A DNA stretch of 64,000 bases from Candidatus Eiseniibacteriota bacterium (GTDB lineage: Bacteria > Orphanbacterota > Orphanbacteria > Orphanbacterales > Orphanbacteraceae). A program made the position numbers and the translations under genes. The notes below the pieces were generated by a model. That model ran no database searches, was not told the origin of the DNA, and saw only the letters and a list, made by a program, of their open reading frames with translations. Shown piece after piece: positions 1 through 64,000 of this stretch. Position 1 is the first letter of the stretch; each line of letters opens with the position of its first letter. The stretch is from assembly GCA_029262235.1 (NCBI GenBank), contig JAJCZU010000004.1:682001-746000 (forward strand), given 5' to 3'.

Positions 1-744
1 GTTCGAACGGTATTCGCCGGAAGCACCCGCACCACCGGCCGCGCCGGATACGTTCCCGGAACCGCCGCCGGACGAACTCGATGACCCGCCCCCGAGCACA
101 TCACCGACCGATTCGATCGAAACCTGCGAACCGGCGAGCGCCGATGTCGTGCCCGCGAGGTCGACGCCTTCGGGACGACCGGCCGGCACGGCGCCGCTTT
201 CGTTTCCTGATCGGGCGCCGCGCACCTGGCGGCGGCGCGTGGCACGCTCCGGTATTTCGTTTCCGCCGGACTTCGACGCCTGCAGTGAGCTCGAGAGATC
301 CGCAAGCACGGCGTCGAGCGACCCCGTAACGTCCGCGAGCTTCCCGGCGACTTCTTCCTTCGCTTTCGCGCGCCCGAGCTGTCCTTTGGTCGGCGCCACC
401 TGGTTCTCGTCGCGCAGCTTGCGCGCGCCCGGCTCTTTCAGTGCGGGATCCGGCGTCTCCGGTTTCGTCTCCGGCACGATCGCCTCTTCCTGCGGCGTGA
501 TCGCCTGCGCCACAGGCACGGGCTTCGCGAGAACAACCGGCTTCGGCTTCTCGAGAATCAGCTTCGCGAAGCGCTCCGGAATGTTCTCGACGTCCGAAAC
601 CGCGGTTTCGCGCGCGGGCGTCACGAGCAGCGCGATCAGGAGCAGAAGCCCCGCGATCGTGGCGATCGTGAGCGTGCGTTTATAGAGCGGATCGACCCCC
701 GCCATGATGGGCTGACGATAAAGCTGTGGAATTGCGTGCGCCAT
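1..744 (-). CDS. AgmX/TonB-like energy-transducing protein (N-terminal part; runs off window edge)
   Basis: Minus-strand translation from CAT at 742-744: MAHAIPQLYRQPIMAGVDPLYKRTLTIATIAGLLLLIALLVTPARE... One N-terminal TM helix, then a Pro/Lys/Glu-rich linker and Ser/Gly-rich stretch; directly downstream of ExbD/ExbB genes. Confidence 0.7.
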   Translation of the reverse strand, partial: MAHAIPQLYRQPIMAGVDPLYKRTLTIATIAGLLLLIALLVTPARETAVSDVENIPERFAKLILEKPKPVVLAKPVPVAQAITPQEEAIVPETKPETPDPALKEPGARKLRDENQVAPTKGQLGRAKAKEEVAGKLADVTGSLDAVLADLSSSLQASKSGGNEIPERATRRRQVRGARSGNESGAVPAGRPEGVDLAGTTSALAGSQVSIESVGDVLGGGSSSSSGGGSGNVSGAAGGAGASGEYRSN

Positions 745-754
745 GTCTGGTTCC

Positions 755-1243
755 TCAGGAGTTCTGAATGACAGCGAGCGAAATGTTGCCGTACCCGCTC
801 TGCTGACAGGTGAACATCACTTTCTGCAGGACTTCGAACGGGATCTCGCGATCCCCCTGAATCGTAACCTGCCCGAGTTCGTCGACCGTTTCGCCCTTCG
901 CCGCGGCGATATGCTCGCGCTTCTGCCAGGCGGCGTCGAGGCGCGCGGCGAGCGCCTCGATCAGCATACGGTCGCTCTGCATGAGCTGCGCGACCTGCGC
1001 GACCGGTTCGCCCCCGATCGTGAGATCGTTCTCGCTGATCGCCACGACGAGCGAAGACTCCGTGTTCTCCGTGCTTGTCGACTTCGGAAGCTCCACCCCG
1101 GGAGCCGGCGTCATGTTTTCGCCGTCCGCCACGAAGCTCTTCAGGAGAAACAGAAGGAGCACCGTGAGAATGTCCATCATCGATGTAATGCGGAGCTTCC
1201 CGGTCGGCTTCGCTCCGCGCTGCTTTCGTCTTCTTCTGCGCAT
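755..1243 (-). CDS. ExbD/TolR family biopolymer transport protein
   Basis: 162 aa: KLRITSMMDILTVLLLFLLKSF..., single N-terminal TM typical of ExbD/TolR; adjacent to TolQ/ExbB homolog. Confidence 0.88.
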   Translation of the reverse strand: MRRRRRKQRGAKPTGKLRITSMMDILTVLLLFLLKSFVADGENMTPAPGVELPKSTSTENTESSLVVAISENDLTIGGEPVAQVAQLMQSDRMLIEALAARLDAAWQKREHIAAAKGETVDELGQVTIQGDREIPFEVLQKVMFTCQQSGYGNISLAVIQNS

Positions 1244-1257
1244 TCTCTTCTTCCGTT

Positions 1258-1770
1258 CTAGTTGCCCGCTCCGAGAAGCGAGATCTGGGGCATGCCGGCG
1301 TCGCGTACCGCGTCCATCACGCCCACGATGTCGTCGTAACGCGTCTGCTTGCGCGCGATGACCATGGCCTCTTCGTTTTCAGGATGCGCCGCCGCGATTC
1401 CCGCCAGCAGTTCCTGCAGCCTGGTCTCGGCGCTCGGCGCGCCGTCCTCCGCTGCCGGCACGACGCCACCCGCATCGGCCTTTGCCGTCTCGCGCGCGAT
1501 CACGGCCGTCTCGATCCCGCGCCCTTCGACAACGAACGCGTCGTCGCGAATCGTGACTGCGAGAAGAAGCGACTCCTTCGCGCCGGAGTTGTCCTGGGCA
1601 TCTTCCGCCGCCACTTCGGGGGGCAGGTTCATGCGTATGACGGAGATCTCCAGAAACACCGCCGACAGCAGCAGCATCGGGATCAGAACCACGAAGAGGT
1701 TCATGAGCGGCAGAATCTCGAGATCCGACTCGATCGCGTTTCCGAGGCCCATCCGTTTTTTGAACGCCAT
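1258..1770 (-). CDS. ExbD/TolR family biopolymer transport protein (second copy)
   Basis: 170 aa: SDLEILPLMNLFVVLIPMLLLSAVFLEISVI...; C-terminal YDDIVGVMDAVRDAGMPQISLL typical of ExbD. Confidence 0.9.
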   Translation of the reverse strand: MAFKKRMGLGNAIESDLEILPLMNLFVVLIPMLLLSAVFLEISVIRMNLPPEVAAEDAQDNSGAKESLLLAVTIRDDAFVVEGRGIETAVIARETAKADAGGVVPAAEDGAPSAETRLQELLAGIAAAHPENEEAMVIARKQTRYDDIVGVMDAVRDAGMPQISLLGAGN

Positions 1771-1787
1771 CTGTTCGTCTCCCGCGC

Positions 1788-2528
1788 TTAGCGAAGCACG
1801 ACGCGGGAGTTTTCACTCTGCGCGCGCGCGGCCTGCGGTTCATGAGCAGGCGCCTGCGCCCGGCCGGACGTGTGGCTCGCAGCCTGGCCGGCGGACTCGC
1901 CGCCCGCAGTGTTCGCGAGAACCTGAATCAGGCGGTGGCTCATTTCATCGGCCTGTTCCACAATGCGCTCGACCTTGGCCACATAGAATGCATGCAGCAG
2001 CAGCGTCGGCACCGCGACGATGAGGCCGAATGCGGTCGTGTTGAGCGCCTGCGAGATCCCGGCCGCGAGAAACGCCGAACGCTGCGACGGATCGGCCGCG
2101 CCGACTGCCGCGAACGCGGTCGTGAGCCCGAAGATCGTCCCGAGCAGCCCGAGCAGCGTGGCCACGTTCGCGAGCATCGAAAGATGCGGCAGGCGTCGCG
2201 TGAGCGGAGGGAGCGCCACGGCGGCTTCCCCTTCGGCCGCGTCGAGCATCGCGTTCCGGTCGTTCGGCGCCGTCAGAATCGCGAGCGCGATCTGACTCAC
2301 GGGCGCGTTCACTTTCTCGCAGATGGCGGCCGCTGCCGGCGCGTTCCCCTGCTTCACATTGAAGATCACGTCTTCCCGCAGCTTCTTCGCGTTCAGAAGC
2401 GAAGCCCGCCCGATGACCCAGAGGCGCTCGAGCGCAATCGCCGTGATGACGACGCCGATACCGAGAATGACGAACATGAAGGGGCCGCCCCCTTGAAAGA
2501 ACGTCGCAAACATCGCAAAAACGTCCAT
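1788..2528 (-). CDS. MotA/TolQ/ExbB proton channel family protein
   Basis: 246 aa; LPHLSMLANVATLLGLLGTIFGLTTAFAAV and ISQALNTTAFGLIVAVPTLLLHAF are hallmark TolQ/ExbB segments. Confidence 0.93.
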   Translation of the reverse strand: MDVFAMFATFFQGGGPFMFVILGIGVVITAIALERLWVIGRASLLNAKKLREDVIFNVKQGNAPAAAAICEKVNAPVSQIALAILTAPNDRNAMLDAAEGEAAVALPPLTRRLPHLSMLANVATLLGLLGTIFGLTTAFAAVGAADPSQRSAFLAAGISQALNTTAFGLIVAVPTLLLHAFYVAKVERIVEQADEMSHRLIQVLANTAGGESAGQAASHTSGRAQAPAHEPQAARAQSENSRVVLR

Positions 2529-2530
2529 GA

Positions 2531-2845
2531 TCAGTATTCCTCCTGCTGATCCAGCCCCTTCGGGACGGTGATGATTCTCATCGGAAAGATCGGCCGCGCA
2601 AGCCAGAAGTCGAGGCCGGTCAAATATCTTTTGTGCACTTCATCGGGGTAGCGCGGCTGTACGCGCGACGAGATGAAAAGCACCTGCGGAAGGGGAATTT
2701 CCCCTTCGATGTTGATTTCGTCGAGCGTGCCGAGATCCTTGTCCGCTCCCGTGCCCGCCTGCGCCCCCGCCTCCGTGTTCGCGTCGGCGGTTGCGGCGAA
2801 AAGCAGGAAGAGGAACGCGGCGATTCCGGTCGTCAGGCGCTTCAT
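2531..2845 (-). CDS. Small secreted protein of the TolQ/ExbD cluster, unknown function
   Basis: Signal peptide MKRLTTGIAAFLFLLFAATADA from CAT 2843-2845; contains LDEINIEGEIPLPQVLFISSRVQPRY; abuts TolQ gene. Confidence 0.7.
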   Translation of the reverse strand: MKRLTTGIAAFLFLLFAATADANTEAGAQAGTGADKDLGTLDEINIEGEIPLPQVLFISSRVQPRYPDEVHKRYLTGLDFWLARPIFPMRIITVPKGLDQQEEY

Positions 2846-3678
2846 CGTTCGTCTCCGTTCGTCATGAAGGACGCGATCCCGTCGGGGTCCTGTCCGTGTC
2901 CGCGTTCTTCGTACTTCTCGAACCACTCCGCGCCCGCCTCGTCGTCGAAGTAGTAGTACTTCGACACGATCGCGAGGTTGTAGTAGGGGGCGGGGAGCGA
3001 GGGGTCGAGCGCGATCGCCTGCGCGAACGACTCTTCCGCCGCTTTCGGGTCGCCCTGATAGAGAAGCGCGATTCCATAGTTGTTGTGATTCGCGGCGCTC
3101 TCCGCGTCGGCAATGAGCGCGTTCTCGGCCGTTCGTCGTGCGCCGCTCAGATCGTCGCTCCGCAGATGCAGATAGGCGAGCGAAGAGCCCTGGTCCACCC
3201 AGTGCGCGCCCGGCACCGCGAGACGTTCGCGGAGCGCGTCGGCTTCGTCATAGCGTGCGGCGGCATCGTAGTGAAGCGCGAGCGCGGTCAAGATCGCCGG
3301 GGACGCCGTGAAGTTTTCGGCGCACGGTGCGAGCACCGCGATCGCTTCGCCATGCTCCCCTCGATCGAAGGCGAGCTTTCCGAAGAGAGCCGCCGCCGGT
3401 TCGTAGACCGGATCGCGTTCGAGCGAGGCCCGGAGTGAAGCCTGCGCCGCTTCGACATCGCCCGCTTCTTGCTGAAGGGCCGCCGCCGCAAAGAACCAGT
3501 ACGGTTCGTTCGGATCGTGCGTCGCCTTCTCGAGCAGCGATTCGATCTGCACGCTCGCGCTGCCGGACGCGCCGGAGTCGAGCACGGGATCTTCGATCGC
3601 CGGACCGCTGCCGCCACAGCCCGAGAGCACGAGCGTCGCGATCGCGATCGGCAGAATGCCGTTGCGGTATCCGTTCAT
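2842..3678 (-). CDS. TPR-repeat lipoprotein (GltE-like architecture)
   Basis: 278 aa; lipobox LVLSGCGG; TPR motifs (NHNNYGIALLYQGDPKAAEESFAQAIALDPSLPAPYYNLAIV); overlaps neighbours by a few bp. Confidence 0.82.
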   Translation of the reverse strand: MNGYRNGILPIAIATLVLSGCGGSGPAIEDPVLDSGASGSASVQIESLLEKATHDPNEPYWFFAAAALQQEAGDVEAAQASLRASLERDPVYEPAAALFGKLAFDRGEHGEAIAVLAPCAENFTASPAILTALALHYDAAARYDEADALRERLAVPGAHWVDQGSSLAYLHLRSDDLSGARRTAENALIADAESAANHNNYGIALLYQGDPKAAEESFAQAIALDPSLPAPYYNLAIVSKYYYFDDEAGAEWFEKYEERGHGQDPDGIASFMTNGDER

Positions 3679-6600
3679 TATTGATTCTCCATGAGAAGCT
3701 CTTCGTCAATCGGGGCACCGGTGTCGCTCTTTTCGTCCTCTGTGGCGACGATGACGGGTTCGGGGGGCGCTTCTGCCGCCACGACCGGGAACGAGAACGC
3801 CGGCATGTGCAGGAATCGTTTCGCGACGCGCGGCCAGAGAAGCTCCTGCGTCCTGGCGATCCAGTTCTCGTCGTCCTCGTCGACATTGCGCGACCGGCGG
3901 AGCAGTTCGCCCCACGCCTCTTCGCCGCGGTCGTAGAATTCCCACGCCTGTTCTTCGAGCACGTCCTGATACGCGAGCAGGTCGTCGCCCGTAATTCCCG
4001 ACGGCAGTTCGCTCGCCACGAGACTTTCGCCGAAGTGGACGAGCGCTTCGCCGATCCGATGCGCGGCCGCGCGGTTCCACGGCGTGGTTTCACCCGCGAC
4101 GCAGCGGCCATAGACCTGCAGCACTTCTTCGAGCGCTGCTTTCTTGCTTTCGATCGATGTCTGAATCGGCTGCGTCAGTCGCAGTGTGCGATAGCGCGCG
4201 TACGTCTCTTCGCCTGCGAGGAAATCACCGCGCGCCAGAATCGAGCGATCCGCGAGAGCCGGATGCTCGGCGGCGATGGCGCGATACAGCGCGAAGGCCG
4301 TGGACGGATCGCTCGCAAGATCGGAGTACGGCCGCCCCGCGGCCACGGTTTCGAGATCGCGGTTCGCGCGTTTGCCCAGAATCGTGAACGCGGCCAGCGT
4401 GTCTTCGGGGAAACGCTCGAGATACTGCGTGTAGATCGTTTCGGCCGTAAACGAGTCGCCCGACGCGAGCAGAAGGTCGGCCGCCTTCATGAGGGCCGGC
4501 CCGGCATCGCTGTCGTCCGGGAAGCGCGCGGAAAATCGTTCGAACGCCCGTGCGGCGGAGGCGCTGTTTCCGCTCTCCTCCCACGACTCGGCGATCTGCA
4601 GATGCGCGTCCTTCACCCATTCGCTCTCGGGGTCGCGTTCGATCAGCATGTTCCAGGAGCGGACGGCGTCGTCGACGCTTTTCCCCGCCCGATACGCGCT
4701 CCCCGCGCGGTAAAGGGCGGCGCCGGCATGTTCGTAATCGGGATAGCGAAGCGCCAGGTTTTCGTACTGGCGCGCGGCTTCGAGTGCGCGCGATGAGTCG
4801 GCCGCGGTCTGTTCGGCGTTCCGGTGAAGCGAAACGGGAACCGCGCTGCGAAGCGCCGTTGCCAGAGAATCGCGCCCGAGGCCGGTCGCCACGCGCGCCG
4901 CCTCTTCGTACGCAGTGGCCGCCCGCTCGAACTGTTCGTCGTCAAACAGGATCTGGGCCCGGAGCTGTGCCGCCGTGGCGGCTCGTTCGTCACGCGGGCA
5001 CCGGAACGCGAAGCGCGCGAGGCTCGTGTCGGCGAGATCGTTCCATCCGTGCAGGTAGGCGACGCTCGCCTTGCGCCACAGGAGATCCGCCAGCCGGCTC
5101 TCGTCCGTGACGGCGCTCTCGTGGCCGTCGATGGCGCCCATGAGCTTCTGCGCGAGCGAGTCGGGGCCGGTTTCGCCTTCGCCCTTCGCCGCTTCGTACC
5201 AGCGGTCGTGCGTCGCCACGATCTGGTACGCCGCGTCCTCCCGCACGTTCAACGAGTCGGACTCTGTCGCCATCCCGTAGTGCTCGATCGCGGCCGGATA
5301 CTGCGCGAGCTCCGCGGCCGCTTCCCCCGCGTAGTAGTGCACCGTGGCGATGCCATCACGCGACTTCGTGATTCCATCACGCGACTTCGTGATGCCATCA
5401 CGCGACTTCGTGATTCCATCACGCGACTTCGTGATTCCATCGCGATTCTCCCAGAGGCCGAGCAGTGTTTCGTAACGCGCGTACGCGGCTTCCCAGTCGC
5501 TCGCTTCGCCGGACTCGCGCGCTGTCAGATGTGCGGCGACCGCGAGCTTGCGATAGCTTTCGAACGCGAACGCATCGCCGATCGCGCGGAGCGAGTCAAC
5601 ATCGTTGGCTTCGTGCCATGCGGTGCCTGGCAGAAAGCGCGGCGCGAACTCTTCGCGCGCGGCAAGCGCCAGGTCATTCCGGTTCGCCTGTTCGTACGTG
5701 TCGATCAGGCGCTTCGCCGTCTGGATCGCTTCACCGTCCGTTTCGTAGCGCGTGAGCCAGAGCCGGTCCGCCTGCCCGGACTCGTCATACAGGCTGAAGC
5801 GGCGATAAAGGCGCGCGAGACCGCGCAGGATGCCGCGCTCGTATCCGCGTTCGTCGTTCAAGTCGAACAGCGCTTCGAATGTGGCCGCGCCGCCGCCGCG
5901 GGCGAGCGAATGAATCAGGTACTCTTCGGATTCCGTGCGAAGGTCGGCCGCCAGCGAATCGCCGAGCGACTGCGAATGGTCGAGCAGCCTGCGAAACGAG
6001 CGTGCCGCTTCGTCATACTCTTCAAAGCTGAAGTAAGACCATCCGATCTTGTAGAGCGCGATCGCCGCCAGCTCGGGATCCGGGCCGCCGGCCGCCTCTT
6101 CGAAGTGCGGAATGGCCTCGCGATGGTGCTTCGCGAGGAAGCGGTCGTCGCCGATGCGCAGATGCGATTCCTGATAGTACGGCGACTCGGGATACTCGCG
6201 CACGAGACGGGCGAGCGACTCGACGCCGCTCGCGTCGCTCTGCTCGAGGCGAATCATGCCGATATGAAACAGCACCGCGTCGAGGTGCGGGAAGTCGTGA
6301 TCTTCCGCCAGGATCGACTCATAGAGCGCAAGCGCCGGGGCGTAATCGATGAACGGCGTGGCGCCGCCGGTCCCTTCGAGAAAGGCCGCCATTGTTTTCT
6401 GGAACTGTTCCTTGTCGCGCGTCAGGTATTGATCGGCCAGACGAAACCGAGCGTTGGCGCGGGTCGCTTCGTTCGCGTAGACGTTCAGGAAACGCGTGAA
6501 GCGATCGATCGCTTCGTCGCGAAGCGGCGCCAGTTCCTGCGCGTGCGCCCACTCGTCCGTGGCGATCGCGAGCATGTACGCGATCCCTTCGCCGCTCGCG

Positions 6601-8471
6601 TGATGGTTCGTGGCGGCCGTTTCGAGCGCCGCGCTCACGATCGCGCGCCCGGCAGCACGCCTGGCAGCGGTCAGCTCTTCCTGCCGGCCGAGAAGGCGTT
6701 TCTGCTCGTCTTCCCAGGCGATGATGCGGCGCTCCGCCTCGTTCTCGGCAAGCGCGGAATCGATGATGGCCGCAATACGGTCCGCCCAGATCTCCTGACG
6801 ATCCGTTTCCTTCGCGAGCGCTTCGACGCCGTTCGTCAGATTGGGAATCCATCGTTCCCGAAGCGAGCGGTCGAGAACCGGAGGCATCTTTTCGCCGTGC
6901 CGCGCCGACCATGCGCCGAGTGCGGACGCGAGCGAATCCTCGTGCGCGAGAAGCTGTTCGGGCGTCGGGACGCCTTCGGGAAACTTTCGTTCCCTGCTGC
7001 GATTCGGTCCGTCGACGTAGAACGCATGAAGCGCGCCGCCGATGGTCGCGTTCCGCTCCGCGCGGGCGATGACAGACGCCGTTTTCCGCGCGATCCGGGC
7101 CTTCGTTCGTTCGGTCAGCGTTTCGAGTTCGATCACGGCGGCCGTCACGCTGGCGACGAGGCGATCGATCCAGGCGCCGTTTTCGATGACGCCGTTTCGT
7201 TCGTTCGCGATCGCGCGGCGGCCCTCTTCGAGGTAGGCGCGCAGCCGTGCGGCGTGCTCCCGTTCCATGCGAATCTTCGCGCTCAGCGCGATCCGCTCGC
7301 CCTCGTTTTCGAAACTCTCTTTGTCGATCGCGTCGATTTCGTTCCAGGCCGTGTGGTCCGGCAGCGCATGAAGCGAAGCGAGGTCGCGATCGATTCGAAT
7401 CGGGAAAGACAGAAGATCGTCGGCGTGCGGAACGAACACTTCGTTCTTCCGAAGGTCCGCACCGCGATCGGCACGTTCCGCGTGACGCGCGTCGAGGGCG
7501 TCGGCGTTCAGAGTCAGGGCGTTTCCGGAGCGGAGTCCCGTTTCCCATGAGGTCCAGAGAGAGTCGGCGCCCGCGGAGGGCAGCTTCGACAGGCGCTCCA
7601 GCTCGTACCCTTCGCGCTTCCATGCGTCTTCGGCGGGGGAGAGAACGCGGTAGGCGTCTTCCCACTTCTGTTCGCCGAGCAGGAGGGACGTGAGTTGCAG
7701 CGCCGCCGCCGGATTGCTTCCGATGAACGCGGACTTCGCGATTTCCTCGCGCGCCTCTTCGGACTTGCCGGCAGCGAGCAGGTGCAGCGCAAACACGTAG
7801 GCGGCGTCGGCCGCGACAGGAACATCGTAGGGAATGCGCGCCCGATACGGAGCCGGGTCCGCGCCGTCCCGCACGGCGAGCGTCATCAAATGAAAGTTGG
7901 CGCGCGCGATGAGATCGGCCTCGAACGGCGTCTCCGCTTTGCGCTTCGCGAGTTTCTCGAGCTGGCCGTGCACGTCCTCGCCTCGCTCCAAGCCGAGAAC
8001 GATGCGCGCATAGAGCGCAAAGGGCGTGTCGGTCCCGCCGATCGACTCGAGATCCGCGGCCCCGTAGGCCGGAAGCGGCATGCCCGTTCGATCGGCAAGG
8101 TCGAAGAGCCTGATCCAGAGCGCGGCTTCGTCGTTCTGATCGTGTGACGCCGCCCAGGCGACCATTTCACTCCACGCTTCCGTGCGATGAAGCCGGCGGG
8201 CGAGATGAGCGCGAAGAACCAGCGCGCGCGCGTCCCGTTCGCCGAGTTCCTTACCTGCGGCCGGCAGCGGTGTGTTGGTGAGTTCACGCCAGGCGCCGGC
8301 ATGGTCGCCGCGCGACCAGAGATCGATCGCGCGCCGCAGGTGGTGCTCGTTCCAGTCGTACTCGTGCGCCGCTCCCGCCACGCCCGCCGTTTCCGCCATC
8401 GCAGGCGGGAGGCCGGTCGTGCCGAGCAGCGCAAGCGCGAGAACGCATATAGGAAGAAGGCGAAAGTGCAT
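3678..8471 (-). CDS. Very large periplasmic TPR protein (GltD/AgmU-like architecture)
   Basis: 1597 aa; signal peptide MHFRLLPICVLALALLGTTGLPPAMA; multiple TPR-like units (AIALYKIGWSYFSFEEYDEAARSFRRLL, AGAALYRAGSAYRAGKSVDDAVRSWNMLIERDP). Confidence 0.85.
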   Translation of the reverse strand: MHFRLLPICVLALALLGTTGLPPAMAETAGVAGAAHEYDWNEHHLRRAIDLWSRGDHAGAWRELTNTPLPAAGKELGERDARALVLRAHLARRLHRTEAWSEMVAWAASHDQNDEAALWIRLFDLADRTGMPLPAYGAADLESIGGTDTPFALYARIVLGLERGEDVHGQLEKLAKRKAETPFEADLIARANFHLMTLAVRDGADPAPYRARIPYDVPVAADAAYVFALHLLAAGKSEEAREEIAKSAFIGSNPAAALQLTSLLLGEQKWEDAYRVLSPAEDAWKREGYELERLSKLPSAGADSLWTSWETGLRSGNALTLNADALDARHAERADRGADLRKNEVFVPHADDLLSFPIRIDRDLASLHALPDHTAWNEIDAIDKESFENEGERIALSAKIRMEREHAARLRAYLEEGRRAIANERNGVIENGAWIDRLVASVTAAVIELETLTERTKARIARKTASVIARAERNATIGGALHAFYVDGPNRSRERKFPEGVPTPEQLLAHEDSLASALGAWSARHGEKMPPVLDRSLRERWIPNLTNGVEALAKETDRQEIWADRIAAIIDSALAENEAERRIIAWEDEQKRLLGRQEELTAARRAAGRAIVSAALETAATNHHASGEGIAYMLAIATDEWAHAQELAPLRDEAIDRFTRFLNVYANEATRANARFRLADQYLTRDKEQFQKTMAAFLEGTGGATPFIDYAPALALYESILAEDHDFPHLDAVLFHIGMIRLEQSDASGVESLARLVREYPESPYYQESHLRIGDDRFLAKHHREAIPHFEEAAGGPDPELAAIALYKIGWSYFSFEEYDEAARSFRRLLDHSQSLGDSLAADLRTESEEYLIHSLARGGGAATFEALFDLNDERGYERGILRGLARLYRRFSLYDESGQADRLWLTRYETDGEAIQTAKRLIDTYEQANRNDLALAAREEFAPRFLPGTAWHEANDVDSLRAIGDAFAFESYRKLAVAAHLTARESGEASDWEAAYARYETLLGLWENRDGITKSRDGITKSRDGITKSRDGITKSRDGIATVHYYAGEAAAELAQYPAAIEHYGMATESDSLNVREDAAYQIVATHDRWYEAAKGEGETGPDSLAQKLMGAIDGHESAVTDESRLADLLWRKASVAYLHGWNDLADTSLARFAFRCPRDERAATAAQLRAQILFDDEQFERAATAYEEAARVATGLGRDSLATALRSAVPVSLHRNAEQTAADSSRALEAARQYENLALRYPDYEHAGAALYRAGSAYRAGKSVDDAVRSWNMLIERDPESEWVKDAHLQIAESWEESGNSASAARAFERFSARFPDDSDAGPALMKAADLLLASGDSFTAETIYTQYLERFPEDTLAAFTILGKRANRDLETVAAGRPYSDLASDPSTAFALYRAIAAEHPALADRSILARGDFLAGEETYARYRTLRLTQPIQTSIESKKAALEEVLQVYGRCVAGETTPWNRAAAHRIGEALVHFGESLVASELPSGITGDDLLAYQDVLEEQAWEFYDRGEEAWGELLRRSRNVDEDDENWIARTQELLWPRVAKRFLHMPAFSFPVVAAEAPPEPVIVATEDEKSDTGAPIDEELLMENQ
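5349..5447. repeat. In-frame 21-bp tandem repeat (4 full units plus partial) inside the large TPR gene
   Basis: Units ga[t]gccatcacgcgacttcgt / gattccatcacgcgacttcgt in A-B-A-B order at 5349, 5370, 5391, 5412, then a partial; encodes heptapeptide (S)RDGITK repeated. Confidence 0.97.
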
Positions 8472-8474
8472 CGG

Positions 8475-9314
8475 CTATTTCACCCGGAGGTTCGCTGGGA
8501 TTTCGTTCGCGAGCTCGGGCGTCCAGGACGCCAGGTCGAGCTCGAGGAAGTTCAGCTTGTCCTTCGCCGGATCGATCGTGACGCGAACCGGTTCGACCGC
8601 GGTCCAGCGGTCGCCTTCGAGTCCGATCCGGATCTCCTGCGCGCGCGGTTCGATAAACTGATGAAACACTTTCACGAGTCCGCCACGATCGAGAGAACCG
8701 CGTGTCGCCGCGTCGATCGGAACGCGCGTGATTCGATCTTCGTCCAGCAGCACGATCGACTGCGGCGCGGGCGAACCGGGAAGCGAGCGGAGCAGCACGA
8801 CAAGCGCCGTGGTCTGGCGCGACGCGAAGTCCTCGTCGAGCCACTGCAGCCGTTCCGCCTGGCGCGCGAGCACCGAGTCCATGCGCGCGAGTTCGTCCTC
8901 GAGCGCCGCGATCTCCCGCGCGCTCTCGAGGATCGCGCGTTTCTCGAGATCGGCGTCGCCGGCTGCGACCAGTGCGCGATCGGCTTCGAGTTCCGCCAGC
9001 ATCTCCTGCAGTTTCAAGTAGCGCGGGTCGAGTTCCTTCGCGATCCCCGCGTCTTCCATGCGATAGATCTGGCGCAGAAGGTCGAGCTGCGCCCGCACGA
9101 AGTCCTTGTTCGCGCGCAGAAACGGCAGCGTCACTTTCTTTTCCTTCGGCGGTTTGACTTTCTCGATCTCGAGCGCGGTTGTTTGCGCGTCGTCATCACC
9201 GGCGAATGCCGAGGAGAACGTGGTCACGAGAATCCCGAGCAGGAACGCGATGAAGAGGAGGCCCGAAAGAATGTCCTGGCCCGTCAGGCGCTTTCCGTTG
9301 TGGGGGGATCGCAT
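8475..9314 (-). CDS. Membrane-anchored coiled-coil protein, unknown function
   Basis: From MRSPHNGKRLTGQDILSGLLFIAFLLGILVTTFSSAFA (TM) followed by Glu/Leu/Ala/Arg-rich helix; abuts neighbours. Confidence 0.72.
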   Translation of the reverse strand: MRSPHNGKRLTGQDILSGLLFIAFLLGILVTTFSSAFAGDDDAQTTALEIEKVKPPKEKKVTLPFLRANKDFVRAQLDLLRQIYRMEDAGIAKELDPRYLKLQEMLAELEADRALVAAGDADLEKRAILESAREIAALEDELARMDSVLARQAERLQWLDEDFASRQTTALVVLLRSLPGSPAPQSIVLLDEDRITRVPIDAATRGSLDRGGLVKVFHQFIEPRAQEIRIGLEGDRWTAVEPVRVTIDPAKDKLNFLELDLASWTPELANEIPANLRVK

Positions 9315-9316
9315 CG

Positions 9317-9925
9317 CTAGCCCCTCCATTTCTTGACGATGTTCCCCGAGGCCGCGTCGACGAGCACGAAGAGCGAAGGCGAGCTCTCCGACGAATAGAC
9401 AAGAGCCCATGTGGCCTTGTTCGGCTCGTCGTGATGCAGCACGCCGCGAACGAGCATCATCGACTCGAGCGCGCCGTCATGTTTTGCGCGGAAGTCGAGT
9501 CCTGCATCCTTCTCCGCTTTCAGGAACGCCTGCTCGCTGTCGATCCACGTTTCGGGAAGCGCCGGGGCGTCGAAGATGAAGCCGAGGTCGGTGGCCACTT
9601 CGATCTTGCCGTTCTCGATCGAGTACACGCGGTACTTGTCACGCGAAGGGGAGAGGTAGAGATACCCCCAGCGCGGTGCGTTGCCGCCCGCGTCGACCGG
9701 TTCGTCGTTCTCGACGTAAATGAGGCGCGCGTCCTCGGCCCACGCGAGCGCCGCGGCCTGCGCGAGTTCGATGCCGCCGCGCGCGCTGAACGGCGCGCCC
9801 CCCGCGTGCGCGCCTTCGGGCGTCTGCAGCACGAACATGCCGAGCCCCGCCATCGCCCAGAGGCCGTAGCGCGCACGGCGCCTGCCGCGCCGAAACCGTC
9901 TCATCGTCATTTGCATTCCCGTCAT
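9317..9925 (-). CDS. Secreted or membrane-anchored protein, unknown function (possible PepSY-like C-terminus)
   Basis: Start CAT 9923-9925; hydrophobic N-terminus YGLWAMAGLGMFVLQTPEGAHA; C-term WALVYSSESSPSLFVLVDAASGNIVKKWRG. Confidence 0.65.
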   Translation of the reverse strand: MTGMQMTMRRFRRGRRRARYGLWAMAGLGMFVLQTPEGAHAGGAPFSARGGIELAQAAALAWAEDARLIYVENDEPVDAGGNAPRWGYLYLSPSRDKYRVYSIENGKIEVATDLGFIFDAPALPETWIDSEQAFLKAEKDAGLDFRAKHDGALESMMLVRGVLHHDEPNKATWALVYSSESSPSLFVLVDAASGNIVKKWRG

Positions 9926-9933
9926 GTCCGCTC

Positions 9934-10755
9934 CTAGAAGATCAGGGCCGTGCCGACCGTGAATACGTAGTTGTTGTTCGTGCGCCGGGCCGTGTCGAAG
10001 CCCGAGTCGAATCGGTAGTTCCTGAGGTCCCATCGAAACGCCGTGTGCTTGCTCAGGAAAAACATCGTGCCCGCGCCGTAGTTCGTGCTCGGTTCGGTGC
10101 GTCCGCGGAAGATGCTCGAGCCGATCCCGGCGCTCACGAACGGAACGAGACGACGGCCCGGCAGCAGTTTCAGATTCAGATTCATTTCGTAGAAGAGCAT
10201 GTGGAACTCTTCCGCTTCGAGCGTCAGATCGAACAGGCTTTCCACGATTTCCGCGGGCCTGTTGATGTGCGTCCACGCGACCCCGCCTTCGACTTCGAGA
10301 AAGTCGAACAGGTAATAGCCGAGCCGGCCCCCGGCCATGACCGAGTTCGACTTGCGGTCGAACGAGTAGCCGCCGGCGTAACCTGTGAGAACGTAGGATC
10401 CGATGCGCGAGAAGAGGCGGGGGTTCGGTCGGAACTCGAGGTCGGAGAGATCGTCGAATTCGTAGCAGAGCGACGTGTGGATCCAGCCGGTCTCCGTGCC
10501 CGAGAGCCGGATGTTATTCCAGTCGCCCTTCTTCGCGATCACTTCGAACGTCGGCCCCTTCTTCAGGATCGCGACGATCGCGAACTGGTTGCCGGGACCG
10601 CTTCGTATGACGTTGTTGTCGTCGTACGCGAGCATGACTTTGCGGACCCCCACGGGCGCGTCGCCCTCGTCCGCGCCGAGGGCCAGCGCGGGCGTCAGAA
10701 GTCCGATCAGGACGAGTGCGAGCACAAGAACTCGTCCGGGAATCATTCGTTTCAT
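9934..10755 (-). CDS. SH3-like domain plus outer-membrane beta-barrel protein
   Basis: Signal peptide; VRSGPGNQFAIVAILKKGPTFEVIAKKGDWNNIRLSGTETGWIHTSL (bacterial SH3-like) then alternating barrel strands ending FLSKHTAFRWDLRNYRFDSG...YVFTVGTALIF. Confidence 0.8.
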   Translation of the reverse strand: MKRMIPGRVLVLALVLIGLLTPALALGADEGDAPVGVRKVMLAYDDNNVIRSGPGNQFAIVAILKKGPTFEVIAKKGDWNNIRLSGTETGWIHTSLCYEFDDLSDLEFRPNPRLFSRIGSYVLTGYAGGYSFDRKSNSVMAGGRLGYYLFDFLEVEGGVAWTHINRPAEIVESLFDLTLEAEEFHMLFYEMNLNLKLLPGRRLVPFVSAGIGSSIFRGRTEPSTNYGAGTMFFLSKHTAFRWDLRNYRFDSGFDTARRTNNNYVFTVGTALIF

Positions 10756-10772
10756 CGGTACCGTCCCTGTCT

Positions 10773-11477
10773 TTAGAGCAGCCTGTATGACAGCGAAGCT
10801 CTGGCGATCCAGTTTTGAAAGCGGCTTCTCTCGCTCACGATTTCGTCACCATCACGGTGATCGGTATCGAGCGAGAAGAAGACCGACTCGACTTCTCCAC
10901 GAAATGAAAACCTGCCGCCGATCCCCTGGTTCAGCGAAAGGCCCGCGCCCCCGACCCATTCGTCGATGGGGGCGAAATCGACCCGCACGGTTTCGGCCGT
11001 TCCTTCGATCGCGTATTCCACGAACGATGGTTCGTAGCGCATGCCGAGATGGCCCGTGCTCGCGATGAGACCGAGCGACGTGCCCGCGCGGCGAAAGAGC
11101 GTCACGCCCGCGGTCATCTGCACCGACTGCAGCACGACGTCAGACGATTCGTTCGCGCCGAGAGCGCCGGCACCGGGAACGCCGGCGTCCTGCGTCGTGC
11201 CCGTTCGCCAGAAGCGCGTCCCGGCATGAAACCGTCCGAAGCGCGCGCTGGCTTCCGCCCCCCAGACCGGGTGCGGGCCGCGCGCCCAGGCGAAGTCGCC
11301 GAGCGCCTCGTCGAACAGAATCGCGCCCGCGAGGGGCGCTACCGTGAACCGCGCCTCTTCGGCCCGGGCATGCGTTGCCATGGCCGGCGCCCCGAAGGCG
11401 CAGAGCAGCGCGAATCCGTATCGCGCGGCGCGCAACACGGACGAATGCCTGAAGCAGGCACGTTGCATGTCGTTCAC
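10773..11477 (-). CDS. Outer-membrane beta-barrel protein
   Basis: 234 aa; signal peptide; amphipathic beta-strand pattern; ends RFQNWIARASLSYRLL (C-terminal aromatic/hydrophobic strand). Confidence 0.65.
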   Translation of the reverse strand: MNDMQRACFRHSSVLRAARYGFALLCAFGAPAMATHARAEEARFTVAPLAGAILFDEALGDFAWARGPHPVWGAEASARFGRFHAGTRFWRTGTTQDAGVPGAGALGANESSDVVLQSVQMTAGVTLFRRAGTSLGLIASTGHLGMRYEPSFVEYAIEGTAETVRVDFAPIDEWVGGAGLSLNQGIGGRFSFRGEVESVFFSLDTDHRDGDEIVSERSRFQNWIARASLSYRLL

Positions 11478-12067
11478 TCCTGCAATGAAGCGGGTGTTCG
11501 GAGCTCGATGCCCGACGCCAATACCTTCTCATCGGTCGTGAGGATCGGGATGACGACGATGCTGTCCTGCCCCGATTCCAGTTCGATCTCTTCCACATCG
11601 GCAAAATAGACGAGCAGAAAAGTCGATCCCCCGAGCGAATCGCCCATGGCGGGGATCGAGGCGTCGAACTGGAAATCCATACCGCGAACCAAATGGTCGA
11701 AACCGGTGACGAGCACCGACGTAAATCCTGTCGAAGTCGAATTCTGGAGAATGAGATCGATCTGCTGGGCCGAGGAGAGGGAGGGGTTTTCGGCGTCGAT
11801 CTCGAGATCGCCCGGGGCGATCGAAGCGCTGTGGCGAATATCCGCAACCACGGACCCTGTCAGGATCTCGCGGAACGTAATGCGCCCCTTCATGGAAACG
11901 GAGACCGCCCCTTCATTCACCACGCCCGAACCGACGTTCGATTCGGCGATCTCCATCATCGTCCAGCTCTCCTCGATCGGAGGAGTGCCGAGACAGCCTG
12001 ACAGGGTAAAGAGGGAGGCGGCCAGGAGCGTCATGCCCCCGGCCGCCCGGTCTCGCGTGGTTCTCAT
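11474..12067 (-). CDS. Lipoprotein, unknown function
   Basis: 197 aa; signal peptide with lipobox TLSGCLGTPP; overlaps both neighbours. Confidence 0.72.
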   Translation of the reverse strand: MRTTRDRAAGGMTLLAASLFTLSGCLGTPPIEESWTMMEIAESNVGSGVVNEGAVSVSMKGRITFREILTGSVVADIRHSASIAPGDLEIDAENPSLSSAQQIDLILQNSTSTGFTSVLVTGFDHLVRGMDFQFDASIPAMGDSLGGSTFLLVYFADVEEIELESGQDSIVVIPILTTDEKVLASGIELRTPASLQE

Positions 12068-13701
12068 TTCACCAGCACCATTTTCGATGTCTGTTTGACG
12101 CCGTTCACGTCGAGTTCGCTGAGATAGATGCCGGACGCCACCGCGTGGCCGGTGCGATTCGTGCCGTCCCAGGTCACCGAGTGATAGCCCGGTTCGAAGT
12201 CGCCCGTGTGCAGCGTGCGAACGAGCCGCCCGCCGGCATCGTAGACACCCAGCGATCCCGCGTTGTGTCCTTCGGGGATCCGGAAGCGGATCGTGGTCAC
12301 GGGATTGAACGGGTTCGGCTCGTTGCCGAGCAGCCCGAACTGCGGGACGATGTCGGGCTCGTCGCCGGTCCCGAGCTTCATCTCCGCGTAGGCGTCGTTG
12401 CCGCCGTCATAGGTCGAACGCGCCGTAAGACGCAGCGTGAGTTCGCCGTCGGCCTTTCGCGAAAAGTCGTCGCGTACGAATGCGCCGGACTGATCGCCCG
12501 CGTCCACGCCTTCCCACGTTTCCGACGCGATCATCGCGCCGCGCCCGTCGACGAGCTCGGCCGTGACGTCCGCGCGGTCCGTCAGCGTGTAGCGGAACGA
12601 AACGTTTTCGCCGTTCGCCACGTCGAGGTTCTCGATATCGACACCGAAGTGGGCGAGACGAAGTCCGCTCTCAGACGTCCAGTCCTCAACCACCACACCG
12701 CTTCCCTGCCCGGAACGGACTTTCGCCCCACTTCGATGATCGATCACATTGATGAACGGAACGTGGAAGTCGCGCGGTCCCGCGATTCCGTCGCTCCAGG
12801 TCGCTACTTTGTTCATGCCCGGGCTGTACTTCTTGACGCTGCCCGCCTGCGGGTCGGCGGCGTAGATATTGCCGTGCTGATCCGCGTCGAGCGACGTGAT
12901 GATGCCGGATTCGCTTGCGGTCGAAGAGACCCAGCTGAGGTCGGCGCCGTTGTCGAAGAGTTCGACGATGCGGCGGTTGTGCGCGTCGGCCACAAAGATC
13001 TGCGGCGTGTTCGTGCCGCCGGATTTGCCGACCGTGACCGCCATCGGGCCCGCAAAGCGGCCCACGCCGTTCCCGAGCCCCCCGATCGCGGCCGTGCGCG
13101 TGGCGCCGGACGCGCCGAGCCCATAGCGCACGACTTCGTTCCGCCCGCTGTCGACGACATAAAGAACGTCATCGGTCGAGACTTCCGGCGTGCCGGCGTC
13201 CGACCAGGCGACGTCGTACGGTTTCGCGAGATCTTCGATTACGTAGGCCGGCGTCAGCATCAGCTTGTCGAACTCGTTCTTCGTTTCGAACACCACAACG
13301 CGCCGGTTGCCCGTATCGGCTACATAAAGATGCCCGTCCGCGTCGACCGCGAGGCCGTGCGGTTCGCTCAGCGCGCCGATGCCCGATGATTTGCCGTCCC
13401 ATGCCGCGAAGCTTTTTCCCAGTTCGCCGTAGAGCAGCCGGTTCCATTCCGGATCCGACACGACAACGAAGTAGCGCGACTCGACGTACGGAAACCGCTC
13501 GTAGATGTCGGTCTGGCCGAGCACGACGGTCGCGTACGGAGTCCCGAACAGCTCGCGATCGAGCAGGTCGCGCGTGACCGTTTCGTTGATGACGTCGATC
13601 CCGTGCTCTTCGAGCAGCGGCGACGGCACGAACGTGTCGGCCGCGGCGACCGCTGCCAGCAGCGGAATCACCATTCCCAGTTGGATTGCTTTTCTCATCA
13701 C
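12064..13701 (-). CDS. NHL-repeat secreted protein with FlgD-like/type-A-like C-terminal sorting domain
   Basis: 545 aa; PHGLAVDADGHLYVADTGNRRVVVF (NHL); C-term NEPNPFNPVTTIRFRIPEG...YDAGGRLVRTL...VTWDGTNRTGHAVASGIYLSELDVNGVKQTSKMVLVK. Confidence 0.87.
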   Translation of the reverse strand: MMRKAIQLGMVIPLLAAVAAADTFVPSPLLEEHGIDVINETVTRDLLDRELFGTPYATVVLGQTDIYERFPYVESRYFVVVSDPEWNRLLYGELGKSFAAWDGKSSGIGALSEPHGLAVDADGHLYVADTGNRRVVVFETKNEFDKLMLTPAYVIEDLAKPYDVAWSDAGTPEVSTDDVLYVVDSGRNEVVRYGLGASGATRTAAIGGLGNGVGRFAGPMAVTVGKSGGTNTPQIFVADAHNRRIVELFDNGADLSWVSSTASESGIITSLDADQHGNIYAADPQAGSVKKYSPGMNKVATWSDGIAGPRDFHVPFINVIDHRSGAKVRSGQGSGVVVEDWTSESGLRLAHFGVDIENLDVANGENVSFRYTLTDRADVTAELVDGRGAMIASETWEGVDAGDQSGAFVRDDFSRKADGELTLRLTARSTYDGGNDAYAEMKLGTGDEPDIVPQFGLLGNEPNPFNPVTTIRFRIPEGHNAGSLGVYDAGGRLVRTLHTGDFEPGYHSVTWDGTNRTGHAVASGIYLSELDVNGVKQTSKMVLVK

Positions 13702-13718
13702 GTCCCCATCCCTTCCCG

Positions 13719-14912
13719 TTAGAAGTTCACCGCCACACCTGATTCGAAGATGTTGGCCGAGAAGTTATTGCTGTTGAAATATCGTTCGTATTTGAAAACG
13801 AGCTTCGGCCGGCGCACCCTTCCCCATTGGAAAAGCGCGTTGCCGAGACTCCAGTCGAGTGTCGTCCCGAAAAGATGGCTCGCAAATTCACCCATGCGAT
13901 AATCCCCCGTGCGATACCCGTCGATCCCTTCCTCCGTCGGATACTCGTCCAGGAAGAAGAACGCGGCGGTCTGATCGTAGAAACGGTAGCGATAGCGAAT
14001 GAGCACGTCGTCGGTCAGATATTGATTCAGGCGTCCGCCGAGCGTGTGCGAGTCGATACCCCAGTCGTCGGTGTAGTACTTGTAGCTGAGGTTCAGGCTC
14101 GAACGATTGCTGAAGTACTGGTTCAGTTTGAAAAACACGTCGCGCCGTTCGCGCCGGTCCGGATGGAGCTCGGCGGCGGGCCCGCCCCCCGCGTATACGT
14201 TGCGGTACGGGTTGTGCAGAATGCCGCGCGCGATGTTCATCTCGCCGCCGATGCGGAGCACCGTGGACCGCGTGAGCACCTGCGTCACGACCGCGTTCCA
14301 GTACGTGTTCGATTTCGAGTCGGCGAAGTTCTCGGTGTCCTGGTCGGCCAGCGGCTTGATATCGTCCCAGCCGTACGAAGAGCCGACGGCGAGGTTCGTG
14401 TTGTCGCCCCAGAGGCCGTAGTTCAGGCCGCCCGAAACCTGCTGCGCGAAGTAATCCGTTTCGTTCGAAACGTAGTAGCCCGCGCTCGCGAAGCGATAGT
14501 CGAGATCGGCCCGGATCTGGTCGCGAAGTTTCGTATAGTCTTCGAACGCGTCGTTCACGTCCGCGATCGGACGGCTCGCGCTCGTAATCGCGTCGGCCGC
14601 CTCGTCCGAACCCGGTACAGCCGCGACGCCCGGAACAATCACGATCTCGCGATTCCATTCCACCTGTACGTCCGCGCCGTTTTCGAGTTCGAGCAGATAG
14701 TCCGTATAGTGCGAATGCACGTGGATGTTGTCCGAGTCGGCGAAGTAGTGATACGTGTACGACGCGCTCTGGTCGAGCACCTGCGCCTCCGCGTTCACGG
14801 GGATGCCGCCTGCGCAGAGCGCGCTTCCCGTCGCCATGGCGACGATCGCAAGCGCTCGCGTGGCGCCCGGTGCATGCGTCGTTCGGTTGTGCGTCGCTAT
14901 TTGCACGCGCAT
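13719..14912 (-). CDS. DUF3570-family outer-membrane beta-barrel protein
   Basis: From MRVQIATHN...; ASYTYHYFADSDNIHVHSHYTDYLLELENGADVQVEWNREIVIVPG typical of DUF3570; next to DUF4266 and TlpA-like genes. Confidence 0.8.
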   Translation of the reverse strand: MRVQIATHNRTTHAPGATRALAIVAMATGSALCAGGIPVNAEAQVLDQSASYTYHYFADSDNIHVHSHYTDYLLELENGADVQVEWNREIVIVPGVAAVPGSDEAADAITSASRPIADVNDAFEDYTKLRDQIRADLDYRFASAGYYVSNETDYFAQQVSGGLNYGLWGDNTNLAVGSSYGWDDIKPLADQDTENFADSKSNTYWNAVVTQVLTRSTVLRIGGEMNIARGILHNPYRNVYAGGGPAAELHPDRRERRDVFFKLNQYFSNRSSLNLSYKYYTDDWGIDSHTLGGRLNQYLTDDVLIRYRYRFYDQTAAFFFLDEYPTEEGIDGYRTGDYRMGEFASHLFGTTLDWSLGNALFQWGRVRRPKLVFKYERYFNSNNFSANIFESGVAVNF

Positions 14913-15124
14913 CCTCCGCCCGCTCCGCCGGTCCCTCCGGTGGAGCCCTCCCGCGCTTCGACCCAGCTCGTATTGCGCTTGGCCTCGCGCGAATCTTCGT
15001 CGAACGTCATGATCGGATCGGCAAGCCAGCCTCTTTCGTAAGGCTTCACCCGGGCGCAGCCCAGCGTTGTCGCGGCAAGGCATGCGACAACGAAGAACAG
15101 ACGTATCCGGGTGAAGCGATTCAT
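14897..15124 (-). CDS. DUF4266-type small lipoprotein with C-terminal CxC motif
   Basis: 75 aa; lipobox ATTLGCARVKPYERGWLADPIMTFDEDSREAK; C-term GGTGGAGGGCACK. Confidence 0.85.
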   Translation of the reverse strand: MNRFTRIRLFFVVACLAATTLGCARVKPYERGWLADPIMTFDEDSREAKRNTSWVEAREGSTGGTGGAGGGCACK

Positions 15125-15126
15125 GA

Positions 15127-15693
15127 CTATTCCGTTTCCTTCCGCGTTTCGTTCACGGCGCCGGCCGTAACCGGAATCGCGCTCCTGCGACTCGCTACCA
15201 GATCGTCAATCGTCGTGCGCAGCTTCGCGAGCTCCGCCGTGCTGCCGCTCCGCGCGATGTACGCGACTCTGCCGTTCGCGTCGAGCACGTACGTGCACGG
15301 AAGGGAAGGGAGGTCGAGCACGCCGGCGAGACCGTCCGGGCCGTCGAAGAACGCGGGCAGCGTGAGTTTGTTGTCGCTCAGGAAGCGCTCCGCGTGGCTC
15401 TTCTTCGAGTCGACGGAGACGGCCAGGATCTGCGCGCCCTTGCCCGCCAGGTTCCGCTGCCATTCGTCAAACTCGCTCAGCTCCTTGCGGCACGGCTTGC
15501 ACCAGCTCGCCCAGAAGTTCACCACGACGACATCGCCGCGCAGATCTCCGATCGTGAGCGTCTCGCCGTTCAGGCGTTCGAGTTCGTACTCCGCAAGCAG
15601 CGCGGCATGGTCCGACTGCGACGCGCTTCCGAGCGCGAGCGCCGGCATGACCGCCATCGCGAGCAGCACGATGATTTCGTTTTTCACTCGCAC
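15127..15693 (-). CDS. TlpA/ResA-like thioredoxin-family protein
   Basis: GTG start at 15693 after AGGGAGG SD; signal peptide; NFWASWCKPCRKELSEF active site; YVLDANGRVAYIARSG. Confidence 0.88.
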   Translation of the reverse strand: MRVKNEIIVLLAMAVMPALALGSASQSDHAALLAEYELERLNGETLTIGDLRGDVVVVNFWASWCKPCRKELSEFDEWQRNLAGKGAQILAVSVDSKKSHAERFLSDNKLTLPAFFDGPDGLAGVLDLPSLPCTYVLDANGRVAYIARSGSTAELAKLRTTIDDLVASRRSAIPVTAGAVNETRKETE

Positions 15694-15704
15694 GGCCGGC
15701 CTCC

Positions 15705-17699
15705 CTATTTGTACTGGGCGCCGAGAAGCACCCACATTTTGAAGAGGTCCACTTCGTCCTGCGTCAACTCGCCGCCGACCGGATGCTGTCCCTGGTCCGC
15801 CGCCGCGCCGATCCCCATCACGTAGTCGATGAGTTTCGAGCGCCGGGGGAATGCCGGGGAGACGACGTTGCCGCCGCCCATTTCGTTCTCGCCCGAGAGG
15901 CTGATGTACGCCCGCGGAAACACGCGGTCCATCATCGTCGTGTCGATATCGGGCGAAAGATCGAGCGATCCGGGAGGCGCCGTCGTGTCCGGCACGAGTA
16001 CGAGCACGGAGTCGGGCAGCACGAGCGAGTCGCGGTACGTGATCGTCGGCAGATGACAGCCCTGGCATTTCGCCTGGACGATGGGGCCGATGTCGTTTTC
16101 ATAGTTGATGACGGTCGCGTCTTCGATCCGGATATTGAGATCGGTCGGTTCCATGTTCTTGGCGAGCGGATTCGGGTTCGAAATGAACTCACCGCTCGTG
16201 CCGCGGTCTTCGTGACACCCCGTGCACTTGTCGAACTCTTCGCCCGGCCGCGTGTAGATCCACGTGCGCTTGACGACGAAACCGCGCTCGAGATCGTCGA
16301 GCGTCGCGAACGAAACCGGCATGTCGGCCGGCACCTTGATGCGGAACGAGCCGTCTTCCTGGACCGGCGCGAAGCCGAGCAGCGCGCGCTTTTCGAATTC
16401 GTTCGCGCTGATGTTGTTCATCTCGCCGCGCATGGTCGGGCGCGCCGCGATGACCGCGATCTTGTCGATCACGTCGACACCCTTCTGCGGGCGTTCCTGG
16501 CCGTCGCTCGTGCCGCGATTGAAGATGTCCTGCGCCATGAAGATCCCGAAGTCGACGCTCTTGTCGACCGAGTACTCGATGACCGGCTCTTTGTCGCGCG
16601 GCGCGGCGATGCAGGCGTCGTATTCGTTCCATTCCGGGTCGTTGTAGAGGAACGTGAGATCGACGATCTCGATGCGCGCCGGATCTTCTTCCGTGCCCGC
16701 GCCCGTTTCTTTCAGCGTGAACGTGTACAGGCCGTAGTCGACTTCGTCTTCCGTCGCCGAAGGCAGCGTGTACGAAGCCACGTACTTGTTCCCTTCGAGC
16801 GGGAACGGGTATTTGAACGCGCCGTACGCCCACGGGGCGCCGTCGTTGTTCACCTGCGTCGTCAGCACGTCCCAGTGGTTGTCGCCGACAGCCGGATCGG
16901 CCGGCCCGCCTTCGAGCTTCAGCACCGCGATCGGACCCGCGTCCATGTTGATGCGCGTCGACTCGATCGCGATCAGGCGCCCGTCGGGCGTCGGCTGTGC
17001 GTGAAAGAAGTTGCGATTGTGCGGGCCGTACTTGTGAAACGTGCCCGTACCGTCCGGGTTCGTAACGAAGAGCGGGAAGCGGTTGAAGTTCCCGAAGTGC
17101 TCCCAGCGCGTATAGACGATCTGGCCGCTCGGCAGCACCGTCGGATCGAAATCGTCGCTCTGATTGAAGCTGACGCGCTCGATGTTCTCGCCGTCCATGT
17201 CGCATCGATAGAGATGCTCGGCAGGCGAGTGGTTGTACTCATCCATTTCACCGTCGCGGTTGCTCGTGAACATGACGCAGCCGTCCGGCAGGTAGAGCGG
17301 ATCGAAGTCGTCTCCGCCGCCCGACGTCACCTGACGCAGCTCGGTCCCGTCGACGTTGATCTCATAGATGTTGCGCGCGCTGCCGCCCGGCGGCCGCATC
17401 GAGAACAGGATCTTCGTCCCGTCGTACGAGACGGTCGGATCCGAAATCCGCGCGCCCGTATAGTTCGTGATCGCCGTGACTTTGCCGTCCGGCGAAATCG
17501 GCGAGAGCTTGTAGAGGTTTCCCTCGGCGTTGCTCCGGTTCAGCGTCTCTTCGCCCTTCGTCTTGACGAAAATCAGCACTTCCGTCGTCTCTTCTTCGAC
17601 GATCAGGTCGTCCGGCGCGCTCTCCTGACATCCCGGCGCGAGCGCCAGAATGAGGAGACCCGTCCAGACAAGATTCTTCCCACTGCTGTTGCGTGACAT
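15705..17699 (-). CDS. HzsA-like (hydrazine synthase alpha-related) secreted diheme PD40-repeat protein
   Basis: Lipobox-like LALAPGCQES; PD40-like repeats (DFDPLYLPDGCVMFTSNRDG; DFDPTVLPSGQIVYTRWEH); two CXXCH sites KCTGCHEDRG and KCQGCHLPT; overall order resembles HzsA-related proteins. Confidence 0.68.
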   Translation of the reverse strand: MSRNSSGKNLVWTGLLILALAPGCQESAPDDLIVEEETTEVLIFVKTKGEETLNRSNAEGNLYKLSPISPDGKVTAITNYTGARISDPTVSYDGTKILFSMRPPGGSARNIYEINVDGTELRQVTSGGGDDFDPLYLPDGCVMFTSNRDGEMDEYNHSPAEHLYRCDMDGENIERVSFNQSDDFDPTVLPSGQIVYTRWEHFGNFNRFPLFVTNPDGTGTFHKYGPHNRNFFHAQPTPDGRLIAIESTRINMDAGPIAVLKLEGGPADPAVGDNHWDVLTTQVNNDGAPWAYGAFKYPFPLEGNKYVASYTLPSATEDEVDYGLYTFTLKETGAGTEEDPARIEIVDLTFLYNDPEWNEYDACIAAPRDKEPVIEYSVDKSVDFGIFMAQDIFNRGTSDGQERPQKGVDVIDKIAVIAARPTMRGEMNNISANEFEKRALLGFAPVQEDGSFRIKVPADMPVSFATLDDLERGFVVKRTWIYTRPGEEFDKCTGCHEDRGTSGEFISNPNPLAKNMEPTDLNIRIEDATVINYENDIGPIVQAKCQGCHLPTITYRDSLVLPDSVLVLVPDTTAPPGSLDLSPDIDTTMMDRVFPRAYISLSGENEMGGGNVVSPAFPRRSKLIDYVMGIGAAADQGQHPVGGELTQDEVDLFKMWVLLGAQYK

Positions 17700-17719
17700 G
17701 TGTGTCGCCCCCCGCATCA

Positions 17720-18454
17720 CTACTTGAGCTCCCGATAAAACGCGAAGCCCAGCGTTGCTTCCCGGTATTGGTAAGCAACCGTCCCCTCTTCTTCCGTGTC
17801 ACCAATGACGGTCGCGCTCCGCAAATCGAAACGCAGCGCTACGTCATCGCGAATGTATGCTTCGAGTCCCCCGCCGAAGGCGAGGACGTTCTTTGTAACC
17901 GGGTCCGCGCGGAGCGCTTCGCCGGGAAATACCATGATCATTCCGTAGCCGCCGTTCACGAACGGCTGCAGGCGCCACGGAAGCGGATAGCGCACGACCG
18001 CGTTGATCGTGTTCAGCAGCGCGTGCACTGTTTCGCCCGGGCTGTGGCCTACGGTCCCTTCCCAGCCGAGCCACGAGTTCGGATTGAACGCGAGGCGGAA
18101 CTGATACAGACGGTCGTCGCCCAGTTTTCCGTAACCGGGGCTGAACGAAAGCCGCTTCAGGAACGGGCGCGGGCCCGACTGCAGGCTGTAGGGCTTGTCT
18201 TCGAGTTCCGGCACCATGTATTCGATGGAGCGCGCGGCCGGTGCGGCTGCGGGTGCGGCGGCCTGTGCGGCCTGATTGGAAAGAGCGGTCCCGGATGTCG
18301 CTGATTCATGCGAAGGTGGCGTCGCGGGCGCACTCTGCGCCGGCGCCGGTTCGGCGGCGTACGCGTGCTCGGACATCAGCCCGAGCGCGGCAACCGCCAG
18401 CAGCGCGAGCAGCGCCAGGCCGGTCATGCAGATCATGCGGCGATTTTCGATCAT
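17720..18454 (-). CDS. Outer-membrane beta-barrel domain protein
   Basis: ATGA overlap with upstream gene; signal peptide plus Ala/Pro linker; strand-rich C-terminus (LAFGGGLEAYIRDDVALRFDLRSATVIGDT...YREATLGFAFYRELK). Confidence 0.75.
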   Translation of the reverse strand: MIENRRMICMTGLALLALLAVAALGLMSEHAYAAEPAPAQSAPATPPSHESATSGTALSNQAAQAAAPAAAPAARSIEYMVPELEDKPYSLQSGPRPFLKRLSFSPGYGKLGDDRLYQFRLAFNPNSWLGWEGTVGHSPGETVHALLNTINAVVRYPLPWRLQPFVNGGYGMIMVFPGEALRADPVTKNVLAFGGGLEAYIRDDVALRFDLRSATVIGDTEEEGTVAYQYREATLGFAFYRELK

Positions 18455-18894
18455 TCCTCGAATTCTCCCGATTGGATCCATGCAAGGATCGCCTGGTAGC
18501 CCGGATCACTCGTGTCCGCGAACGGCTCGTGATTGTGCGGCGAGCCGCCCCATTCACTTGCGAGCGGTTTCGTAAGCAACGGGCTCGCCTCCATGTCGTA
18601 AGGATCGACCTGCAGCACTGTCTGGTTGAAGTCGTACTCTGGGTTTTTATTGCTCACCGGCGACAGCGCGTACGAGCCGCGGATCCCGCCCCCGTGACAG
18701 TCGCCCGTCGCGCTGCAGCCGCGTTCGACGAGGACAGGTTCCACCTTCGTGACAAAATCGTCATAACTCAAAACGAAATCCCGGCCTCCTGACGGCGGCT
18801 CGGGATCGGCAGTCGGTCCCTTGCATGCAAGAGAGAACAGCAGAATGCCGGCCGTCACCGGTATGACGACCGCCACTCTCACTCGCGTTCGCAT
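18451..18894 (-). CDS. Cytochrome-c-like lipoprotein with atypical CX5CH motif
   Basis: Lipobox LLFSLACKGP; FVTKVEPVLVERGCSATGDCHGGGIRG...; ends AILAWIQSGEFEE, as in cytochrome-like domains. ORF may start at 18933 or 18894. Confidence 0.65.
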   Translation of the reverse strand: MRTRVRVAVVIPVTAGILLFSLACKGPTADPEPPSGGRDFVLSYDDFVTKVEPVLVERGCSATGDCHGGGIRGSYALSPVSNKNPEYDFNQTVLQVDPYDMEASPLLTKPLASEWGGSPHNHEPFADTSDPGYQAILAWIQSGEFEE

Positions 18895-19219
18895 TGTCAG
18901 GCCGTTCCCTGCGCGCATGTTCACGTGTCTCAATCCTTTCGATCATTCTGTCGATCGGCGGCTTTCCGCCACGGCCTGGAATTGCAACCATCGGACCAGA
19001 ACGCGCGAATGGGAAATGCAGCGCAATGCGGTCGATTCCGCACGTTCTCTACACCCGGATGCGCCGTACCTGAACACGTACGTGTCCGGCCGGCCGGGGC
19101 GATGTTCACTCCCGGAACAGCGTGTTCACACTTTGCGCCATCGAGTACGTGTACGGATGAACGGGAGCGCACCCTACTGTTATCGGGTCGATCGGTGCGG
19201 AGCGTGATAAACTCGCGAC

Positions 19220-19759
19220 ATGAAGAGAAGCGGAGAGCGCATTCCCGTGGCGATCAGTTCCTGTCTCGTGGGACAGCCTGTGCGTTATGACGGCAAAGAT
19301 AAGAAAGACAATGCGATTCTGAGTGAATTCGCGCCGTTCTTTCGCTGGATCAGCATCTGCCCCGAAGTCGAAATCGGCATGGGGATTCCGCGCGAGCCGA
19401 TTCAGCTCGTGCAGATCGAGGGGGAAGTGCGTCTGCGTGGAGTAGAGACCGAACACGACTGGACAGCGCGCATGCATTCGTATGCGGAGGCGCGCGCCGC
19501 CTGGCTCGCGAAAATCGGCGTGGCCGGGTACGTGCTGAAGAGCGGTTCGCCTTCGTGCGGACTGCAAACCGTTCCATTATATGAAGCGGAACATGAAGCG
19601 AACGATTCGGTGGCACTCGGCCGGCGTGACGGCCTTTTCGCGGAGGTCATGCGAAAGACGCTTCCGGATCTTCCATTGCGGGAAGAGACCGACCTTGCCT
19701 CGCATGCCGAGCGGCTCGCGTTTCTGGAAGCGGTCAGAGAGTACGGCGGCCGCTTCTGA
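19220..19759 (+). CDS. DUF523 family protein
   Basis: 179 aa; AISSCLVGQPVRYDG, ICPEVEIGMGIPREPIQLV, GYVLKSGSPSCGLQTV are DUF523 hallmarks. Confidence 0.9.
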   Translation: MKRSGERIPVAISSCLVGQPVRYDGKDKKDNAILSEFAPFFRWISICPEVEIGMGIPREPIQLVQIEGEVRLRGVETEHDWTARMHSYAEARAAWLAKIGVAGYVLKSGSPSCGLQTVPLYEAEHEANDSVALGRRDGLFAEVMRKTLPDLPLREETDLASHAERLAFLEAVREYGGRF

Positions 19760-19822
19760 GGGCATCTCGCATCGCGCCCTGCTTCCGGCGCCTGGCCATA
19801 ACGCCCTGCTTCCGGCGCCGGA

Positions 19823-20542
19823 TCATCCTGCCCACTCCTGCAGCCACTCTCCGATCGCGCGCACCTGATTCCGGCCGATGGAATGGCCTGACGCGAACGT
19901 CTTGAGTTCGGTCGCAACCCCCGCTTCGGACAATCCATGCGCGCTCTTCTCAGCGGCGCTCATAGGCACAGCCTCGTCCCGCTCCCCATGACAGAGAAGC
20001 ACGCGCATTTCCGACTGTGCCGCGGTGCGCATTTCGGCTTCGAGCGCCTCGGTCTTGACGCGCGCGCCCGACACGATGAGCCCGTGAAAACGATCGGGAT
20101 GGCGGAGCGCCAGAAACGAGCCGCAGTAGCCGCCCTGCGAGAATCCGAGCAGCGCGCGTTTCCGTGGCGCGAGGCCGCACGCGCGCTCGGCCGTTTCGAG
20201 CCCGCCGAGAATAAAGCCCTCCGTCAGCGAGAGCTCGTGCAGAAAGCGCTTCTGGTCGCCGTCGTACGGATACCAGCTCGCGCCGATCTTGTTCTCGTTC
20301 GGCACCTTGAGCGGATACGGGGCGCGGAGCGTCACGAAACGGAACGGCAGATCGTGCAGCTTCTGGAGCAGCAGCGCGAAGAAGTCCTCTTCCATCCATT
20401 GCCCGTGCAGGCAGAGCACAACGGGAGCGCCGGGGTCGCCGGCCGCCCCGTCCACGCGCCACGGAACATCGAGTGCAACGGCGTACGTTCCCCGCTTTGT
20501 CTTGTTCGGCCCGTCCCGTTCGGGATAATCTGAAGTCTCCAT
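19823..20542 (-). CDS. Alpha/beta hydrolase, phospholipase/carboxylesterase-like
   Basis: From METSDYPERD; LLGFSQGGYCGSFLALRHPDRF nucleophile elbow (GFSQGG), VLLCHGERDEAVP, SGHSIG. Confidence 0.82.
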   Translation of the reverse strand: METSDYPERDGPNKTKRGTYAVALDVPWRVDGAAGDPGAPVVLCLHGQWMEEDFFALLLQKLHDLPFRFVTLRAPYPLKVPNENKIGASWYPYDGDQKRFLHELSLTEGFILGGLETAERACGLAPRKRALLGFSQGGYCGSFLALRHPDRFHGLIVSGARVKTEALEAEMRTAAQSEMRVLLCHGERDEAVPMSAAEKSAHGLSEAGVATELKTFASGHSIGRNQVRAIGEWLQEWAG

Positions 20543-20785
20543 GCAGACTCCACTCCTTATCGCGTATCGCGTCTCTTCCTGCGTTTCGTACTGTCGTTGG
20601 CCCGCGGAACGCATGCTCCACCAGTCTCAAGGCGAAGCTAGTGATCGCGGCGACCGAAATCAAGAGGCGTTTCGCGAGTCGTTCACGGGGCTCGAAAAGC
20701 GCGGCCAGTTTCTGACCGCCGAAATGGCGGTCGAGATGTTACCACCCCGCGCGCAAGGCCGTGGGCCGTTTCCGCGGTCTGCGCT

Positions 20786-20813
20786 TTGTGACGGCGGCCC
20801 GTTGGAGTAGAAT
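20786..20813 (+). promoter_or_regulatory. Candidate housekeeping promoter of fadD
   Basis: TTGTGA (20786-20791), 16-bp spacer, TAGAAT (20808-20813); 25 bp before the ATG, SD agaggagg in between. Confidence 0.45.
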
Positions 20814-20837
20814 CGCGGCGAAAGAGGAGGTGGCTTC

Positions 20838-22532
20838 ATGGACGCGAGAAAGTGGCATCAGGCGTACGACCCGCAGGTTTCCCCCGAGCTCACGTTCAAA
20901 CGATGGACCATCCCGGACATCTTCGAGCGCACGGTCCGCAACTTCCCGAACAATGACGCCGTAATCTTCATGAACTGCCGGCTCTCGTACGCGCAGCTCA
21001 AAGACTGCGTCGACCGGCTGGCGACGGCGCTGGCGAAGAAGGGCGTCGGGAAAGACTCGAAGGTCGCGATTCACCTGCCGAATCTGCCGCAGACCGTGAT
21101 CAGCACACACGCGGTTCTGAAGCTCGGCGCGCAGTGCGTCATGACGAACCCGCTCTACGTGCCACGCGAGATCGAACATCAGTGGAACGATTCCGGGGCC
21201 GAAGTCGTGATCACGGCCGACTTCCTCTACGAGCGCCATCTCCGCGGCATGCGGGGCCGTCTTCCGAGCGTGCGCGAATACATCATCGCGTCGATCCCCG
21301 AGTACCTGCGCTTCCCGCTGAACCTGCTCGCGCCGATCAAGCTGAAGAAGATGAACCCGCCGAGCTACGCGAAAGTGGCGCACGGCGAGGGGATTTCGTT
21401 CTTTAAGAAGCTCGTCGACGGGACGCCGCCCGACCCGCCCGCGGTCTCGATCGACTTCGACGACCTCGCGCTGCTCCAGTACACGGGCGGGACGACGGGT
21501 GTTTCGAAGGGCGCGATGATGACGCACGCGAACATATCGAGCAACGCGCAGCAGATGCGGGCGTGGTTCCCGACGGCGGTTGACGGGGAAGAGGTCGTGC
21601 TTGCCGCGCTCCCGTTCTTTCACATCTTCGGGCTTACGGTCGACATGATGTTCGCGACGATCGCGGCCGGTTCGCTCGTGCTGATGCCGAACCCGCGCGA
21701 CATCCCGACGATGATCAAGAACATCAATAAGCACAAGGTGACGCTCTTCCCCGCCGTGCCGGCCATGTTCAACGCGATCAACCAGTATCCCGGGATCGAG
21801 AGCGTCGATATTTCGTCGATCAAGAGCTGTTTCTCGGGGTCGGCCCCGCTGCCGCTCGACGTGCAGCAGCGCTTCGAAGAACTCACGAAATGTCGCATTG
21901 TGGAAGGGTTCGGGCTCACCGAAACCTCACCCCTTACGCATGCCAACCCGCTCAGCGGGATTCGCAAAATCGGCACGATCGGTGTCCCTGTCTCGAGCAC
22001 GGACGCGAAGATCGTTGATCCGTCCGACGGCATGAAAGAGATGCCGCCCGGTGAAGAGGGAGAGCTCGTCGTCAAAGGCCCGCAGGTCATGAAGGGGTAC
22101 TGGAATCGCCCGGAAGAGACGGCGAAGACCGTGATCGACGGCTGGCTCTACACCGGCGATCTCGCGGCGATGGACGAAGACGGCTACTTCGTGATCGTCG
22201 GCCGCAAGAAGGACATGATCCTGGCGAGCGGTTACAACATCTATCCGGACGAAATCGACAATATCCTCATGAGCTTTCCCGGCATGCTCGAAGCGTGTTC
22301 AATCGGGATTCCCGATCCGAAACGCGGCGAGTCGGTCAAGTCGTTCGTTGTGCTGAAGCCCGAAGCGACCGCGACCGAGCAGGACCTCATCGCCCATTGC
22401 CGCGAGAATCTGGCGCCGTACAAGGTGCCCCGCATGATCGAGTTTCGCGAAGAGCTCCCCAGGAGCGCCATGATGAAACTCCTCCGGCGCGAGCTGCGCG
22501 ACGAGGAGCTCAAGAAGCTCGGCGCGGAGTAG
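20838..22532 (+). CDS. fadD: Long-chain fatty-acid--CoA ligase
   Basis: 564 aa; YTGGTTGVSKGAMMTHANI, GFGLTETSPLTHANP, YTGDLAAMDEDGYFVIVGRKKDMILASGYNIYPDEID. Confidence 0.95.
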   Translation: MDARKWHQAYDPQVSPELTFKRWTIPDIFERTVRNFPNNDAVIFMNCRLSYAQLKDCVDRLATALAKKGVGKDSKVAIHLPNLPQTVISTHAVLKLGAQCVMTNPLYVPREIEHQWNDSGAEVVITADFLYERHLRGMRGRLPSVREYIIASIPEYLRFPLNLLAPIKLKKMNPPSYAKVAHGEGISFFKKLVDGTPPDPPAVSIDFDDLALLQYTGGTTGVSKGAMMTHANISSNAQQMRAWFPTAVDGEEVVLAALPFFHIFGLTVDMMFATIAAGSLVLMPNPRDIPTMIKNINKHKVTLFPAVPAMFNAINQYPGIESVDISSIKSCFSGSAPLPLDVQQRFEELTKCRIVEGFGLTETSPLTHANPLSGIRKIGTIGVPVSSTDAKIVDPSDGMKEMPPGEEGELVVKGPQVMKGYWNRPEETAKTVIDGWLYTGDLAAMDEDGYFVIVGRKKDMILASGYNIYPDEIDNILMSFPGMLEACSIGIPDPKRGESVKSFVVLKPEATATEQDLIAHCRENLAPYKVPRMIEFREELPRSAMMKLLRRELRDEELKKLGAE

Positions 22533-22640
22533 GGGAGAACCCGCACTTTCCCCACCCCGAACCGCAAACCCCGAGCCCGCCCCCTTCCCATCAAGCGCTC
22601 TTGCATCGTGGTCGATCCTTATATATAGTGAAGAAGATCA

Positions 22641-22664
22641 AATGAATGAACGTTCATTCATTTT
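22641..22664. promoter_or_regulatory. Perfect 24-bp palindromic operator, probable binding site of the adjacent TetR/FadR regulator
   Basis: AAATGAATGAACGTTCATTCATTT equals its own reverse complement; in the fadD-regulator intergenic region; resembles Bacillus FadR-type TGAATGA...TCATTCA sites. Confidence 0.85.
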
Positions 22665-22693
22665 TGAGCAACCCTCTAAAACGAGAATGGGCA

Positions 22694-23308
22694 GTGGCTT
22701 CCAAAGCTAGAGAAGAGAAAGAACGGCAGATTCTTGACGGGGCGATCACCGTGTTTGCCCGGTCGGGATACCACAAGAGTTCGATCGCGGCGATTGCCAG
22801 AGAGGCGGGCCTCGCTGCCGGGACGATCTATCTGTATTTTCGGCAGAAGGAAGACCTCATCATCGCCCTCTTTCAGCGGTATCTGGGCGATTATCTGGAT
22901 GAATACGAGCCGCGGATCCATGCCGAGGTCGACCCGGCCGTTCGCATTCGCAACCTGATCCGATACCATCTGGCGTTCTTCGAAACCGATCACGATCTCG
23001 CGAAGGTATTTCAAATTCACCTTCGCGAAGTGAGTCCCCTGATACGCGAGGGGATTACGCCGGTTCTCGTGCGCTATTTCGACGTGATCGACCACATCCT
23101 GCAGGACGCCCGCGCGCGGGGCGAACTCGACCCCGAACTCGACCTCAGGCTCGCGCGCAAGGTTCTGTTCGGCGCGCTGGACGAAATCGTCACGAGCTGG
23201 GCGCGCGCGGAGCACCGCTATTCGCTGCTCGCGCAGGTCGATCCGCTTTACCGAATACTGTCCAGGGCCCTCGGCCTGAAAGGAGAAGCCGAATGCGCGA
23301 CGGGTTAG
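22694..23308 (+). CDS. TetR/AcrR family regulator, FadR (YsiA)-like
   Basis: GTG start gives MASKAREEKERQILDGAITVFARSGYHKSSIAAIAREAGLAAGTIYLYFRQKEDLI (TetR HTH). Track ATG at 22646 lies inside the palindrome. Confidence 0.88.
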   Translation: MASKAREEKERQILDGAITVFARSGYHKSSIAAIAREAGLAAGTIYLYFRQKEDLIIALFQRYLGDYLDEYEPRIHAEVDPAVRIRNLIRYHLAFFETDHDLAKVFQIHLREVSPLIREGITPVLVRYFDVIDHILQDARARGELDPELDLRLARKVLFGALDEIVTSWARAEHRYSLLAQVDPLYRILSRALGLKGEAECATG

Positions 23309-25662
23309 AAGTGCGCAAAGCCGCTGTGATCGGCGCCGGCGTCATGGGCGCCGCGATCAGCGCGCACCTCGCGAACGCGGGGATTCCGAACGTACTCCTC
23401 GACATCAATTCCCTCGCGGCGGCTACCGGGCTCGCGCGCGCGAAGAAGAGCAGTCCCGCTTCGTTCTTCGCGCCGTCGGTCGCCTCGCTCGTCAGCGTCG
23501 GCAATCTCGAAGACGATCTCGAACAGCTGCGCGACTGCGACTGGGTGATCGAAGCGATCGTCGAAGACGTGGCGATCAAAGAGAAGCTCTACACGAGCAT
23601 CGTGCCGTACTTGCAAGAGGGCGCGATCCTGAGCACAAATACTTCGGGGCTATCGGTCAACACGCTCGCGGAAACGCTTCCCGAGGAGCTCCGTAAACGC
23701 TTTCTCGTGACGCACTTCTTCAATCCGCCGCGCTATCTCCAGCTGCTCGAGATCGTGCCGTCGCGGTACACGGACCCCGCGGTGCTCGCGGCCGTTTCAG
23801 AGTTCGGCGAGTTTCGTCTCGGCAAGGGTATCGTGTTCGGGAACGATCGCCCGAACTTTGTCGCGAACCGGATCGGGGCGTACGCCATGTTCCACGCGAT
23901 GCAGACGATGATCGACGACGGCTGCACGATCGGCGAAGTCGACAAGATGACGGGCAAAGCGATCGGCCGCCCGAAGAGCGCCACGTTCCGAACGGCGGAT
24001 CTCGTGGGCCTTGACACGCTGCTTCACGTCGCCCGCAACATGCATGACAACCTTCCCGAAGATCCCGAGCGCGGGCTTTTCGAGCCGCCGCCCTTCGTCA
24101 TGAAGATGATCGAGAACAAGTGGCTCGGCGCGAAGACGGGGCAGGGATTCTATAAGAAAGCGAAAATCGACGGCGAGAAAACGATTCTGATGCTCGACCC
24201 TGCCGCGATGGATTACGTCGCGCAGCCGAAGGTTTCGTTCCCGTCGATCGAGATGGCGAAGAACATCGAAGATCTCGCGTCACGGCTCCGGACTCTCGTG
24301 GTGGCGAAGGATCGCGCGGGCGAATTTCTCTGGAAGAACATCTCCGCGACGCTGCGTTACGCGGGAAATCGCGTTCCCGAAGTCGCCGACGATATCGTGG
24401 CCGTCGACAACGCGCTCAAGTGGGGCTTCGGCTGGGAGATGGGCCCGTTCGCGATGTGGGACGCCATCGGCGTGGCGAAGAGCTGCGAGCGCATGAAGGC
24501 CGAGGGCCACGAGATCCCGGCGATCGCGCAGAAGCTGCTCGACGGGGGCAGGACGCGCTTCTACGAAACGGCGGCGACCGGCGAAGCAGGCGGCCCGCTG
24601 CACAAGTACTTCGACCTCGCGTCCGGCGACTACAAAGCACGCGAAGAGAAGCCGCATCTCATCGTGCTGGCCGACCGCAAGGCGGCGGGCAAGGTGATTC
24701 ACGAATCGCCCGACGCCTCGCTGATCGATCTCGGCGACGAGGTCGCGTGCCTCGAGTTTCATACGAAGATGAACACGATCGGCCCCGGCGTCATCCAGAT
24801 GATGCACAAGGCGATGGACATCGTGGAGAAGGACTGGCGCGGGCTCGTGATCGGCAACCAGGCCGAGCACTTCAGCGTGGGCGCGAACCTGCTGCTCGTG
24901 CTGAACGAAATCGACGACGACAACTTCGACGACGTCGACTGGATGTGCTCGCAGTTCCAGAACACGAATCAGCGCATGCGCTATTCGAGCCGGCCTGTCG
25001 TGGCCGCGCCGCACGGCATGACGCTCGGCGGCGGGTGCGAAGTCGTGCTCGGCGCGAATCGGGTGGCGGCGGCTGCGGAAACGTACATCGGACTCGTCGA
25101 ACTCGGTGCGGGCGTCATTCCCGCCGGGGGCGGCTGCAAGGAATTCGTGCGCCGCATACATGAAACCGTGCCCGACAATCCGCATGTCGACCTCTTTCCC
25201 CTCGTGCGCCGCGTCTTCGAGATGGTCGGCATGGCGAAGGTCGCAACGAGCGCGCGCGAGGCGATCGAACTCGGGTTCATGGATCACGAAGACGAAGTCG
25301 TCATGAACCGCGATCACGTGATTCACGAAGCGAAGCAGAAAGTGCTTGCGATGGACATCGACGGGTATCGCCCCGGGCTGCCGCTCGAAAACATGCGCGT
25401 GGTCGGCGAAGCGGGGTATGCGGCGATTCAGGCGGGCCTCTACAACATGGCGGCCGGCGGCTACATCACCGAGTACGAGAAGTTCATCGGCGGCAAGCTC
25501 GCGTATGTGCTCTGCGGCGGCGCCGTGTCGTCCTCGGCACGGGTCAGCGAGCAGCACGTTCTCGATCTCGAGCGCGAGGCCTTCATGTCGCTCGTCGGCG
25601 AGCCGAAGACGCAGGAGCGCATGGAACACATTCTGAAGACCGGGCGCCCGCTTCGGAATTAG
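23293..25662 (+). CDS. fadN: 3-hydroxyacyl-CoA dehydrogenase/enoyl-CoA hydratase (HADH N-terminal, crotonase C-terminal; FadN-type)
   Basis: 789 aa; KAAVIGAGVMGAAISAHLANAG at N-term; HFSVGANLLLVLNEID and GMTLGGGCEVVLGANRVAAAAETYIGLVELGAGVIPAGGG near C-term. Confidence 0.92.
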   Translation: MRDGLEVRKAAVIGAGVMGAAISAHLANAGIPNVLLDINSLAAATGLARAKKSSPASFFAPSVASLVSVGNLEDDLEQLRDCDWVIEAIVEDVAIKEKLYTSIVPYLQEGAILSTNTSGLSVNTLAETLPEELRKRFLVTHFFNPPRYLQLLEIVPSRYTDPAVLAAVSEFGEFRLGKGIVFGNDRPNFVANRIGAYAMFHAMQTMIDDGCTIGEVDKMTGKAIGRPKSATFRTADLVGLDTLLHVARNMHDNLPEDPERGLFEPPPFVMKMIENKWLGAKTGQGFYKKAKIDGEKTILMLDPAAMDYVAQPKVSFPSIEMAKNIEDLASRLRTLVVAKDRAGEFLWKNISATLRYAGNRVPEVADDIVAVDNALKWGFGWEMGPFAMWDAIGVAKSCERMKAEGHEIPAIAQKLLDGGRTRFYETAATGEAGGPLHKYFDLASGDYKAREEKPHLIVLADRKAAGKVIHESPDASLIDLGDEVACLEFHTKMNTIGPGVIQMMHKAMDIVEKDWRGLVIGNQAEHFSVGANLLLVLNEIDDDNFDDVDWMCSQFQNTNQRMRYSSRPVVAAPHGMTLGGGCEVVLGANRVAAAAETYIGLVELGAGVIPAGGGCKEFVRRIHETVPDNPHVDLFPLVRRVFEMVGMAKVATSAREAIELGFMDHEDEVVMNRDHVIHEAKQKVLAMDIDGYRPGLPLENMRVVGEAGYAAIQAGLYNMAAGGYITEYEKFIGGKLAYVLCGGAVSSSARVSEQHVLDLEREAFMSLVGEPKTQERMEHILKTGRPLRN

Positions 25663-25705
25663 GCAGCGGGCATGAAACGAATCGACAGGGAGCAGAGGGA
25701 ACACG

Positions 25706-26899
25706 ATGGCACGTGAAAACGAACCGGTAATCGTAAGCGCCGTCCGCACGGCGGTCGGCAAGTCGCCGCGCGGCACACTGCGCGAAACGCGCGCGGACGA
25801 AATGGCCGCGGCCGCGATGAAAGAGGCGCTCGCGCGCATTCCCGACTTCGACCACGAAAAAATCGACGACGTCATTCTCGGCTGCGCGTTTCCCGAAGGA
25901 TCGCAGGGGATGAACATGGCGCGCATTGCGGCGCTCCGGGCGGGCATTCCGTATCAGGTGCCGGCGATGACGCTGAACCGTTTCTGTGCGAGCGGGCTCC
26001 AGTCGATCGCGCAGGCGGCCGACCGCATTCGCGGCGGTGCGGCGAGCGTGATTATCGCGGGCGGCGCCGAGTCGATGAGCCTGATTCCGATGGGGGGCGA
26101 CCGCTTCCTGCCGAATCCCGCGCTCCTGGCCGAGAGTCCCGAGGCGTATCTCAACATGGGGCTCACCGCCGAGAAGGTCGCGGACCAGTACGACGTGCTG
26201 CGCGAAGATCAGGACCGCTTCGCGCATCACTCGCATGAGAAGGCGATCGCGGCGATCCGCGAAGGGCGTTTCGAAGACGAGATCGTGCCGCTGACCGTGC
26301 AGCTTAAATCGCCGGGGAAGAACGGCAAGATCGACGTGCGCGAAGTCGAGTTCAAGACCGACGAGGGACCGCGCGGGGATTCGACGCTCGAAGCGCTCGG
26401 CAAACTGCGCCCCGTGTTTCGCGAGGGCGGATCGGTGACGGCGGGGAATTCATCGCAGACGAGCGACGGCGCCGGGGCGGCCGTGCTCATGAGCCGCGCG
26501 GAGGCCGAACGAATCGGCGCGGCACCGCTGGCGCACTTCGCCGGTTTCGCGGTGGCCGGCGTGCCGCCGGATCTCATGGGGATCGGGCCCGTGGCCGCCA
26601 TACCGAAGCTGATCGCGCAGGCGGGAATCTCGATCGACGACGTGGATCTCTTCGAAATCAACGAAGCGTTTGCGGCGCAGGCGCTCTACGTATTGCGGGA
26701 GCTCGGGATCCCGGGCGAGAAGGTAAACGTGAACGGCGGGGCGATCGCACTCGGTCATCCGCTCGGCGCGACAGGCGCAAAACTGACCGCGACACTGCTG
26801 CATGAAATGAAGCGGCGGGACGCGAAATACGGAATCGTAAGTATGTGCGTGGGGGGCGGCATGGGAGCAGCCGGCCTCTTCGAGCGGAACGGAGGATAA
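25706..26899 (+). CDS. fadA: Acetyl-CoA C-acyltransferase (thiolase)
   Basis: 397 aa; LNRFCASGLQSIAQAADRI, VNVNGGAIALGHPLGATGAKL, MCVGGGMGAAGLFER. Confidence 0.96.
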   Translation: MARENEPVIVSAVRTAVGKSPRGTLRETRADEMAAAAMKEALARIPDFDHEKIDDVILGCAFPEGSQGMNMARIAALRAGIPYQVPAMTLNRFCASGLQSIAQAADRIRGGAASVIIAGGAESMSLIPMGGDRFLPNPALLAESPEAYLNMGLTAEKVADQYDVLREDQDRFAHHSHEKAIAAIREGRFEDEIVPLTVQLKSPGKNGKIDVREVEFKTDEGPRGDSTLEALGKLRPVFREGGSVTAGNSSQTSDGAGAAVLMSRAEAERIGAAPLAHFAGFAVAGVPPDLMGIGPVAAIPKLIAQAGISIDDVDLFEINEAFAAQALYVLRELGIPGEKVNVNGGAIALGHPLGATGAKLTATLLHEMKRRDAKYGIVSMCVGGGMGAAGLFERNGG

Positions 26900-26900
26900 C

Positions 26901-28694
26901 GTGAGCGACGCGACGACGAGAAATCTACGCAGCGGAGAGTTTCTGATCGAGCAGGCAACGCCCGACCAGGTGTTTGTGCCGGAGCACTTCGATCAGGAAG
27001 ACGCCATGATCGGGCAGACGGTCGAAAAGTTCATACGCGAACAGGTTCTTCCCGTCAAAGACCGGCTCGACGCGCAGGAAGTAGGCATTCACAAGAAGCT
27101 GCTCGCGGAACTCGGCGCGCTCGGTATCTTCATGGCGGACGTGCCCGAAGAGATGGACGGCCTCGGCGTCAGCAAGAAGGCAACGATGCGCGTGGCGGAG
27201 AAAATCGGCCTCGCGAGTTCGTTCACGCCCGCGTGCGTCGTGCAGGCGGGCATCGGCGGCCTCCCGATCATCTACTTCGGGAACGACGACCAGCGCGGCC
27301 GCTATCTCGAAGGCATCATGACCGGCACGATGGCCACGGCCTACGCGCTTACGGAACCCGGCAGCGGGTCGGACGCGCTTGCCGCGAAGTCGACCGCCGC
27401 CTGGGACGAGGCGAAGAACGCGTACTTGTTGAACGGCACGAAGCAGTTCATTACGAACGCGGCGTTCGCGGACATCTTCATCGTGTTCGCGAAAGTCGAC
27501 GGCGAACAGTTCACGTGCTTTATCTGCGAGAAAGACATGCCCGGGCTCAGCACGGGCCCCGAAGAGCACAAGATGGGGCTCAAGGGCTCGTCGACGCGCG
27601 CGCTGATCCTCGAGAACGTGGCCGTTCCGAAAGAAAACGTACTCGGCGAAATCGGCAAGGGGCATCGGATCGCGTTCAACGTGCTGAACATCGGACGCCT
27701 GAAACTCGCGCCGGCGCTTCTCGGCGGCATGAAGAATTCGCTCGAAGACGGGATCAAGTACGCGACTGAACGTCATCAGTTCAAGAAGCCGCTTTCTGAC
27801 TTCGGGCTGATCAAGCAGAAGATCGCGGGTGCCGCGATGCGCACGTATGCCACGGAGTCGATGCTCTATCGTACGGCGGATCTGATCGACGAGCATATTG
27901 CCGCTGCGAAATCCGCGGGCGAAACCGACACGCCGAAAGCGACGGTGGCGGCCCTCAAGGAGTTCGCGGTCGAATGCTCGATCAATAAAGTGTACTCGAG
28001 TGAAGCGCTCGACTGGATCGTCGACGAAATGGTGCAGCTGCACGGCGGCTACGGATTCATTGCCGAGTATCCGGCCGAAGGCGCGTACCGTGACGCGCGG
28101 ATCAACCGTCTCTGGGAGGGCACGAGCGAAGTCAACCGTATGATCATTACGGGCACGCTGCTTACGCGTTCGATGAAGGGCGAGTTGCCGCTGCTCGGGC
28201 ACATCAAGAAGATTTCCGAGTCGCTCATGATGCGCCGCGGCACTGAAGAGATTCCGGACGGGCTGCTCGGGGCGGAAAGCGTCGTGATCGAGAACGCGAA
28301 GAAGATTTCGCTGTTCGTGGCCGGCGCGGCGGCACAGAAGTTCATGATGACGATGCAGGATCAGCAGGAGATTCTGGGGTGGTGCGCCGACATGATCATC
28401 CAGACGTTCGTGATGCAATCGCTCTACCTGCGTACGAAGAAGCTCGAAGGCGAGCGGGACGCGGCCGAAGTGAAAGCGCGCGCGGCGGCCGTCACGATGG
28501 CGGTCGAAGAAGGCTTCCAGCTCATCGAAGGGCGTGCGCGAAGTGTGCTGGCGGCGACGGCATCGGGTGAAGAGCTTCGCAGCATGATGTCGATGTTCAA
28601 GAAACTGACGCGGCGCGAATCGCTGAACCAGGTCGAGGCCGGCCAGACGCTGTCCGACTTCGTGGTGGCGAAGGGAGTTTACCCATTCGTATAG
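26901..28694 (+). CDS. fadE: Acyl-CoA dehydrogenase
   Basis: 597 aa; MATAYALTEPGSGSDALAAKSTA, QLHGGYGFIAEYPAEGAYRDARINRLWEGTSEVNRMII. Confidence 0.95.
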   Translation: MSDATTRNLRSGEFLIEQATPDQVFVPEHFDQEDAMIGQTVEKFIREQVLPVKDRLDAQEVGIHKKLLAELGALGIFMADVPEEMDGLGVSKKATMRVAEKIGLASSFTPACVVQAGIGGLPIIYFGNDDQRGRYLEGIMTGTMATAYALTEPGSGSDALAAKSTAAWDEAKNAYLLNGTKQFITNAAFADIFIVFAKVDGEQFTCFICEKDMPGLSTGPEEHKMGLKGSSTRALILENVAVPKENVLGEIGKGHRIAFNVLNIGRLKLAPALLGGMKNSLEDGIKYATERHQFKKPLSDFGLIKQKIAGAAMRTYATESMLYRTADLIDEHIAAAKSAGETDTPKATVAALKEFAVECSINKVYSSEALDWIVDEMVQLHGGYGFIAEYPAEGAYRDARINRLWEGTSEVNRMIITGTLLTRSMKGELPLLGHIKKISESLMMRRGTEEIPDGLLGAESVVIENAKKISLFVAGAAAQKFMMTMQDQQEILGWCADMIIQTFVMQSLYLRTKKLEGERDAAEVKARAAAVTMAVEEGFQLIEGRARSVLAATASGEELRSMMSMFKKLTRRESLNQVEAGQTLSDFVVAKGVYPFV

Positions 28695-29569
28695 ACGACC
28701 TGACGAAGATCGAGGATCTCACGGGGCGCGTCGTGATCATTACGGGCGCGAGCCGCGGCATCGGGCGCGACATCGCGATCGAACTCGGCCGGCGCGGGTG
28801 CAAAGTCGCGTGCGCGGCGCGATCAACGGGGTCGACGGAAGCGCTTCCGGGCTCGGTGCACGAAACCGCCGCCGCGATCGAAGCTGCGGGCGGCGAGGCG
28901 CTCGCGATCCCCACAGATGTACGCAAAGAGCAGGAAATCGACGCCCTCGTCGCGGCCACGGTCGCGAAATGGGGCGGCCTCGACATCTACATTCACAATG
29001 CCGGCGCGCTCTTCTGGAAGAACGTCGAAGAGACGCCGCTCTCGCGCTTCGATCTTGTCATGGACGTAAACGCGCGCGCCGCATTCGCGGGCGCCCACGC
29101 GGCGCTCCCCCATATGAAGGCGCGCGGCGGCGGCCACATTCTCGTCTTCTCGCCTCCCATCGAACCCGCGCTTGCCGCCGGCAAGGTCGCGTACTTCATC
29201 TCGAAGTTCGGCATGACGCTGCTCGCACACGGCCTCGCAGAAGAGGTGCGCGCCGACAACATCGCCGTGAACGCGCTCTGGCCCGCCACGCTGATCGAAT
29301 CGCAGGCGACGATCAACCATCACCTCGGAACGCCCGCGCTCTGGCGAAAGCCCGCGATCCTGACGGACGCCGTGCTCGTGATCCTCTCCCGCACCGCGAA
29401 GGAACTGACGGGCCGCGCCCTGATCGACGAAGACCTGCTGCGCAAGAACGGCGTCACCGATTTCGCGGAGTACAGCTGCGTGGAAGGCGGAACGCCGCTT
29501 CGCATCGTCGGCGACGACGGCAGGAAGCTCTGGGACAGGATGCGAAGCCGCAAAGGCGGATCGTCGTGA
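28685..29569 (+). CDS. SDR-family oxidoreductase (HSDL2-like)
   Basis: IRIDDLTKIEDLTGRVVIITGASRGIGRDIAIELGRRG; start uncertain (ATT at 28685 after SD aagggag, or GTG at 28733). Confidence 0.85.
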   Translation: MRIDDLTKIEDLTGRVVIITGASRGIGRDIAIELGRRGCKVACAARSTGSTEALPGSVHETAAAIEAAGGEALAIPTDVRKEQEIDALVAATVAKWGGLDIYIHNAGALFWKNVEETPLSRFDLVMDVNARAAFAGAHAALPHMKARGGGHILVFSPPIEPALAAGKVAYFISKFGMTLLAHGLAEEVRADNIAVNALWPATLIESQATINHHLGTPALWRKPAILTDAVLVILSRTAKELTGRALIDEDLLRKNGVTDFAEYSCVEGGTPLRIVGDDGRKLWDRMRSRKGGSS

Positions 29570-30048
29570 CGAAGCCTTCGGACGACGCCCCCGCGAGCAG
29601 CCTCTTTCCATTCACGGTGGAAGTCGCCGTGCGCGGCTACGAAATCGACGTGTACGGTCACACGAAGAACTCCGTCTACTTGAACTGGCTGGAGCACGCT
29701 CTCTGGGAGATGGGGCGCGAACCCGAGTTCGTGGCGCTTTTCGCCGGAATCCAGAGCGTGGCGCGCCGCGTGTCACTCGAATTCGTGACCGAAACGAAAC
29801 TCGGAGATCGCCTCGCGGTCACTCTCTGGCCGCGAGCTGCAGGGAATACGAGCTTTACAATGGGCGCCCGGATCAGCATCATCGAATCCGACGACCCGGC
29901 GCGACAAGGCGCCGTGGCGCTGAAAGCTTCGATCGTGCAGGTCTGTGTCCGGCCCGGTGTCGGTAAAGTGCCTCTCCCCGAAGCCGCCCGTCGTCATGTC
30001 CCGGCGAACGATCCCGGCGACGAACCGCCCCTGCGACAGTCTCGTTAA
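29566..30048 (+). CDS. Acyl-CoA thioesterase, hotdog fold (4HBT/YbgC-like)
   Basis: GTG start overlapping the SDR stop (GTGA); VAVRGYEIDVYGHTKNSVYLNWLEHALWEMG...SLEFVTETKLGDRLAVTLWP. Confidence 0.82.
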   Translation: MTKPSDDAPASSLFPFTVEVAVRGYEIDVYGHTKNSVYLNWLEHALWEMGREPEFVALFAGIQSVARRVSLEFVTETKLGDRLAVTLWPRAAGNTSFTMGARISIIESDDPARQGAVALKASIVQVCVRPGVGKVPLPEAARRHVPANDPGDEPPLRQSR

Positions 30049-30059
30049 CGGAGGTTTCG

Positions 30060-30728
30060 ATGTTTCCCACTCGTCCCGCGTGCGTGCCACGCGCGTTCGC
30101 CGTGCTTGCTCTTTCGCTTCTTCTGGCGGGCTTCGCCTCGGCGATTACGATCGAAAAGGGGACCGAAACCTTTACGGGCAAGATCGACGAACTCTCCTTT
30201 CCCCGCACGATTACGGTCAGTGACGGATCGTACGAACGGGAGCTTGCGGCAACCGGTTCCGGACTTCGCACGAAGTTTCGTTTCAAGGTGTACGAAGCCG
30301 TGCTGTACGTATCGCCGTCTTCGCTTCCTCCGGCCACCGCGGCTGAAATCGCACGCCCTGCCGTGGCAAAGAGAATCGAAATGCACTTTCGGCGTGGCGT
30401 CGACGCCGACAAGATGACGGGCGCGTTTCGTGACGGATTCAAAAAGGTGCTCGGGGAGAAGGGGATGGAGCCCTTCGAAACCGAGATCGAGCGTTTCCTT
30501 TCGTTCTTCGATGCGAAGATCGAGGAGGAAGAAACGATCGCCCTTACCTGGCTGCCCGGCGGAAAATTGATTACGGAAGTTCGCGGGGTGACGAAGCCGG
30601 TCATGACCGACGCGAAACTGAGTGAGGCGCTTTTTCTGATCTGGCTGGGGGATGATCCTGTCAGTAAGGACTTACGCCGGGATCTTCTCCGCCTCGTCTC
30701 GGCAGAGTCGTTCGAGTCTTCTCAGTAA
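30060..30728 (+). CDS. Chalcone isomerase-like family protein (secreted)
   Basis: 222 aa; signal peptide; LRTKFRFKVYEAVLYVSPSSLP, MHFRRGVDADKMTGAFRDGFKK, WLGDDPVSKDLRRDLL typical of the CHI-like family. Confidence 0.82.
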   Translation: MFPTRPACVPRAFAVLALSLLLAGFASAITIEKGTETFTGKIDELSFPRTITVSDGSYERELAATGSGLRTKFRFKVYEAVLYVSPSSLPPATAAEIARPAVAKRIEMHFRRGVDADKMTGAFRDGFKKVLGEKGMEPFETEIERFLSFFDAKIEEEETIALTWLPGGKLITEVRGVTKPVMTDAKLSEALFLIWLGDDPVSKDLRRDLLRLVSAESFESSQ

Positions 30729-30870
30729 GCTCTTCAATCGTTACTACTTGTGCCTCTTTTTCCCTTCCCGGAATCTTCCGTTTTCGCTTTTTCCGAGCCT
30801 CCGAATGTGGTACCGATATTAATGCCCCGTACGAATAGCGCGGCTTCCCGGCATTGAGAAGGAGGTTCTA

Positions 30871-32190
30871 TTGAAACAGCTGTCGTGTATCGCGATCGCT
30901 TCGATTCTCGTGGTGTGCGCCGGAACGGCGGAAGCCGGCGGGTTCAACATCTACGAAATGAGCGCGCGCGCTACGGCACTCGGCGGCGCGTTCACGGCAA
31001 CGGCCGACGATCCGTCCGCGCTCTTCTACAATCCGGCCGGAACGGCGTGGCTTCCGGAAGGGTGGGCGGTCTCGGCGAACATGGCGGGCGCGATGCCGCA
31101 CACCGAGTTCGCGATCGCGAGCGGCATTACGGAGCTCGCCTTCCCCGGCGACCCGGTTTCGAAGACCAGAGACGCGGTCTTCACCCCATCCGGCCTCTAT
31201 ATCACCTATCGACATGACGACGAATGGTCGTACGGCTTTGCCGTTTCGACCCCGTTCGGGCTCGGCGTCGAGTGGGACGACCCGTTCGCGTTTCCCGGGC
31301 GCCCGCTCAGCGTGAACGCGCAGATTCAGGGCCTCTACTTCGGGCCCTCGGTGACGTTCATGCCCGATCCGCGGATCGCGTTCTCGTTCGGCGCGAACGG
31401 GGTCATTACGCACCTGCAGCTCGAGCGCCATCAGTTCCAGAATTTCGGCGGCGACAACATGCGTTACGACGTAGCCGAGATCGAGCTGCGCGGCACGAGC
31501 GAACTCTCCGCCGCGCCGCAGGCTTCGATCATGGTGAAGCCGAACGACAAACTTTCGATCGGCGTGAATTACCGTGGCGGCGTCACGAACACGTTCAAGG
31601 ACCAGGAAGTGAATTTCACCGTGTTCGACCAGCCCGCCGAGCGCCAGTCGCTCGAAGACGCGGTGCGCGCACAGATCAACGGTCTCGGTGAGCAGAAAGT
31701 GTCGGGCGATCTCGACTTCCCGGCCATTCTGATGACGGGCGTCCGGTATCAGTTCACGCCCGCGTTTTCGCTCGAAGGCGACTTCATCTGGTTCAACTGG
31801 GCCGCATTCGACGAAGTCATTCTGGAGTTCACGAACGCGGCGCTCACGACCGATCTTCGCGAAGATTACGCCGACGGCCAGCAGTATCGTTTCGGTGCTG
31901 AGTACGTGTTCAACGAGAACGTGCGCGGCATGGCCGGTTTCGTGTTCGACAACTCGCCGCAACCGGACGGCAGCGTGAGCCCGCTTCTGCCTGACGCGAA
32001 CCGTCTCGACTACAGCTTCGGCCTGTCGTACGGGGGGAGCAGCTGGGAAGTCACGGCCGCCTACATGTTCGTCGACTTCAAAGAACGCTCGACAGTCGAG
32101 GACGGCGTGGGGCTCAACTTCGAAGGCTTCGACGGCGCGTATGACACCGTCGTGCACATTCCCACCGTCGGCTTCACGAAGTACTTCTAG
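30871..32190 (+). CDS. OmpP1/FadL family outer-membrane transport protein
   Basis: 439 aa; GGFNIYEMSARATALGGAFTATADDPSALFYNPAGTAWLPEGW; C-term TVGFTKYF. Confidence 0.93.
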   Translation: MKQLSCIAIASILVVCAGTAEAGGFNIYEMSARATALGGAFTATADDPSALFYNPAGTAWLPEGWAVSANMAGAMPHTEFAIASGITELAFPGDPVSKTRDAVFTPSGLYITYRHDDEWSYGFAVSTPFGLGVEWDDPFAFPGRPLSVNAQIQGLYFGPSVTFMPDPRIAFSFGANGVITHLQLERHQFQNFGGDNMRYDVAEIELRGTSELSAAPQASIMVKPNDKLSIGVNYRGGVTNTFKDQEVNFTVFDQPAERQSLEDAVRAQINGLGEQKVSGDLDFPAILMTGVRYQFTPAFSLEGDFIWFNWAAFDEVILEFTNAALTTDLREDYADGQQYRFGAEYVFNENVRGMAGFVFDNSPQPDGSVSPLLPDANRLDYSFGLSYGGSSWEVTAAYMFVDFKERSTVEDGVGLNFEGFDGAYDTVVHIPTVGFTKYF

Positions 32191-32204
32191 GAGGAGGGAC
32201 GAAC

Positions 32205-33623
32205 ATGAAACGGACCATTTTCTTCAGCATGCTCGCCGCCCTTCTTTTCGCCTCGGTCCTCGCGGGCTGTTCCGCGAACGCGCCGGACGCTCCGGTGATT
32301 TCCGAAACGCAGCTCGACATTCCCGTAACGCTCGGCGCGCTCGGGAATTCGCTGACGGCGGGCTTCATCAACGGGGGACTGGTCGAGAGCGGTCAGGTCG
32401 GGAGTTTTCCGAATCTCGTCGCGCAGAACATGGGACTGGGCGAACTGGAGCAGCCGATCGTCGGCGCGCCGGGGGTCGGGCCGCTCGGCACGCCGCTCTT
32501 CGTGAACGGCGACGGAGCGATCACGTCGAACCTCATTGATCCGACGACGATCCCCGGCCTCCTGCTCAATGCGTTTCATCCGGTTCCCTACGATAATCTC
32601 GGCGTGCCGGGAGCGACCACATCCAATATGGTGCGAGGTACGAGCAGCCAGAACACGAACGGCAACGTCTTTTTCGATCTGGTGCTTCGGAACAGCGCGC
32701 TGCCGCCCGGTGGGCTGTCGCAGCTCGATCAGATGCTTGCGCTACGCCCCACGTTCCTGCTGCTCTGGGTCGGCGCGAACGACATTCTCGGGGGGGCGAC
32801 CGGCGGCAATCCCGCAATCGGTGTGAATCTCACGCCGCTCGCGTCTTTCGAAACCGACTTCGTCGCGATATGCGATGCGATCACCGGCGCGGGGCTGAGC
32901 CGTGTGGTCGTCGCGAACATACCGAGTGTACTTTCGGCGCCGCGTTTCACGACGATTCCGCTCACGGCCGAAGTCGCGCCCGGAGTCCATGTGCGATGGG
33001 TGATGGACGAGGATACGGACGGCGACGGGGACGATGTCGTTGCCGTTCTGCTGACGGCGCCGGTCAGCGATCCGAGCGTGGCCCCGCAGTATCTGCCGGG
33101 CGGCGGCAGCTCGATCCCGAGCAACCAGACGATTACGGAGGCGGAGCTTGCGGTTCTCGAAGATCTGACCGAAGATTACAACGATGTCATTCTGCGCGAA
33201 GGGAACAGCCGCGGCTGGGGTTTCGTCGACGCGTTCACGGAACTGCTTGCATTGCCGGGAGATCCGACCGATCCGACCGCCTTCACGCAGCTGAACAGAA
33301 TCTTCCCGTGGGACGGTTCGCAGCAGAATCCGTACTCCGGGTTCAGTCTCGACGGCGTTCATCCGAGCGAGAAGGGGCAGGCAAGAACCGCGAACCTGTT
33401 CATAAGCGAGCTGAACGCGACGTTCGGCCTGGGCATTCCCGCAGTGGACGAGGACGGAATCTTCAACGTGACCGGGTTCGAACTGGCGCCGGGATTCGTT
33501 CCGCCTCGCGGCGGCAAGAACGCGATGCCGTTCCTCGACGATAACGCGAAGCGCAATCTCGAAGCGTTCACGCAGCTGTCGCAGCCGAAGCACGCGCTGC
33601 CGTTTCTGTCTTCGGGCAGGTAG
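32205..33623 (+). CDS. SGNH/GDSL-like hydrolase lipoprotein
   Basis: 472 aa; lipobox VLAGCSAN; block I LGNSLTAGFINGG, block III LWVGANDILGG, block V LDGVHPSEKGQ. Confidence 0.85.
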   Translation: MKRTIFFSMLAALLFASVLAGCSANAPDAPVISETQLDIPVTLGALGNSLTAGFINGGLVESGQVGSFPNLVAQNMGLGELEQPIVGAPGVGPLGTPLFVNGDGAITSNLIDPTTIPGLLLNAFHPVPYDNLGVPGATTSNMVRGTSSQNTNGNVFFDLVLRNSALPPGGLSQLDQMLALRPTFLLLWVGANDILGGATGGNPAIGVNLTPLASFETDFVAICDAITGAGLSRVVVANIPSVLSAPRFTTIPLTAEVAPGVHVRWVMDEDTDGDGDDVVAVLLTAPVSDPSVAPQYLPGGGSSIPSNQTITEAELAVLEDLTEDYNDVILREGNSRGWGFVDAFTELLALPGDPTDPTAFTQLNRIFPWDGSQQNPYSGFSLDGVHPSEKGQARTANLFISELNATFGLGIPAVDEDGIFNVTGFELAPGFVPPRGGKNAMPFLDDNAKRNLEAFTQLSQPKHALPFLSSGR

Positions 33624-33655
33624 TCTGCCTACTTGAATCAATACTACGAACGAAA

Positions 33656-33689
33656 AGGGGAGCCGCCATCGGCTCCCCTTCGCGTTTTG
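33656..33689. terminator. Rho-independent terminator, likely shared by convergent genes
   Basis: AAGGGGAGCC (33656-33665), loop GCCATC, GGCTCCCCTT (33672-33681), then short T run; lies between convergent CDSs. Confidence 0.85.
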
Positions 33690-33728
33690 AGACCCCTCTC
33701 GTTTTTGCTGACCCGATCCTTCTCCTTT

Positions 33729-34874
33729 CTATTCGGGAGACGACTGCGCGATCGCCTGATCCGGCGTTCCGGCCGTTTCCTGTTCGAGGCCGTAGGCCGC
33801 GGCGATCTCCGCGAGATCGATCTCCGTTTCGGGGTGGTTTTCGTCGAGCAGACGCTCGACACGCGACAGGCTGATGCCCGCCTTTTCGTGTGATTCATTC
33901 AGAAGCAGAACGCTTTCGAACTGCTCGGCCGCAAGCGTGAGCTGTCCGGTTCGCTCCAGGGCGACTCCCAGATTGTTACGAAAGGTGACGACATGGGGCG
34001 CGAGCCACGCGGCGCGCGCGAGCGGCGGCACGGCGGCCTCGAAGTCTTCGCGCTCGATGAAGAGCAGGCCGAGATTGTTGAGCGCCCAGGCGTCGTCGCG
34101 ATTGCGCCGGATCGCCAGGTCGTAGGCATCGGCAGCTTCGTCAGCGAGTCCCATCGAATGAGCCGCGCGCCCGAAGAGTCTGTAGCCGGTCGAGCTTTCC
34201 GGGAGCAGTTCGATCGCGCGCCGGGCCGGCACGAGCGCGTCTTTCGCACGCCCTTCGTCGAGCAGCACGCGCGCCAGATTCGTGTAGCTCTTGAAGTGGG
34301 TCGAGTCGAGCGCGATCGATTCGCCGAGCGCGCCGCGGGCTTCTTCGTACCGGCCGTTCTTCCAGAGCGAGAGACCGTGCATGTAGTGGCCCCAGGCATT
34401 TTCCGGATGTGCATCGACATAGCGGGCGAAGAGATTCTCGGCTTCCGTGAAGTCGCGTGCGAGAAACGCGGCTTCCGCCTGCGAGTACGTAACTGGTGCC
34501 GCCACCTGTGCAAGGGCCTGTGCCGGACCCTGTGCCGGACCCTGTGTCTCATGCGCGACCGCCGCTTTAGTAAACGGCGCGGTATTCGCATCCGCCTGTA
34601 CGGCATTGATCGGCCCGGTCGTGCCCGCGGTGACCTGGTTCACGCGCTTCGCAATCGGCTTTGTCGGAACCTGGGTACGCGTTTCGAATGACGTCTGTGC
34701 GATGGTCGGCGCCATGCGCGATGCCGCCCTGATTTCTTTCTCGCGAGCGTCGTTCGCCGAGACCCAGAGAACCCCGACGAGTACCAGTGCTCCTACCGCG
34801 CCGGCCGAGATCAGCCCCGCTCTCAAGAACCCGATTCCCCCGATTCGATCGTCCTGCCACGGTGTGCGTTCCAT
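33729..34874 (-). CDS. Membrane-anchored TPR protein
   Basis: 381 aa; N-terminal TM (LISAGAVGALVLVGVLWVSAN), Ala/Gln/Pro linker, then TPRs (AWGHYMHGLSLWKNGRYEEARGALGESIALD); SD aaggagag upstream. Confidence 0.85.
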   Translation of the reverse strand: MERTPWQDDRIGGIGFLRAGLISAGAVGALVLVGVLWVSANDAREKEIRAASRMAPTIAQTSFETRTQVPTKPIAKRVNQVTAGTTGPINAVQADANTAPFTKAAVAHETQGPAQGPAQALAQVAAPVTYSQAEAAFLARDFTEAENLFARYVDAHPENAWGHYMHGLSLWKNGRYEEARGALGESIALDSTHFKSYTNLARVLLDEGRAKDALVPARRAIELLPESSTGYRLFGRAAHSMGLADEAADAYDLAIRRNRDDAWALNNLGLLFIEREDFEAAVPPLARAAWLAPHVVTFRNNLGVALERTGQLTLAAEQFESVLLLNESHEKAGISLSRVERLLDENHPETEIDLAEIAAAYGLEQETAGTPDQAIAQSSPE

Positions 34875-34935
34875 TTTTCTCTCCTTTTGCTGCCCCGGGA
34901 CATCCGGGAGTGACCGTGTGTGCAGAAAGGGAAGT

Positions 34936-34949
34936 GCAAGCGGGGGGCC
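34936..34949 (-). promoter_or_regulatory. Candidate sigma-54 (-24/-12) promoter for the TPR gene
   Basis: Minus strand GGCCCCCCGCTTGC(A): invariant GG and GC separated by exactly 10 nt, TTGCA at -12; -24 box only partly matches TGGCAC. Confidence 0.5.
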
Positions 34950-35046
34950 GGACCGGAAGGCCGGGCGGGGCGGGATTCTAAGATATTGATTTGAAAATGG
35001 TTATGGGATGTTCAGGCTGTGAGCCAGAGAGGAGGAAGGGGAGATG

Positions 35047-35087
35047 TTGTGTCCGTCGAGACACAATGTGCGTGTCCCGATGGACAC
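35047..35087. promoter_or_regulatory. Two tandem GTGTC-N6-GACAC operators (candidate NtrC-type upstream activating sites)
   Basis: GTGTC-CGTCGA-GACAC (35049-35064; extends to TTGTGTC/GACACAA) and GTGTC-CCGATG-GACAC (35072-35087); identical half-sites and spacing, centres 23 bp apart. Confidence 0.7.
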
Positions 35088-35105
35088 GGAACGGGTCTGT
35101 TCGTC

Positions 35106-36473
35106 TTAATCCGGCTTTTGAATCGAGAGGCGGCGCATGATCTTCAGAAGGCTCGCGTGATCGGCGAGGCCGAGATCCTCGGCCGTCTGTGTGATATGCC
35201 AGTCGTTTCTATCGAGCGCCCGTACCACGATCCGGCGTTCGGCTTCGCGCTTCTGATCCTGGAAGGACGTCGCCTGCGTTGCCTCGCCGGTCGCCGCGCC
35301 GCTCTCCGTGCCGCCGCCGACATGCGCGAGAAGGTCCGCGCCGAGCGTTTCGCCTTCGGCGAAGATGAGCATGCGTTCGATCGCGTTCCGAAGCTCGCGC
35401 ACGTTGTTGTTACGCCACTTCATTCCCGCCAGAGCCTCCGCGAGCGGCGCTTCGACCGGAACCGGCTTTCGCCCGAGTTTCGCAGAGAGCGTGCGCACGA
35501 AATGGTCGACGAGAAGGGGGACGTCGGACGGCCGGTCGCGCAGAGCCGGGACACGCACCTCGTGTACGTTGATTCTGTAATAGAGGTCGCGCCGAAAACG
35601 ACCGGCTTCCGCTTCGGCCGCCAGATCGCGGTTCGTGGCCGCGACGACCCGGGCGTCGACCGTGATCGACCGCGTCCCCCCGACGCGCATGAGCGTCTCT
35701 TCTTCGAGAACGCGCAGCAGTTTTGCCTGCATGGAGAGTGGAAGCTCGCCGATTTCGTCGAGGAACAGCGTGCCGCCGCCGGCGGCTTCGAACGCGCCGC
35801 GCCGCGCACGGTCGGCGCTCGTGAACGCGCCCTTCTCGTGTCCGAAGAGCTCACTTTCGACGAGCGTTTCGGGAAGCGCCGCGGCGTTGATCGCAAAGAA
35901 GGGGCCGCGGCTCCGGCCGCTCAGGCGATGCAGTTCGCGCGCCACGAGTTCCTTCCCGGTGCCCGACTCGCCCGTGATTAGAACGGGGCTCGGCACGGGG
36001 GCGAGTTTCGCGATCATCGCGCGCATCGATCGCACGGCGCCGCTTTCGCCCACGATCCCGGTCTCGTCGTCGATCGCGCGCTCGAGTCGCACGATGCGGT
36101 CCTGCATGGTGGCGCTCTCGAGCGCGTTTCGCAGTACCTGCACCACGCGTTCCATCGGTTCGCTCTTGTCGAGAAAGCTGAATGCGCCGAGTTTCACCGC
36201 GCGCACGCAGCGCGCGTAGTCGCCCGTTCCCGTGTAGACCACGACGGGCGTCGTGAGCCCCTGATCGCGAATCGTGTGCAGAAATTCAAAGCCGTCGACG
36301 CCCGGCATTTCGAGATCGAGCAGGATGCAGTCGAAGAGTTCGCTTTCCAGCACCCGGAGCGCGTCCCCGCCGCTTTTCGCGATCGCGGCATCGAACGGCC
36401 CCATGCGGCCGAGATCGTACGCATACTGTTCCGCGAGCGACGCGAGATCTTCGACGATCAATATCCGTTTCAT
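35106..36473 (-). CDS. NtrC-family response regulator (receiver-AAA+-Fis HTH)
   Basis: 455 aa; receiver DCILLDLEMPGVDGFE; Walker A GESGTGKE; ELFGHEKGAFTSA; Fis-like C-terminus HITQTAEDLGLADHASLLKIMRRL. Confidence 0.95.
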   Translation of the reverse strand: MKRILIVEDLASLAEQYAYDLGRMGPFDAAIAKSGGDALRVLESELFDCILLDLEMPGVDGFEFLHTIRDQGLTTPVVVYTGTGDYARCVRAVKLGAFSFLDKSEPMERVVQVLRNALESATMQDRIVRLERAIDDETGIVGESGAVRSMRAMIAKLAPVPSPVLITGESGTGKELVARELHRLSGRSRGPFFAINAAALPETLVESELFGHEKGAFTSADRARRGAFEAAGGGTLFLDEIGELPLSMQAKLLRVLEEETLMRVGGTRSITVDARVVAATNRDLAAEAEAGRFRRDLYYRINVHEVRVPALRDRPSDVPLLVDHFVRTLSAKLGRKPVPVEAPLAEALAGMKWRNNNVRELRNAIERMLIFAEGETLGADLLAHVGGGTESGAATGEATQATSFQDQKREAERRIVVRALDRNDWHITQTAEDLGLADHASLLKIMRRLSIQKPD

Positions 36474-38161
36474 CGCTGCTCCCCTTCGGTCTCGCTCACG
36501 GGAAAGAGCACGCGGAATTCCGTGCCGTGCCCTTCTTTCGAATCGAATTCGATCCTGCCGCCGTGATCCGTCACGAGCCGGCGCACGATCGTAAGCCCGA
36601 GGCCCGACCCGGTTTTTTTCGTCGTGAAGAAGTCTTCGAACACGCGCGCGGCCGTTTCGTCGCTCATGCCGGGGCCCTCGTCCCGCACGCGAAAGAGCAC
36701 CCCCGCATTGGTGCCCGCATCCGTACCCGCGGGCATACGTAATGTTTCAATCGTAAGCGTTCCGACCGTTTCCCGCATGCTCTCCCACGCGTTTCGAATC
36801 AGGTTCTCTACGATGCGACGCAGATCCGTCTCGTTCGCGCGAATGAGCGGGATCGTGTCGTCGAGCGCGGCCTGCACGGTAACCCCGCGCTCGGGAACGC
36901 CCGCGAGCGCTGCCCGGATCGTGTCGTTCAGCGAGCACAGGCGCCACTCGGTTTCCGGGCGAAGGCGCTCGTAGTTCGTCGCGAGTTCTTCAAGATAGGC
37001 AAGGCTCTGCTCCGCGCTCCCGCGTCTCTCCGTCCAGACCGTGCCGAGTTCGGCCGGGTTGCTCACCGGGATCCCGGCCATGTGACGAAAGATGTTCCGA
37101 AGGGGGGCGAGTCCGTTCTTGAGGTCATGATTTACCTGGCGCGCGAGGTCGCCGATGGCCGCCCGGCGTTCCGCGGATCGGATCGCGTCGGCGTTGCGCA
37201 CGATGCGAGTCTTCATTTCTTCGAGCAGTCCGGCCAGTTGCCCGACTTCGTCGCTTCGGTTCATGCGAAACGAAACGGCGGGGCGGTCGAGGTCGAACGA
37301 GGAAGCGCGCGTGGCGAGCGAGCGAAGCGGCGCGGAGATCCGCGAGGCGAACCAGAGCGAGAGAAGCAGAAGCCCCGCGCCCGTGGCGCCGAGCGTGAGG
37401 AGCAGATTGCGCCGGGCGGCCGCGCGCGCGGCTTCGAAATCACCACCGTTCCAGCTTACGAGAAACGCATGCTCCGTCCGCGCGCCGCGGTCATCAACGT
37501 ATGATATCGGAAACGCGCGCGTGAAAATGCGCTCGGTACTGTGCACGTCTTCGTTCGTTGCGGTGTGAAATGTCACACGTGTGTCGGGATCGGCACGAAG
37601 CCGGGTGAACAGCGGGTTTCCGATCGCGACTCCGCCGGCCAGTACCAGGTTCCTGCCCGACAGGGAGAACGAGTGCGTCGCGATCCATGCGCGCTCCCTG
37701 CGATCAGCGAAGCCGATTTCCGTTGCCGCGCCGTCTTCGAACATTGCCGCCGCCGCGCCCGTGAACAGCGCGCGTTTCGTTCCGAACTCGTTTCGAAAAT
37801 GTCCGGACGAGAGAACGATACCGGTTTCGTCCAGCAGGTAGAGCACGTCGAACCCCGTGAGGCGGGCATAGATTCCGGCCGCATCGAGGACGCGCGCGCT
37901 TTCGGTCTGTCCGGCGAGAATGGCCGCGCGCACTTCGCTGTCGCTTCGAAAGCTTTCTTCGATCGCGGCGAGTTTCTGTTCGACCGCGGTCTGCTCCCGC
38001 TTCCAGTTCACTCGGAACGCGTCGAACCGACGCTCCGCTCCTTCGCTTCGCTCCGCACGCGCGCGCGCGTCTTCGTTCCTGTCGAGAATCGTACCGACAA
38101 TAGCGAGCGGTACGAGCACGAGGAAGAACGACGCGAGAACGATATGGGAGCGAAGGTTCAA
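36470..38161 (-). CDS. Sensor histidine kinase (membrane, HAMP-like region, NtrB-like)
   Basis: TTG start (TTGA overlap with upstream stop): LNLRSHIVLASFFLVLVPLAIVG; second TM; H-box VNHDLKNGLAPLRN; N/G boxes ENLIRNAWES, DEGPGMSDE, GSGLGLTIVRRLV. Confidence 0.92.
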   Translation of the reverse strand: MNLRSHIVLASFFLVLVPLAIVGTILDRNEDARARAERSEGAERRFDAFRVNWKREQTAVEQKLAAIEESFRSDSEVRAAILAGQTESARVLDAAGIYARLTGFDVLYLLDETGIVLSSGHFRNEFGTKRALFTGAAAAMFEDGAATEIGFADRRERAWIATHSFSLSGRNLVLAGGVAIGNPLFTRLRADPDTRVTFHTATNEDVHSTERIFTRAFPISYVDDRGARTEHAFLVSWNGGDFEAARAAARRNLLLTLGATGAGLLLLSLWFASRISAPLRSLATRASSFDLDRPAVSFRMNRSDEVGQLAGLLEEMKTRIVRNADAIRSAERRAAIGDLARQVNHDLKNGLAPLRNIFRHMAGIPVSNPAELGTVWTERRGSAEQSLAYLEELATNYERLRPETEWRLCSLNDTIRAALAGVPERGVTVQAALDDTIPLIRANETDLRRIVENLIRNAWESMRETVGTLTIETLRMPAGTDAGTNAGVLFRVRDEGPGMSDETAARVFEDFFTTKKTGSGLGLTIVRRLVTDHGGRIEFDSKEGHGTEFRVLFPVSETEGEQR

Positions 38162-39627
38162 CGCATGTCCCCGGTTCTCCCGACACGGTCGAAACGCGGA
38201 TAGCCGTTGGCGTCGAACGCGAGATTGCGGATCGAGGGGTGCACGACGACGGCCGAACGGACGCCGACGAGCGCCGCCCAGTGCCCGCCCCACGGAATCA
38301 CATGGTCGAGCGTTTTCGCGAGATCGCCCGTCTCGCTGTCCGGAATCCTGACAGCCACGACATACGCTGATGCCTCGCCGGCCTCGAGCGAGCCGTACCA
38401 GTCGTTCGCCCCGGGCAGCCCCGCCGCCTTCAGGTTCGCGAACCGTTCGTCCTCGCGGGCGCGTGCGACGAAGCGTTCCGCAAGGGCGCGGGCGTCGGGA
38501 CGCCAGGCAGGGTAGACCACGCGCTCGTCGATCCGCTTGGGGGAGGATCGCGCCGACTTCTGCCTCGTGGCTTTGCCCGACACGGTGCCGGACCATGCGC
38601 TCGTGCGTACGGGAAGAGCGGATGCGAGCGTGGCATCCTTTTCCGTAATCGACTGACCGAGCGTAAGTAGATCCGTGTTGCGGGTCACGATCATGAGGAC
38701 CTCTTCTCCCGCCGATTCGACGATTCCGTAGCCACCGCGTTCCCCCAGTTTCCAGGCGGCCGCGTCGCGTACGAATGCGATGTCGTGCTCGTCGCGAATG
38801 AGTTCGATCTCGCGCCTCTGCTTCTTGCCCCGGCCGGCGTGTTCGACGTTGCCGGTCTTGACCAGCACGGGAACCTTCATGAGCGGGGATTCAGCGGGAT
38901 GGGGCGCCCGGGTCGATTTGTTTCGTGTGAGAAGGAAGTCGCTCGGGTAGGTTGCGGGACCGGGGTCGAGCGCCCATGCTCCCGTGCCCATCGGCATTTC
39001 TGAACCCCCCCGCGCCTGTTTTCCCCTCTTCGTAAGGGACGCGCCCGGTTGTGCAAGTGCGCGGATCAGGTCGCGCGGCTCTCCCGGCCATTTGATCTGG
39101 AGCGAAGTCAGTCCCGCCTCGCTCGCGCTTTCCACAAGATCACGCATGGTCGCGGGCGCCCCTGGAATGCCGCGCGCGCGCTGCCACGCCTCGAGCCAGC
39201 TCCGCGCGGTGACGCCTCTTCCGTCAAGCCATCCCGCAGGGGCGAGAGTGAACAGCCACTCCGTGCTGTCCTTCGACACGGACCATTCGCTCGCGCCGCA
39301 CGCCCGCACGTTCCCTTCGCAGTCGAGACGAATCAGCGGCTCGTACAGCATGCCGAAAAGAATGCGCTCGGCGTCGTTCGAGGCCACGGGCGCGCGCCCG
39401 GGGTCGACATCACCCATGACCGCGATCACGATCGGATCGCCGTCGTCGATCGTGTCCCCCGGCTTCGCGAGGCACGGGTCCGTCTTCGGCGCCGGGCGCA
39501 CGATGTCCCCCTCGGGGACCGTCGCCGGCCCGCAACCGGTCACGCCCGCGAACAGGAACCCCCCGCACATTGTCAGCGCGGCCCAGAACAACACCGGCCC
39601 ATGCCTGCTGCTCTCTTTTTGTCTCAT
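38158..39627 (-). CDS. Solute-binding-protein-like (SBP family 5-like) lipoprotein
   Basis: Lipobox FAGVTGCGP; ILFGMLYEPLIRLDCEGNVRACGASEWSVSKDSTEWLFTLAPAGWLDGRGVTARSWLEAWQRA. Confidence 0.78.
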   Translation of the reverse strand: MRQKESSRHGPVLFWAALTMCGGFLFAGVTGCGPATVPEGDIVRPAPKTDPCLAKPGDTIDDGDPIVIAVMGDVDPGRAPVASNDAERILFGMLYEPLIRLDCEGNVRACGASEWSVSKDSTEWLFTLAPAGWLDGRGVTARSWLEAWQRARGIPGAPATMRDLVESASEAGLTSLQIKWPGEPRDLIRALAQPGASLTKRGKQARGGSEMPMGTGAWALDPGPATYPSDFLLTRNKSTRAPHPAESPLMKVPVLVKTGNVEHAGRGKKQRREIELIRDEHDIAFVRDAAAWKLGERGGYGIVESAGEEVLMIVTRNTDLLTLGQSITEKDATLASALPVRTSAWSGTVSGKATRQKSARSSPKRIDERVVYPAWRPDARALAERFVARAREDERFANLKAAGLPGANDWYGSLEAGEASAYVVAVRIPDSETGDLAKTLDHVIPWGGHWAALVGVRSAVVVHPSIRNLAFDANGYPRFDRVGRTGDMR

Positions 39628-39783
39628 TCGTCTACTCCCTGGTATTGATCGCTTCTGCCGTTTCCGGCAGCCAACACTCTCACTTTCACCAAGCATTACC
39701 CGCTCGGGGCTTCGGAATCAACGGCTGTGATGAGTACAGGCCCGGACTTGCGGAAGAGTTCCCGCCGTGCCATTCTCGCCACT

Positions 39784-40377
39784 ATGAAACGAGAACGAGC
39801 CGAACAGTACTTCGATGCCCAGGCCCCCGTGTACGATTTTACGCGCCGGCTCTTCCTGACCGGGCGTGCGCGGGCGGTTTCCGCGCTCGCCGTGCGTCCC
39901 GGAGACCGGGTGGCCGACTGGGGGTGCGGAACCGGCCTCAATTTCCCGCTGATCGAGAAGCAGGGACCGGCGGAGATTATCGGTATCGACGCGTCCGAGG
40001 GGATGCTTCGCTCGGCCCGGGCCCGCCTGCCCGGCGCCCGCATTATAAAAGCCGACATGACCACGTTTCTTCTCGAGCCGCCCGTCGATCGGGCGCTCTG
40101 CTCGTACGCGCTCTCGCTCGTCGACGACTGGGAGGAGACGATCCGCAACATGAAGCGCGGCCTCGCCCCCGGCGGCCGGCTCGTGCTGCACGATTTCCAT
40201 CCGCTCGCCGGCGGCATGAAAGTGTTCGACGGGCTCTTTCGCTGGTGGATCGGGATTCACGGCGCCGTGCCGACGCGCCCCCTGCATGCATTTCTCTCAG
40301 GCGAGTTTCAACATGTGGAGCAGATCGTGCCGAGAATGGGGTTTTATGCCGTGCATGTGGCCGAAGGGCCGAAGTGA
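39784..40377 (+). CDS. Class I SAM-dependent methyltransferase
   Basis: MKRERAEQYFDAQAPVYDFTRRLFLTG...VADWGCGTGLNFPLIE...GIDASEGMLRSARARLPGARIIKADM. Confidence 0.9.
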   Translation: MKRERAEQYFDAQAPVYDFTRRLFLTGRARAVSALAVRPGDRVADWGCGTGLNFPLIEKQGPAEIIGIDASEGMLRSARARLPGARIIKADMTTFLLEPPVDRALCSYALSLVDDWEETIRNMKRGLAPGGRLVLHDFHPLAGGMKVFDGLFRWWIGIHGAVPTRPLHAFLSGEFQHVEQIVPRMGFYAVHVAEGPK

Positions 40378-40427
40378 GAAGAGAGAGCAGGAGTGAGAGT
40401 GAGAGAAGTTGCTCCGCCGAGCGCGGA

Positions 40428-41705
40428 TTACTCGTCGGGAGTCGACGAGGCGACTTCGCCTTCGAGTCCTTCCGGATCGACCGTGGCCGCCGCGGGCGCC
40501 ATCCCTTCGGGGAGCGGAATCTCCGTGTCGAAAATGTTCATGAAGCGTGTCTGAGCCGAAGCCTTCGCCGCTTTGTCGTGCGCGTCCAGAATGCTGGCAA
40601 GAAAATGGTCCGGCGAGAAGTTCGCCTCCACATACTGCAGCGCGTTCTCGGTCAGTTCGCTCCGCAGTTCCATATCGACAAGCAGCTGGAAGAGTGACTT
40701 GCTGAACGCCTCCGGATCGACCGGCGGAACATGAAGCCCCGTGCGCCCGTTCTCGATCAGATGCGGAATCCCGCCCGTCTCCGTCGCCACAATCGCCGTC
40801 CCGCCGAACATCGCCTCTGCCGTGTAACGGTTCATCGCGCCGAAGCGATGCGGCGCCGCGAGAATGTCGATTGCCGCATGAAACGCCGGCATGTCCGTGA
40901 ACTGCGTCCAGAACGTGATCTGATCGCGCACGCCCAGGTTCGCCGCGTGACGGTTCAGCTCGTCGAGATTCGCCGCCATCGGATCCGGGTCGCGCCCGAC
41001 GACCCACACCCGCGGGCGAAGCCCCCGTTTCGCGACCAGTTCGAGCGCGTCGATCATTAGATCGATCCCGTTCTTGGGTAACAGTTCGCCGATCACGCCG
41101 ATCACGAGTTCGTCCGGGCTGACGCCCAGCCGGTCGCGCAGCGATTCGCCACGCTCCGGCGCGTTTTCGTCGAGCGGATTGACGAGCGGCTGCAGCGAGT
41201 GCAAACGATACAGCGCCTTCTGATTCTTCGGCGGCAGTTCGCTCATGAGGATCTGCTCGACCGCCACCGTGTCCGGCACGATCAGGTCCGCGTACCGGAA
41301 CATCGGGCTGATCAGGTCCTCGGGGGTCAGGCCCGGCTGCACATGAGCGATCGTAGGAAGGCCGAGCATTTTCGCCGCTGGTAGAAACGATGCCAGAGAA
41401 GGAATGCTCATCGAGTGAACGAGTTCGATCTCGTTCGCCCGCAGCGCGCTGAACGTGCACGCCACATTCGCGATGAATTCCCAGGGTCGGTTCTTCCGTA
41501 TCGAAGCGCTCGGGAACGCGGTCGTCGCAAACCCTTCCGTCTGAAAGATGGCGAGGTCCGCATCGTCTTCCTGCCCGAATATCACGATCTCCCTGCCCGC
41601 CGCCCGCAGCGCCATCGCCACATCGAGCGCGAACGAAACCTGGGGGAGAACCTTCTCCCCCGGAGCCGCGATAATCGCAATCTTTTTAATGTCTTGTGTA
41701 GTCAT
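40428..41705 (-). CDS. Glycosyltransferase family 4-like protein
   Basis: From MTTQDIKKIAIIAAPGEKVLPQVSFALDVAMALRAAGREIVIFG; VIGVIGELLPKNGIDLMIDALELV; APHRFGAMNRYTAEAMFGGTAIVATETGGIPHLIENGRTGLHVPP. Confidence 0.9.
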   Translation of the reverse strand: MTTQDIKKIAIIAAPGEKVLPQVSFALDVAMALRAAGREIVIFGQEDDADLAIFQTEGFATTAFPSASIRKNRPWEFIANVACTFSALRANEIELVHSMSIPSLASFLPAAKMLGLPTIAHVQPGLTPEDLISPMFRYADLIVPDTVAVEQILMSELPPKNQKALYRLHSLQPLVNPLDENAPERGESLRDRLGVSPDELVIGVIGELLPKNGIDLMIDALELVAKRGLRPRVWVVGRDPDPMAANLDELNRHAANLGVRDQITFWTQFTDMPAFHAAIDILAAPHRFGAMNRYTAEAMFGGTAIVATETGGIPHLIENGRTGLHVPPVDPEAFSKSLFQLLVDMELRSELTENALQYVEANFSPDHFLASILDAHDKAAKASAQTRFMNIFDTEIPLPEGMAPAAATVDPEGLEGEVASSTPDE

Positions 41706-41837
41706 AGCGCCCAGTCCAAGGATCGGAATCGCAGGGTGTTCCCTTGATAGCAAGTTGTCCTATTGGAAACCGGGGGGGACGAATGCGCGAAATGAGGCGA
41801 ATCGGAACGGAATCGTGAGAAGTTTGATCCGCGCGTC

Positions 41838-44183
41838 CTAAAAAGGAAAAAAGACGGGTACGAGCACTACGAGCATGGCCAGGAGCAGAATCGTGAGCGG
41901 CGTACCAATCTTGAGGAAGTCCGATACTTTATAGCCGCCGGCGCCCATGACCAGCAGCCCGGCCTTGGCGCTGAACGGCGTCATGAACGCGACGGAGGCC
42001 GCGAGTGCGATCCCCATCATGAGTGTGCGCGGATTGATCCCCATCTGCTGGGCGGCCTGGATCGAAACGGGGGTCAGAAGCACCACCGCCGGCGCGCCGT
42101 CCAGGCTCTGACTCAGGATGCTCGCAAGCACGACGAGACCGGCGAGCACGGCGTACGGCCCGTACGATCCCGTAAGGTCGATCACTGTTGTGGAGAGCAG
42201 CATGGCCGCGCCCGTGCGCTCCATCGCGATGCCGAGCGGCAGGATGGCCGCCACGAGAAACAGCGCTCTCCATTCCACCGCCCGATACGCCTCGGTCATC
42301 GTGATCGCTCCACTCGCCGCAACAAACACCGCACCGGCAAACGCCGCGATATGAACAGGCTGCCAGCCTGTAACGACCAGAAGAATCATCAGGAGCAGCC
42401 CGCCGATCGCGAACGGGGCCTTCGCTTGATTGGCCGGTTTCTGCGCGCGACGGGAGAGGGTGACGAAGTTCGGGTCGGAGCCGAAGATGTGAATCTTTCT
42501 CCACGGCCCCTGCACGAGAAGCGCGTCACCGAAACGGAGTGGAGTATTCGCGAGCCCTGTGTGAACAGGCTCACCCTCCCTCCAGATCGCCAGTACCTGG
42601 AGACCGTATTTCTCCGCGAAGCGAAGATCCGTCAGCGTGCGGCCGGCGACGTTCGAGCGCGGCGAGATCGCTGCTTCGACAAGCCCGATGTCATCGCTCA
42701 TGATGACCGAATCCGTCACGTTCTGCTCGATCTGCACGTTCCCGAGAAGGGCGACCCGCCTGATGCGGTCCGGATCACCGATGACCAGCAGACAGTCGGC
42801 GGGGCGAATTTCCTCCTTCGGGTCGAGCGCAGGCAGCATCTCTTCTCCCCGCATGATCGCGGCGATCGTAAGCCCCGTGAGCTCACCCAGCCTGCTCTCT
42901 TCGATCGTCGTCGACGAAAGGGCCGAAGTCGACGGCACGCGGAGCAGAAAGATGTGTCCTTCGAGATTGCGGAACGCCGAGGGCCCGCGCGAAGACACTT
43001 CGAGATCCCGTCTCTGGCTGAGAGATTCGATCTCGTCGGGCGCGCCGAGAACGAGAATTTCGTCGCCGACCCGCAGTCTCAGATCGGCCAGCTCCGTGTT
43101 CATCAGTTTTGCGCCGCGCCGAACCCCGGCGACCACGACATGAAACTTCCCGCGGAATCCGATCCCCCGCAATGTTTTGCCTACGAGCTGGGAATCGGGC
43201 CGAATCACGGCGGTCATCCCGGTCATGCGCCTCGCGGCTTTCGAAAAGCTGTCGTGAAGCCCCTGCTCTTCGATCTCGACATCGCGCACGCGGAGCAGCT
43301 CTTGGATGTCCGTCCGCGGGCCCTTTACGAGCAGCACATCCCCTTCACCGAGTACCGTTTCGCCGTCCGGCGCGAGATGCTTGCGTCCCTTGTGCAGGAC
43401 ACCGACCACCTGCAGTCCCAGGGCTTTGCCGAACTCCGTTTCGCCAAGCGTCATCCCGTCCAGCTTCGATCCGATCGGAATGCGGATGGAAAACATTTCT
43501 TCCGCAAGCCGGTACGTGCGGGCGAGCCTTTTCTGCGAGGTTGAGAGAGAGCTGATATTGCGATCGGGGAGCAGTCGCTTTCCGGCGAAGACCATATAGA
43601 GAATCCCCGTGGCGACGAAGATCAATCCGATCGGCGTGAAGTCGAAGAGGCCGAACGGTTCGAATCCGCGCTCGCGCAGCATTTCCGCCGCCAGAATATT
43701 GGGGGGAGTCCCGACGAGCGTCACCATGCCGCCGAGGATCGCGCCGAAAGCGAGGGGCAGGAACAGGCGTGACGGGGAGACATCGGACTTTCGGCAGATG
43801 CTCGCTACCGCGGGAAGCAGCATGGCGGTGGCCGCGATATTGTTCATGAAGGCCGAAAGCGTCGCGGAAACAAGCATCACGGTGATCAGGAGCAGGGTCT
43901 CGCGGTTGCCGATCAATCGGTGCACCCCGCTGCCGACCGCATCGGCCACTCCCGTGCGAAGCAGCGCCGTGGAAACGAAGAAGATGGAACCCATCGTGAT
44001 GACCGCGGGTGACGCGAATCCGCCGAATGCCTCGGCGGGAGTGATAAAGCGAGCGAGAATCAGGATCAGAAGCCCGATGCAGGCGGTGAGATCGATCGGG
44101 ATCTTCTCAGTGAAGAAAACGTACGCCATCGCCATGATCAGGGCGAAGAGGATGCCGATTTCAATTGTCATGTTCGAAAACAT
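41838..44183 (-). CDS. SLC13/DASS-type (ArsB/NhaD superfamily) transporter with central TrkA-C domains
   Basis: MTIEIGILFALIMAMAYVFFTEKIPIDLTACIGLL...SALFMNNIAATAMLLPA...; repeated TrkA-C-like segments; second TM half with SQSLDGAPAVVLLTPV. Confidence 0.88.
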   Translation of the reverse strand: MFSNMTIEIGILFALIMAMAYVFFTEKIPIDLTACIGLLILILARFITPAEAFGGFASPAVITMGSIFFVSTALLRTGVADAVGSGVHRLIGNRETLLLITVMLVSATLSAFMNNIAATAMLLPAVASICRKSDVSPSRLFLPLAFGAILGGMVTLVGTPPNILAAEMLRERGFEPFGLFDFTPIGLIFVATGILYMVFAGKRLLPDRNISSLSTSQKRLARTYRLAEEMFSIRIPIGSKLDGMTLGETEFGKALGLQVVGVLHKGRKHLAPDGETVLGEGDVLLVKGPRTDIQELLRVRDVEIEEQGLHDSFSKAARRMTGMTAVIRPDSQLVGKTLRGIGFRGKFHVVVAGVRRGAKLMNTELADLRLRVGDEILVLGAPDEIESLSQRRDLEVSSRGPSAFRNLEGHIFLLRVPSTSALSSTTIEESRLGELTGLTIAAIMRGEEMLPALDPKEEIRPADCLLVIGDPDRIRRVALLGNVQIEQNVTDSVIMSDDIGLVEAAISPRSNVAGRTLTDLRFAEKYGLQVLAIWREGEPVHTGLANTPLRFGDALLVQGPWRKIHIFGSDPNFVTLSRRAQKPANQAKAPFAIGGLLLMILLVVTGWQPVHIAAFAGAVFVAASGAITMTEAYRAVEWRALFLVAAILPLGIAMERTGAAMLLSTTVIDLTGSYGPYAVLAGLVVLASILSQSLDGAPAVVLLTPVSIQAAQQMGINPRTLMMGIALAASVAFMTPFSAKAGLLVMGAGGYKVSDFLKIGTPLTILLLAMLVVLVPVFFPF

Positions 44184-44553
44184 AACGACTGGCTGCGATT
44201 GAGTAAAGCATTCGGAAGCCGCAGGCAGGAAGACAGCGCGATTTTGTTCATCATCGCGACGCCGGATCGAGTTCAGGCTCGTCTCTTGCGGGGCCCCTTC
44301 CTCACTCCGCGCAGACCGGTTCGGGGAATCTCCGCCCGTCTGACGCATGAGCGGGTGGCGCGCCGCGCGGGGACACGAGGCCACGGGCTTCTCACATCTT
44401 CACTTCGCGAACAGGCCGGTCCCCGGAGCCCGTGAGGCCCATTGGCCGTCAGCCAGGACGAGCGGGCGGAGGGGATCCGGCGCTGGAGACCGCGTTTTAC
44501 GTATGATTGACACAGCCGGTGCGTTGGAGACCTGATAAAATAGGAAACGACTC

Positions 44554-45255
44554 ATGAACAGCGAACCCACACGTAAAGTCCTGATCGTCGAAGACGAGGC
44601 CTCCATTCGGAAGGCCCTGATCGACCTCGTGGCGAATGCCGGTTATACGGTCGTGTCCGCCGAGGACGGCGACGCCGGGCTTGCTCTCGCCGAAGATCCC
44701 TCTGTCGATATCGTGCTCCTCGATCTCATGCTCCCGAAACGCGACGGCATCGAAGTGTGTCAGAAGATCCGCGAACGCCGGCCCGAGCTCTACGTCATCA
44801 TGCTGACGGCGAAGGGGGCGGAGGACGACAAGGTGGCCGGGCTGCAGTCGGGGGCCGACGACTACGTGACGAAACCGTTCGGCGCGAGTGAACTGCTGGC
44901 GCGGCTCGAAAGTGTCGGGCGCCGGCTCGCGGTGCGCGAGGAGACGGCCGGCCCGATCGAAGCGTGCGGCGTGCAGTTTCATCTCGCGCGCTGCATTGCG
45001 CTTCGCGGCGACGACGAGATCCATTTGACGGCGAAAGAGGCCGCGATCCTGAAGCTGCTTCATCAGCACAAGGATCGAGCCGTATCGCGCGCCGAGCTTC
45101 TCGAGAAAGTGTGGAGTGCGCCGGCCACTCTGGAAACGCGCACGGTCGATATGACGATCGCAAACTTACGACAGAAAATCGAAGAGAATCCGGCAGCGCC
45201 CCAGATCGTCGTGACCGTGAAGGGCGTCGGCTACGCGTGGACGGAGAGCTACTGA
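44554..45255 (+). CDS. OmpR/PhoB-family response regulator
   Basis: 233 aa; VLIVEDEASIRKALID, DIVLLDLMLPKRDGIE, LTAKGAEDDKVAGLQSGADDYVTKPF; wHTH C-terminus. Confidence 0.96.
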   Translation: MNSEPTRKVLIVEDEASIRKALIDLVANAGYTVVSAEDGDAGLALAEDPSVDIVLLDLMLPKRDGIEVCQKIRERRPELYVIMLTAKGAEDDKVAGLQSGADDYVTKPFGASELLARLESVGRRLAVREETAGPIEACGVQFHLARCIALRGDDEIHLTAKEAAILKLLHQHKDRAVSRAELLEKVWSAPATLETRTVDMTIANLRQKIEENPAAPQIVVTVKGVGYAWTESY

Positions 45256-46865
45256 TGCGGCGGCATCGCACCACGCTTCTTTTCGCGCTCGTTTTTCTTG
45301 CGGTGATTCTGCCGTGCGCGGCCTGGTATGCGCTCGGGCATCGGTCGGCAACGCGGGAAGCGGCGCAGCATGTGGATCTCGTGAAGCTGCGCGTCGAGCA
45401 GACGGCCTCGCGCCTGGCGGAACGGGTGGCGACGCGTCTCGAGGCGCTCCGCTCGGCCGAAAGCCGCCGCCCCGCGCATCATTATCGAGCGGAGTACATC
45501 GACCCGGCGAGCCAGTGCGATTGCGCCGTGGCGCGCCCGGCGATGCTGGCGGGCGGTTCTGCCGACGATCTCATTCTGTCGTACTTCGAAATGGCCCCGG
45601 ACGGCCGCGTGGCGCTCCCGGGCGATCCCGGCCAGGCCGACGTGCCGAACAGCTGCTGGGAACTGCGCGATCATCTCGAATCGGATTACCGCGACTACTT
45701 CGAACTCGTTTCCGCGCGTCGCAGCGCCTTTCCCATGGCCGGCATCACGCAGGCCGCGGCGATATGGACCGACGGCAAGCGCGAAGAACGCACGATTCGC
45801 GTCGAGCCGCTTCGCTGGGTCGAGCTCGAATACGGCGGGAGCCCCGTTCTTACGGCGGTTCGCCATTGCGAAGAAGCGAGCGGTCAGTACCTGCAGGGAT
45901 TCTTCATCGATGGCGGGACCGTGCAGCGTCTGTTTCACGACAGCAGGTTCCCGGCGGAGCTGGTGCACGGCACGTGGGCAGAGCGCGCGGAGCAGGACTT
46001 CGGCAGCGCGCCCGTGCCGATCGAGGGGCTCAACTGGATCGTACGAGTGGACGCGTCAGAGGCCGTTCGTCTCGCGTCGCTCACGGGGAATCAATCGATC
46101 GCGCGCTTTCACCGCACGTTCGGGTTCGTCGGGGGCGCCACGCTTCTCGTCGCCTGCGCGATCGTGCTGCTGCTCTGGCACACGGATCGCGTTTCGCACG
46201 AACGCGCCCGCTTTGCCGCTTCGGCCGCGCACGAACTGAAGACGCCGCTCGCCGGACTCAGGCTCTACAGCGACATGCTCGCGAAGGGGCTCGGCGACGC
46301 GGGCAAGACCGCGGAGTACGCTTCCCATATTTCGTCCGAGGCCGACCGGCTCGGGCGCGTCGTTACGAACGTGTTGAACTACTCGCAGATCGAGCGCGAC
46401 GGCCTGCGGCTCAGCCCGCAGCGCGCGGATCTTGCGGGCGCCGTGCGCGAATGCGCCGCGAAAATCCAGCCTGCGCTTGAAGCCGCCGGCGCGAAGCTTC
46501 GCCTGCGTCTCGAAGGCGCCGCGCCCGCGCTGTTCGATCGTGACGCGCTCTTTCAGATTCTGCAGAACCTGATCGACAACGCCGAAAAATACTCGCGCGA
46601 AAGCGACGACCGCACGATCGACGTGCTCGTGGAGGATGCCGATCGAACCGTGGCGCTGTCTGTAATCGATCACGGCCCCGGAATCGACGCTTCGAAGCGT
46701 CGCAAAATGTTCGGCGCGTTTCAGCGCGGCGACCGCGAAGCGCCGGAGGGGCTCGGCCTCGGGCTCATGCTCGTCCGCAACCTCGTGCGCGCGCAGTCGG
46801 GCAAGATACGGTACGGCGACGCGCCAGGCGGCGGCGCCATGTTCACGGTGGAGTTTCCGAAGTAG
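45255..46865 (+). CDS. Sensor histidine kinase
   Basis: TGATG overlap with response regulator; RFAASAAHELKTPLAGLRLYSDML H-box; LIDNAEKYS; DHGPGIDASKRRKMFGAFQRG; GLGLGLMLVRNLV. Confidence 0.95.
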   Translation: MRRHRTTLLFALVFLAVILPCAAWYALGHRSATREAAQHVDLVKLRVEQTASRLAERVATRLEALRSAESRRPAHHYRAEYIDPASQCDCAVARPAMLAGGSADDLILSYFEMAPDGRVALPGDPGQADVPNSCWELRDHLESDYRDYFELVSARRSAFPMAGITQAAAIWTDGKREERTIRVEPLRWVELEYGGSPVLTAVRHCEEASGQYLQGFFIDGGTVQRLFHDSRFPAELVHGTWAERAEQDFGSAPVPIEGLNWIVRVDASEAVRLASLTGNQSIARFHRTFGFVGGATLLVACAIVLLLWHTDRVSHERARFAASAAHELKTPLAGLRLYSDMLAKGLGDAGKTAEYASHISSEADRLGRVVTNVLNYSQIERDGLRLSPQRADLAGAVRECAAKIQPALEAAGAKLRLRLEGAAPALFDRDALFQILQNLIDNAEKYSRESDDRTIDVLVEDADRTVALSVIDHGPGIDASKRRKMFGAFQRGDREAPEGLGLGLMLVRNLVRAQSGKIRYGDAPGGGAMFTVEFPK

Positions 46866-46875
46866 TGGCGAGGGG

Positions 46876-47376
46876 CTAGTAGATCAGGATGTCGGCGTCG
46901 CCCGTTTCGGTGTCGTAGATGCAGGCGGAAACGACGCCTTTCACGAGTCCGTGCACTTCGCCCGGGTTGATCAGCACCGTGTCGCCGTCCATCGTGACTT
47001 CATGCTCGTGATTGTGCCCGAAGCAGACCACGTCGTATTGATCGGAACGCGCGAGTGCCCGCCCGATCGTGTCGTAGTGAATGAGCGCGAATCGCTTGCC
47101 TTCGAACGAAAGCTCCGCGAACTCCCCGTGAAAGATGACCTGGCGCTCTTCATTGCAGGCAGCGACCGCGTTCCGCTCGATGCGCATGAGGTCGCCGTCG
47201 TTGTTTCCGAACACGATGTGAATGTCGCGCGGGAATCCCTTCGCGAGATCGTTTACTATGAACGGCGCGCAAAGGTCGCCGAGGCAAACGAGCGCGTCGC
47301 ATTCCTCCAGCGTGAGAAGGACCGTGCGCAGGTTGTCCCGCCGGTCGTGAATGTCCGATATGATTCCGATCTGCAT
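46876..47376 (-). CDS. YfcE-type metallophosphoesterase
   Basis: MQIGIISDIHDRRDNLRTVL...LVCLGDLCAPF...VFGNNDGD...CFGHNHEHEV...LINPGEVHG. Confidence 0.94.
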   Translation of the reverse strand: MQIGIISDIHDRRDNLRTVLLTLEECDALVCLGDLCAPFIVNDLAKGFPRDIHIVFGNNDGDLMRIERNAVAACNEERQVIFHGEFAELSFEGKRFALIHYDTIGRALARSDQYDVVCFGHNHEHEVTMDGDTVLINPGEVHGLVKGVVSACIYDTETGDADILIY

Positions 47377-47394
47377 GCGTATACTTTGCCCGGA

Positions 47395-48045
47395 ATGCGC
47401 ATGGTACGTCAACTGTTGCGAGAAGCGGGGAGGACGAGACGGATGACATCGAAGAGCCCCATGCATTCCGGCGGCGCACTCCGCGAACCGGAACTCGTGC
47501 AGCGCCGCGAAGAGCTGCGTGCGAATCGCGCGCGTTTCGAGAAGCTCGTGGCGGGGCTCACGCCCGCCCAGCTCACGTGGCGGCCCGGAACCGGACGCTG
47601 GTCGATCATCGAATGTGTAGCCCACCTGAATCGCGCGAACCACGCGTATTCCGCCAACGCGGAGCGCGCGCTCCGAACGGCGAAGGAACGCGGCGTTACG
47701 GGAACCGGCCCGTTCAAGCACGGGCGCATGATCCAGTGGGCCATCGCGTATCTCGATCCTGACAGGAAAAAAATGCGGGCGAAGACTCCCGGCATGTTCG
47801 ATCCGCGCGAGGTGAAAGATCCGGCGGCCGAACTCGCGGCGTTCCGCAGGGAGCTCGACGTAACGGAAGGACGACTGCGTGAAGCGGACGGGCTGCATCT
47901 CGCGAAAGTGAAGCTCTCCTCGCCCGTATCGCGCCTGATTCGCCTGTCGCTCGGCCAGTTCTTCGAGATGCATACGGTTCACGACCGTCGCCACATCCAG
48001 CAGGCGGAGCGTGTCAGAAGCGCCGAGGGATTTCCCTCTGTCTGA
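47395..48045 (+). CDS. DinB family protein
   Basis: LVAGLTPAQLTWRPGTGRWSIIECVAHLNRANHAY...LGQFFEMHTVHDRRHIQQAERV; start uncertain (47395 or 47443). Confidence 0.88.
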   Translation: MRMVRQLLREAGRTRRMTSKSPMHSGGALREPELVQRREELRANRARFEKLVAGLTPAQLTWRPGTGRWSIIECVAHLNRANHAYSANAERALRTAKERGVTGTGPFKHGRMIQWAIAYLDPDRKKMRAKTPGMFDPREVKDPAAELAAFRRELDVTEGRLREADGLHLAKVKLSSPVSRLIRLSLGQFFEMHTVHDRRHIQQAERVRSAEGFPSV

Positions 48046-48137
48046 CACCGCCCTCTGTCTGATTCATCCTCTGTTTCGACGCTGATATCGCGGGCGTCGA
48101 TCGTTCCGCCTCGTTTCTTCGATTTCACCATCCATGT

Positions 48138-48143
48138 TATAAT
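48138..48143 (+). promoter_or_regulatory. Candidate -10 box for the BNR-repeat protein
   Basis: TATAAT 30 bp before the ATG with SD aaggag; no convincing -35 noted. Confidence 0.4.
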
Positions 48144-48172
48144 GAAGCATTCATACAACAAGGAGTAACACC

Positions 48173-50812
48173 ATGCGCCGCTCCACTTTGCGCTGGCTCC
48201 CTCTGGCCCTCTCCCCGGCCCTTCTATATTTCGCCTGGCTCGCTGCCACGCACGAGGATGACTTCGTGCCGCCGCGCGGGCCCGGCGTTCCGAACGACTG
48301 GTTTTTCCAGCAACGCGCCTGGCCGACGGGCACGATCGACTACGAAGTACGCCGCGAAGCGATCGAGCACACGCGGGCCATGCGCGCAGAAGCCGGGCGC
48401 GCGAGCGACATGCGTTTCGCGAAACGCGCCGTGGCGACGGACTGGGAGGGCGTGGGCCCCGAGAATGTCGGCGGCCGTATCACCGACGTGATCGGGAATC
48501 CTTCGAACGCGAACGAAATCTATCTGGCGGCGGCTTCGGGCGGCGTATGGAAATCGACGGACGCGGGCGCGAACTGGACCGCGATCTTCGACGGACAGGG
48601 ATCGCTCTCGATCGGCGCGCTCGCGGTCGACCCGAACGACTTCGACGTGCTCTACGTGGGCACGGGCGAGGCGAACCCGGGCGGCGGCAGCGTCGCGTAC
48701 GGGGGCGACGGCGTCTGGAAAACGACCGACGGCGGTGTGAACTGGACGCACCTCGGGCTCACGAATACGCGCTATATCGGGCGCATCGCGGTCGACCCCT
48801 CGGACGCGGACAACGTTTTCGTGGCCGCCATGGGAAATCTCTTTTCGAAGAACGTAGACCGCGGCGTGTATCGCTCGACCGACGCCGGACAGTCGTGGAC
48901 GAAAGTGCTCTACGTGTCCGACTCCACGGGATGCGTGGATATCGCGATCGATCCGGGCACACCGACGCGCGTGTTCGCTACGATGTGGGAGCGCATTCGC
49001 AAGCCCGAATCGCGTAACTACGGCGGCCCCTCGAGCGGCATCTGGCGCTCGGAAGACGGCGGCGCGAACTGGGGCGAACTGACGAGCGGGCTGCCCGCAT
49101 CCGCGGGCCGTATCGGGGTGGCCGTGGCGCCATCGGATCCAGCGCGCGTCTATGCCGTGTACGCGGACGAAACCGGGTTCTTCGACGGCTTCTATCGCTC
49201 GACCGACAACGGCGACACGTGGTCGCAGCGCGCGGCCACAGGGCTCGGCACGTTCTATTCGTCGTTCGGCTGGTGGTTCGGGCGACTCTGGGTCGATCCC
49301 GGCGCGGCGGGCACCGTGTGGGCCGACGGCGTGCTGCTTTACAAAACGACGAACGGCGGCGCCTCGTTCACCGACGTCACGAGCAGCATGCACGTGGATC
49401 ATCATGCGCAGTGGATCAATCCGAACGACACGCAGGTCATGCTGAAGGGGAACGACGGCGGGCTCTATCGCACGACGAACGGCGGGGCGAACTGGAGCTT
49501 CGTCTCGAACCTTCCGATCACGCAGCTCTATACGATTGAAGTCCCGCTCGCGGCGACGGGCACGGTGTATGCCGGGCTGCAGGATAACGGCACGGTGCGG
49601 ACGACGGGCGGCGCGGGATCGTACAGCACGCTCTTCGGGGGCGACGGGCACTACGTGATTCAGGATCCGAACGACCCGAACACGATTTATCTCGAATTTC
49701 AGTACGGGAACTTCTACCGCTCGACGAACGACGGCGGCTCGTTCAGCTCGGCCGTAAGCGGAATCGCGGGCGCCGACCGCAGGAACTGGTCGACGCCGGT
49801 CGTGGTCGACCCCGCCAGCATCGGGAATGCAGACACGCGCCTCTACTTCGGTGCGAACCGGCTCTATCGATCGAACAACAGCGCGAGCAGCTGGACTGTG
49901 GTCGGCGGCGGCCTGGACTTCTCCGACGGCTTCGGCGGAAGCGGCGGCGTGACGTTCGGCACGATCACGACCATCGCGGTCGCGCCGAGCGATTCCGGCA
50001 CTGTCTACGTCGGCACTGACGACGCGAACGTATGGGTTTCGACAGACTACTGCACGACCTTCACCAAGATCGACACCGGCCTCCCGAATCGCTGGGTTTC
50101 GCGCGTGGCCGTCGACCCGGACAATGACGCCATCGCCTACGTGACGTTTTCGGGACTGCGGGACGACGACCCGCTGCCGCACGTATTTCGCACGATCAAT
50201 CACGGGGCCGCATGGACCGACATCTCAGGCAACCTGCCCGATGCGCCCGTGAACGACATCATCGTGGACGAAGACGACGGAAGCATTTTGTATGTGGGGA
50301 CTGACGTCGGCGTGTTCGTCACGGGCGATCTCGGCGCGTCGTGGTCGCCGCTCGGAAACGCGATGCCCGAAGGCGCGATCGTTACGGATCTCGAGTACAT
50401 TCCCGGCGCACTCGGAACCCCGAACCTGACGCCGCTTCTCTTCGCCGCGACCTACGGCCGCTCTGCCTGGAAGCTCGACCTGGCGATCGCGACCGGGGTC
50501 GACGTAGCAGAAGAGGAGGCCGCGAGCAGACCGGCACTCGCGACGATTGATGCGGTGATCCCGAACCCGTTCCGTTCACGAGCGGAAGTCGCGTTCACGA
50601 TTCCGGCAGCGGGCCCGGTACGCGTGGCGTTCTACGATATCAGCGGACGTGAAGTGCGCGTTCTCACGAACGAAGCGCGCAGCGCGGGCGCCCATCGCGT
50701 GACGTGGGACGGTCGTGACGAAAGCGGACGCCCCGTTGCGAACGGGGTCTATTTCGCGCGCGTCGAAGCGGGTGGGCGTTCGGAGTCGAAGAAGGTGACA
50801 CTGGTTCGCTGA
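48173..50812 (+). CDS. Secreted BNR/sortilin-type beta-propeller protein with FlgD-like/type-A-like C-terminal domain
   Basis: 879 aa; repeats GVWKSTDAGANWTAIFDG, GVWKTTDGGVNWTHLG, GVYRSTDAGQSWTKV; C-term VIPNPFRSRAEVAFTIPAAG...YDISGREVRVLT...VTWDGRDESGRPVANGVYFARVEAGGRSESKKVTLVR. Confidence 0.92.
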   Translation: MRRSTLRWLPLALSPALLYFAWLAATHEDDFVPPRGPGVPNDWFFQQRAWPTGTIDYEVRREAIEHTRAMRAEAGRASDMRFAKRAVATDWEGVGPENVGGRITDVIGNPSNANEIYLAAASGGVWKSTDAGANWTAIFDGQGSLSIGALAVDPNDFDVLYVGTGEANPGGGSVAYGGDGVWKTTDGGVNWTHLGLTNTRYIGRIAVDPSDADNVFVAAMGNLFSKNVDRGVYRSTDAGQSWTKVLYVSDSTGCVDIAIDPGTPTRVFATMWERIRKPESRNYGGPSSGIWRSEDGGANWGELTSGLPASAGRIGVAVAPSDPARVYAVYADETGFFDGFYRSTDNGDTWSQRAATGLGTFYSSFGWWFGRLWVDPGAAGTVWADGVLLYKTTNGGASFTDVTSSMHVDHHAQWINPNDTQVMLKGNDGGLYRTTNGGANWSFVSNLPITQLYTIEVPLAATGTVYAGLQDNGTVRTTGGAGSYSTLFGGDGHYVIQDPNDPNTIYLEFQYGNFYRSTNDGGSFSSAVSGIAGADRRNWSTPVVVDPASIGNADTRLYFGANRLYRSNNSASSWTVVGGGLDFSDGFGGSGGVTFGTITTIAVAPSDSGTVYVGTDDANVWVSTDYCTTFTKIDTGLPNRWVSRVAVDPDNDAIAYVTFSGLRDDDPLPHVFRTINHGAAWTDISGNLPDAPVNDIIVDEDDGSILYVGTDVGVFVTGDLGASWSPLGNAMPEGAIVTDLEYIPGALGTPNLTPLLFAATYGRSAWKLDLAIATGVDVAEEEAASRPALATIDAVIPNPFRSRAEVAFTIPAAGPVRVAFYDISGREVRVLTNEARSAGAHRVTWDGRDESGRPVANGVYFARVEAGGRSESKKVTLVR

Positions 50813-50838
50813 TACTCGCGTCCGCGCTGAACCGAGCG

Positions 50839-52923
50839 TCAGCGCTGAAACCAGCGTCCCCGCTGATATTCGAGAATCGGCGCGAGATCGTAATCGTCCC
50901 AGCCGCGCACATGTTTCGCCACGAGACGGAAATAATGGTCGTCGCGCGGGGCCGCCCGCCAGAAGAGAAACAGATCACCCAGGTTCTTGAGCGCGGGCAG
51001 CGTGTAGTAGTTGATCCCCGGCGGCCCCGCCTGGAACCACGTTTCGTAGACGCCCCAGATCTTCGGGCGATCCCCGAGTGAGATCGTCGCGACGTAAAGC
51101 GGGTCATCGAGCGGAAGCAACACGAGCCGCAGCGGAATGTGAACCGCGCCGCCCCTCACCCCGTACACCACGTCGTACCCGCCCATGAGCGGCGCGCGCT
51201 TCGAGCGACCGAAAATCCATTCCATCTCCATCGGATTCCCCGCCGCCGGCTCTCGCCGCACAGTGTCTTCGGGCAGCAGCAGGTACGGCTCGTTCGAGAA
51301 CTGCGCGAAGCCGATCGGAACGCGATCGTTCGCGGGCCATGCAAAATCATCCCCGGCGAGAAAGACACGATGATGATTGTGCTGCGCGAGAAGCACGCCG
51401 ACGGGCTTCCGGTCATGGGCCGAGAGCACGACATGCACGGCGCCGTGAATGTCGAGTTCGTGCCACGCATTCGGATCGCCGATCATGGCCCCCACGAAAC
51501 GCTTCCAGCCCGCAATCTCACGCGGCAATCCGCTGTAGGGGAATACGAACGAATACTTTAAGAACAGCAGCGTCTGCGTCGATCCACCCGGCAGCGCGAT
51601 CGTGTCTTCATAGATGCGTCCGTAAACCGGGGAAGCCATGCCGCGTTTCGGTTCCGCGATCGCCTCGTACTGCGGAAGCGTGTAGTCGAGATAGTAGTGC
51701 GCCGTGTTCTGCACGCGCACGAGGTCGCCCCTTGTGACAGTGTCGGCAACGACGCGTCGCCCGGCGTCCGCATCGCGCAGTACGCAGCGGGGCAGATAGT
51801 CCTCGTAGAAGTCGATCGGACCGTAACTGCTCGGCGCGAGCCACCCCTCGGGCATGTATCGCTGCAGGAGTTCGATCGTGGCCTGCTCGTTCTGGTCCCA
51901 CGACTTCATGCGATCCGGCGCGCGCTGGAACGATGCGACGAACGAGTCCTCGTCCCGCTTCGTGACGCCCTCGTCCCGCTCTGCGGCGCTCACGATCCCG
52001 GGCGCGCCGGCGATCCCGATCGCGACAAGCACCATCGCCGCCGCACGCGCGCCTCTTCCGCCGAGTGCGCGCTGGATCGCGATCCCCGCTACGATCAGCG
52101 TGAGACCCCAGAACGACGAGGGCAGGATGTCTTCGCCTACGAAACGGTGTACGAAGAAGAGGGAGAGAAAGGGCGAAAGGAACACGAGGTTTCCGATGCG
52201 CGCAGTGTGTGAGGTCCAGGTCATGGCCATCATCCAGAGCAGGAAGGGGATTCCCATTTCGAAGAGCCCGATATAGACGCCGCCCGCGAATCCGCCCGCG
52301 GTGAGCACGCGGTCACCGGTCCAGAGCAGATACGCGCCTGTAAGAACAGCGCCCACCCAGAAGTTCGTCATGAGCTTGACCGCCGCCGGCCGCGCGTCGC
52401 TCACGTTCAGGATCCAGTACGATGCCCAGACCACGGAGCTTCCGACCGCGAGTCCCGCGCCGAGCGGATCGCTGACGTGAAAGCCGAGCAGGTCGCCGCG
52501 CGTCGAAATTGTAAGCACGCCGAGAAAACTGACGCCGAGACCGAGCATGTGAGCGCGCGTGAGCGATTCCCCGCGAAACACGGCCGCGAGCAGCACGATC
52601 ATGAGAGGCCACGTGTAGTTCAGGGGCTGCGCCTCCTGGGCCGGGAGCCGCTCGTAGGCATGAAAGAGAATGACGTAATATAGGAAAGGGTTCAGTAACC
52701 CACGCAGGAGGGAGGGGGCGAAAGACGAGGGATGAATCGCGCGGCGCAGGTCCGCGCGCGAAAAGACCACCCCCGTGAAGAAGAGGGCGGCCGTGAGCGC
52801 GGCGAGAAAGAGTGTCATCGCCACGCTCAGCTGTCGTAACGTAAGCGCAAATGCCGTGGCGGCCGTCGACCACGAAAGCACCGCCCCGAGCGCGAGCATG
52901 ATGGCGAGTGAGTTCCGTGACAT
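50839..52923 (-). CDS. EamA/DMT-type transporter fused to ~400-aa C-terminal domain of unknown function
   Basis: 694-aa single ORF; TM-rich EamA-like half (EAQPLNYTWPLMIVLLAAVFRGESLTRAHMLGLGVSFLGVLTI) then soluble domain from about residue 300 (AERDEGVTKRDEDSFVASFQRAPDRMKSWDQNEQATIELLQRYMPEGWL...). Confidence 0.85.
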   Translation of the reverse strand: MSRNSLAIMLALGAVLSWSTAATAFALTLRQLSVAMTLFLAALTAALFFTGVVFSRADLRRAIHPSSFAPSLLRGLLNPFLYYVILFHAYERLPAQEAQPLNYTWPLMIVLLAAVFRGESLTRAHMLGLGVSFLGVLTISTRGDLLGFHVSDPLGAGLAVGSSVVWASYWILNVSDARPAAVKLMTNFWVGAVLTGAYLLWTGDRVLTAGGFAGGVYIGLFEMGIPFLLWMMAMTWTSHTARIGNLVFLSPFLSLFFVHRFVGEDILPSSFWGLTLIVAGIAIQRALGGRGARAAAMVLVAIGIAGAPGIVSAAERDEGVTKRDEDSFVASFQRAPDRMKSWDQNEQATIELLQRYMPEGWLAPSSYGPIDFYEDYLPRCVLRDADAGRRVVADTVTRGDLVRVQNTAHYYLDYTLPQYEAIAEPKRGMASPVYGRIYEDTIALPGGSTQTLLFLKYSFVFPYSGLPREIAGWKRFVGAMIGDPNAWHELDIHGAVHVVLSAHDRKPVGVLLAQHNHHRVFLAGDDFAWPANDRVPIGFAQFSNEPYLLLPEDTVRREPAAGNPMEMEWIFGRSKRAPLMGGYDVVYGVRGGAVHIPLRLVLLPLDDPLYVATISLGDRPKIWGVYETWFQAGPPGINYYTLPALKNLGDLFLFWRAAPRDDHYFRLVAKHVRGWDDYDLAPILEYQRGRWFQR

Positions 52924-52973
52924 GGGGCCACGGTACAGCCGTTTCGAGCCGAGAGCAACGAGGAGATCCGAAC

Positions 52974-54209
52974 ATGGCAGGGATTGCGACCGAGCGATAC
53001 GAATTCACGAACCGGAGCGGCGTGAGCCTCTCGGGACGCCTGGAGCTGCCCGAAACGCCGCCGCGTTTCTTCGCGCTCTTCGCACACTGTTTCACGTGTT
53101 CGAAGGACATTGCCGCGGCTTCCCGCGTGAGCCGGGCGCTGGCGGCGCGCGGGATCGCGGTGCTTCGGTTCGACTTCACGGGAATCGGAAACAGCGACGG
53201 CGACTTCGAGAACACAAGCTTTCAGTCGAACGTCGAGGATCTCGTCGACGCGGCGGGCGCGCTGGCGGAATCGCATGAGGCTCCGCGTCTTCTGATCGGC
53301 CACAGTCTCGGCGGCGCGGCCGTGATCGTTGCGGCACGCGGGATCGATCAGGCGCGTGCCGTCGTTACCATCGGCGCGCCGAGCGATACGGAGCACCTGA
53401 AAGATCTGTTCGGCGATTCGCTCGCTTCGATCGAAAGCGAAGGGTGCGCGCACGTGGACCTCGCGGGACGCTCGTTTCCGATCAGCAAGTCTTTTGTGGA
53501 CGACCTTGCCAACCACGTCGTGACCGCGGAGGCGAAGAAGCTGAAGAAGGCGCTTCTCGTGCTGCACTCGCCCGTCGATAACATTGTCGGGATCGAGCAC
53601 GCGCGTCGTATCTTCGAGGCGGCGCGCCACCCGAAGAGCTTTCTGTCGCTCGACGGCGCCGATCATCTATTGAACGATCGCGCGGACTCCCGCTTCGTCG
53701 CGGATGTCGTGGCGTCGTGGGCGGAGCGCTACGCTTCGGAACCGGCCGCAACTTCGCAGGACGAGCAGCCCGCCCCCGCACTCGCGCAGGGCGAGGTGCG
53801 CGTCGACGAACTCGGGCCGCACTACACGCAGGCGATCACTGCGGGGCGTCACCGCATTCTCGCGGACGAACCGCTTCATGTAGGCGGCGGCGATCAGGGA
53901 ATGACGCCGTACGATCTGCTGCTTGCCGCGCTCGGCACATGCACTTCGATGACGCTTCGGCTCTATGCCGACCGCAAGCAGTGGCCCCTGACCGGTGTCT
54001 CCGTGTCGCTCCAGCACGGCCATGTGTATGCGAACGACTGCGCCGAATGCGCCTCCACCGAGGGAAAGGTGGACCGGATCGAGCGCGTGCTCTCGATCGA
54101 GGGCGATCTGACCGACGAACAGCGCGCGCGCCTGCTCGAGATCGCGAACAAGTGCCCCGTGCACCGGTCGCTGCTCTCCGAAACCGTGATCCCGACGCGC
54201 ATGGCGTGA
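52974..54209 (+). CDS. Alpha/beta hydrolase-OsmC fusion protein
   Basis: Starts MAGIATERYEF after aggag; LLIGHSLGGAAVIVAA; OsmC half GGGDQGMTPYDLLLAALGTCTSMTLRLYADRKQWPL...ANKCPVHRSLLSET. Confidence 0.93.
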   Translation: MAGIATERYEFTNRSGVSLSGRLELPETPPRFFALFAHCFTCSKDIAAASRVSRALAARGIAVLRFDFTGIGNSDGDFENTSFQSNVEDLVDAAGALAESHEAPRLLIGHSLGGAAVIVAARGIDQARAVVTIGAPSDTEHLKDLFGDSLASIESEGCAHVDLAGRSFPISKSFVDDLANHVVTAEAKKLKKALLVLHSPVDNIVGIEHARRIFEAARHPKSFLSLDGADHLLNDRADSRFVADVVASWAERYASEPAATSQDEQPAPALAQGEVRVDELGPHYTQAITAGRHRILADEPLHVGGGDQGMTPYDLLLAALGTCTSMTLRLYADRKQWPLTGVSVSLQHGHVYANDCAECASTEGKVDRIERVLSIEGDLTDEQRARLLEIANKCPVHRSLLSETVIPTRMA

Positions 54210-54250
54210 GAGAGGGCCGCGTGTGTTAGAATGATGGTTGCCCCCACTGC

Positions 54251-55639
54251 ATGGAGAACCCGTTGAACCGACCCAATCTCGCCCTGCGAACACGTTTCGC
54301 CCTTTCCCTGGTCACAGCCCTGCTGCTGACGACCCCCGCCTACTCCGCGAACTGGCAGGGCCACGCGCCGCTCCCCGAGCCGCTCGGGAACAACGCGGTT
54401 ACGGGGCACACGTTCGGCGACACGTGCTACATCTATTCGTTCATGGGAATCGACACGACGAAGATCTGGTCGGGGGTTTCGCAGTCCGCGTACCGTCTGA
54501 ACACAGTGACGAACCAGTGGCAGACGCTCCCGGACGTGCCCGGCCCGCTCGGCAGGATCGCGGCACTCGCGGTCGGATGCGGCGACAAAGTGTATCTCTT
54601 CGGCGGCTATACGGTGGCGATGTCGGGCACGGAAATCTCGCTCGACGCGGTCGACATCTTCGACCCGGCCACGCTGACGTGGAGTGCGGGCGCCCCGATT
54701 CCCGTGCCCGTCGACGACATGGTGGGCGGCGCATGGCGCGACACGCTCGTGTATCTCGTTTCCGGCTGGTCGCAGACCGGCAACATCACGAACACGCAGG
54801 TCTACTCGCCTTCGAACGACTCGTGGGATCAGGCGACTCCGTTTCCGACCGAAGGCACATTCGGCGGAGCGGGCGGCGTTGTCGGCGATTTTCTCGTATA
54901 CGCTGACGGCGTGAAGGGGAACTTCCTGATGCGAAACCGGGTTCATCGCGGCGCGATCGATCCGGGAAATCCGCTCGTCGTTACATGGAACGGCTCGGGC
55001 AAACACGCGGGCCCCGCTCTCTATCGCATGGCGTCGGGGACGACCGACAGCCTTCGCATGATCTTCTCCGGCGGCACCGACAATCCATACAACTTCGACG
55101 GCATCGGCTATAACAGCGTGCCCTCGGAACCGGTCGGCACCACGTGGTCATACTTCCCATCGACCGAAGTGGAAATCTTTCACGAAGACAAACTGACGTC
55201 CACGATGGACCATCGCGGTTTCGCGCGTTGCGGCAACAGACTCTACATAGCGGGAGGGATGGAAACGGGCCAGGCCGTTACGGATCTCGTGGAGAGCTAT
55301 CTGCCCGACATCGCGACGGGCGTTGCGTCGCCCGAAGCCGCGGGCGAAGGAGCGTCCGGTCCGCGATACGACGTCTCTGAAATCGCCAGTTTCCCGAACC
55401 CGGCCTCGCGAGTGGCGCATTTTTCGTCACCCGAGCGCGTCGTTCTGCGCGACGCGGCAGTTTACGATCTGCGCGGACGCCGTGTTCGCAGCTTCTCGAA
55501 CGAAACTCTCGCGGCGCAGTCCGGGTTCGAGTGGGATCTGCGCGATGACGCGGGCCGGCGTGTCCCGGCCGGCGCCTATTTTCTGCGCGGCCGCGTATTC
55601 GAACGCAACGTGCAGCGGAAAATCACGGTCGTCGACTAG
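54251..55639 (+). CDS. Secreted Kelch-repeat protein with FlgD-like C-terminal domain
   Basis: 462 aa; NQWQTLPDVPGPLGRIAALAVGCGDKVYLFGGYTV; C-term SFPNPASRVAHFSSPERVVLRDAAVYDLRGRRVRSFS...DDAGRRVPAGAYFLRGRVFERNVQRKITVVD. Confidence 0.87.
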   Translation: MENPLNRPNLALRTRFALSLVTALLLTTPAYSANWQGHAPLPEPLGNNAVTGHTFGDTCYIYSFMGIDTTKIWSGVSQSAYRLNTVTNQWQTLPDVPGPLGRIAALAVGCGDKVYLFGGYTVAMSGTEISLDAVDIFDPATLTWSAGAPIPVPVDDMVGGAWRDTLVYLVSGWSQTGNITNTQVYSPSNDSWDQATPFPTEGTFGGAGGVVGDFLVYADGVKGNFLMRNRVHRGAIDPGNPLVVTWNGSGKHAGPALYRMASGTTDSLRMIFSGGTDNPYNFDGIGYNSVPSEPVGTTWSYFPSTEVEIFHEDKLTSTMDHRGFARCGNRLYIAGGMETGQAVTDLVESYLPDIATGVASPEAAGEGASGPRYDVSEIASFPNPASRVAHFSSPERVVLRDAAVYDLRGRRVRSFSNETLAAQSGFEWDLRDDAGRRVPAGAYFLRGRVFERNVQRKITVVD

Positions 55640-55664
55640 GAGTCGACGACGGGAGTCGTCGACT
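55628..55664. promoter_or_regulatory. Two mutually exclusive perfect 10-bp hairpins sharing a middle arm, overlapping a stop codon
   Basis: GTCGTCGACT (55628-37)-AGG-AGTCGACGAC (55641-50)-GGGA-GTCGTCGACT (55655-64); middle arm is the perfect reverse complement of both outer arms. Confidence 0.85.
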
Positions 55665-55688
55665 AGTCATTCGATTCTGTCGAGCTTC

Positions 55689-57857
55689 TCAGATTCCTTC
55701 GCCCGTCTCGCCCATCTCATACAATAGAAACGCCCACGCGTCGCCGATTTCGTCGATGATTTTCGATGTCGGCTTCCCGCGACCGTGCCCTGCGTCACGC
55801 TCGACACGGATCAGGATCGGATTGTCTCCACCCTGCGCCTTCTGCGCCGCGGCCGTGAACTTGAACGAATGCGAAGGAACCACGCGATCGTCGTGATCGC
55901 CCGTCGTGATGAAGAGGGAGGGGTAGTGCGTTCCCTCTTTCAGATTATGGAGCGGCGAGTACGCGTAGAGCGCCGGGAACTGTTCCGCATTCTCCGCGCT
56001 CCCGTAATCGGAAGTCCACGCCCAGCCGATCGTGAACTTCTGGAAGCGGAGCATGTCGAGTACCCCCACGGCGATCAGGCTCGCGCGGAACAGGTCCGGT
56101 CGCTGGATCGCGCAGACTGCCGCCAGCAGTCCGCCGTTACTCCCGCCGCCGATCGCGAGCCTGGGTGTCGATGTATATCCCTCGCGGATCAGATGTTCGC
56201 CGGCCGCGATGAAGTCGTCGAACGTATTCTGCTTCCTGTCGAGCATGCCCGCTTCATGCCAGGCCCGGCCGTATTCTCCGCCGCCACGCAGGCACGCGAG
56301 CGCGAATACGCCGCCCATTTCGACCCACTCGAGACGCGTCGTGCTGAACGACGGGGTCTGCTTCGTATTGAAACCGCCGTACCCGTGCAGATACGTGGGG
56401 TTCATGCCGTCCCGCACGAGGCCCTTCTTGTGCACGATGAATACAGGGACGCGCGTGCCGTCCTTGCTTTCGTAAAACTCCTGGGCGATCACGAAGGAAT
56501 CGGGGTCGATATCGACATCGGATTTCTTGAACACGCGGCTTTCGCCGGTCTCGAGGTCGCACGAGTAGAGCGTGAGCGGATACGTGAACGACATGAACGA
56601 GTAGACGAATCTCTTCGACTTCGCATCACCATAAATGCTGCGCACGGTACCGAGCGCGGGGAGTGCGACTTCGCGCACCGTATCTCCCGTTGCGCTGAAG
56701 AGCGTGAGCCTGCTTGTCGCATCCACGAGGCGCTCCACAAGAAACTGCCCGCCCGTGAAGTCGGCCTTGCTGATGACGTTCGCCGTTTCCGCGACGATCT
56801 CGCGCGTTTTCAGCGTTTCACTCCCGACGTTTGCTGCGATCAGCTTCCCGTTCGGCGCGTCCCGGTCTGTCAGGAAGTACAGTTCGTCCCCTTCGCCGCC
56901 CAGAAACTCGTAGCGCGCCTCGAAACCGCCGAACAGTATCCGCGGCGTCCAGTCTTCGCCCCGTAGATCCGCAATGGCGATTTCGAACTTGCGCGCGGAT
57001 CCCTTCCATACCCGCACGACGAGATAGCGGCCGTCATCGGAAACAAACGGCTCGAAGCCGAGTTCGACGTTTTCAGGGCGCTCATAGACGAGAACGTCCC
57101 TCGCCTGCGGCGTCCCCACTTCATGATAGAAGAGGCGCATGCCTCTCACCTGCTCTTCGAATTCGTCCCCTTCGGTCGGCGCGGCGTAGCGGCCGTAGAA
57201 GAAGCCGCGGCTGTCGCCTGTCCATGCCGGAACGATGAACTTCACCCATTCGAGCTTGTCTTCGAAGTCTTCTCCCGTTTCGACGTTTCGCACATAGAAT
57301 GTCTGCCAGTCCGATCCCGACTGCGTGAGCGAGTAGGCTACGAGTTTGCCGTTCGGGCTGTACTCGAGATAGCTGAGTGCGGTCGTGCCGTCTTCGGAGA
57401 GCGTGTTGGGGTCGATCAGGACCCGGGGGGCGCCTTGCAGGCCGTCCTGATACATCAGTACCGACTGATTCTGCAGGCCGGTCTTCTCATAGTAGAAACA
57501 GCGGTCGCCCCGCGTAACGGGCGTGTTGTAACGCGTGTAGTCGAGGCGAGCGCGCAGTCGTTCTTTGATGGCGTCGCGAAACGGGATCCGGCTCAGGTAT
57601 TCGTTTGTGACCGCGTTCTGCGCGTCGACCCAGTCGGACGTTTCCTTCGAATCGAGATCCTCGAGCCACCGGTACGGGTCGGCAACCGGCGTTCCGTGAT
57701 AGTCCTCGACGACGTCTCCCATGCGTGTTGCGGGATAGTGGAGCGTGGCCGTGGCGTGCGGAACGGCATCGGCCGTTGCCGGCTGCGCGCAGACGATCGT
57801 CGTCTGCAGAGCGGCGCCGGTCATAAGGGCGGCAGTGATAAATACAGAAAGCTTCAT
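55689..57857 (-). CDS. Prolyl oligopeptidase (S9A), exported
   Basis: 722 aa; signal peptide; PVADPYRWLEDLDSKETSDWVDAQN; LAIGGGSNGGLLAAVCAIQRPDLF; TTGDHDDRVVPSHSFKF; DAGHGRGKPTSKI. Confidence 0.96.
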   Translation of the reverse strand: MKLSVFITAALMTGAALQTTIVCAQPATADAVPHATATLHYPATRMGDVVEDYHGTPVADPYRWLEDLDSKETSDWVDAQNAVTNEYLSRIPFRDAIKERLRARLDYTRYNTPVTRGDRCFYYEKTGLQNQSVLMYQDGLQGAPRVLIDPNTLSEDGTTALSYLEYSPNGKLVAYSLTQSGSDWQTFYVRNVETGEDFEDKLEWVKFIVPAWTGDSRGFFYGRYAAPTEGDEFEEQVRGMRLFYHEVGTPQARDVLVYERPENVELGFEPFVSDDGRYLVVRVWKGSARKFEIAIADLRGEDWTPRILFGGFEARYEFLGGEGDELYFLTDRDAPNGKLIAANVGSETLKTREIVAETANVISKADFTGGQFLVERLVDATSRLTLFSATGDTVREVALPALGTVRSIYGDAKSKRFVYSFMSFTYPLTLYSCDLETGESRVFKKSDVDIDPDSFVIAQEFYESKDGTRVPVFIVHKKGLVRDGMNPTYLHGYGGFNTKQTPSFSTTRLEWVEMGGVFALACLRGGGEYGRAWHEAGMLDRKQNTFDDFIAAGEHLIREGYTSTPRLAIGGGSNGGLLAAVCAIQRPDLFRASLIAVGVLDMLRFQKFTIGWAWTSDYGSAENAEQFPALYAYSPLHNLKEGTHYPSLFITTGDHDDRVVPSHSFKFTAAAQKAQGGDNPILIRVERDAGHGRGKPTSKIIDEIGDAWAFLLYEMGETGEGI

Positions 57858-57942
57858 GTTTCATCCTCTCGACAGGATTGGAACGATTTTCGGCAGGCAG
57901 GTTCAGGTCCGAATGATAGCACGCACCCCGGAAACGGTCGAA

Positions 57943-59385
57943 TCAGGCAACGGATACCTTGATCAGATTGGTCGTGCCGGGCATATCCAGAGGAAGGCCG
58001 GCCGTGATGACGACGCGATCGCCCTTCCTCACCAGCTTGTGCTTGAGTGCGAGCGCAATCGACTCCGCTTCCACGTCGTCCACGTTGCGATTCTCAATGG
58101 CGAGGGGCACGCAGCCCCATACGAGCGCGAGGCGCCGGTACGTGTGCGGGTCGGGTGTGGCGGCGATGATCGGCTTGCGCGGACGGTACTTCGCGATCAG
58201 GTGCGTCGTGCTCCCGGAAAGCGTGCATGTAATGATCGCGCCCGCGTCGATCGCGGCCGCCATTTCGCACGATGCCTTCGCCACGGCTTCTTCCGGGCTC
58301 AGCCTTCCGCCCGACGTGTAGTGGTGCTTCCATGCGTCGAACGGGAAGATGGTTTCGATGTCGCGCGCGATCTTCGACATCATCTTGACGGTTTCTACGG
58401 GATAGCGGCCGGCGGCGGTCTCTTCGGAGAGCATGATGCCGTTGCTGCCGTCCAGAATCGCGTTCGCGACGTCGCTCACTTCCGCGCGCGTCGGGCGCGG
58501 CTGCTCGACCATCGACTTCAGCATCTGCGTAGCCGTGATTACGGGCTTCCCCGCCCAGTTCGTTTCCTCGATGATGCGCTTCTGCCGGCGCGGCACCTGT
58601 TCGACCGGAATCTCGACGCCGAGATCGCCGCGCGCCACCATGATTCCTTCGACGCTGTCGAGAATTTCGCTGAAACAGTCGAGCGCTTCAAACTTTTCGA
58701 TCTTCGCGATCAGAGGCACGGGCTTCGGGTTGCCGATCTCCCGTTTCAGGAACGAACGCACTTCGCGAATGTCATCGGGGTTGCGAACGAACGAAACGGC
58801 GACGTAGTCGACCCCCTGGCTCAGACCGAACAGAAGGTCGGCGCGATCCTTCCTGCTCAGGATCGGGGCTTTGATCGGCGTGTTGGGGAGATTGATGCCC
58901 TTGTGCGAAGTGAGCGGCCCGCCGACGAGAATGCGCGCCGTAATCGTTTCGGCGTCGACATGTTCGGCTTCGAGCTGGAGCGAACCGTCGCTGACGTAGA
59001 TGAGGTCGCCGACGGTGACTTCATTCGGCAGGGCCGGGTACGTGAGCGAGACTTCCGATTTGTCGCCGGGTACGTTGCGACTCGTGAAGCGGAACAGGTC
59101 CCCTTCATCGAGATGCACGACGCCTTCGGCGATCGGTCCGGTTCGAATTTTGGGGCCGGCCAGATCCTGCAGAATCGCGACCGCGACGTTTCGCTTTTTT
59201 GCGTGTTTCCGAATGAGCCGAATGACTTCGCCGTGCTCTTCGTGCGTCCCGTGCGAGAAGTTGAGTCGGGCGACGTTCATCCCTGCGTCGATCAGCTGCC
59301 CGAGCTTCTTGTCCGATGCCGACGAGGGCCCGATCGTGCAGACTATCTTCGTACGTCTCAAGCGGTTCCCTTCGTGCGTTTCCAT
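57943..59385 (-). CDS. pyk: Pyruvate kinase
   Basis: RRTKIVCTIGPSSASDKKLGQLIDAGMNVARLNFSHG; IEKFEALDCFSEILDSVEGIMVARGDLGVEIP; ATQMLKSMVEQPRPTRAEVSDVANAILDGSNGIMLSEETAAGRYP. Confidence 0.97.
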   Translation of the reverse strand: METHEGNRLRRTKIVCTIGPSSASDKKLGQLIDAGMNVARLNFSHGTHEEHGEVIRLIRKHAKKRNVAVAILQDLAGPKIRTGPIAEGVVHLDEGDLFRFTSRNVPGDKSEVSLTYPALPNEVTVGDLIYVSDGSLQLEAEHVDAETITARILVGGPLTSHKGINLPNTPIKAPILSRKDRADLLFGLSQGVDYVAVSFVRNPDDIREVRSFLKREIGNPKPVPLIAKIEKFEALDCFSEILDSVEGIMVARGDLGVEIPVEQVPRRQKRIIEETNWAGKPVITATQMLKSMVEQPRPTRAEVSDVANAILDGSNGIMLSEETAAGRYPVETVKMMSKIARDIETIFPFDAWKHHYTSGGRLSPEEAVAKASCEMAAAIDAGAIITCTLSGSTTHLIAKYRPRKPIIAATPDPHTYRRLALVWGCVPLAIENRNVDDVEAESIALALKHKLVRKGDRVVITAGLPLDMPGTTNLIKVSVA

Positions 59386-60377
59386 TCGCCCAGGAGCTCC
59401 TGCTCCCGTTTGCGATCCAGGCCGGCCTTCCACGCATAGTCGTCAGGGCGGCTGCCGGCCCACGCGAGTGTATCACGCACGGTTTCCGAAAGCGGACGAA
59501 ACGCGAGGCCATGGGCGATTCCGCGCGAGCAGTCGATGTGGAAGAAGCCCGCGTTGTCGGGAGATTCGGGGAGCCAGAGCGGAAGGTGGCTCCACGGCTC
59601 CACTTTTCGTTCCGTCAGAAACGATTCGTCGACCCACTCGAAACGAGCGTCGCTTTTCGCGACTTCACGACACGTATTCACAATTGCGTCCATCGTGTGG
59701 GGGGCGGCGGGACCGGTCGCGTTGTAGACTCCGTCGCGGTTCGCTTCGATCGCGTCCAGCGTGAAGTTCGCGAGGTCGCGCGCGTCGATGAACTGGTTCG
59801 GACGTTCCCTGCGGCCCGGTACGAGTACTTCGCCCCCCTCGGCGATGCGCGAAACCCAGTACGTGAAGCGATCGGTCGGGTCGTGCGGTCCGACGACGAG
59901 CCCGGGACGCACGATCAGCGCGCGCTCGGCATACGCGTCCTGCACCACGTTCTCACACAGAACTTTGAGTGGCCCGTACGAGCCCCCCGTAATCTGTTCG
60001 GTCGCGGGATCCTCGAGGTCAGCCGCGCCGTAAAGCGTGCCGTTCTCGTTGATCCCCGGCGTGCTCGTGTCCTTGAAGACCGAGATCGTGGAGATGAACG
60101 CGTACCGTTTCACGCGGTCGCGCAGAAAGTCGACGCTGTAGCGCACGATCCGCGGCACGTACCCGCACGTGTCGATCACCGCGTCCCATTTCCCGTCGCC
60201 GAGGAGCCCGAGGTCCTTTTCGCGGTCTCCCTGCACGGTCGTCTGATCCGGGAACAGCCCCGGGTTCGATTCGCCCCGATGAAAAATCGTGAGTTCATGT
60301 CCGCGGCGCACGGCCTCGTCCACGATGGCGCGCCCTACGAAACGTGTTCCGCCCAGTACGAGTAGTTTCATTCTCAT
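59358..60377 (-). CDS. NAD-dependent epimerase/dehydratase (extended SDR)
   Basis: 339 aa; KLLVLGGTRFVGRAIVDEAVRRGHELTIFHRGESNPGLFP; RPGLVVGPHDPTDRFTYW; overlaps the pyk start. Confidence 0.9.
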   Translation of the reverse strand: MRMKLLVLGGTRFVGRAIVDEAVRRGHELTIFHRGESNPGLFPDQTTVQGDREKDLGLLGDGKWDAVIDTCGYVPRIVRYSVDFLRDRVKRYAFISTISVFKDTSTPGINENGTLYGAADLEDPATEQITGGSYGPLKVLCENVVQDAYAERALIVRPGLVVGPHDPTDRFTYWVSRIAEGGEVLVPGRRERPNQFIDARDLANFTLDAIEANRDGVYNATGPAAPHTMDAIVNTCREVAKSDARFEWVDESFLTERKVEPWSHLPLWLPESPDNAGFFHIDCSRGIAHGLAFRPLSETVRDTLAWAGSRPDDYAWKAGLDRKREQELLGEWKRTKGTA

Positions 60378-61237
60378 GCCTCCAGAAGAGAACGTGCGAT
60401 TGACACGGTCTGTTCGAGATGACGGCGCGCGGTCTGTTCCGGGACCCGTTCGCGAATGAGGTCGCCGGCACGCAGGATCATGCCGTGCCAGCCGTCCGTA
60501 TGCCAGAAACCGGGCGCGTCGAGTGCGGGAAGTGCGCCTTCCCCGTCGAACGGATAGGCGCGCGTATAAAAGTAAGGATCGGCGTACGTTTCGTCTCCCG
60601 GGGAGAGGCCGAGCCCGATCGAGCGCGCGCTTTCGGCGTCTTTGTCCTCGTCAGCGCCCGCGTCGAGCGAGATCAGCGTGCCGATGTCGAAGTGATGCGG
60701 CCACGTGCGGACGGCCGATGCCTCTTCGCCTTCTCGCGCGTTGCCGGCGATGGCGCGAAGCACGATGTCTGCATTCGCGAACCACTTGTCGAGTTCGACG
60801 AGCGATTCGTGATCCGCCGTGAACGGTGCGCCGTTTGCGAACGGATGATCGGGAAGCTCGTAGTCCGGTTTCGTGAGCGGGCCGGCGAGCGCGCCGCCGG
60901 ATACTGAACCGATGGCCTCGGCGAGTTGGTCGTACGCGCTCTGCTGCGTCCTGCCTGCCAGCGAAACGGATACGGCGTCGCCGCCGCCGCCACGCAGTTC
61001 GATCATTCCCTTCGCGATGCGGAGCCTGGCCGAAAGCGTATTGCCCGGCCCGAACGGTCGCGCCACGAGCGCGCCGTCTTCGTATCCCATGTTCGTGTGG
61101 CTGTCGTCCGGCTTTCGCGTGCCGTACGTGATCGCGGTCGAAGCGACGACCTGCGCCGCATGGTGCAGCTGAAGTCGCGCGTCGGCGAGTTCTGCAGGCG
61201 GCTTTCCGCCGAAGAGTTTCCAGTCGCGATTCGTCAT
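60374..61237 (-). CDS. Hypothetical protein
   Basis: 287 aa; compositionally normal protein (RTWPHHFDIGTLISLDAG; ADPYFYTRAYPFDGEGALPALDAPGFWHTDGWHGMIL); overlaps the epimerase start by ~4 bp. Confidence 0.75.
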   Translation of the reverse strand: MTNRDWKLFGGKPPAELADARLQLHHAAQVVASTAITYGTRKPDDSHTNMGYEDGALVARPFGPGNTLSARLRIAKGMIELRGGGGDAVSVSLAGRTQQSAYDQLAEAIGSVSGGALAGPLTKPDYELPDHPFANGAPFTADHESLVELDKWFANADIVLRAIAGNAREGEEASAVRTWPHHFDIGTLISLDAGADEDKDAESARSIGLGLSPGDETYADPYFYTRAYPFDGEGALPALDAPGFWHTDGWHGMILRAGDLIRERVPEQTARRHLEQTVSIARSLLEA

Positions 61238-61261
61238 GAATGCTGCTCCCTGGTCGATGGT

Positions 61262-61930
61262 CTACTCGAGAAACGTGGCGATTTCACCCAGCGGTTTTTT
61301 CGTGATGCGCGGAACGCGCGCGTCATCGGCCGGATATCCGACGACCAGAAGCAGGAACGGGCGTTCGTGCGCGGGCCTGCCCAGGATCGAGTTCAGAAAC
61401 TTCATGGGGCTCGGCGTATGCGTCAAAGTTGCCAGCCCGGCGTCATGGAGCGCCGCGATCAGGAACCCGGTCGCGAGCCCCACCGATTCGTTCACATAGT
61501 AATTCTTGATGCGGCCGCCTTTGCCGTCCGGCTCGTAGCTTTCGCTGAACACGGCGATCAGGTACGGCGCCGTTTCGAGGAACGGCTTTCTGTCGTCCGT
61601 ACCGAACGGGGCGAGCGCATCGAGCCATTCTGCCGGGGCGCGCCCCCCGTAAAACGCGTGCTCCTCGTCCTCCGCCGCTTCGCGTATCCGCGCCTTGATC
61701 GCCGGATCCGAAACCACCGCGAAATGCCACGGCTGCCGATTGGCGCCGCTCGGAGCGGTGGCCGCCGCGCGCACGCACTGTTCGATGACGCCCCGCGGGA
61801 CTGCACGAGCAGAATAGTCGCGCACGGTGCGGCGCGTGCGAATGCGCTCGTAAAACGAGGTGGCGCGTTCCAGCATTTCTTCTTCGGTATAGCGGGGAAG
61901 GGGAGGCAGTGGTTGCGATTCGTAGGTCAC
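61262..61930 (-). CDS. Nitroreductase family protein
   Basis: 222 aa; [75 protein letters not shown]. Confidence 0.95.
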
Positions 61931-61948
61931 GATGCGTTCTCCGTGTTC

Positions 61949-63793
61949 TCAGTCGATGTACCCGAGCGCGCGCAGGCGCTCTTTCATTTCGTCGTCGTGT
62001 TCCGTTGCGATGGCGTGCGACCCGCGCGGCGAGGCGCCTTCGTACGTACCGGCACGCAGGATCGGCTTCGCGCGCAGATACTCGGGCGTCATGGCTTCCT
62101 CGAGTACGCGACCGGCCATATCGTCGGGCACGGGGAGTCCGAGCAGCGCGAGAATCGTCGGTGCTATGTCGTACACGTCCGCGTTTTTCACTTCGCCGGG
62201 CGCAATGCCGGGCCCCTTCAGAATCAATATCCCCGGGTCCTTTTTCGAATGCTTCCCCGACACGAGTTCCGGATCGACCTCGGGTTTTTCTTCGAGCCCG
62301 GCCATGGCCGGAATATCACGGTCGAGCTTCCTGTTCGCCGTGATGCCGTGATCGGACACGATCAGATACGTCGTGTTCTCGGGGAACGAGCTCATCATTT
62401 CGCCGAGCAGACGGTCGTAGATCACGTAGTTCTGCTCGATCACGTTGCCGAACGTCTCGACGCCGTCCTCGGCGACGGCAAACGAGAACTGCTCCGGCGC
62501 GTGGTACTTCCAGTACCGGTGCTGCGACGAGTCGAGCGAGTGCGTATAGAAGATGTAGAGGTACGCGGGATTCTTCCCGAGCAGACGAAGCGACTCACGG
62601 AACAGATTCACTTCGGAGCGATAGACGCTGGCGAGCCACGGCGTCGGCGTGAGGCCGGGCGCGTCTTCGAGCGCCCAGTCGTTGTTCCGCAGCGCGCGGA
62701 GCGTCGCCTCCTGCTCATCCGGCGGGTGAACGAGCGCGTCGAGGTCGGGGTAGAACTTCATATGGCCGCTGATCTCGAAGCCGAGCACTTCTTCGACGGG
62801 CCAGGAAACGAGCAGGTTCGTGAGGCCGACCGGAATCCCGGTATCGTTCGCGATGTTCCAGACCGCCTTCACGCGCCGCATGTTCGTCGTGACGGGTACC
62901 GAGCGGCGTTCGAAGAAGAGGTCGGCCAGGCGCTGCACGGGGAAAGCCGCCGGGAGTTCGGCCGGCTGAAGAAAGCCGGGCACCACGTGCCCCTGATCTT
63001 CCAGAAACCAGTGAATTCCATGTTCTTTCGGTGACTTTCCGGTCCAGATCGTAGTCCAGATGACCGGCGACCAGTTGGGGGCCATCGAGCCGAGCTCCGA
63101 CCAGGCGGCACCCTCGAGAAGACGGGCGACATGGGGAAGAACGCCGCGCTCGAGAAGGGGCCGAAGTACCTTCCAGGCCGCGCCGTCCCATGCGATGACG
63201 ACAACCGCCGGGATCGGAGCCTCGTCGATGAGCTGTTCCGCCCGTCCGCTTTCGATCGCGGCAAGCGTGCCGGGCGGGAGTTCGTTCGCTGCGGCGTCGC
63301 CGAGCTCCGCCTGGCCGCCCGGCACATCGGGCCTGAGCAGGAAGAACGCGAAGAGCGCCGAGAGCAGGCCCGCGATGACGGTTCCGGGGAATCGCAGGCG
63401 GCCGGCCAGTTCCGCAAGCACGAACCCGGCCGCGAGCCCGATCGGAATCGAAACGACGGCGGCGGTGCGGGCCGAGAAGCCGGGCATCCATTTCTGGCCG
63501 AACAGGATAAGTATCACGAGGGCCGTTCCGGTCAGGCCGGCGGCCAGTCGATCGCGTACGGAAGTATCGGCGGTGAAGCGGCCGGCGGCGAAGCGCATGA
63601 CGAAGCCGGCTGCCACGGCGGTCAGAACCATCGCGGCCAGGCAGATCGCGAACAGCACCCACGTGGGACCGGCGTTATCAGTTTGATGGGCGTGCGCGGC
63701 GAGGCCTGCGCCGATCCCGGCGCCGATGCCGAGAACGAACGCGTAACGCCCGGTCGAGAGGGAAAGCGGTTTCACGGTCAGTTCCTCCAGCAA
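61949..63793 (-). CDS. Membrane-anchored alkaline phosphatase-superfamily (type I phosphodiesterase/nucleotide pyrophosphatase) protein
   Basis: 614 aa; N-terminal TM helices; VVVIAWDGAAWKVLRPLLERGVLPHVARLLEGAAWSELGSMAPNWSPVIWTTIWTGKSPKEHGI; YLIVSDHGI; GKHSKKDPGILILKGPGI. Confidence 0.92.
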   Translation of the reverse strand: MLEELTVKPLSLSTGRYAFVLGIGAGIGAGLAAHAHQTDNAGPTWVLFAICLAAMVLTAVAAGFVMRFAAGRFTADTSVRDRLAAGLTGTALVILILFGQKWMPGFSARTAAVVSIPIGLAAGFVLAELAGRLRFPGTVIAGLLSALFAFFLLRPDVPGGQAELGDAAANELPPGTLAAIESGRAEQLIDEAPIPAVVVIAWDGAAWKVLRPLLERGVLPHVARLLEGAAWSELGSMAPNWSPVIWTTIWTGKSPKEHGIHWFLEDQGHVVPGFLQPAELPAAFPVQRLADLFFERRSVPVTTNMRRVKAVWNIANDTGIPVGLTNLLVSWPVEEVLGFEISGHMKFYPDLDALVHPPDEQEATLRALRNNDWALEDAPGLTPTPWLASVYRSEVNLFRESLRLLGKNPAYLYIFYTHSLDSSQHRYWKYHAPEQFSFAVAEDGVETFGNVIEQNYVIYDRLLGEMMSSFPENTTYLIVSDHGITANRKLDRDIPAMAGLEEKPEVDPELVSGKHSKKDPGILILKGPGIAPGEVKNADVYDIAPTILALLGLPVPDDMAGRVLEEAMTPEYLRAKPILRAGTYEGASPRGSHAIATEHDDEMKERLRALGYID

Positions 63794-63904
63794 CCCGCAG
63801 TATGGCCTTCTGACGTAGAAATTACAAATCGCGGGAGAACCGGAACGTTCTATTCATTGTAGTATGGGAAGCCGCCGGTGGACGCCGGCAAAGGAGTACG
63901 CACA

Positions 63905-64000
63905 ATGCGCCGATTTCTGATCATTTTTCTGCTCGTTCCGCTGGCTGCCCTGATTGTTGCCTATGGGGGACTCAAGATCCTCGTGAAGCCCGAGGAGGTG
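63905..64000 (+). CDS. N-terminal fragment of membrane-anchored protein (window edge)
   Basis: ATG at 63905; MRRFLIIFLLVPLAALIVAYGGLKILVKPEEV...; one N-terminal TM segment. Confidence 0.5.
   Translation, partial: MRRFLIIFLLVPLAALIVAYGGLKILVKPEEV

Follow-up and report, generated by a model that had tools for sequence, protein, structure and literature searches.

A 19-gene envelope cluster that appears to join an Agl/Glt core-type motor to a flavin/haem outer-membrane module

The closest described relative of the locus presented here is the core complex of Luciano et al. (PMC3169522), composed of AglRQS, GltC, GltD, GltE, GltG and one additional gene. Described as a standalone seven-gene (or seven plus one) unit, it has figured since 2011 as a self-contained machine without an assigned function. 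Core complexes occur in bacteria that do not glide, and the core genes are insufficient for motility (PMC3169522); Marinobacter, Saccharophagus and Teredinibacter are among the carriers named by Luciano et al. A second group of relatives are the ApbE-DUF3570-thioredoxin-DUF4266 clusters surveyed by Meheust et al. in 2021 (PMC8238504); in that survey, DUF3570 proteins are flavinylated by ApbE and have thioredoxin-like and DUF4266 proteins as partners. The excerpted text mentions no motor association and no ExbB, and TonB only once. The Tol-Pal and Ton systems, which also combine a TolQ/ExbD channel with a TonB-like arm, are further relatives.

Gene content and layout of the cluster

In the window, i.e., the whole analysed stretch of 64,000 nucleotides, 19 minus-strand genes run from position 18,933 past the left edge, the last stop codon being located at position -278. 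Intergenic spacing ranges from -31 to +17 bp and is unbroken at the junction of the motor and barrel genes, which confirms the series of about 19 co-oriented, tightly spaced genes reported in the initial annotation. The gene set listed there (two ExbD, TolQ/ExbB, a TPR lipoprotein, a 1597-aa TPR protein, barrels, a thioredoxin and a cytochrome-like protein) was also found, together with an overlooked 75-aa gene at 14,898-15,125 (minus strand, separate frame) for a DUF4266 lipoprotein. In the list below, "distant class" denotes a remote class inferred to be Gammaproteobacteria.

g02, 18451..18933, minus: small lipoprotein with CX5CH (CX4CH in relatives); no Pfam match, syntenic in 8 or more genomes, 41-53% identity
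g03, 17720..18481, minus: probable small outer-membrane barrel; weak OMP_b-brl match (0.0095), TIGR04565 (0.0029), syntenic
g04, 15705..17720, minus: lipoprotein with a PD40 propeller, a hydrazine-synthase-alpha middle domain and two CXXCH haem motifs; PF18582 (4.5e-16), PD40
g05, 15127..15705, minus: TlpA/ResA-like periplasmic thioredoxin, WCKPC; PF00578 (4.6e-23), ResA (84.8 bits)
g06, 14898..15125, minus: DUF4266 lipoprotein, C-terminal GGGCACK; PF14086 (8.7e-16)
g07, 13719..14912, minus: short-type DUF3570 protein with the ApbE-type site DAITSAS in a loop; PF12094 (2.9e-38)
g08, 12064..13701, minus: NHL propeller with a C-terminal FlgD_ig domain; PF01436 (2e-13), PF13860 (8.2e-15)
g09, 11474..12067, minus: lipoprotein of no known family; syntenic in G005, L090, L092, L230, L231 and L233-L235
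g10, 10773..11477, minus: probable small outer-membrane barrel; no family, syntenic, 32-39% identity outside the genus
g11, 9934..10755, minus: SH3 domain plus outer-membrane barrel (OMP_myx_plus family); SH3_3 (8.4e-8), OMP_b-brl (1.6e-6)
g12, 9317..9937, minus: exported tandem-PepSY-like protein; AlphaFold pLDDT 80, Foldseek 4exr (E 1.5e-4), then 5boi YpeB
g13, 8475..9317, minus: membrane-anchored coiled-coil protein, positional equivalent of the "additional gene" of core complexes; no family, weak profile matches to coiled-coil proteins of other core loci (42%, distant class, and 0.1%)
g14, 3678..8471, minus: periplasmic TPR protein, 1597 aa, with the C-terminal ~900 aa matching GltD; hhalign
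g15, 2842..3678, minus: TPR lipoprotein in the GltE position; lipobox-like N-terminus, NF033758 GltE (41 bits)
g16, 2531..2845, minus: small exported protein in the GltF/CglF position, motif IxGE..LPQVLFI; profile match (95.8%) to the small proteins that other core loci encode
g17, 1788..2528, minus: TolQ/ExbB-type proton channel subunit; PF01618 (2.4e-22), placed among core-complex TolQs in the tree
g18, 1258..1770, minus: ExbD paralogue a, with Asn replacing the proton-carrying Asp (PLMNLFVVLIPMLLL); PF02472 (7.7e-13), residue survey
g19, 755..1243, minus: ExbD paralogue b, Asp retained (SMMDILTVLLLFLLKSF); PF02472 (2.6e-16), residue survey
g20, 1..744, minus, with the C-terminus beyond the window (to -278): TonB-like protein with an AgmX/PglI C-terminal domain; NF033768 (1.8e-23), TIGR01352 (5.4e-7)

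For several genes with overlapping frames the mechanically assigned starts are overlong; the revised start is ~15,705 for TlpA and ~14,912 or later for DUF3570. The spacing and the conserved order point to a single transcription unit, plausibly ending with the TonB gene; the next gene on the same strand, for a PAS histidine kinase, starts ~180 bp further on. A search of the operon for consensus promoters found none, and the terminator search gave matches at chance level. The grouping is far beyond chance, since in another genus of the same family all 19 genes are present in the same order, with 34-72% identity. By its sequences, the operon seems to unite an Agl/Glt core-type motor half with a flavin/haem outer-membrane electron-transfer half in one 19-gene cluster.

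The motor half and its proposed periplasmic arm

The complete g20 gene, read from the genome beyond the window (L002:17722-18744, 340 aa), has the AgmX/TonB C-terminus that had been predicted for the protein at the left edge. The product consists of a TM segment and an AgmX tail, with no FHA domain, and its match to GltJ and GltG is limited to the common C-terminus, at ~50 bits against cut-offs of 450 and 650 (49 bits with NF033760, the GltG model). The C-terminal part of g14 aligns with GltD over 844-856 columns (hhalign E 1e-62 and 1.3e-92), shuffled controls giving no match, and with a Myxococcota GltD, whose neighbour is a GltE scoring above the equivalog cut-off, over 681 columns (99.8%, E 1.3e-27). 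The N-terminal ~650 aa of g14 may possibly be GltC fused to GltD; they match GltC at 4e-8, as does the C-terminal part, a similarity not separable from TPR cross-matching. No separate GltC gene is present in the operon. The similarity of g15 to GltE (41 bits, cut-off 225) is that of a generic TPR match, in which cross-matching is possible, and the same applies to its 98% profile match to the TPR lipoprotein of the distant-class core loci. Of the Glt resemblances proposed for the large TPR protein and the TPR lipoprotein, the former stands and the latter may come from TPR cross-matching. The g16 product resembles Myxococcota GltF/CglF in position and motif, with a profile match of 34% at best.

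Judged by its sequences, the motor half belongs to the Agl/Glt core complexes (PMC3169522), with which it has in common TolQ, two ExbDs, GltD, a TPR lipoprotein, an AgmX-tailed TonB protein, a coiled-coil extra protein and a compact operon. It differs in that GltC is either fused to GltD or lost, and in the TonB protein without an FHA domain. The earlier proposal, an energised envelope machine resembling Agl/Glt in a non-myxobacterial setting, is borne out by the GltD match, the AgmX tail and the TIGR04565 barrel g11 (61.8 bits, cut-off 60); a barrel of this family also lies beside GltC in the Myxococcota reference genome. Motor type, GltD homology and this barrel are likewise common to the Myxococcus Agl-Glt and Agl-Nfs machines (PMC3169522, PMC3858216). 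The one-to-one match with Glt that had been put forward, however, is not supported: GltI and GltK were not found, GltG and GltJ are resembled in the tail alone, GltE is matched as described above, and Asn occupies the Asp site in ExbD paralogue a, whereas AglQ and AglS carry one Asp each (PMC9389320). Among the gliding-machine Group A genes GltA/B/F/H/I/J/K, no equivalog matches were found in the operon, which contains one TIGR04565 barrel (g11) and the small protein g16 in the GltF position. Unlike Tol-Pal and Ton, the locus encodes two divergent ExbDs, no Pal and no TonB-dependent receptor, and its TolQ clusters with the core-complex TolQs.

In the residue survey, ExbD paralogue a has Asn or Ser in the place of the proton-carrying Asp in 98 of 106 loci, whereas all 108 loci scored for the partner, paralogue b, retain Asp. 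In the five Myxococcota/Bdellovibrionota loci sampled, both ExbDs carry Asp. This exchange, present in nearly every core motor but not in the sampled Myxococcota/Bdellovibrionota loci, is new here and makes it testable whether the ExbDs pair as homodimers or heterodimers, and whether one proton carrier is enough for a 5:2 motor or two are needed.

The redox half and its linkage to the motor

At the other end of the cluster, the CX5CH motif of g02, non-canonical for haem, is a possible haem or metal site. The g04 product matches 5c2v_A (phmmer 3.4e-18) in stretches spread along the chain and reaches 91.8 bits with NF052339, against a cut-off of 800; no hydrazine synthase beta or gamma partners are present among the operon genes. 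DUF3570 is here newly predicted to form a 16-strand outer-membrane barrel: the model of g07 (AlphaFold pLDDT 85.9) gives Foldseek matches to outer-membrane barrels, including TonB-dependent receptors and porins, all at the generic barrel level of 6-12% identity. A PDB sequence search with the DUF3570 profile gave no match. At the place homologous to the demonstrated [ST]GA[ST] flavinylation motif g07 has TSAS, and the two [ST]GA[ST] motifs are absent, while SGAS is retained at this site in L090 and in some distant-class members. ApbE is absent from the window cluster, the two ApbE genes of this genome being located on another contig; it lies directly upstream of g02 in three loci of the window clade and within 8 of 15 distant-class loci, and this position of ApbE at the head of the cluster in relatives is new here. 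The redox half thus resembles the clusters of Meheust et al. in its TlpA-like protein, DUF4266 with a C-terminal CXC, DUF3570 and, in relatives, ApbE, and differs from them, as they appear in the excerpted text (PMC8238504), in the short DUF3570 subtype, the TSAS site of the window and the linkage to a PMF motor. The g08 propeller, a candidate surface protein by its domains, is not seen in the distant-class version.

The gene order of the whole cluster is also kept in Krumholzibacteriota and Eisenbacteria, which is a new observation: g02-g19 are contiguous, with a TonB gene following, in a Krumholzibacteriota contig, and an Eisenbacteria contig has g02-g15. The distant class, inferred to be Gammaproteobacteria, has a shorter version, contiguous in 8-9 loci in the order HZSalpha-barrels-TlpA-DUF4266-DUF3570-coiled coil-GltC-GltD-TPR lipoprotein-small protein-TolQ-ExbD-ExbD-TonB; where it is split, the halves usually lie within ~25 kb of each other. 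Among 229 genomes of this class, a core-type TolQ is present in 37 of the 38 with a short-type DUF3570 and in 16 of the 191 without it (Fisher 7.5e-29). Within the window family, the motor goes together with the linked DUF3570: G000, G001 and G005 have both, G002-G004 and G006 neither. The pairing of motor and redox halves recurs across several phyla. The thioredoxin/cytochrome extension that initially appeared unusual keeps its order in the clade and again in the distant class. Unlike the core complex as described, the core of the window and distant-class loci is continuous with the HZSalpha/TlpA/DUF4266/DUF3570/barrel block (with ApbE in relatives). The redox half is not obligatory: in 72 further core-complex loci (KSB1, Calditrichota, Fibrobacterota and others) the flanks covered, up to 10 kb, contained neither DUF3570 nor a DUF4266-like gene. 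Latescibacterota have the two halves at distant positions. The linked DUF3570s form one clade per lineage, and a joint clade is neither rejected nor shown (p-AU 0.53). In the TolQ tree the KSB1 types, rather than the window clade, are the nearer relatives of the distant-class core; the linkage may accordingly have been inherited from an ancestor, passed on by transfer or put together on two occasions.

That the core runs on into a flavin/haem module in two lineages far apart is a tangible clue to what it acts on, and it offers the DUF3570 flavinylation systems a possible source of energy. What this core machine powers or positions may be redox chemistry at the cell surface.

Possible workings and alternative readings

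The reading that we prefer, and to which we give an even chance, is that of a PMF-driven machine of the Agl/Glt core type that spans the envelope and has a redox device at its outer-membrane end; the physical coupling of motor and redox parts, the direction of electron flow and the substrate are what we infer. TolQ and an ExbD heterodimer with one proton-carrying Asp would, in the inner membrane, turn or pull the arm with the TonB/AgmX tail, and the force would cross the periplasm through GltD, the TPR lipoprotein, the small protein in the GltF position and the coiled-coil protein to the SH3-barrel and the other barrels. In a parallel redox arm, TlpA and the DUF4266 lipoprotein would reduce, or be oxidised by, the DUF3570 barrel, which would carry FMN attached by ApbE and engage in electron exchange with g04, the haem lipoprotein. 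Rather than propel the cell, the motor would most likely open, move or position the outer-membrane redox/transport complex, the output being energised redox-coupled uptake or surface electron transfer.

The two halves could instead be independent systems that are merely co-regulated, the core serving envelope transport or maintenance and the TlpA-DUF4266-DUF3570-cytochrome set periplasmic redox reactions or cytochrome maturation. The 72 loci with the motor core alone favour this, as do the DUF3570 modules found alone with ApbE in many genomes (also PMC8238504). We nevertheless consider it somewhat unlikely, as a short-type DUF3570 occurs without the motor in only one of 38 distant-class genomes, the long order is common to two distant lineages, the halves remain close even where the distant-class order is split, and the SH3-barrel/TIGR04565 barrels, members of the barrel family seen in the Glt locus, are encoded in the redox half. 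TonB-type energised import, with the motor opening an outer-membrane transporter and the flavin/haem proteins reducing a metal or organic ligand for its release, would agree with the C-terminus of g20, with the predicted DUF3570 barrel and its matches to TonB-dependent receptors and porins, and with the VIT1 iron transporters in 25 DUF3570 clusters counted in the eLife survey (PMC8238504). Those structural matches are generic, however, and no TonB-dependent receptor, plug domain or substrate-binding protein is present among the operon genes, which makes this reading unlikely.

The operon might also transport a surface polymer or protein, as Agl-Nfs moves the spore-coat polymer (PMC3858216), the cargo being the NHL protein g08 with its sorting-like C-terminal FlgD_ig domain, and the redox proteins aiding folding or cross-linking; the absence of g08 from the distant-class version, and the lack of a glycosyltransferase or Wza-like gene among the operon genes, render it quite improbable. 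For a surface gliding machine, Agl/Glt proper, there speak TolQ, two ExbDs, GltD, the AgmX tail and the TIGR04565 barrel. The surface motility role suggested initially is unsupported all the same, because core complexes are known from non-gliders; the operon also has no full-length GltJ or GltG and no GltI/GltK, and one of its ExbDs lacks the Asp, whereas the D28N substitution in AglQ paralyses the Myxococcus machine (PMC3858216). Gliding is thus highly improbable.

Extending the preferred reading to a whole class of redox-coupled envelope motors, widespread yet so far undescribed, is rather doubtful. In such motors a 5:2-type PMF unit with an obligate single-acid ExbD heterodimer would drive a trans-periplasmic arm onto a flavin-bearing outer-membrane barrel and a haem protein at the surface, and the flow of protons would be mechanically linked to the transfer of electrons at the outer membrane.

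Layout of the operon

The window, G000:C4:682001-746000, comes from a 4.47-Mb genome. Nineteen genes on the minus strand (g02 to g20, numbered 5' to 3') run from position 18,933 to beyond position 1, with every gap between -31 and +17 bp, which bears out the roughly 19 tightly packed, co-oriented genes of the initial annotation. Its gene list was incomplete, the short gene g06 having been overlooked. Genome sequence beyond the window edge, which truncates the last gene, supplied the rest of it, and the AgmX tail of its TonB-like product is clear.

Genes of the operon (all minus strand)
g02, small CX5CH lipoprotein
g03, barrel
g04, PD40/HZS_alpha dihaem lipoprotein
g05, TlpA
g06, 14,898-15,125, DUF4266 lipoprotein, 75 aa
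g07, DUF3570
g08, NHL-FlgD_ig
g09, lipoprotein
g10, barrel
g11, SH3-barrel (TIGR04565, 61.8 bits, cut-off 60)
g12, tandem PepSY-like protein
g13, coiled-coil protein
g14, TPR protein, 1597 aa
g15, TPR lipoprotein
g16, small protein
g17, TolQ
g18, 1258-1770, ExbDa
g19, 755-1243, ExbDb
g20, to position -278, TonB/AgmX, 340 aa (AgmX tail 1.8e-23)

Upstream lies a divergent 2-thiouracil-desulfurase (DUF523) gene, and a histidine kinase gene follows about 180 bp downstream on the same strand. The downstream stretch (locus L002) encodes this kinase, of the PAS type, and a lipoprotein with a DsbD_N domain (1.7e-13), these features lying at L002:14598-15395 (window -3402 to -2605) and -1950 to -463; DsbD is the electron donor suggested for DUF3570 systems. 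The same place in G005, a genome of another genus of the family, holds a kinase and a response regulator only. The plus-strand cluster at 20838-28694 (acyl-CoA synthetase, 3-hydroxyacyl-CoA dehydrogenase, thiolase, acyl-CoA dehydrogenase) serves fatty-acid oxidation and is unrelated to the operon.

The motor half and its ExbD pair

The motor half is an instance of the core complex that Luciano et al. (PMC3169522) reported from non-gliders as a single operon with one additional gene, and that Wartel et al. (PMC3858216) term standalone. The operon shares GltD homology, the TIGR04565 barrel and the AgmX tail with the glt locus of Myxococcota. Such a true locus is present in the Myxococcota genome G615 (GltC 532 bits, cut-off 450; GltE 243, 225; CglE 85, 70; under the cut-off, CglF 88.8, 90, and GltG 553, 650), where the TIGR04565 barrel adjoins GltC. 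The proposal that the large TPR protein is GltD-like holds: g14 matches GltD of G615 over 681 columns (99.8%, 1.3e-27) and, along some 850 columns, the GltD proteins of further core loci (1e-62 and 1.3e-92), with no match in shuffled-profile controls. GltE, GltF and GltC are assigned in the operon by position and are tentative. Within g14, a 21-bp tandem repeat (5349-5441, 4.4 copies) encodes (RDGITKS)n, and its copy number may vary from strain to strain.

Homology strongly supports the presence of a proton-motive-force channel and a force arm; the TolQ/ExbD channel would drive this arm, and the force would reach the outer membrane through GltD, as in the homologous system where this was demonstrated.

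In 106 loci with two ExbDs, near-duplicates included, the proton-carrying Asp position of ExbDa is Asn in 92, Ser in six, Asp in seven and unreadable in one, whereas all 108 of the ExbDb partners carry Asp. Five of the seven Asp-bearing ExbDa are from Myxococcota or Bdellovibrionota loci, in which both ExbDs have Asp. This is also the state of Myxococcus AglQ and AglS, for which the choice between homo- and heterodimer is not known (PMC9389320); AglQ D28N abolishes function (PMC3858216). The Asn/Ser-Asp split of these core motors thus argues, at the sequence level, for an obligate ExbDa-ExbDb heterodimer and for one-acid core motors distinct from the gliding type. A second TolQ-ExbD-ExbD set of the same genome (L217, G000:C6:317084-319692) has the same Asn/Asp split, and its TolQ falls in the tree with rows of G004, of the same family, and Fibrobacter. 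In two core loci, L117 and L111 (Raymondbacteria, Fibrobacteres), a gene for a protein of about 105 aa, STAS-like by eye, lies between the ExbD genes.

The redox half

In Chlorobium, ApbE flavinylates DUF3570 at two [ST]GA[ST] motifs, and DUF3570 clusters include a thioredoxin-like protein and DUF4266 (PMC8238504). The AlphaFold model of g07 (pLDDT 85.9) predicts a 16-strand outer-membrane barrel, and all Foldseek matches listed are outer-membrane barrels. In contrast to the Chlorobium motifs, the homologous putative site of g07 reads TSAS, within DAITSAS (model residues 81-87) in a long low-confidence loop; the candidate site in relatives is SGAS, SSAS or TAAS. Hydrazine synthase alpha (5c2v_A) matches g04 at 3.4e-18 in stretches spread over the chain, and g04 is far under the equivalog cut-off of that enzyme (91.8 vs 800 bits). 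Homology and neighbourhood give moderate support to a flavin/haem electron chain, which would form the redox arm. We infer that this chain and the motor may be coupled, because gene order is kept and the two halves co-occur and are lost together.

Distribution of the motor-redox pairing

Compared loci outside the window, several ending at contig ends or at the 10 kb flank, had their genes called by a simple custom script. All 19 genes are present in order in G005 (34-72% identity); g02 to g19 are contiguous on the Krumholzibacteriota contig JAJDAC010000002.1 (L230), and g20 follows in locus L106, which overlaps it; g02-g15 are found on an Eisenbacteria contig (L231) and g02-g13 in a bin labelled Gemmatimonadetes (L234). 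The loci L090, L092 and L093 keep the window order, and ApbE lies directly upstream of g02 in three loci of the window clade. Within the family, motor and linked DUF3570 occur together in G000 (the window genome), G001 and G005, and neither in G002-G004 and G006.

The DUF3570 search of 384 genomes also yielded G285, of a distant class, with ExbD, TolQ, GltD, GltC, coiled coil, DUF3570, TlpA, two barrels and an HZSalpha-like gene side by side. We infer this class to be Gammaproteobacteria from its gene content and from neighbouring genes, such as erpA and anmK on either side of the cluster in G519. In 229 of its genomes, drawn evenly over families, short-type DUF3570 (set by bit score) is found in 38, core-type TolQ (1e-30, a cut-off of our choice) in 53, and both in 37 (Fisher 7.5e-29, or 3.2e-28 without G285, kinship ignored). 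Eight or nine loci keep the complete order without interruption, and in five or six others it is split into parts that lie close together; ApbE (PF02424, 2.4e-82) lies within eight of 15.

The fetched flanks of 72 other core-complex loci (KSB1, Calditrichota, Fibrobacterota and others) contain no DUF3570; the redox half is therefore accessory, a block characteristic of certain lineages. The TolQ and DUF3570 sequence trees fit a motor-DUF3570 linkage that may be ancestral, transferred or assembled twice. The linkage appears unreported: among the open-access papers searched, a single one contains the word DUF3570 (PMC8238504), and it lacks ExbB and mentions TonB once.

Between the cluster halves of G519 (L201/L202) lie ApbE, an unassigned exported protein with an N-terminal RR motif and two CXXCH proteins; a relative in G285 weakly matches PSD2/DUF1585.
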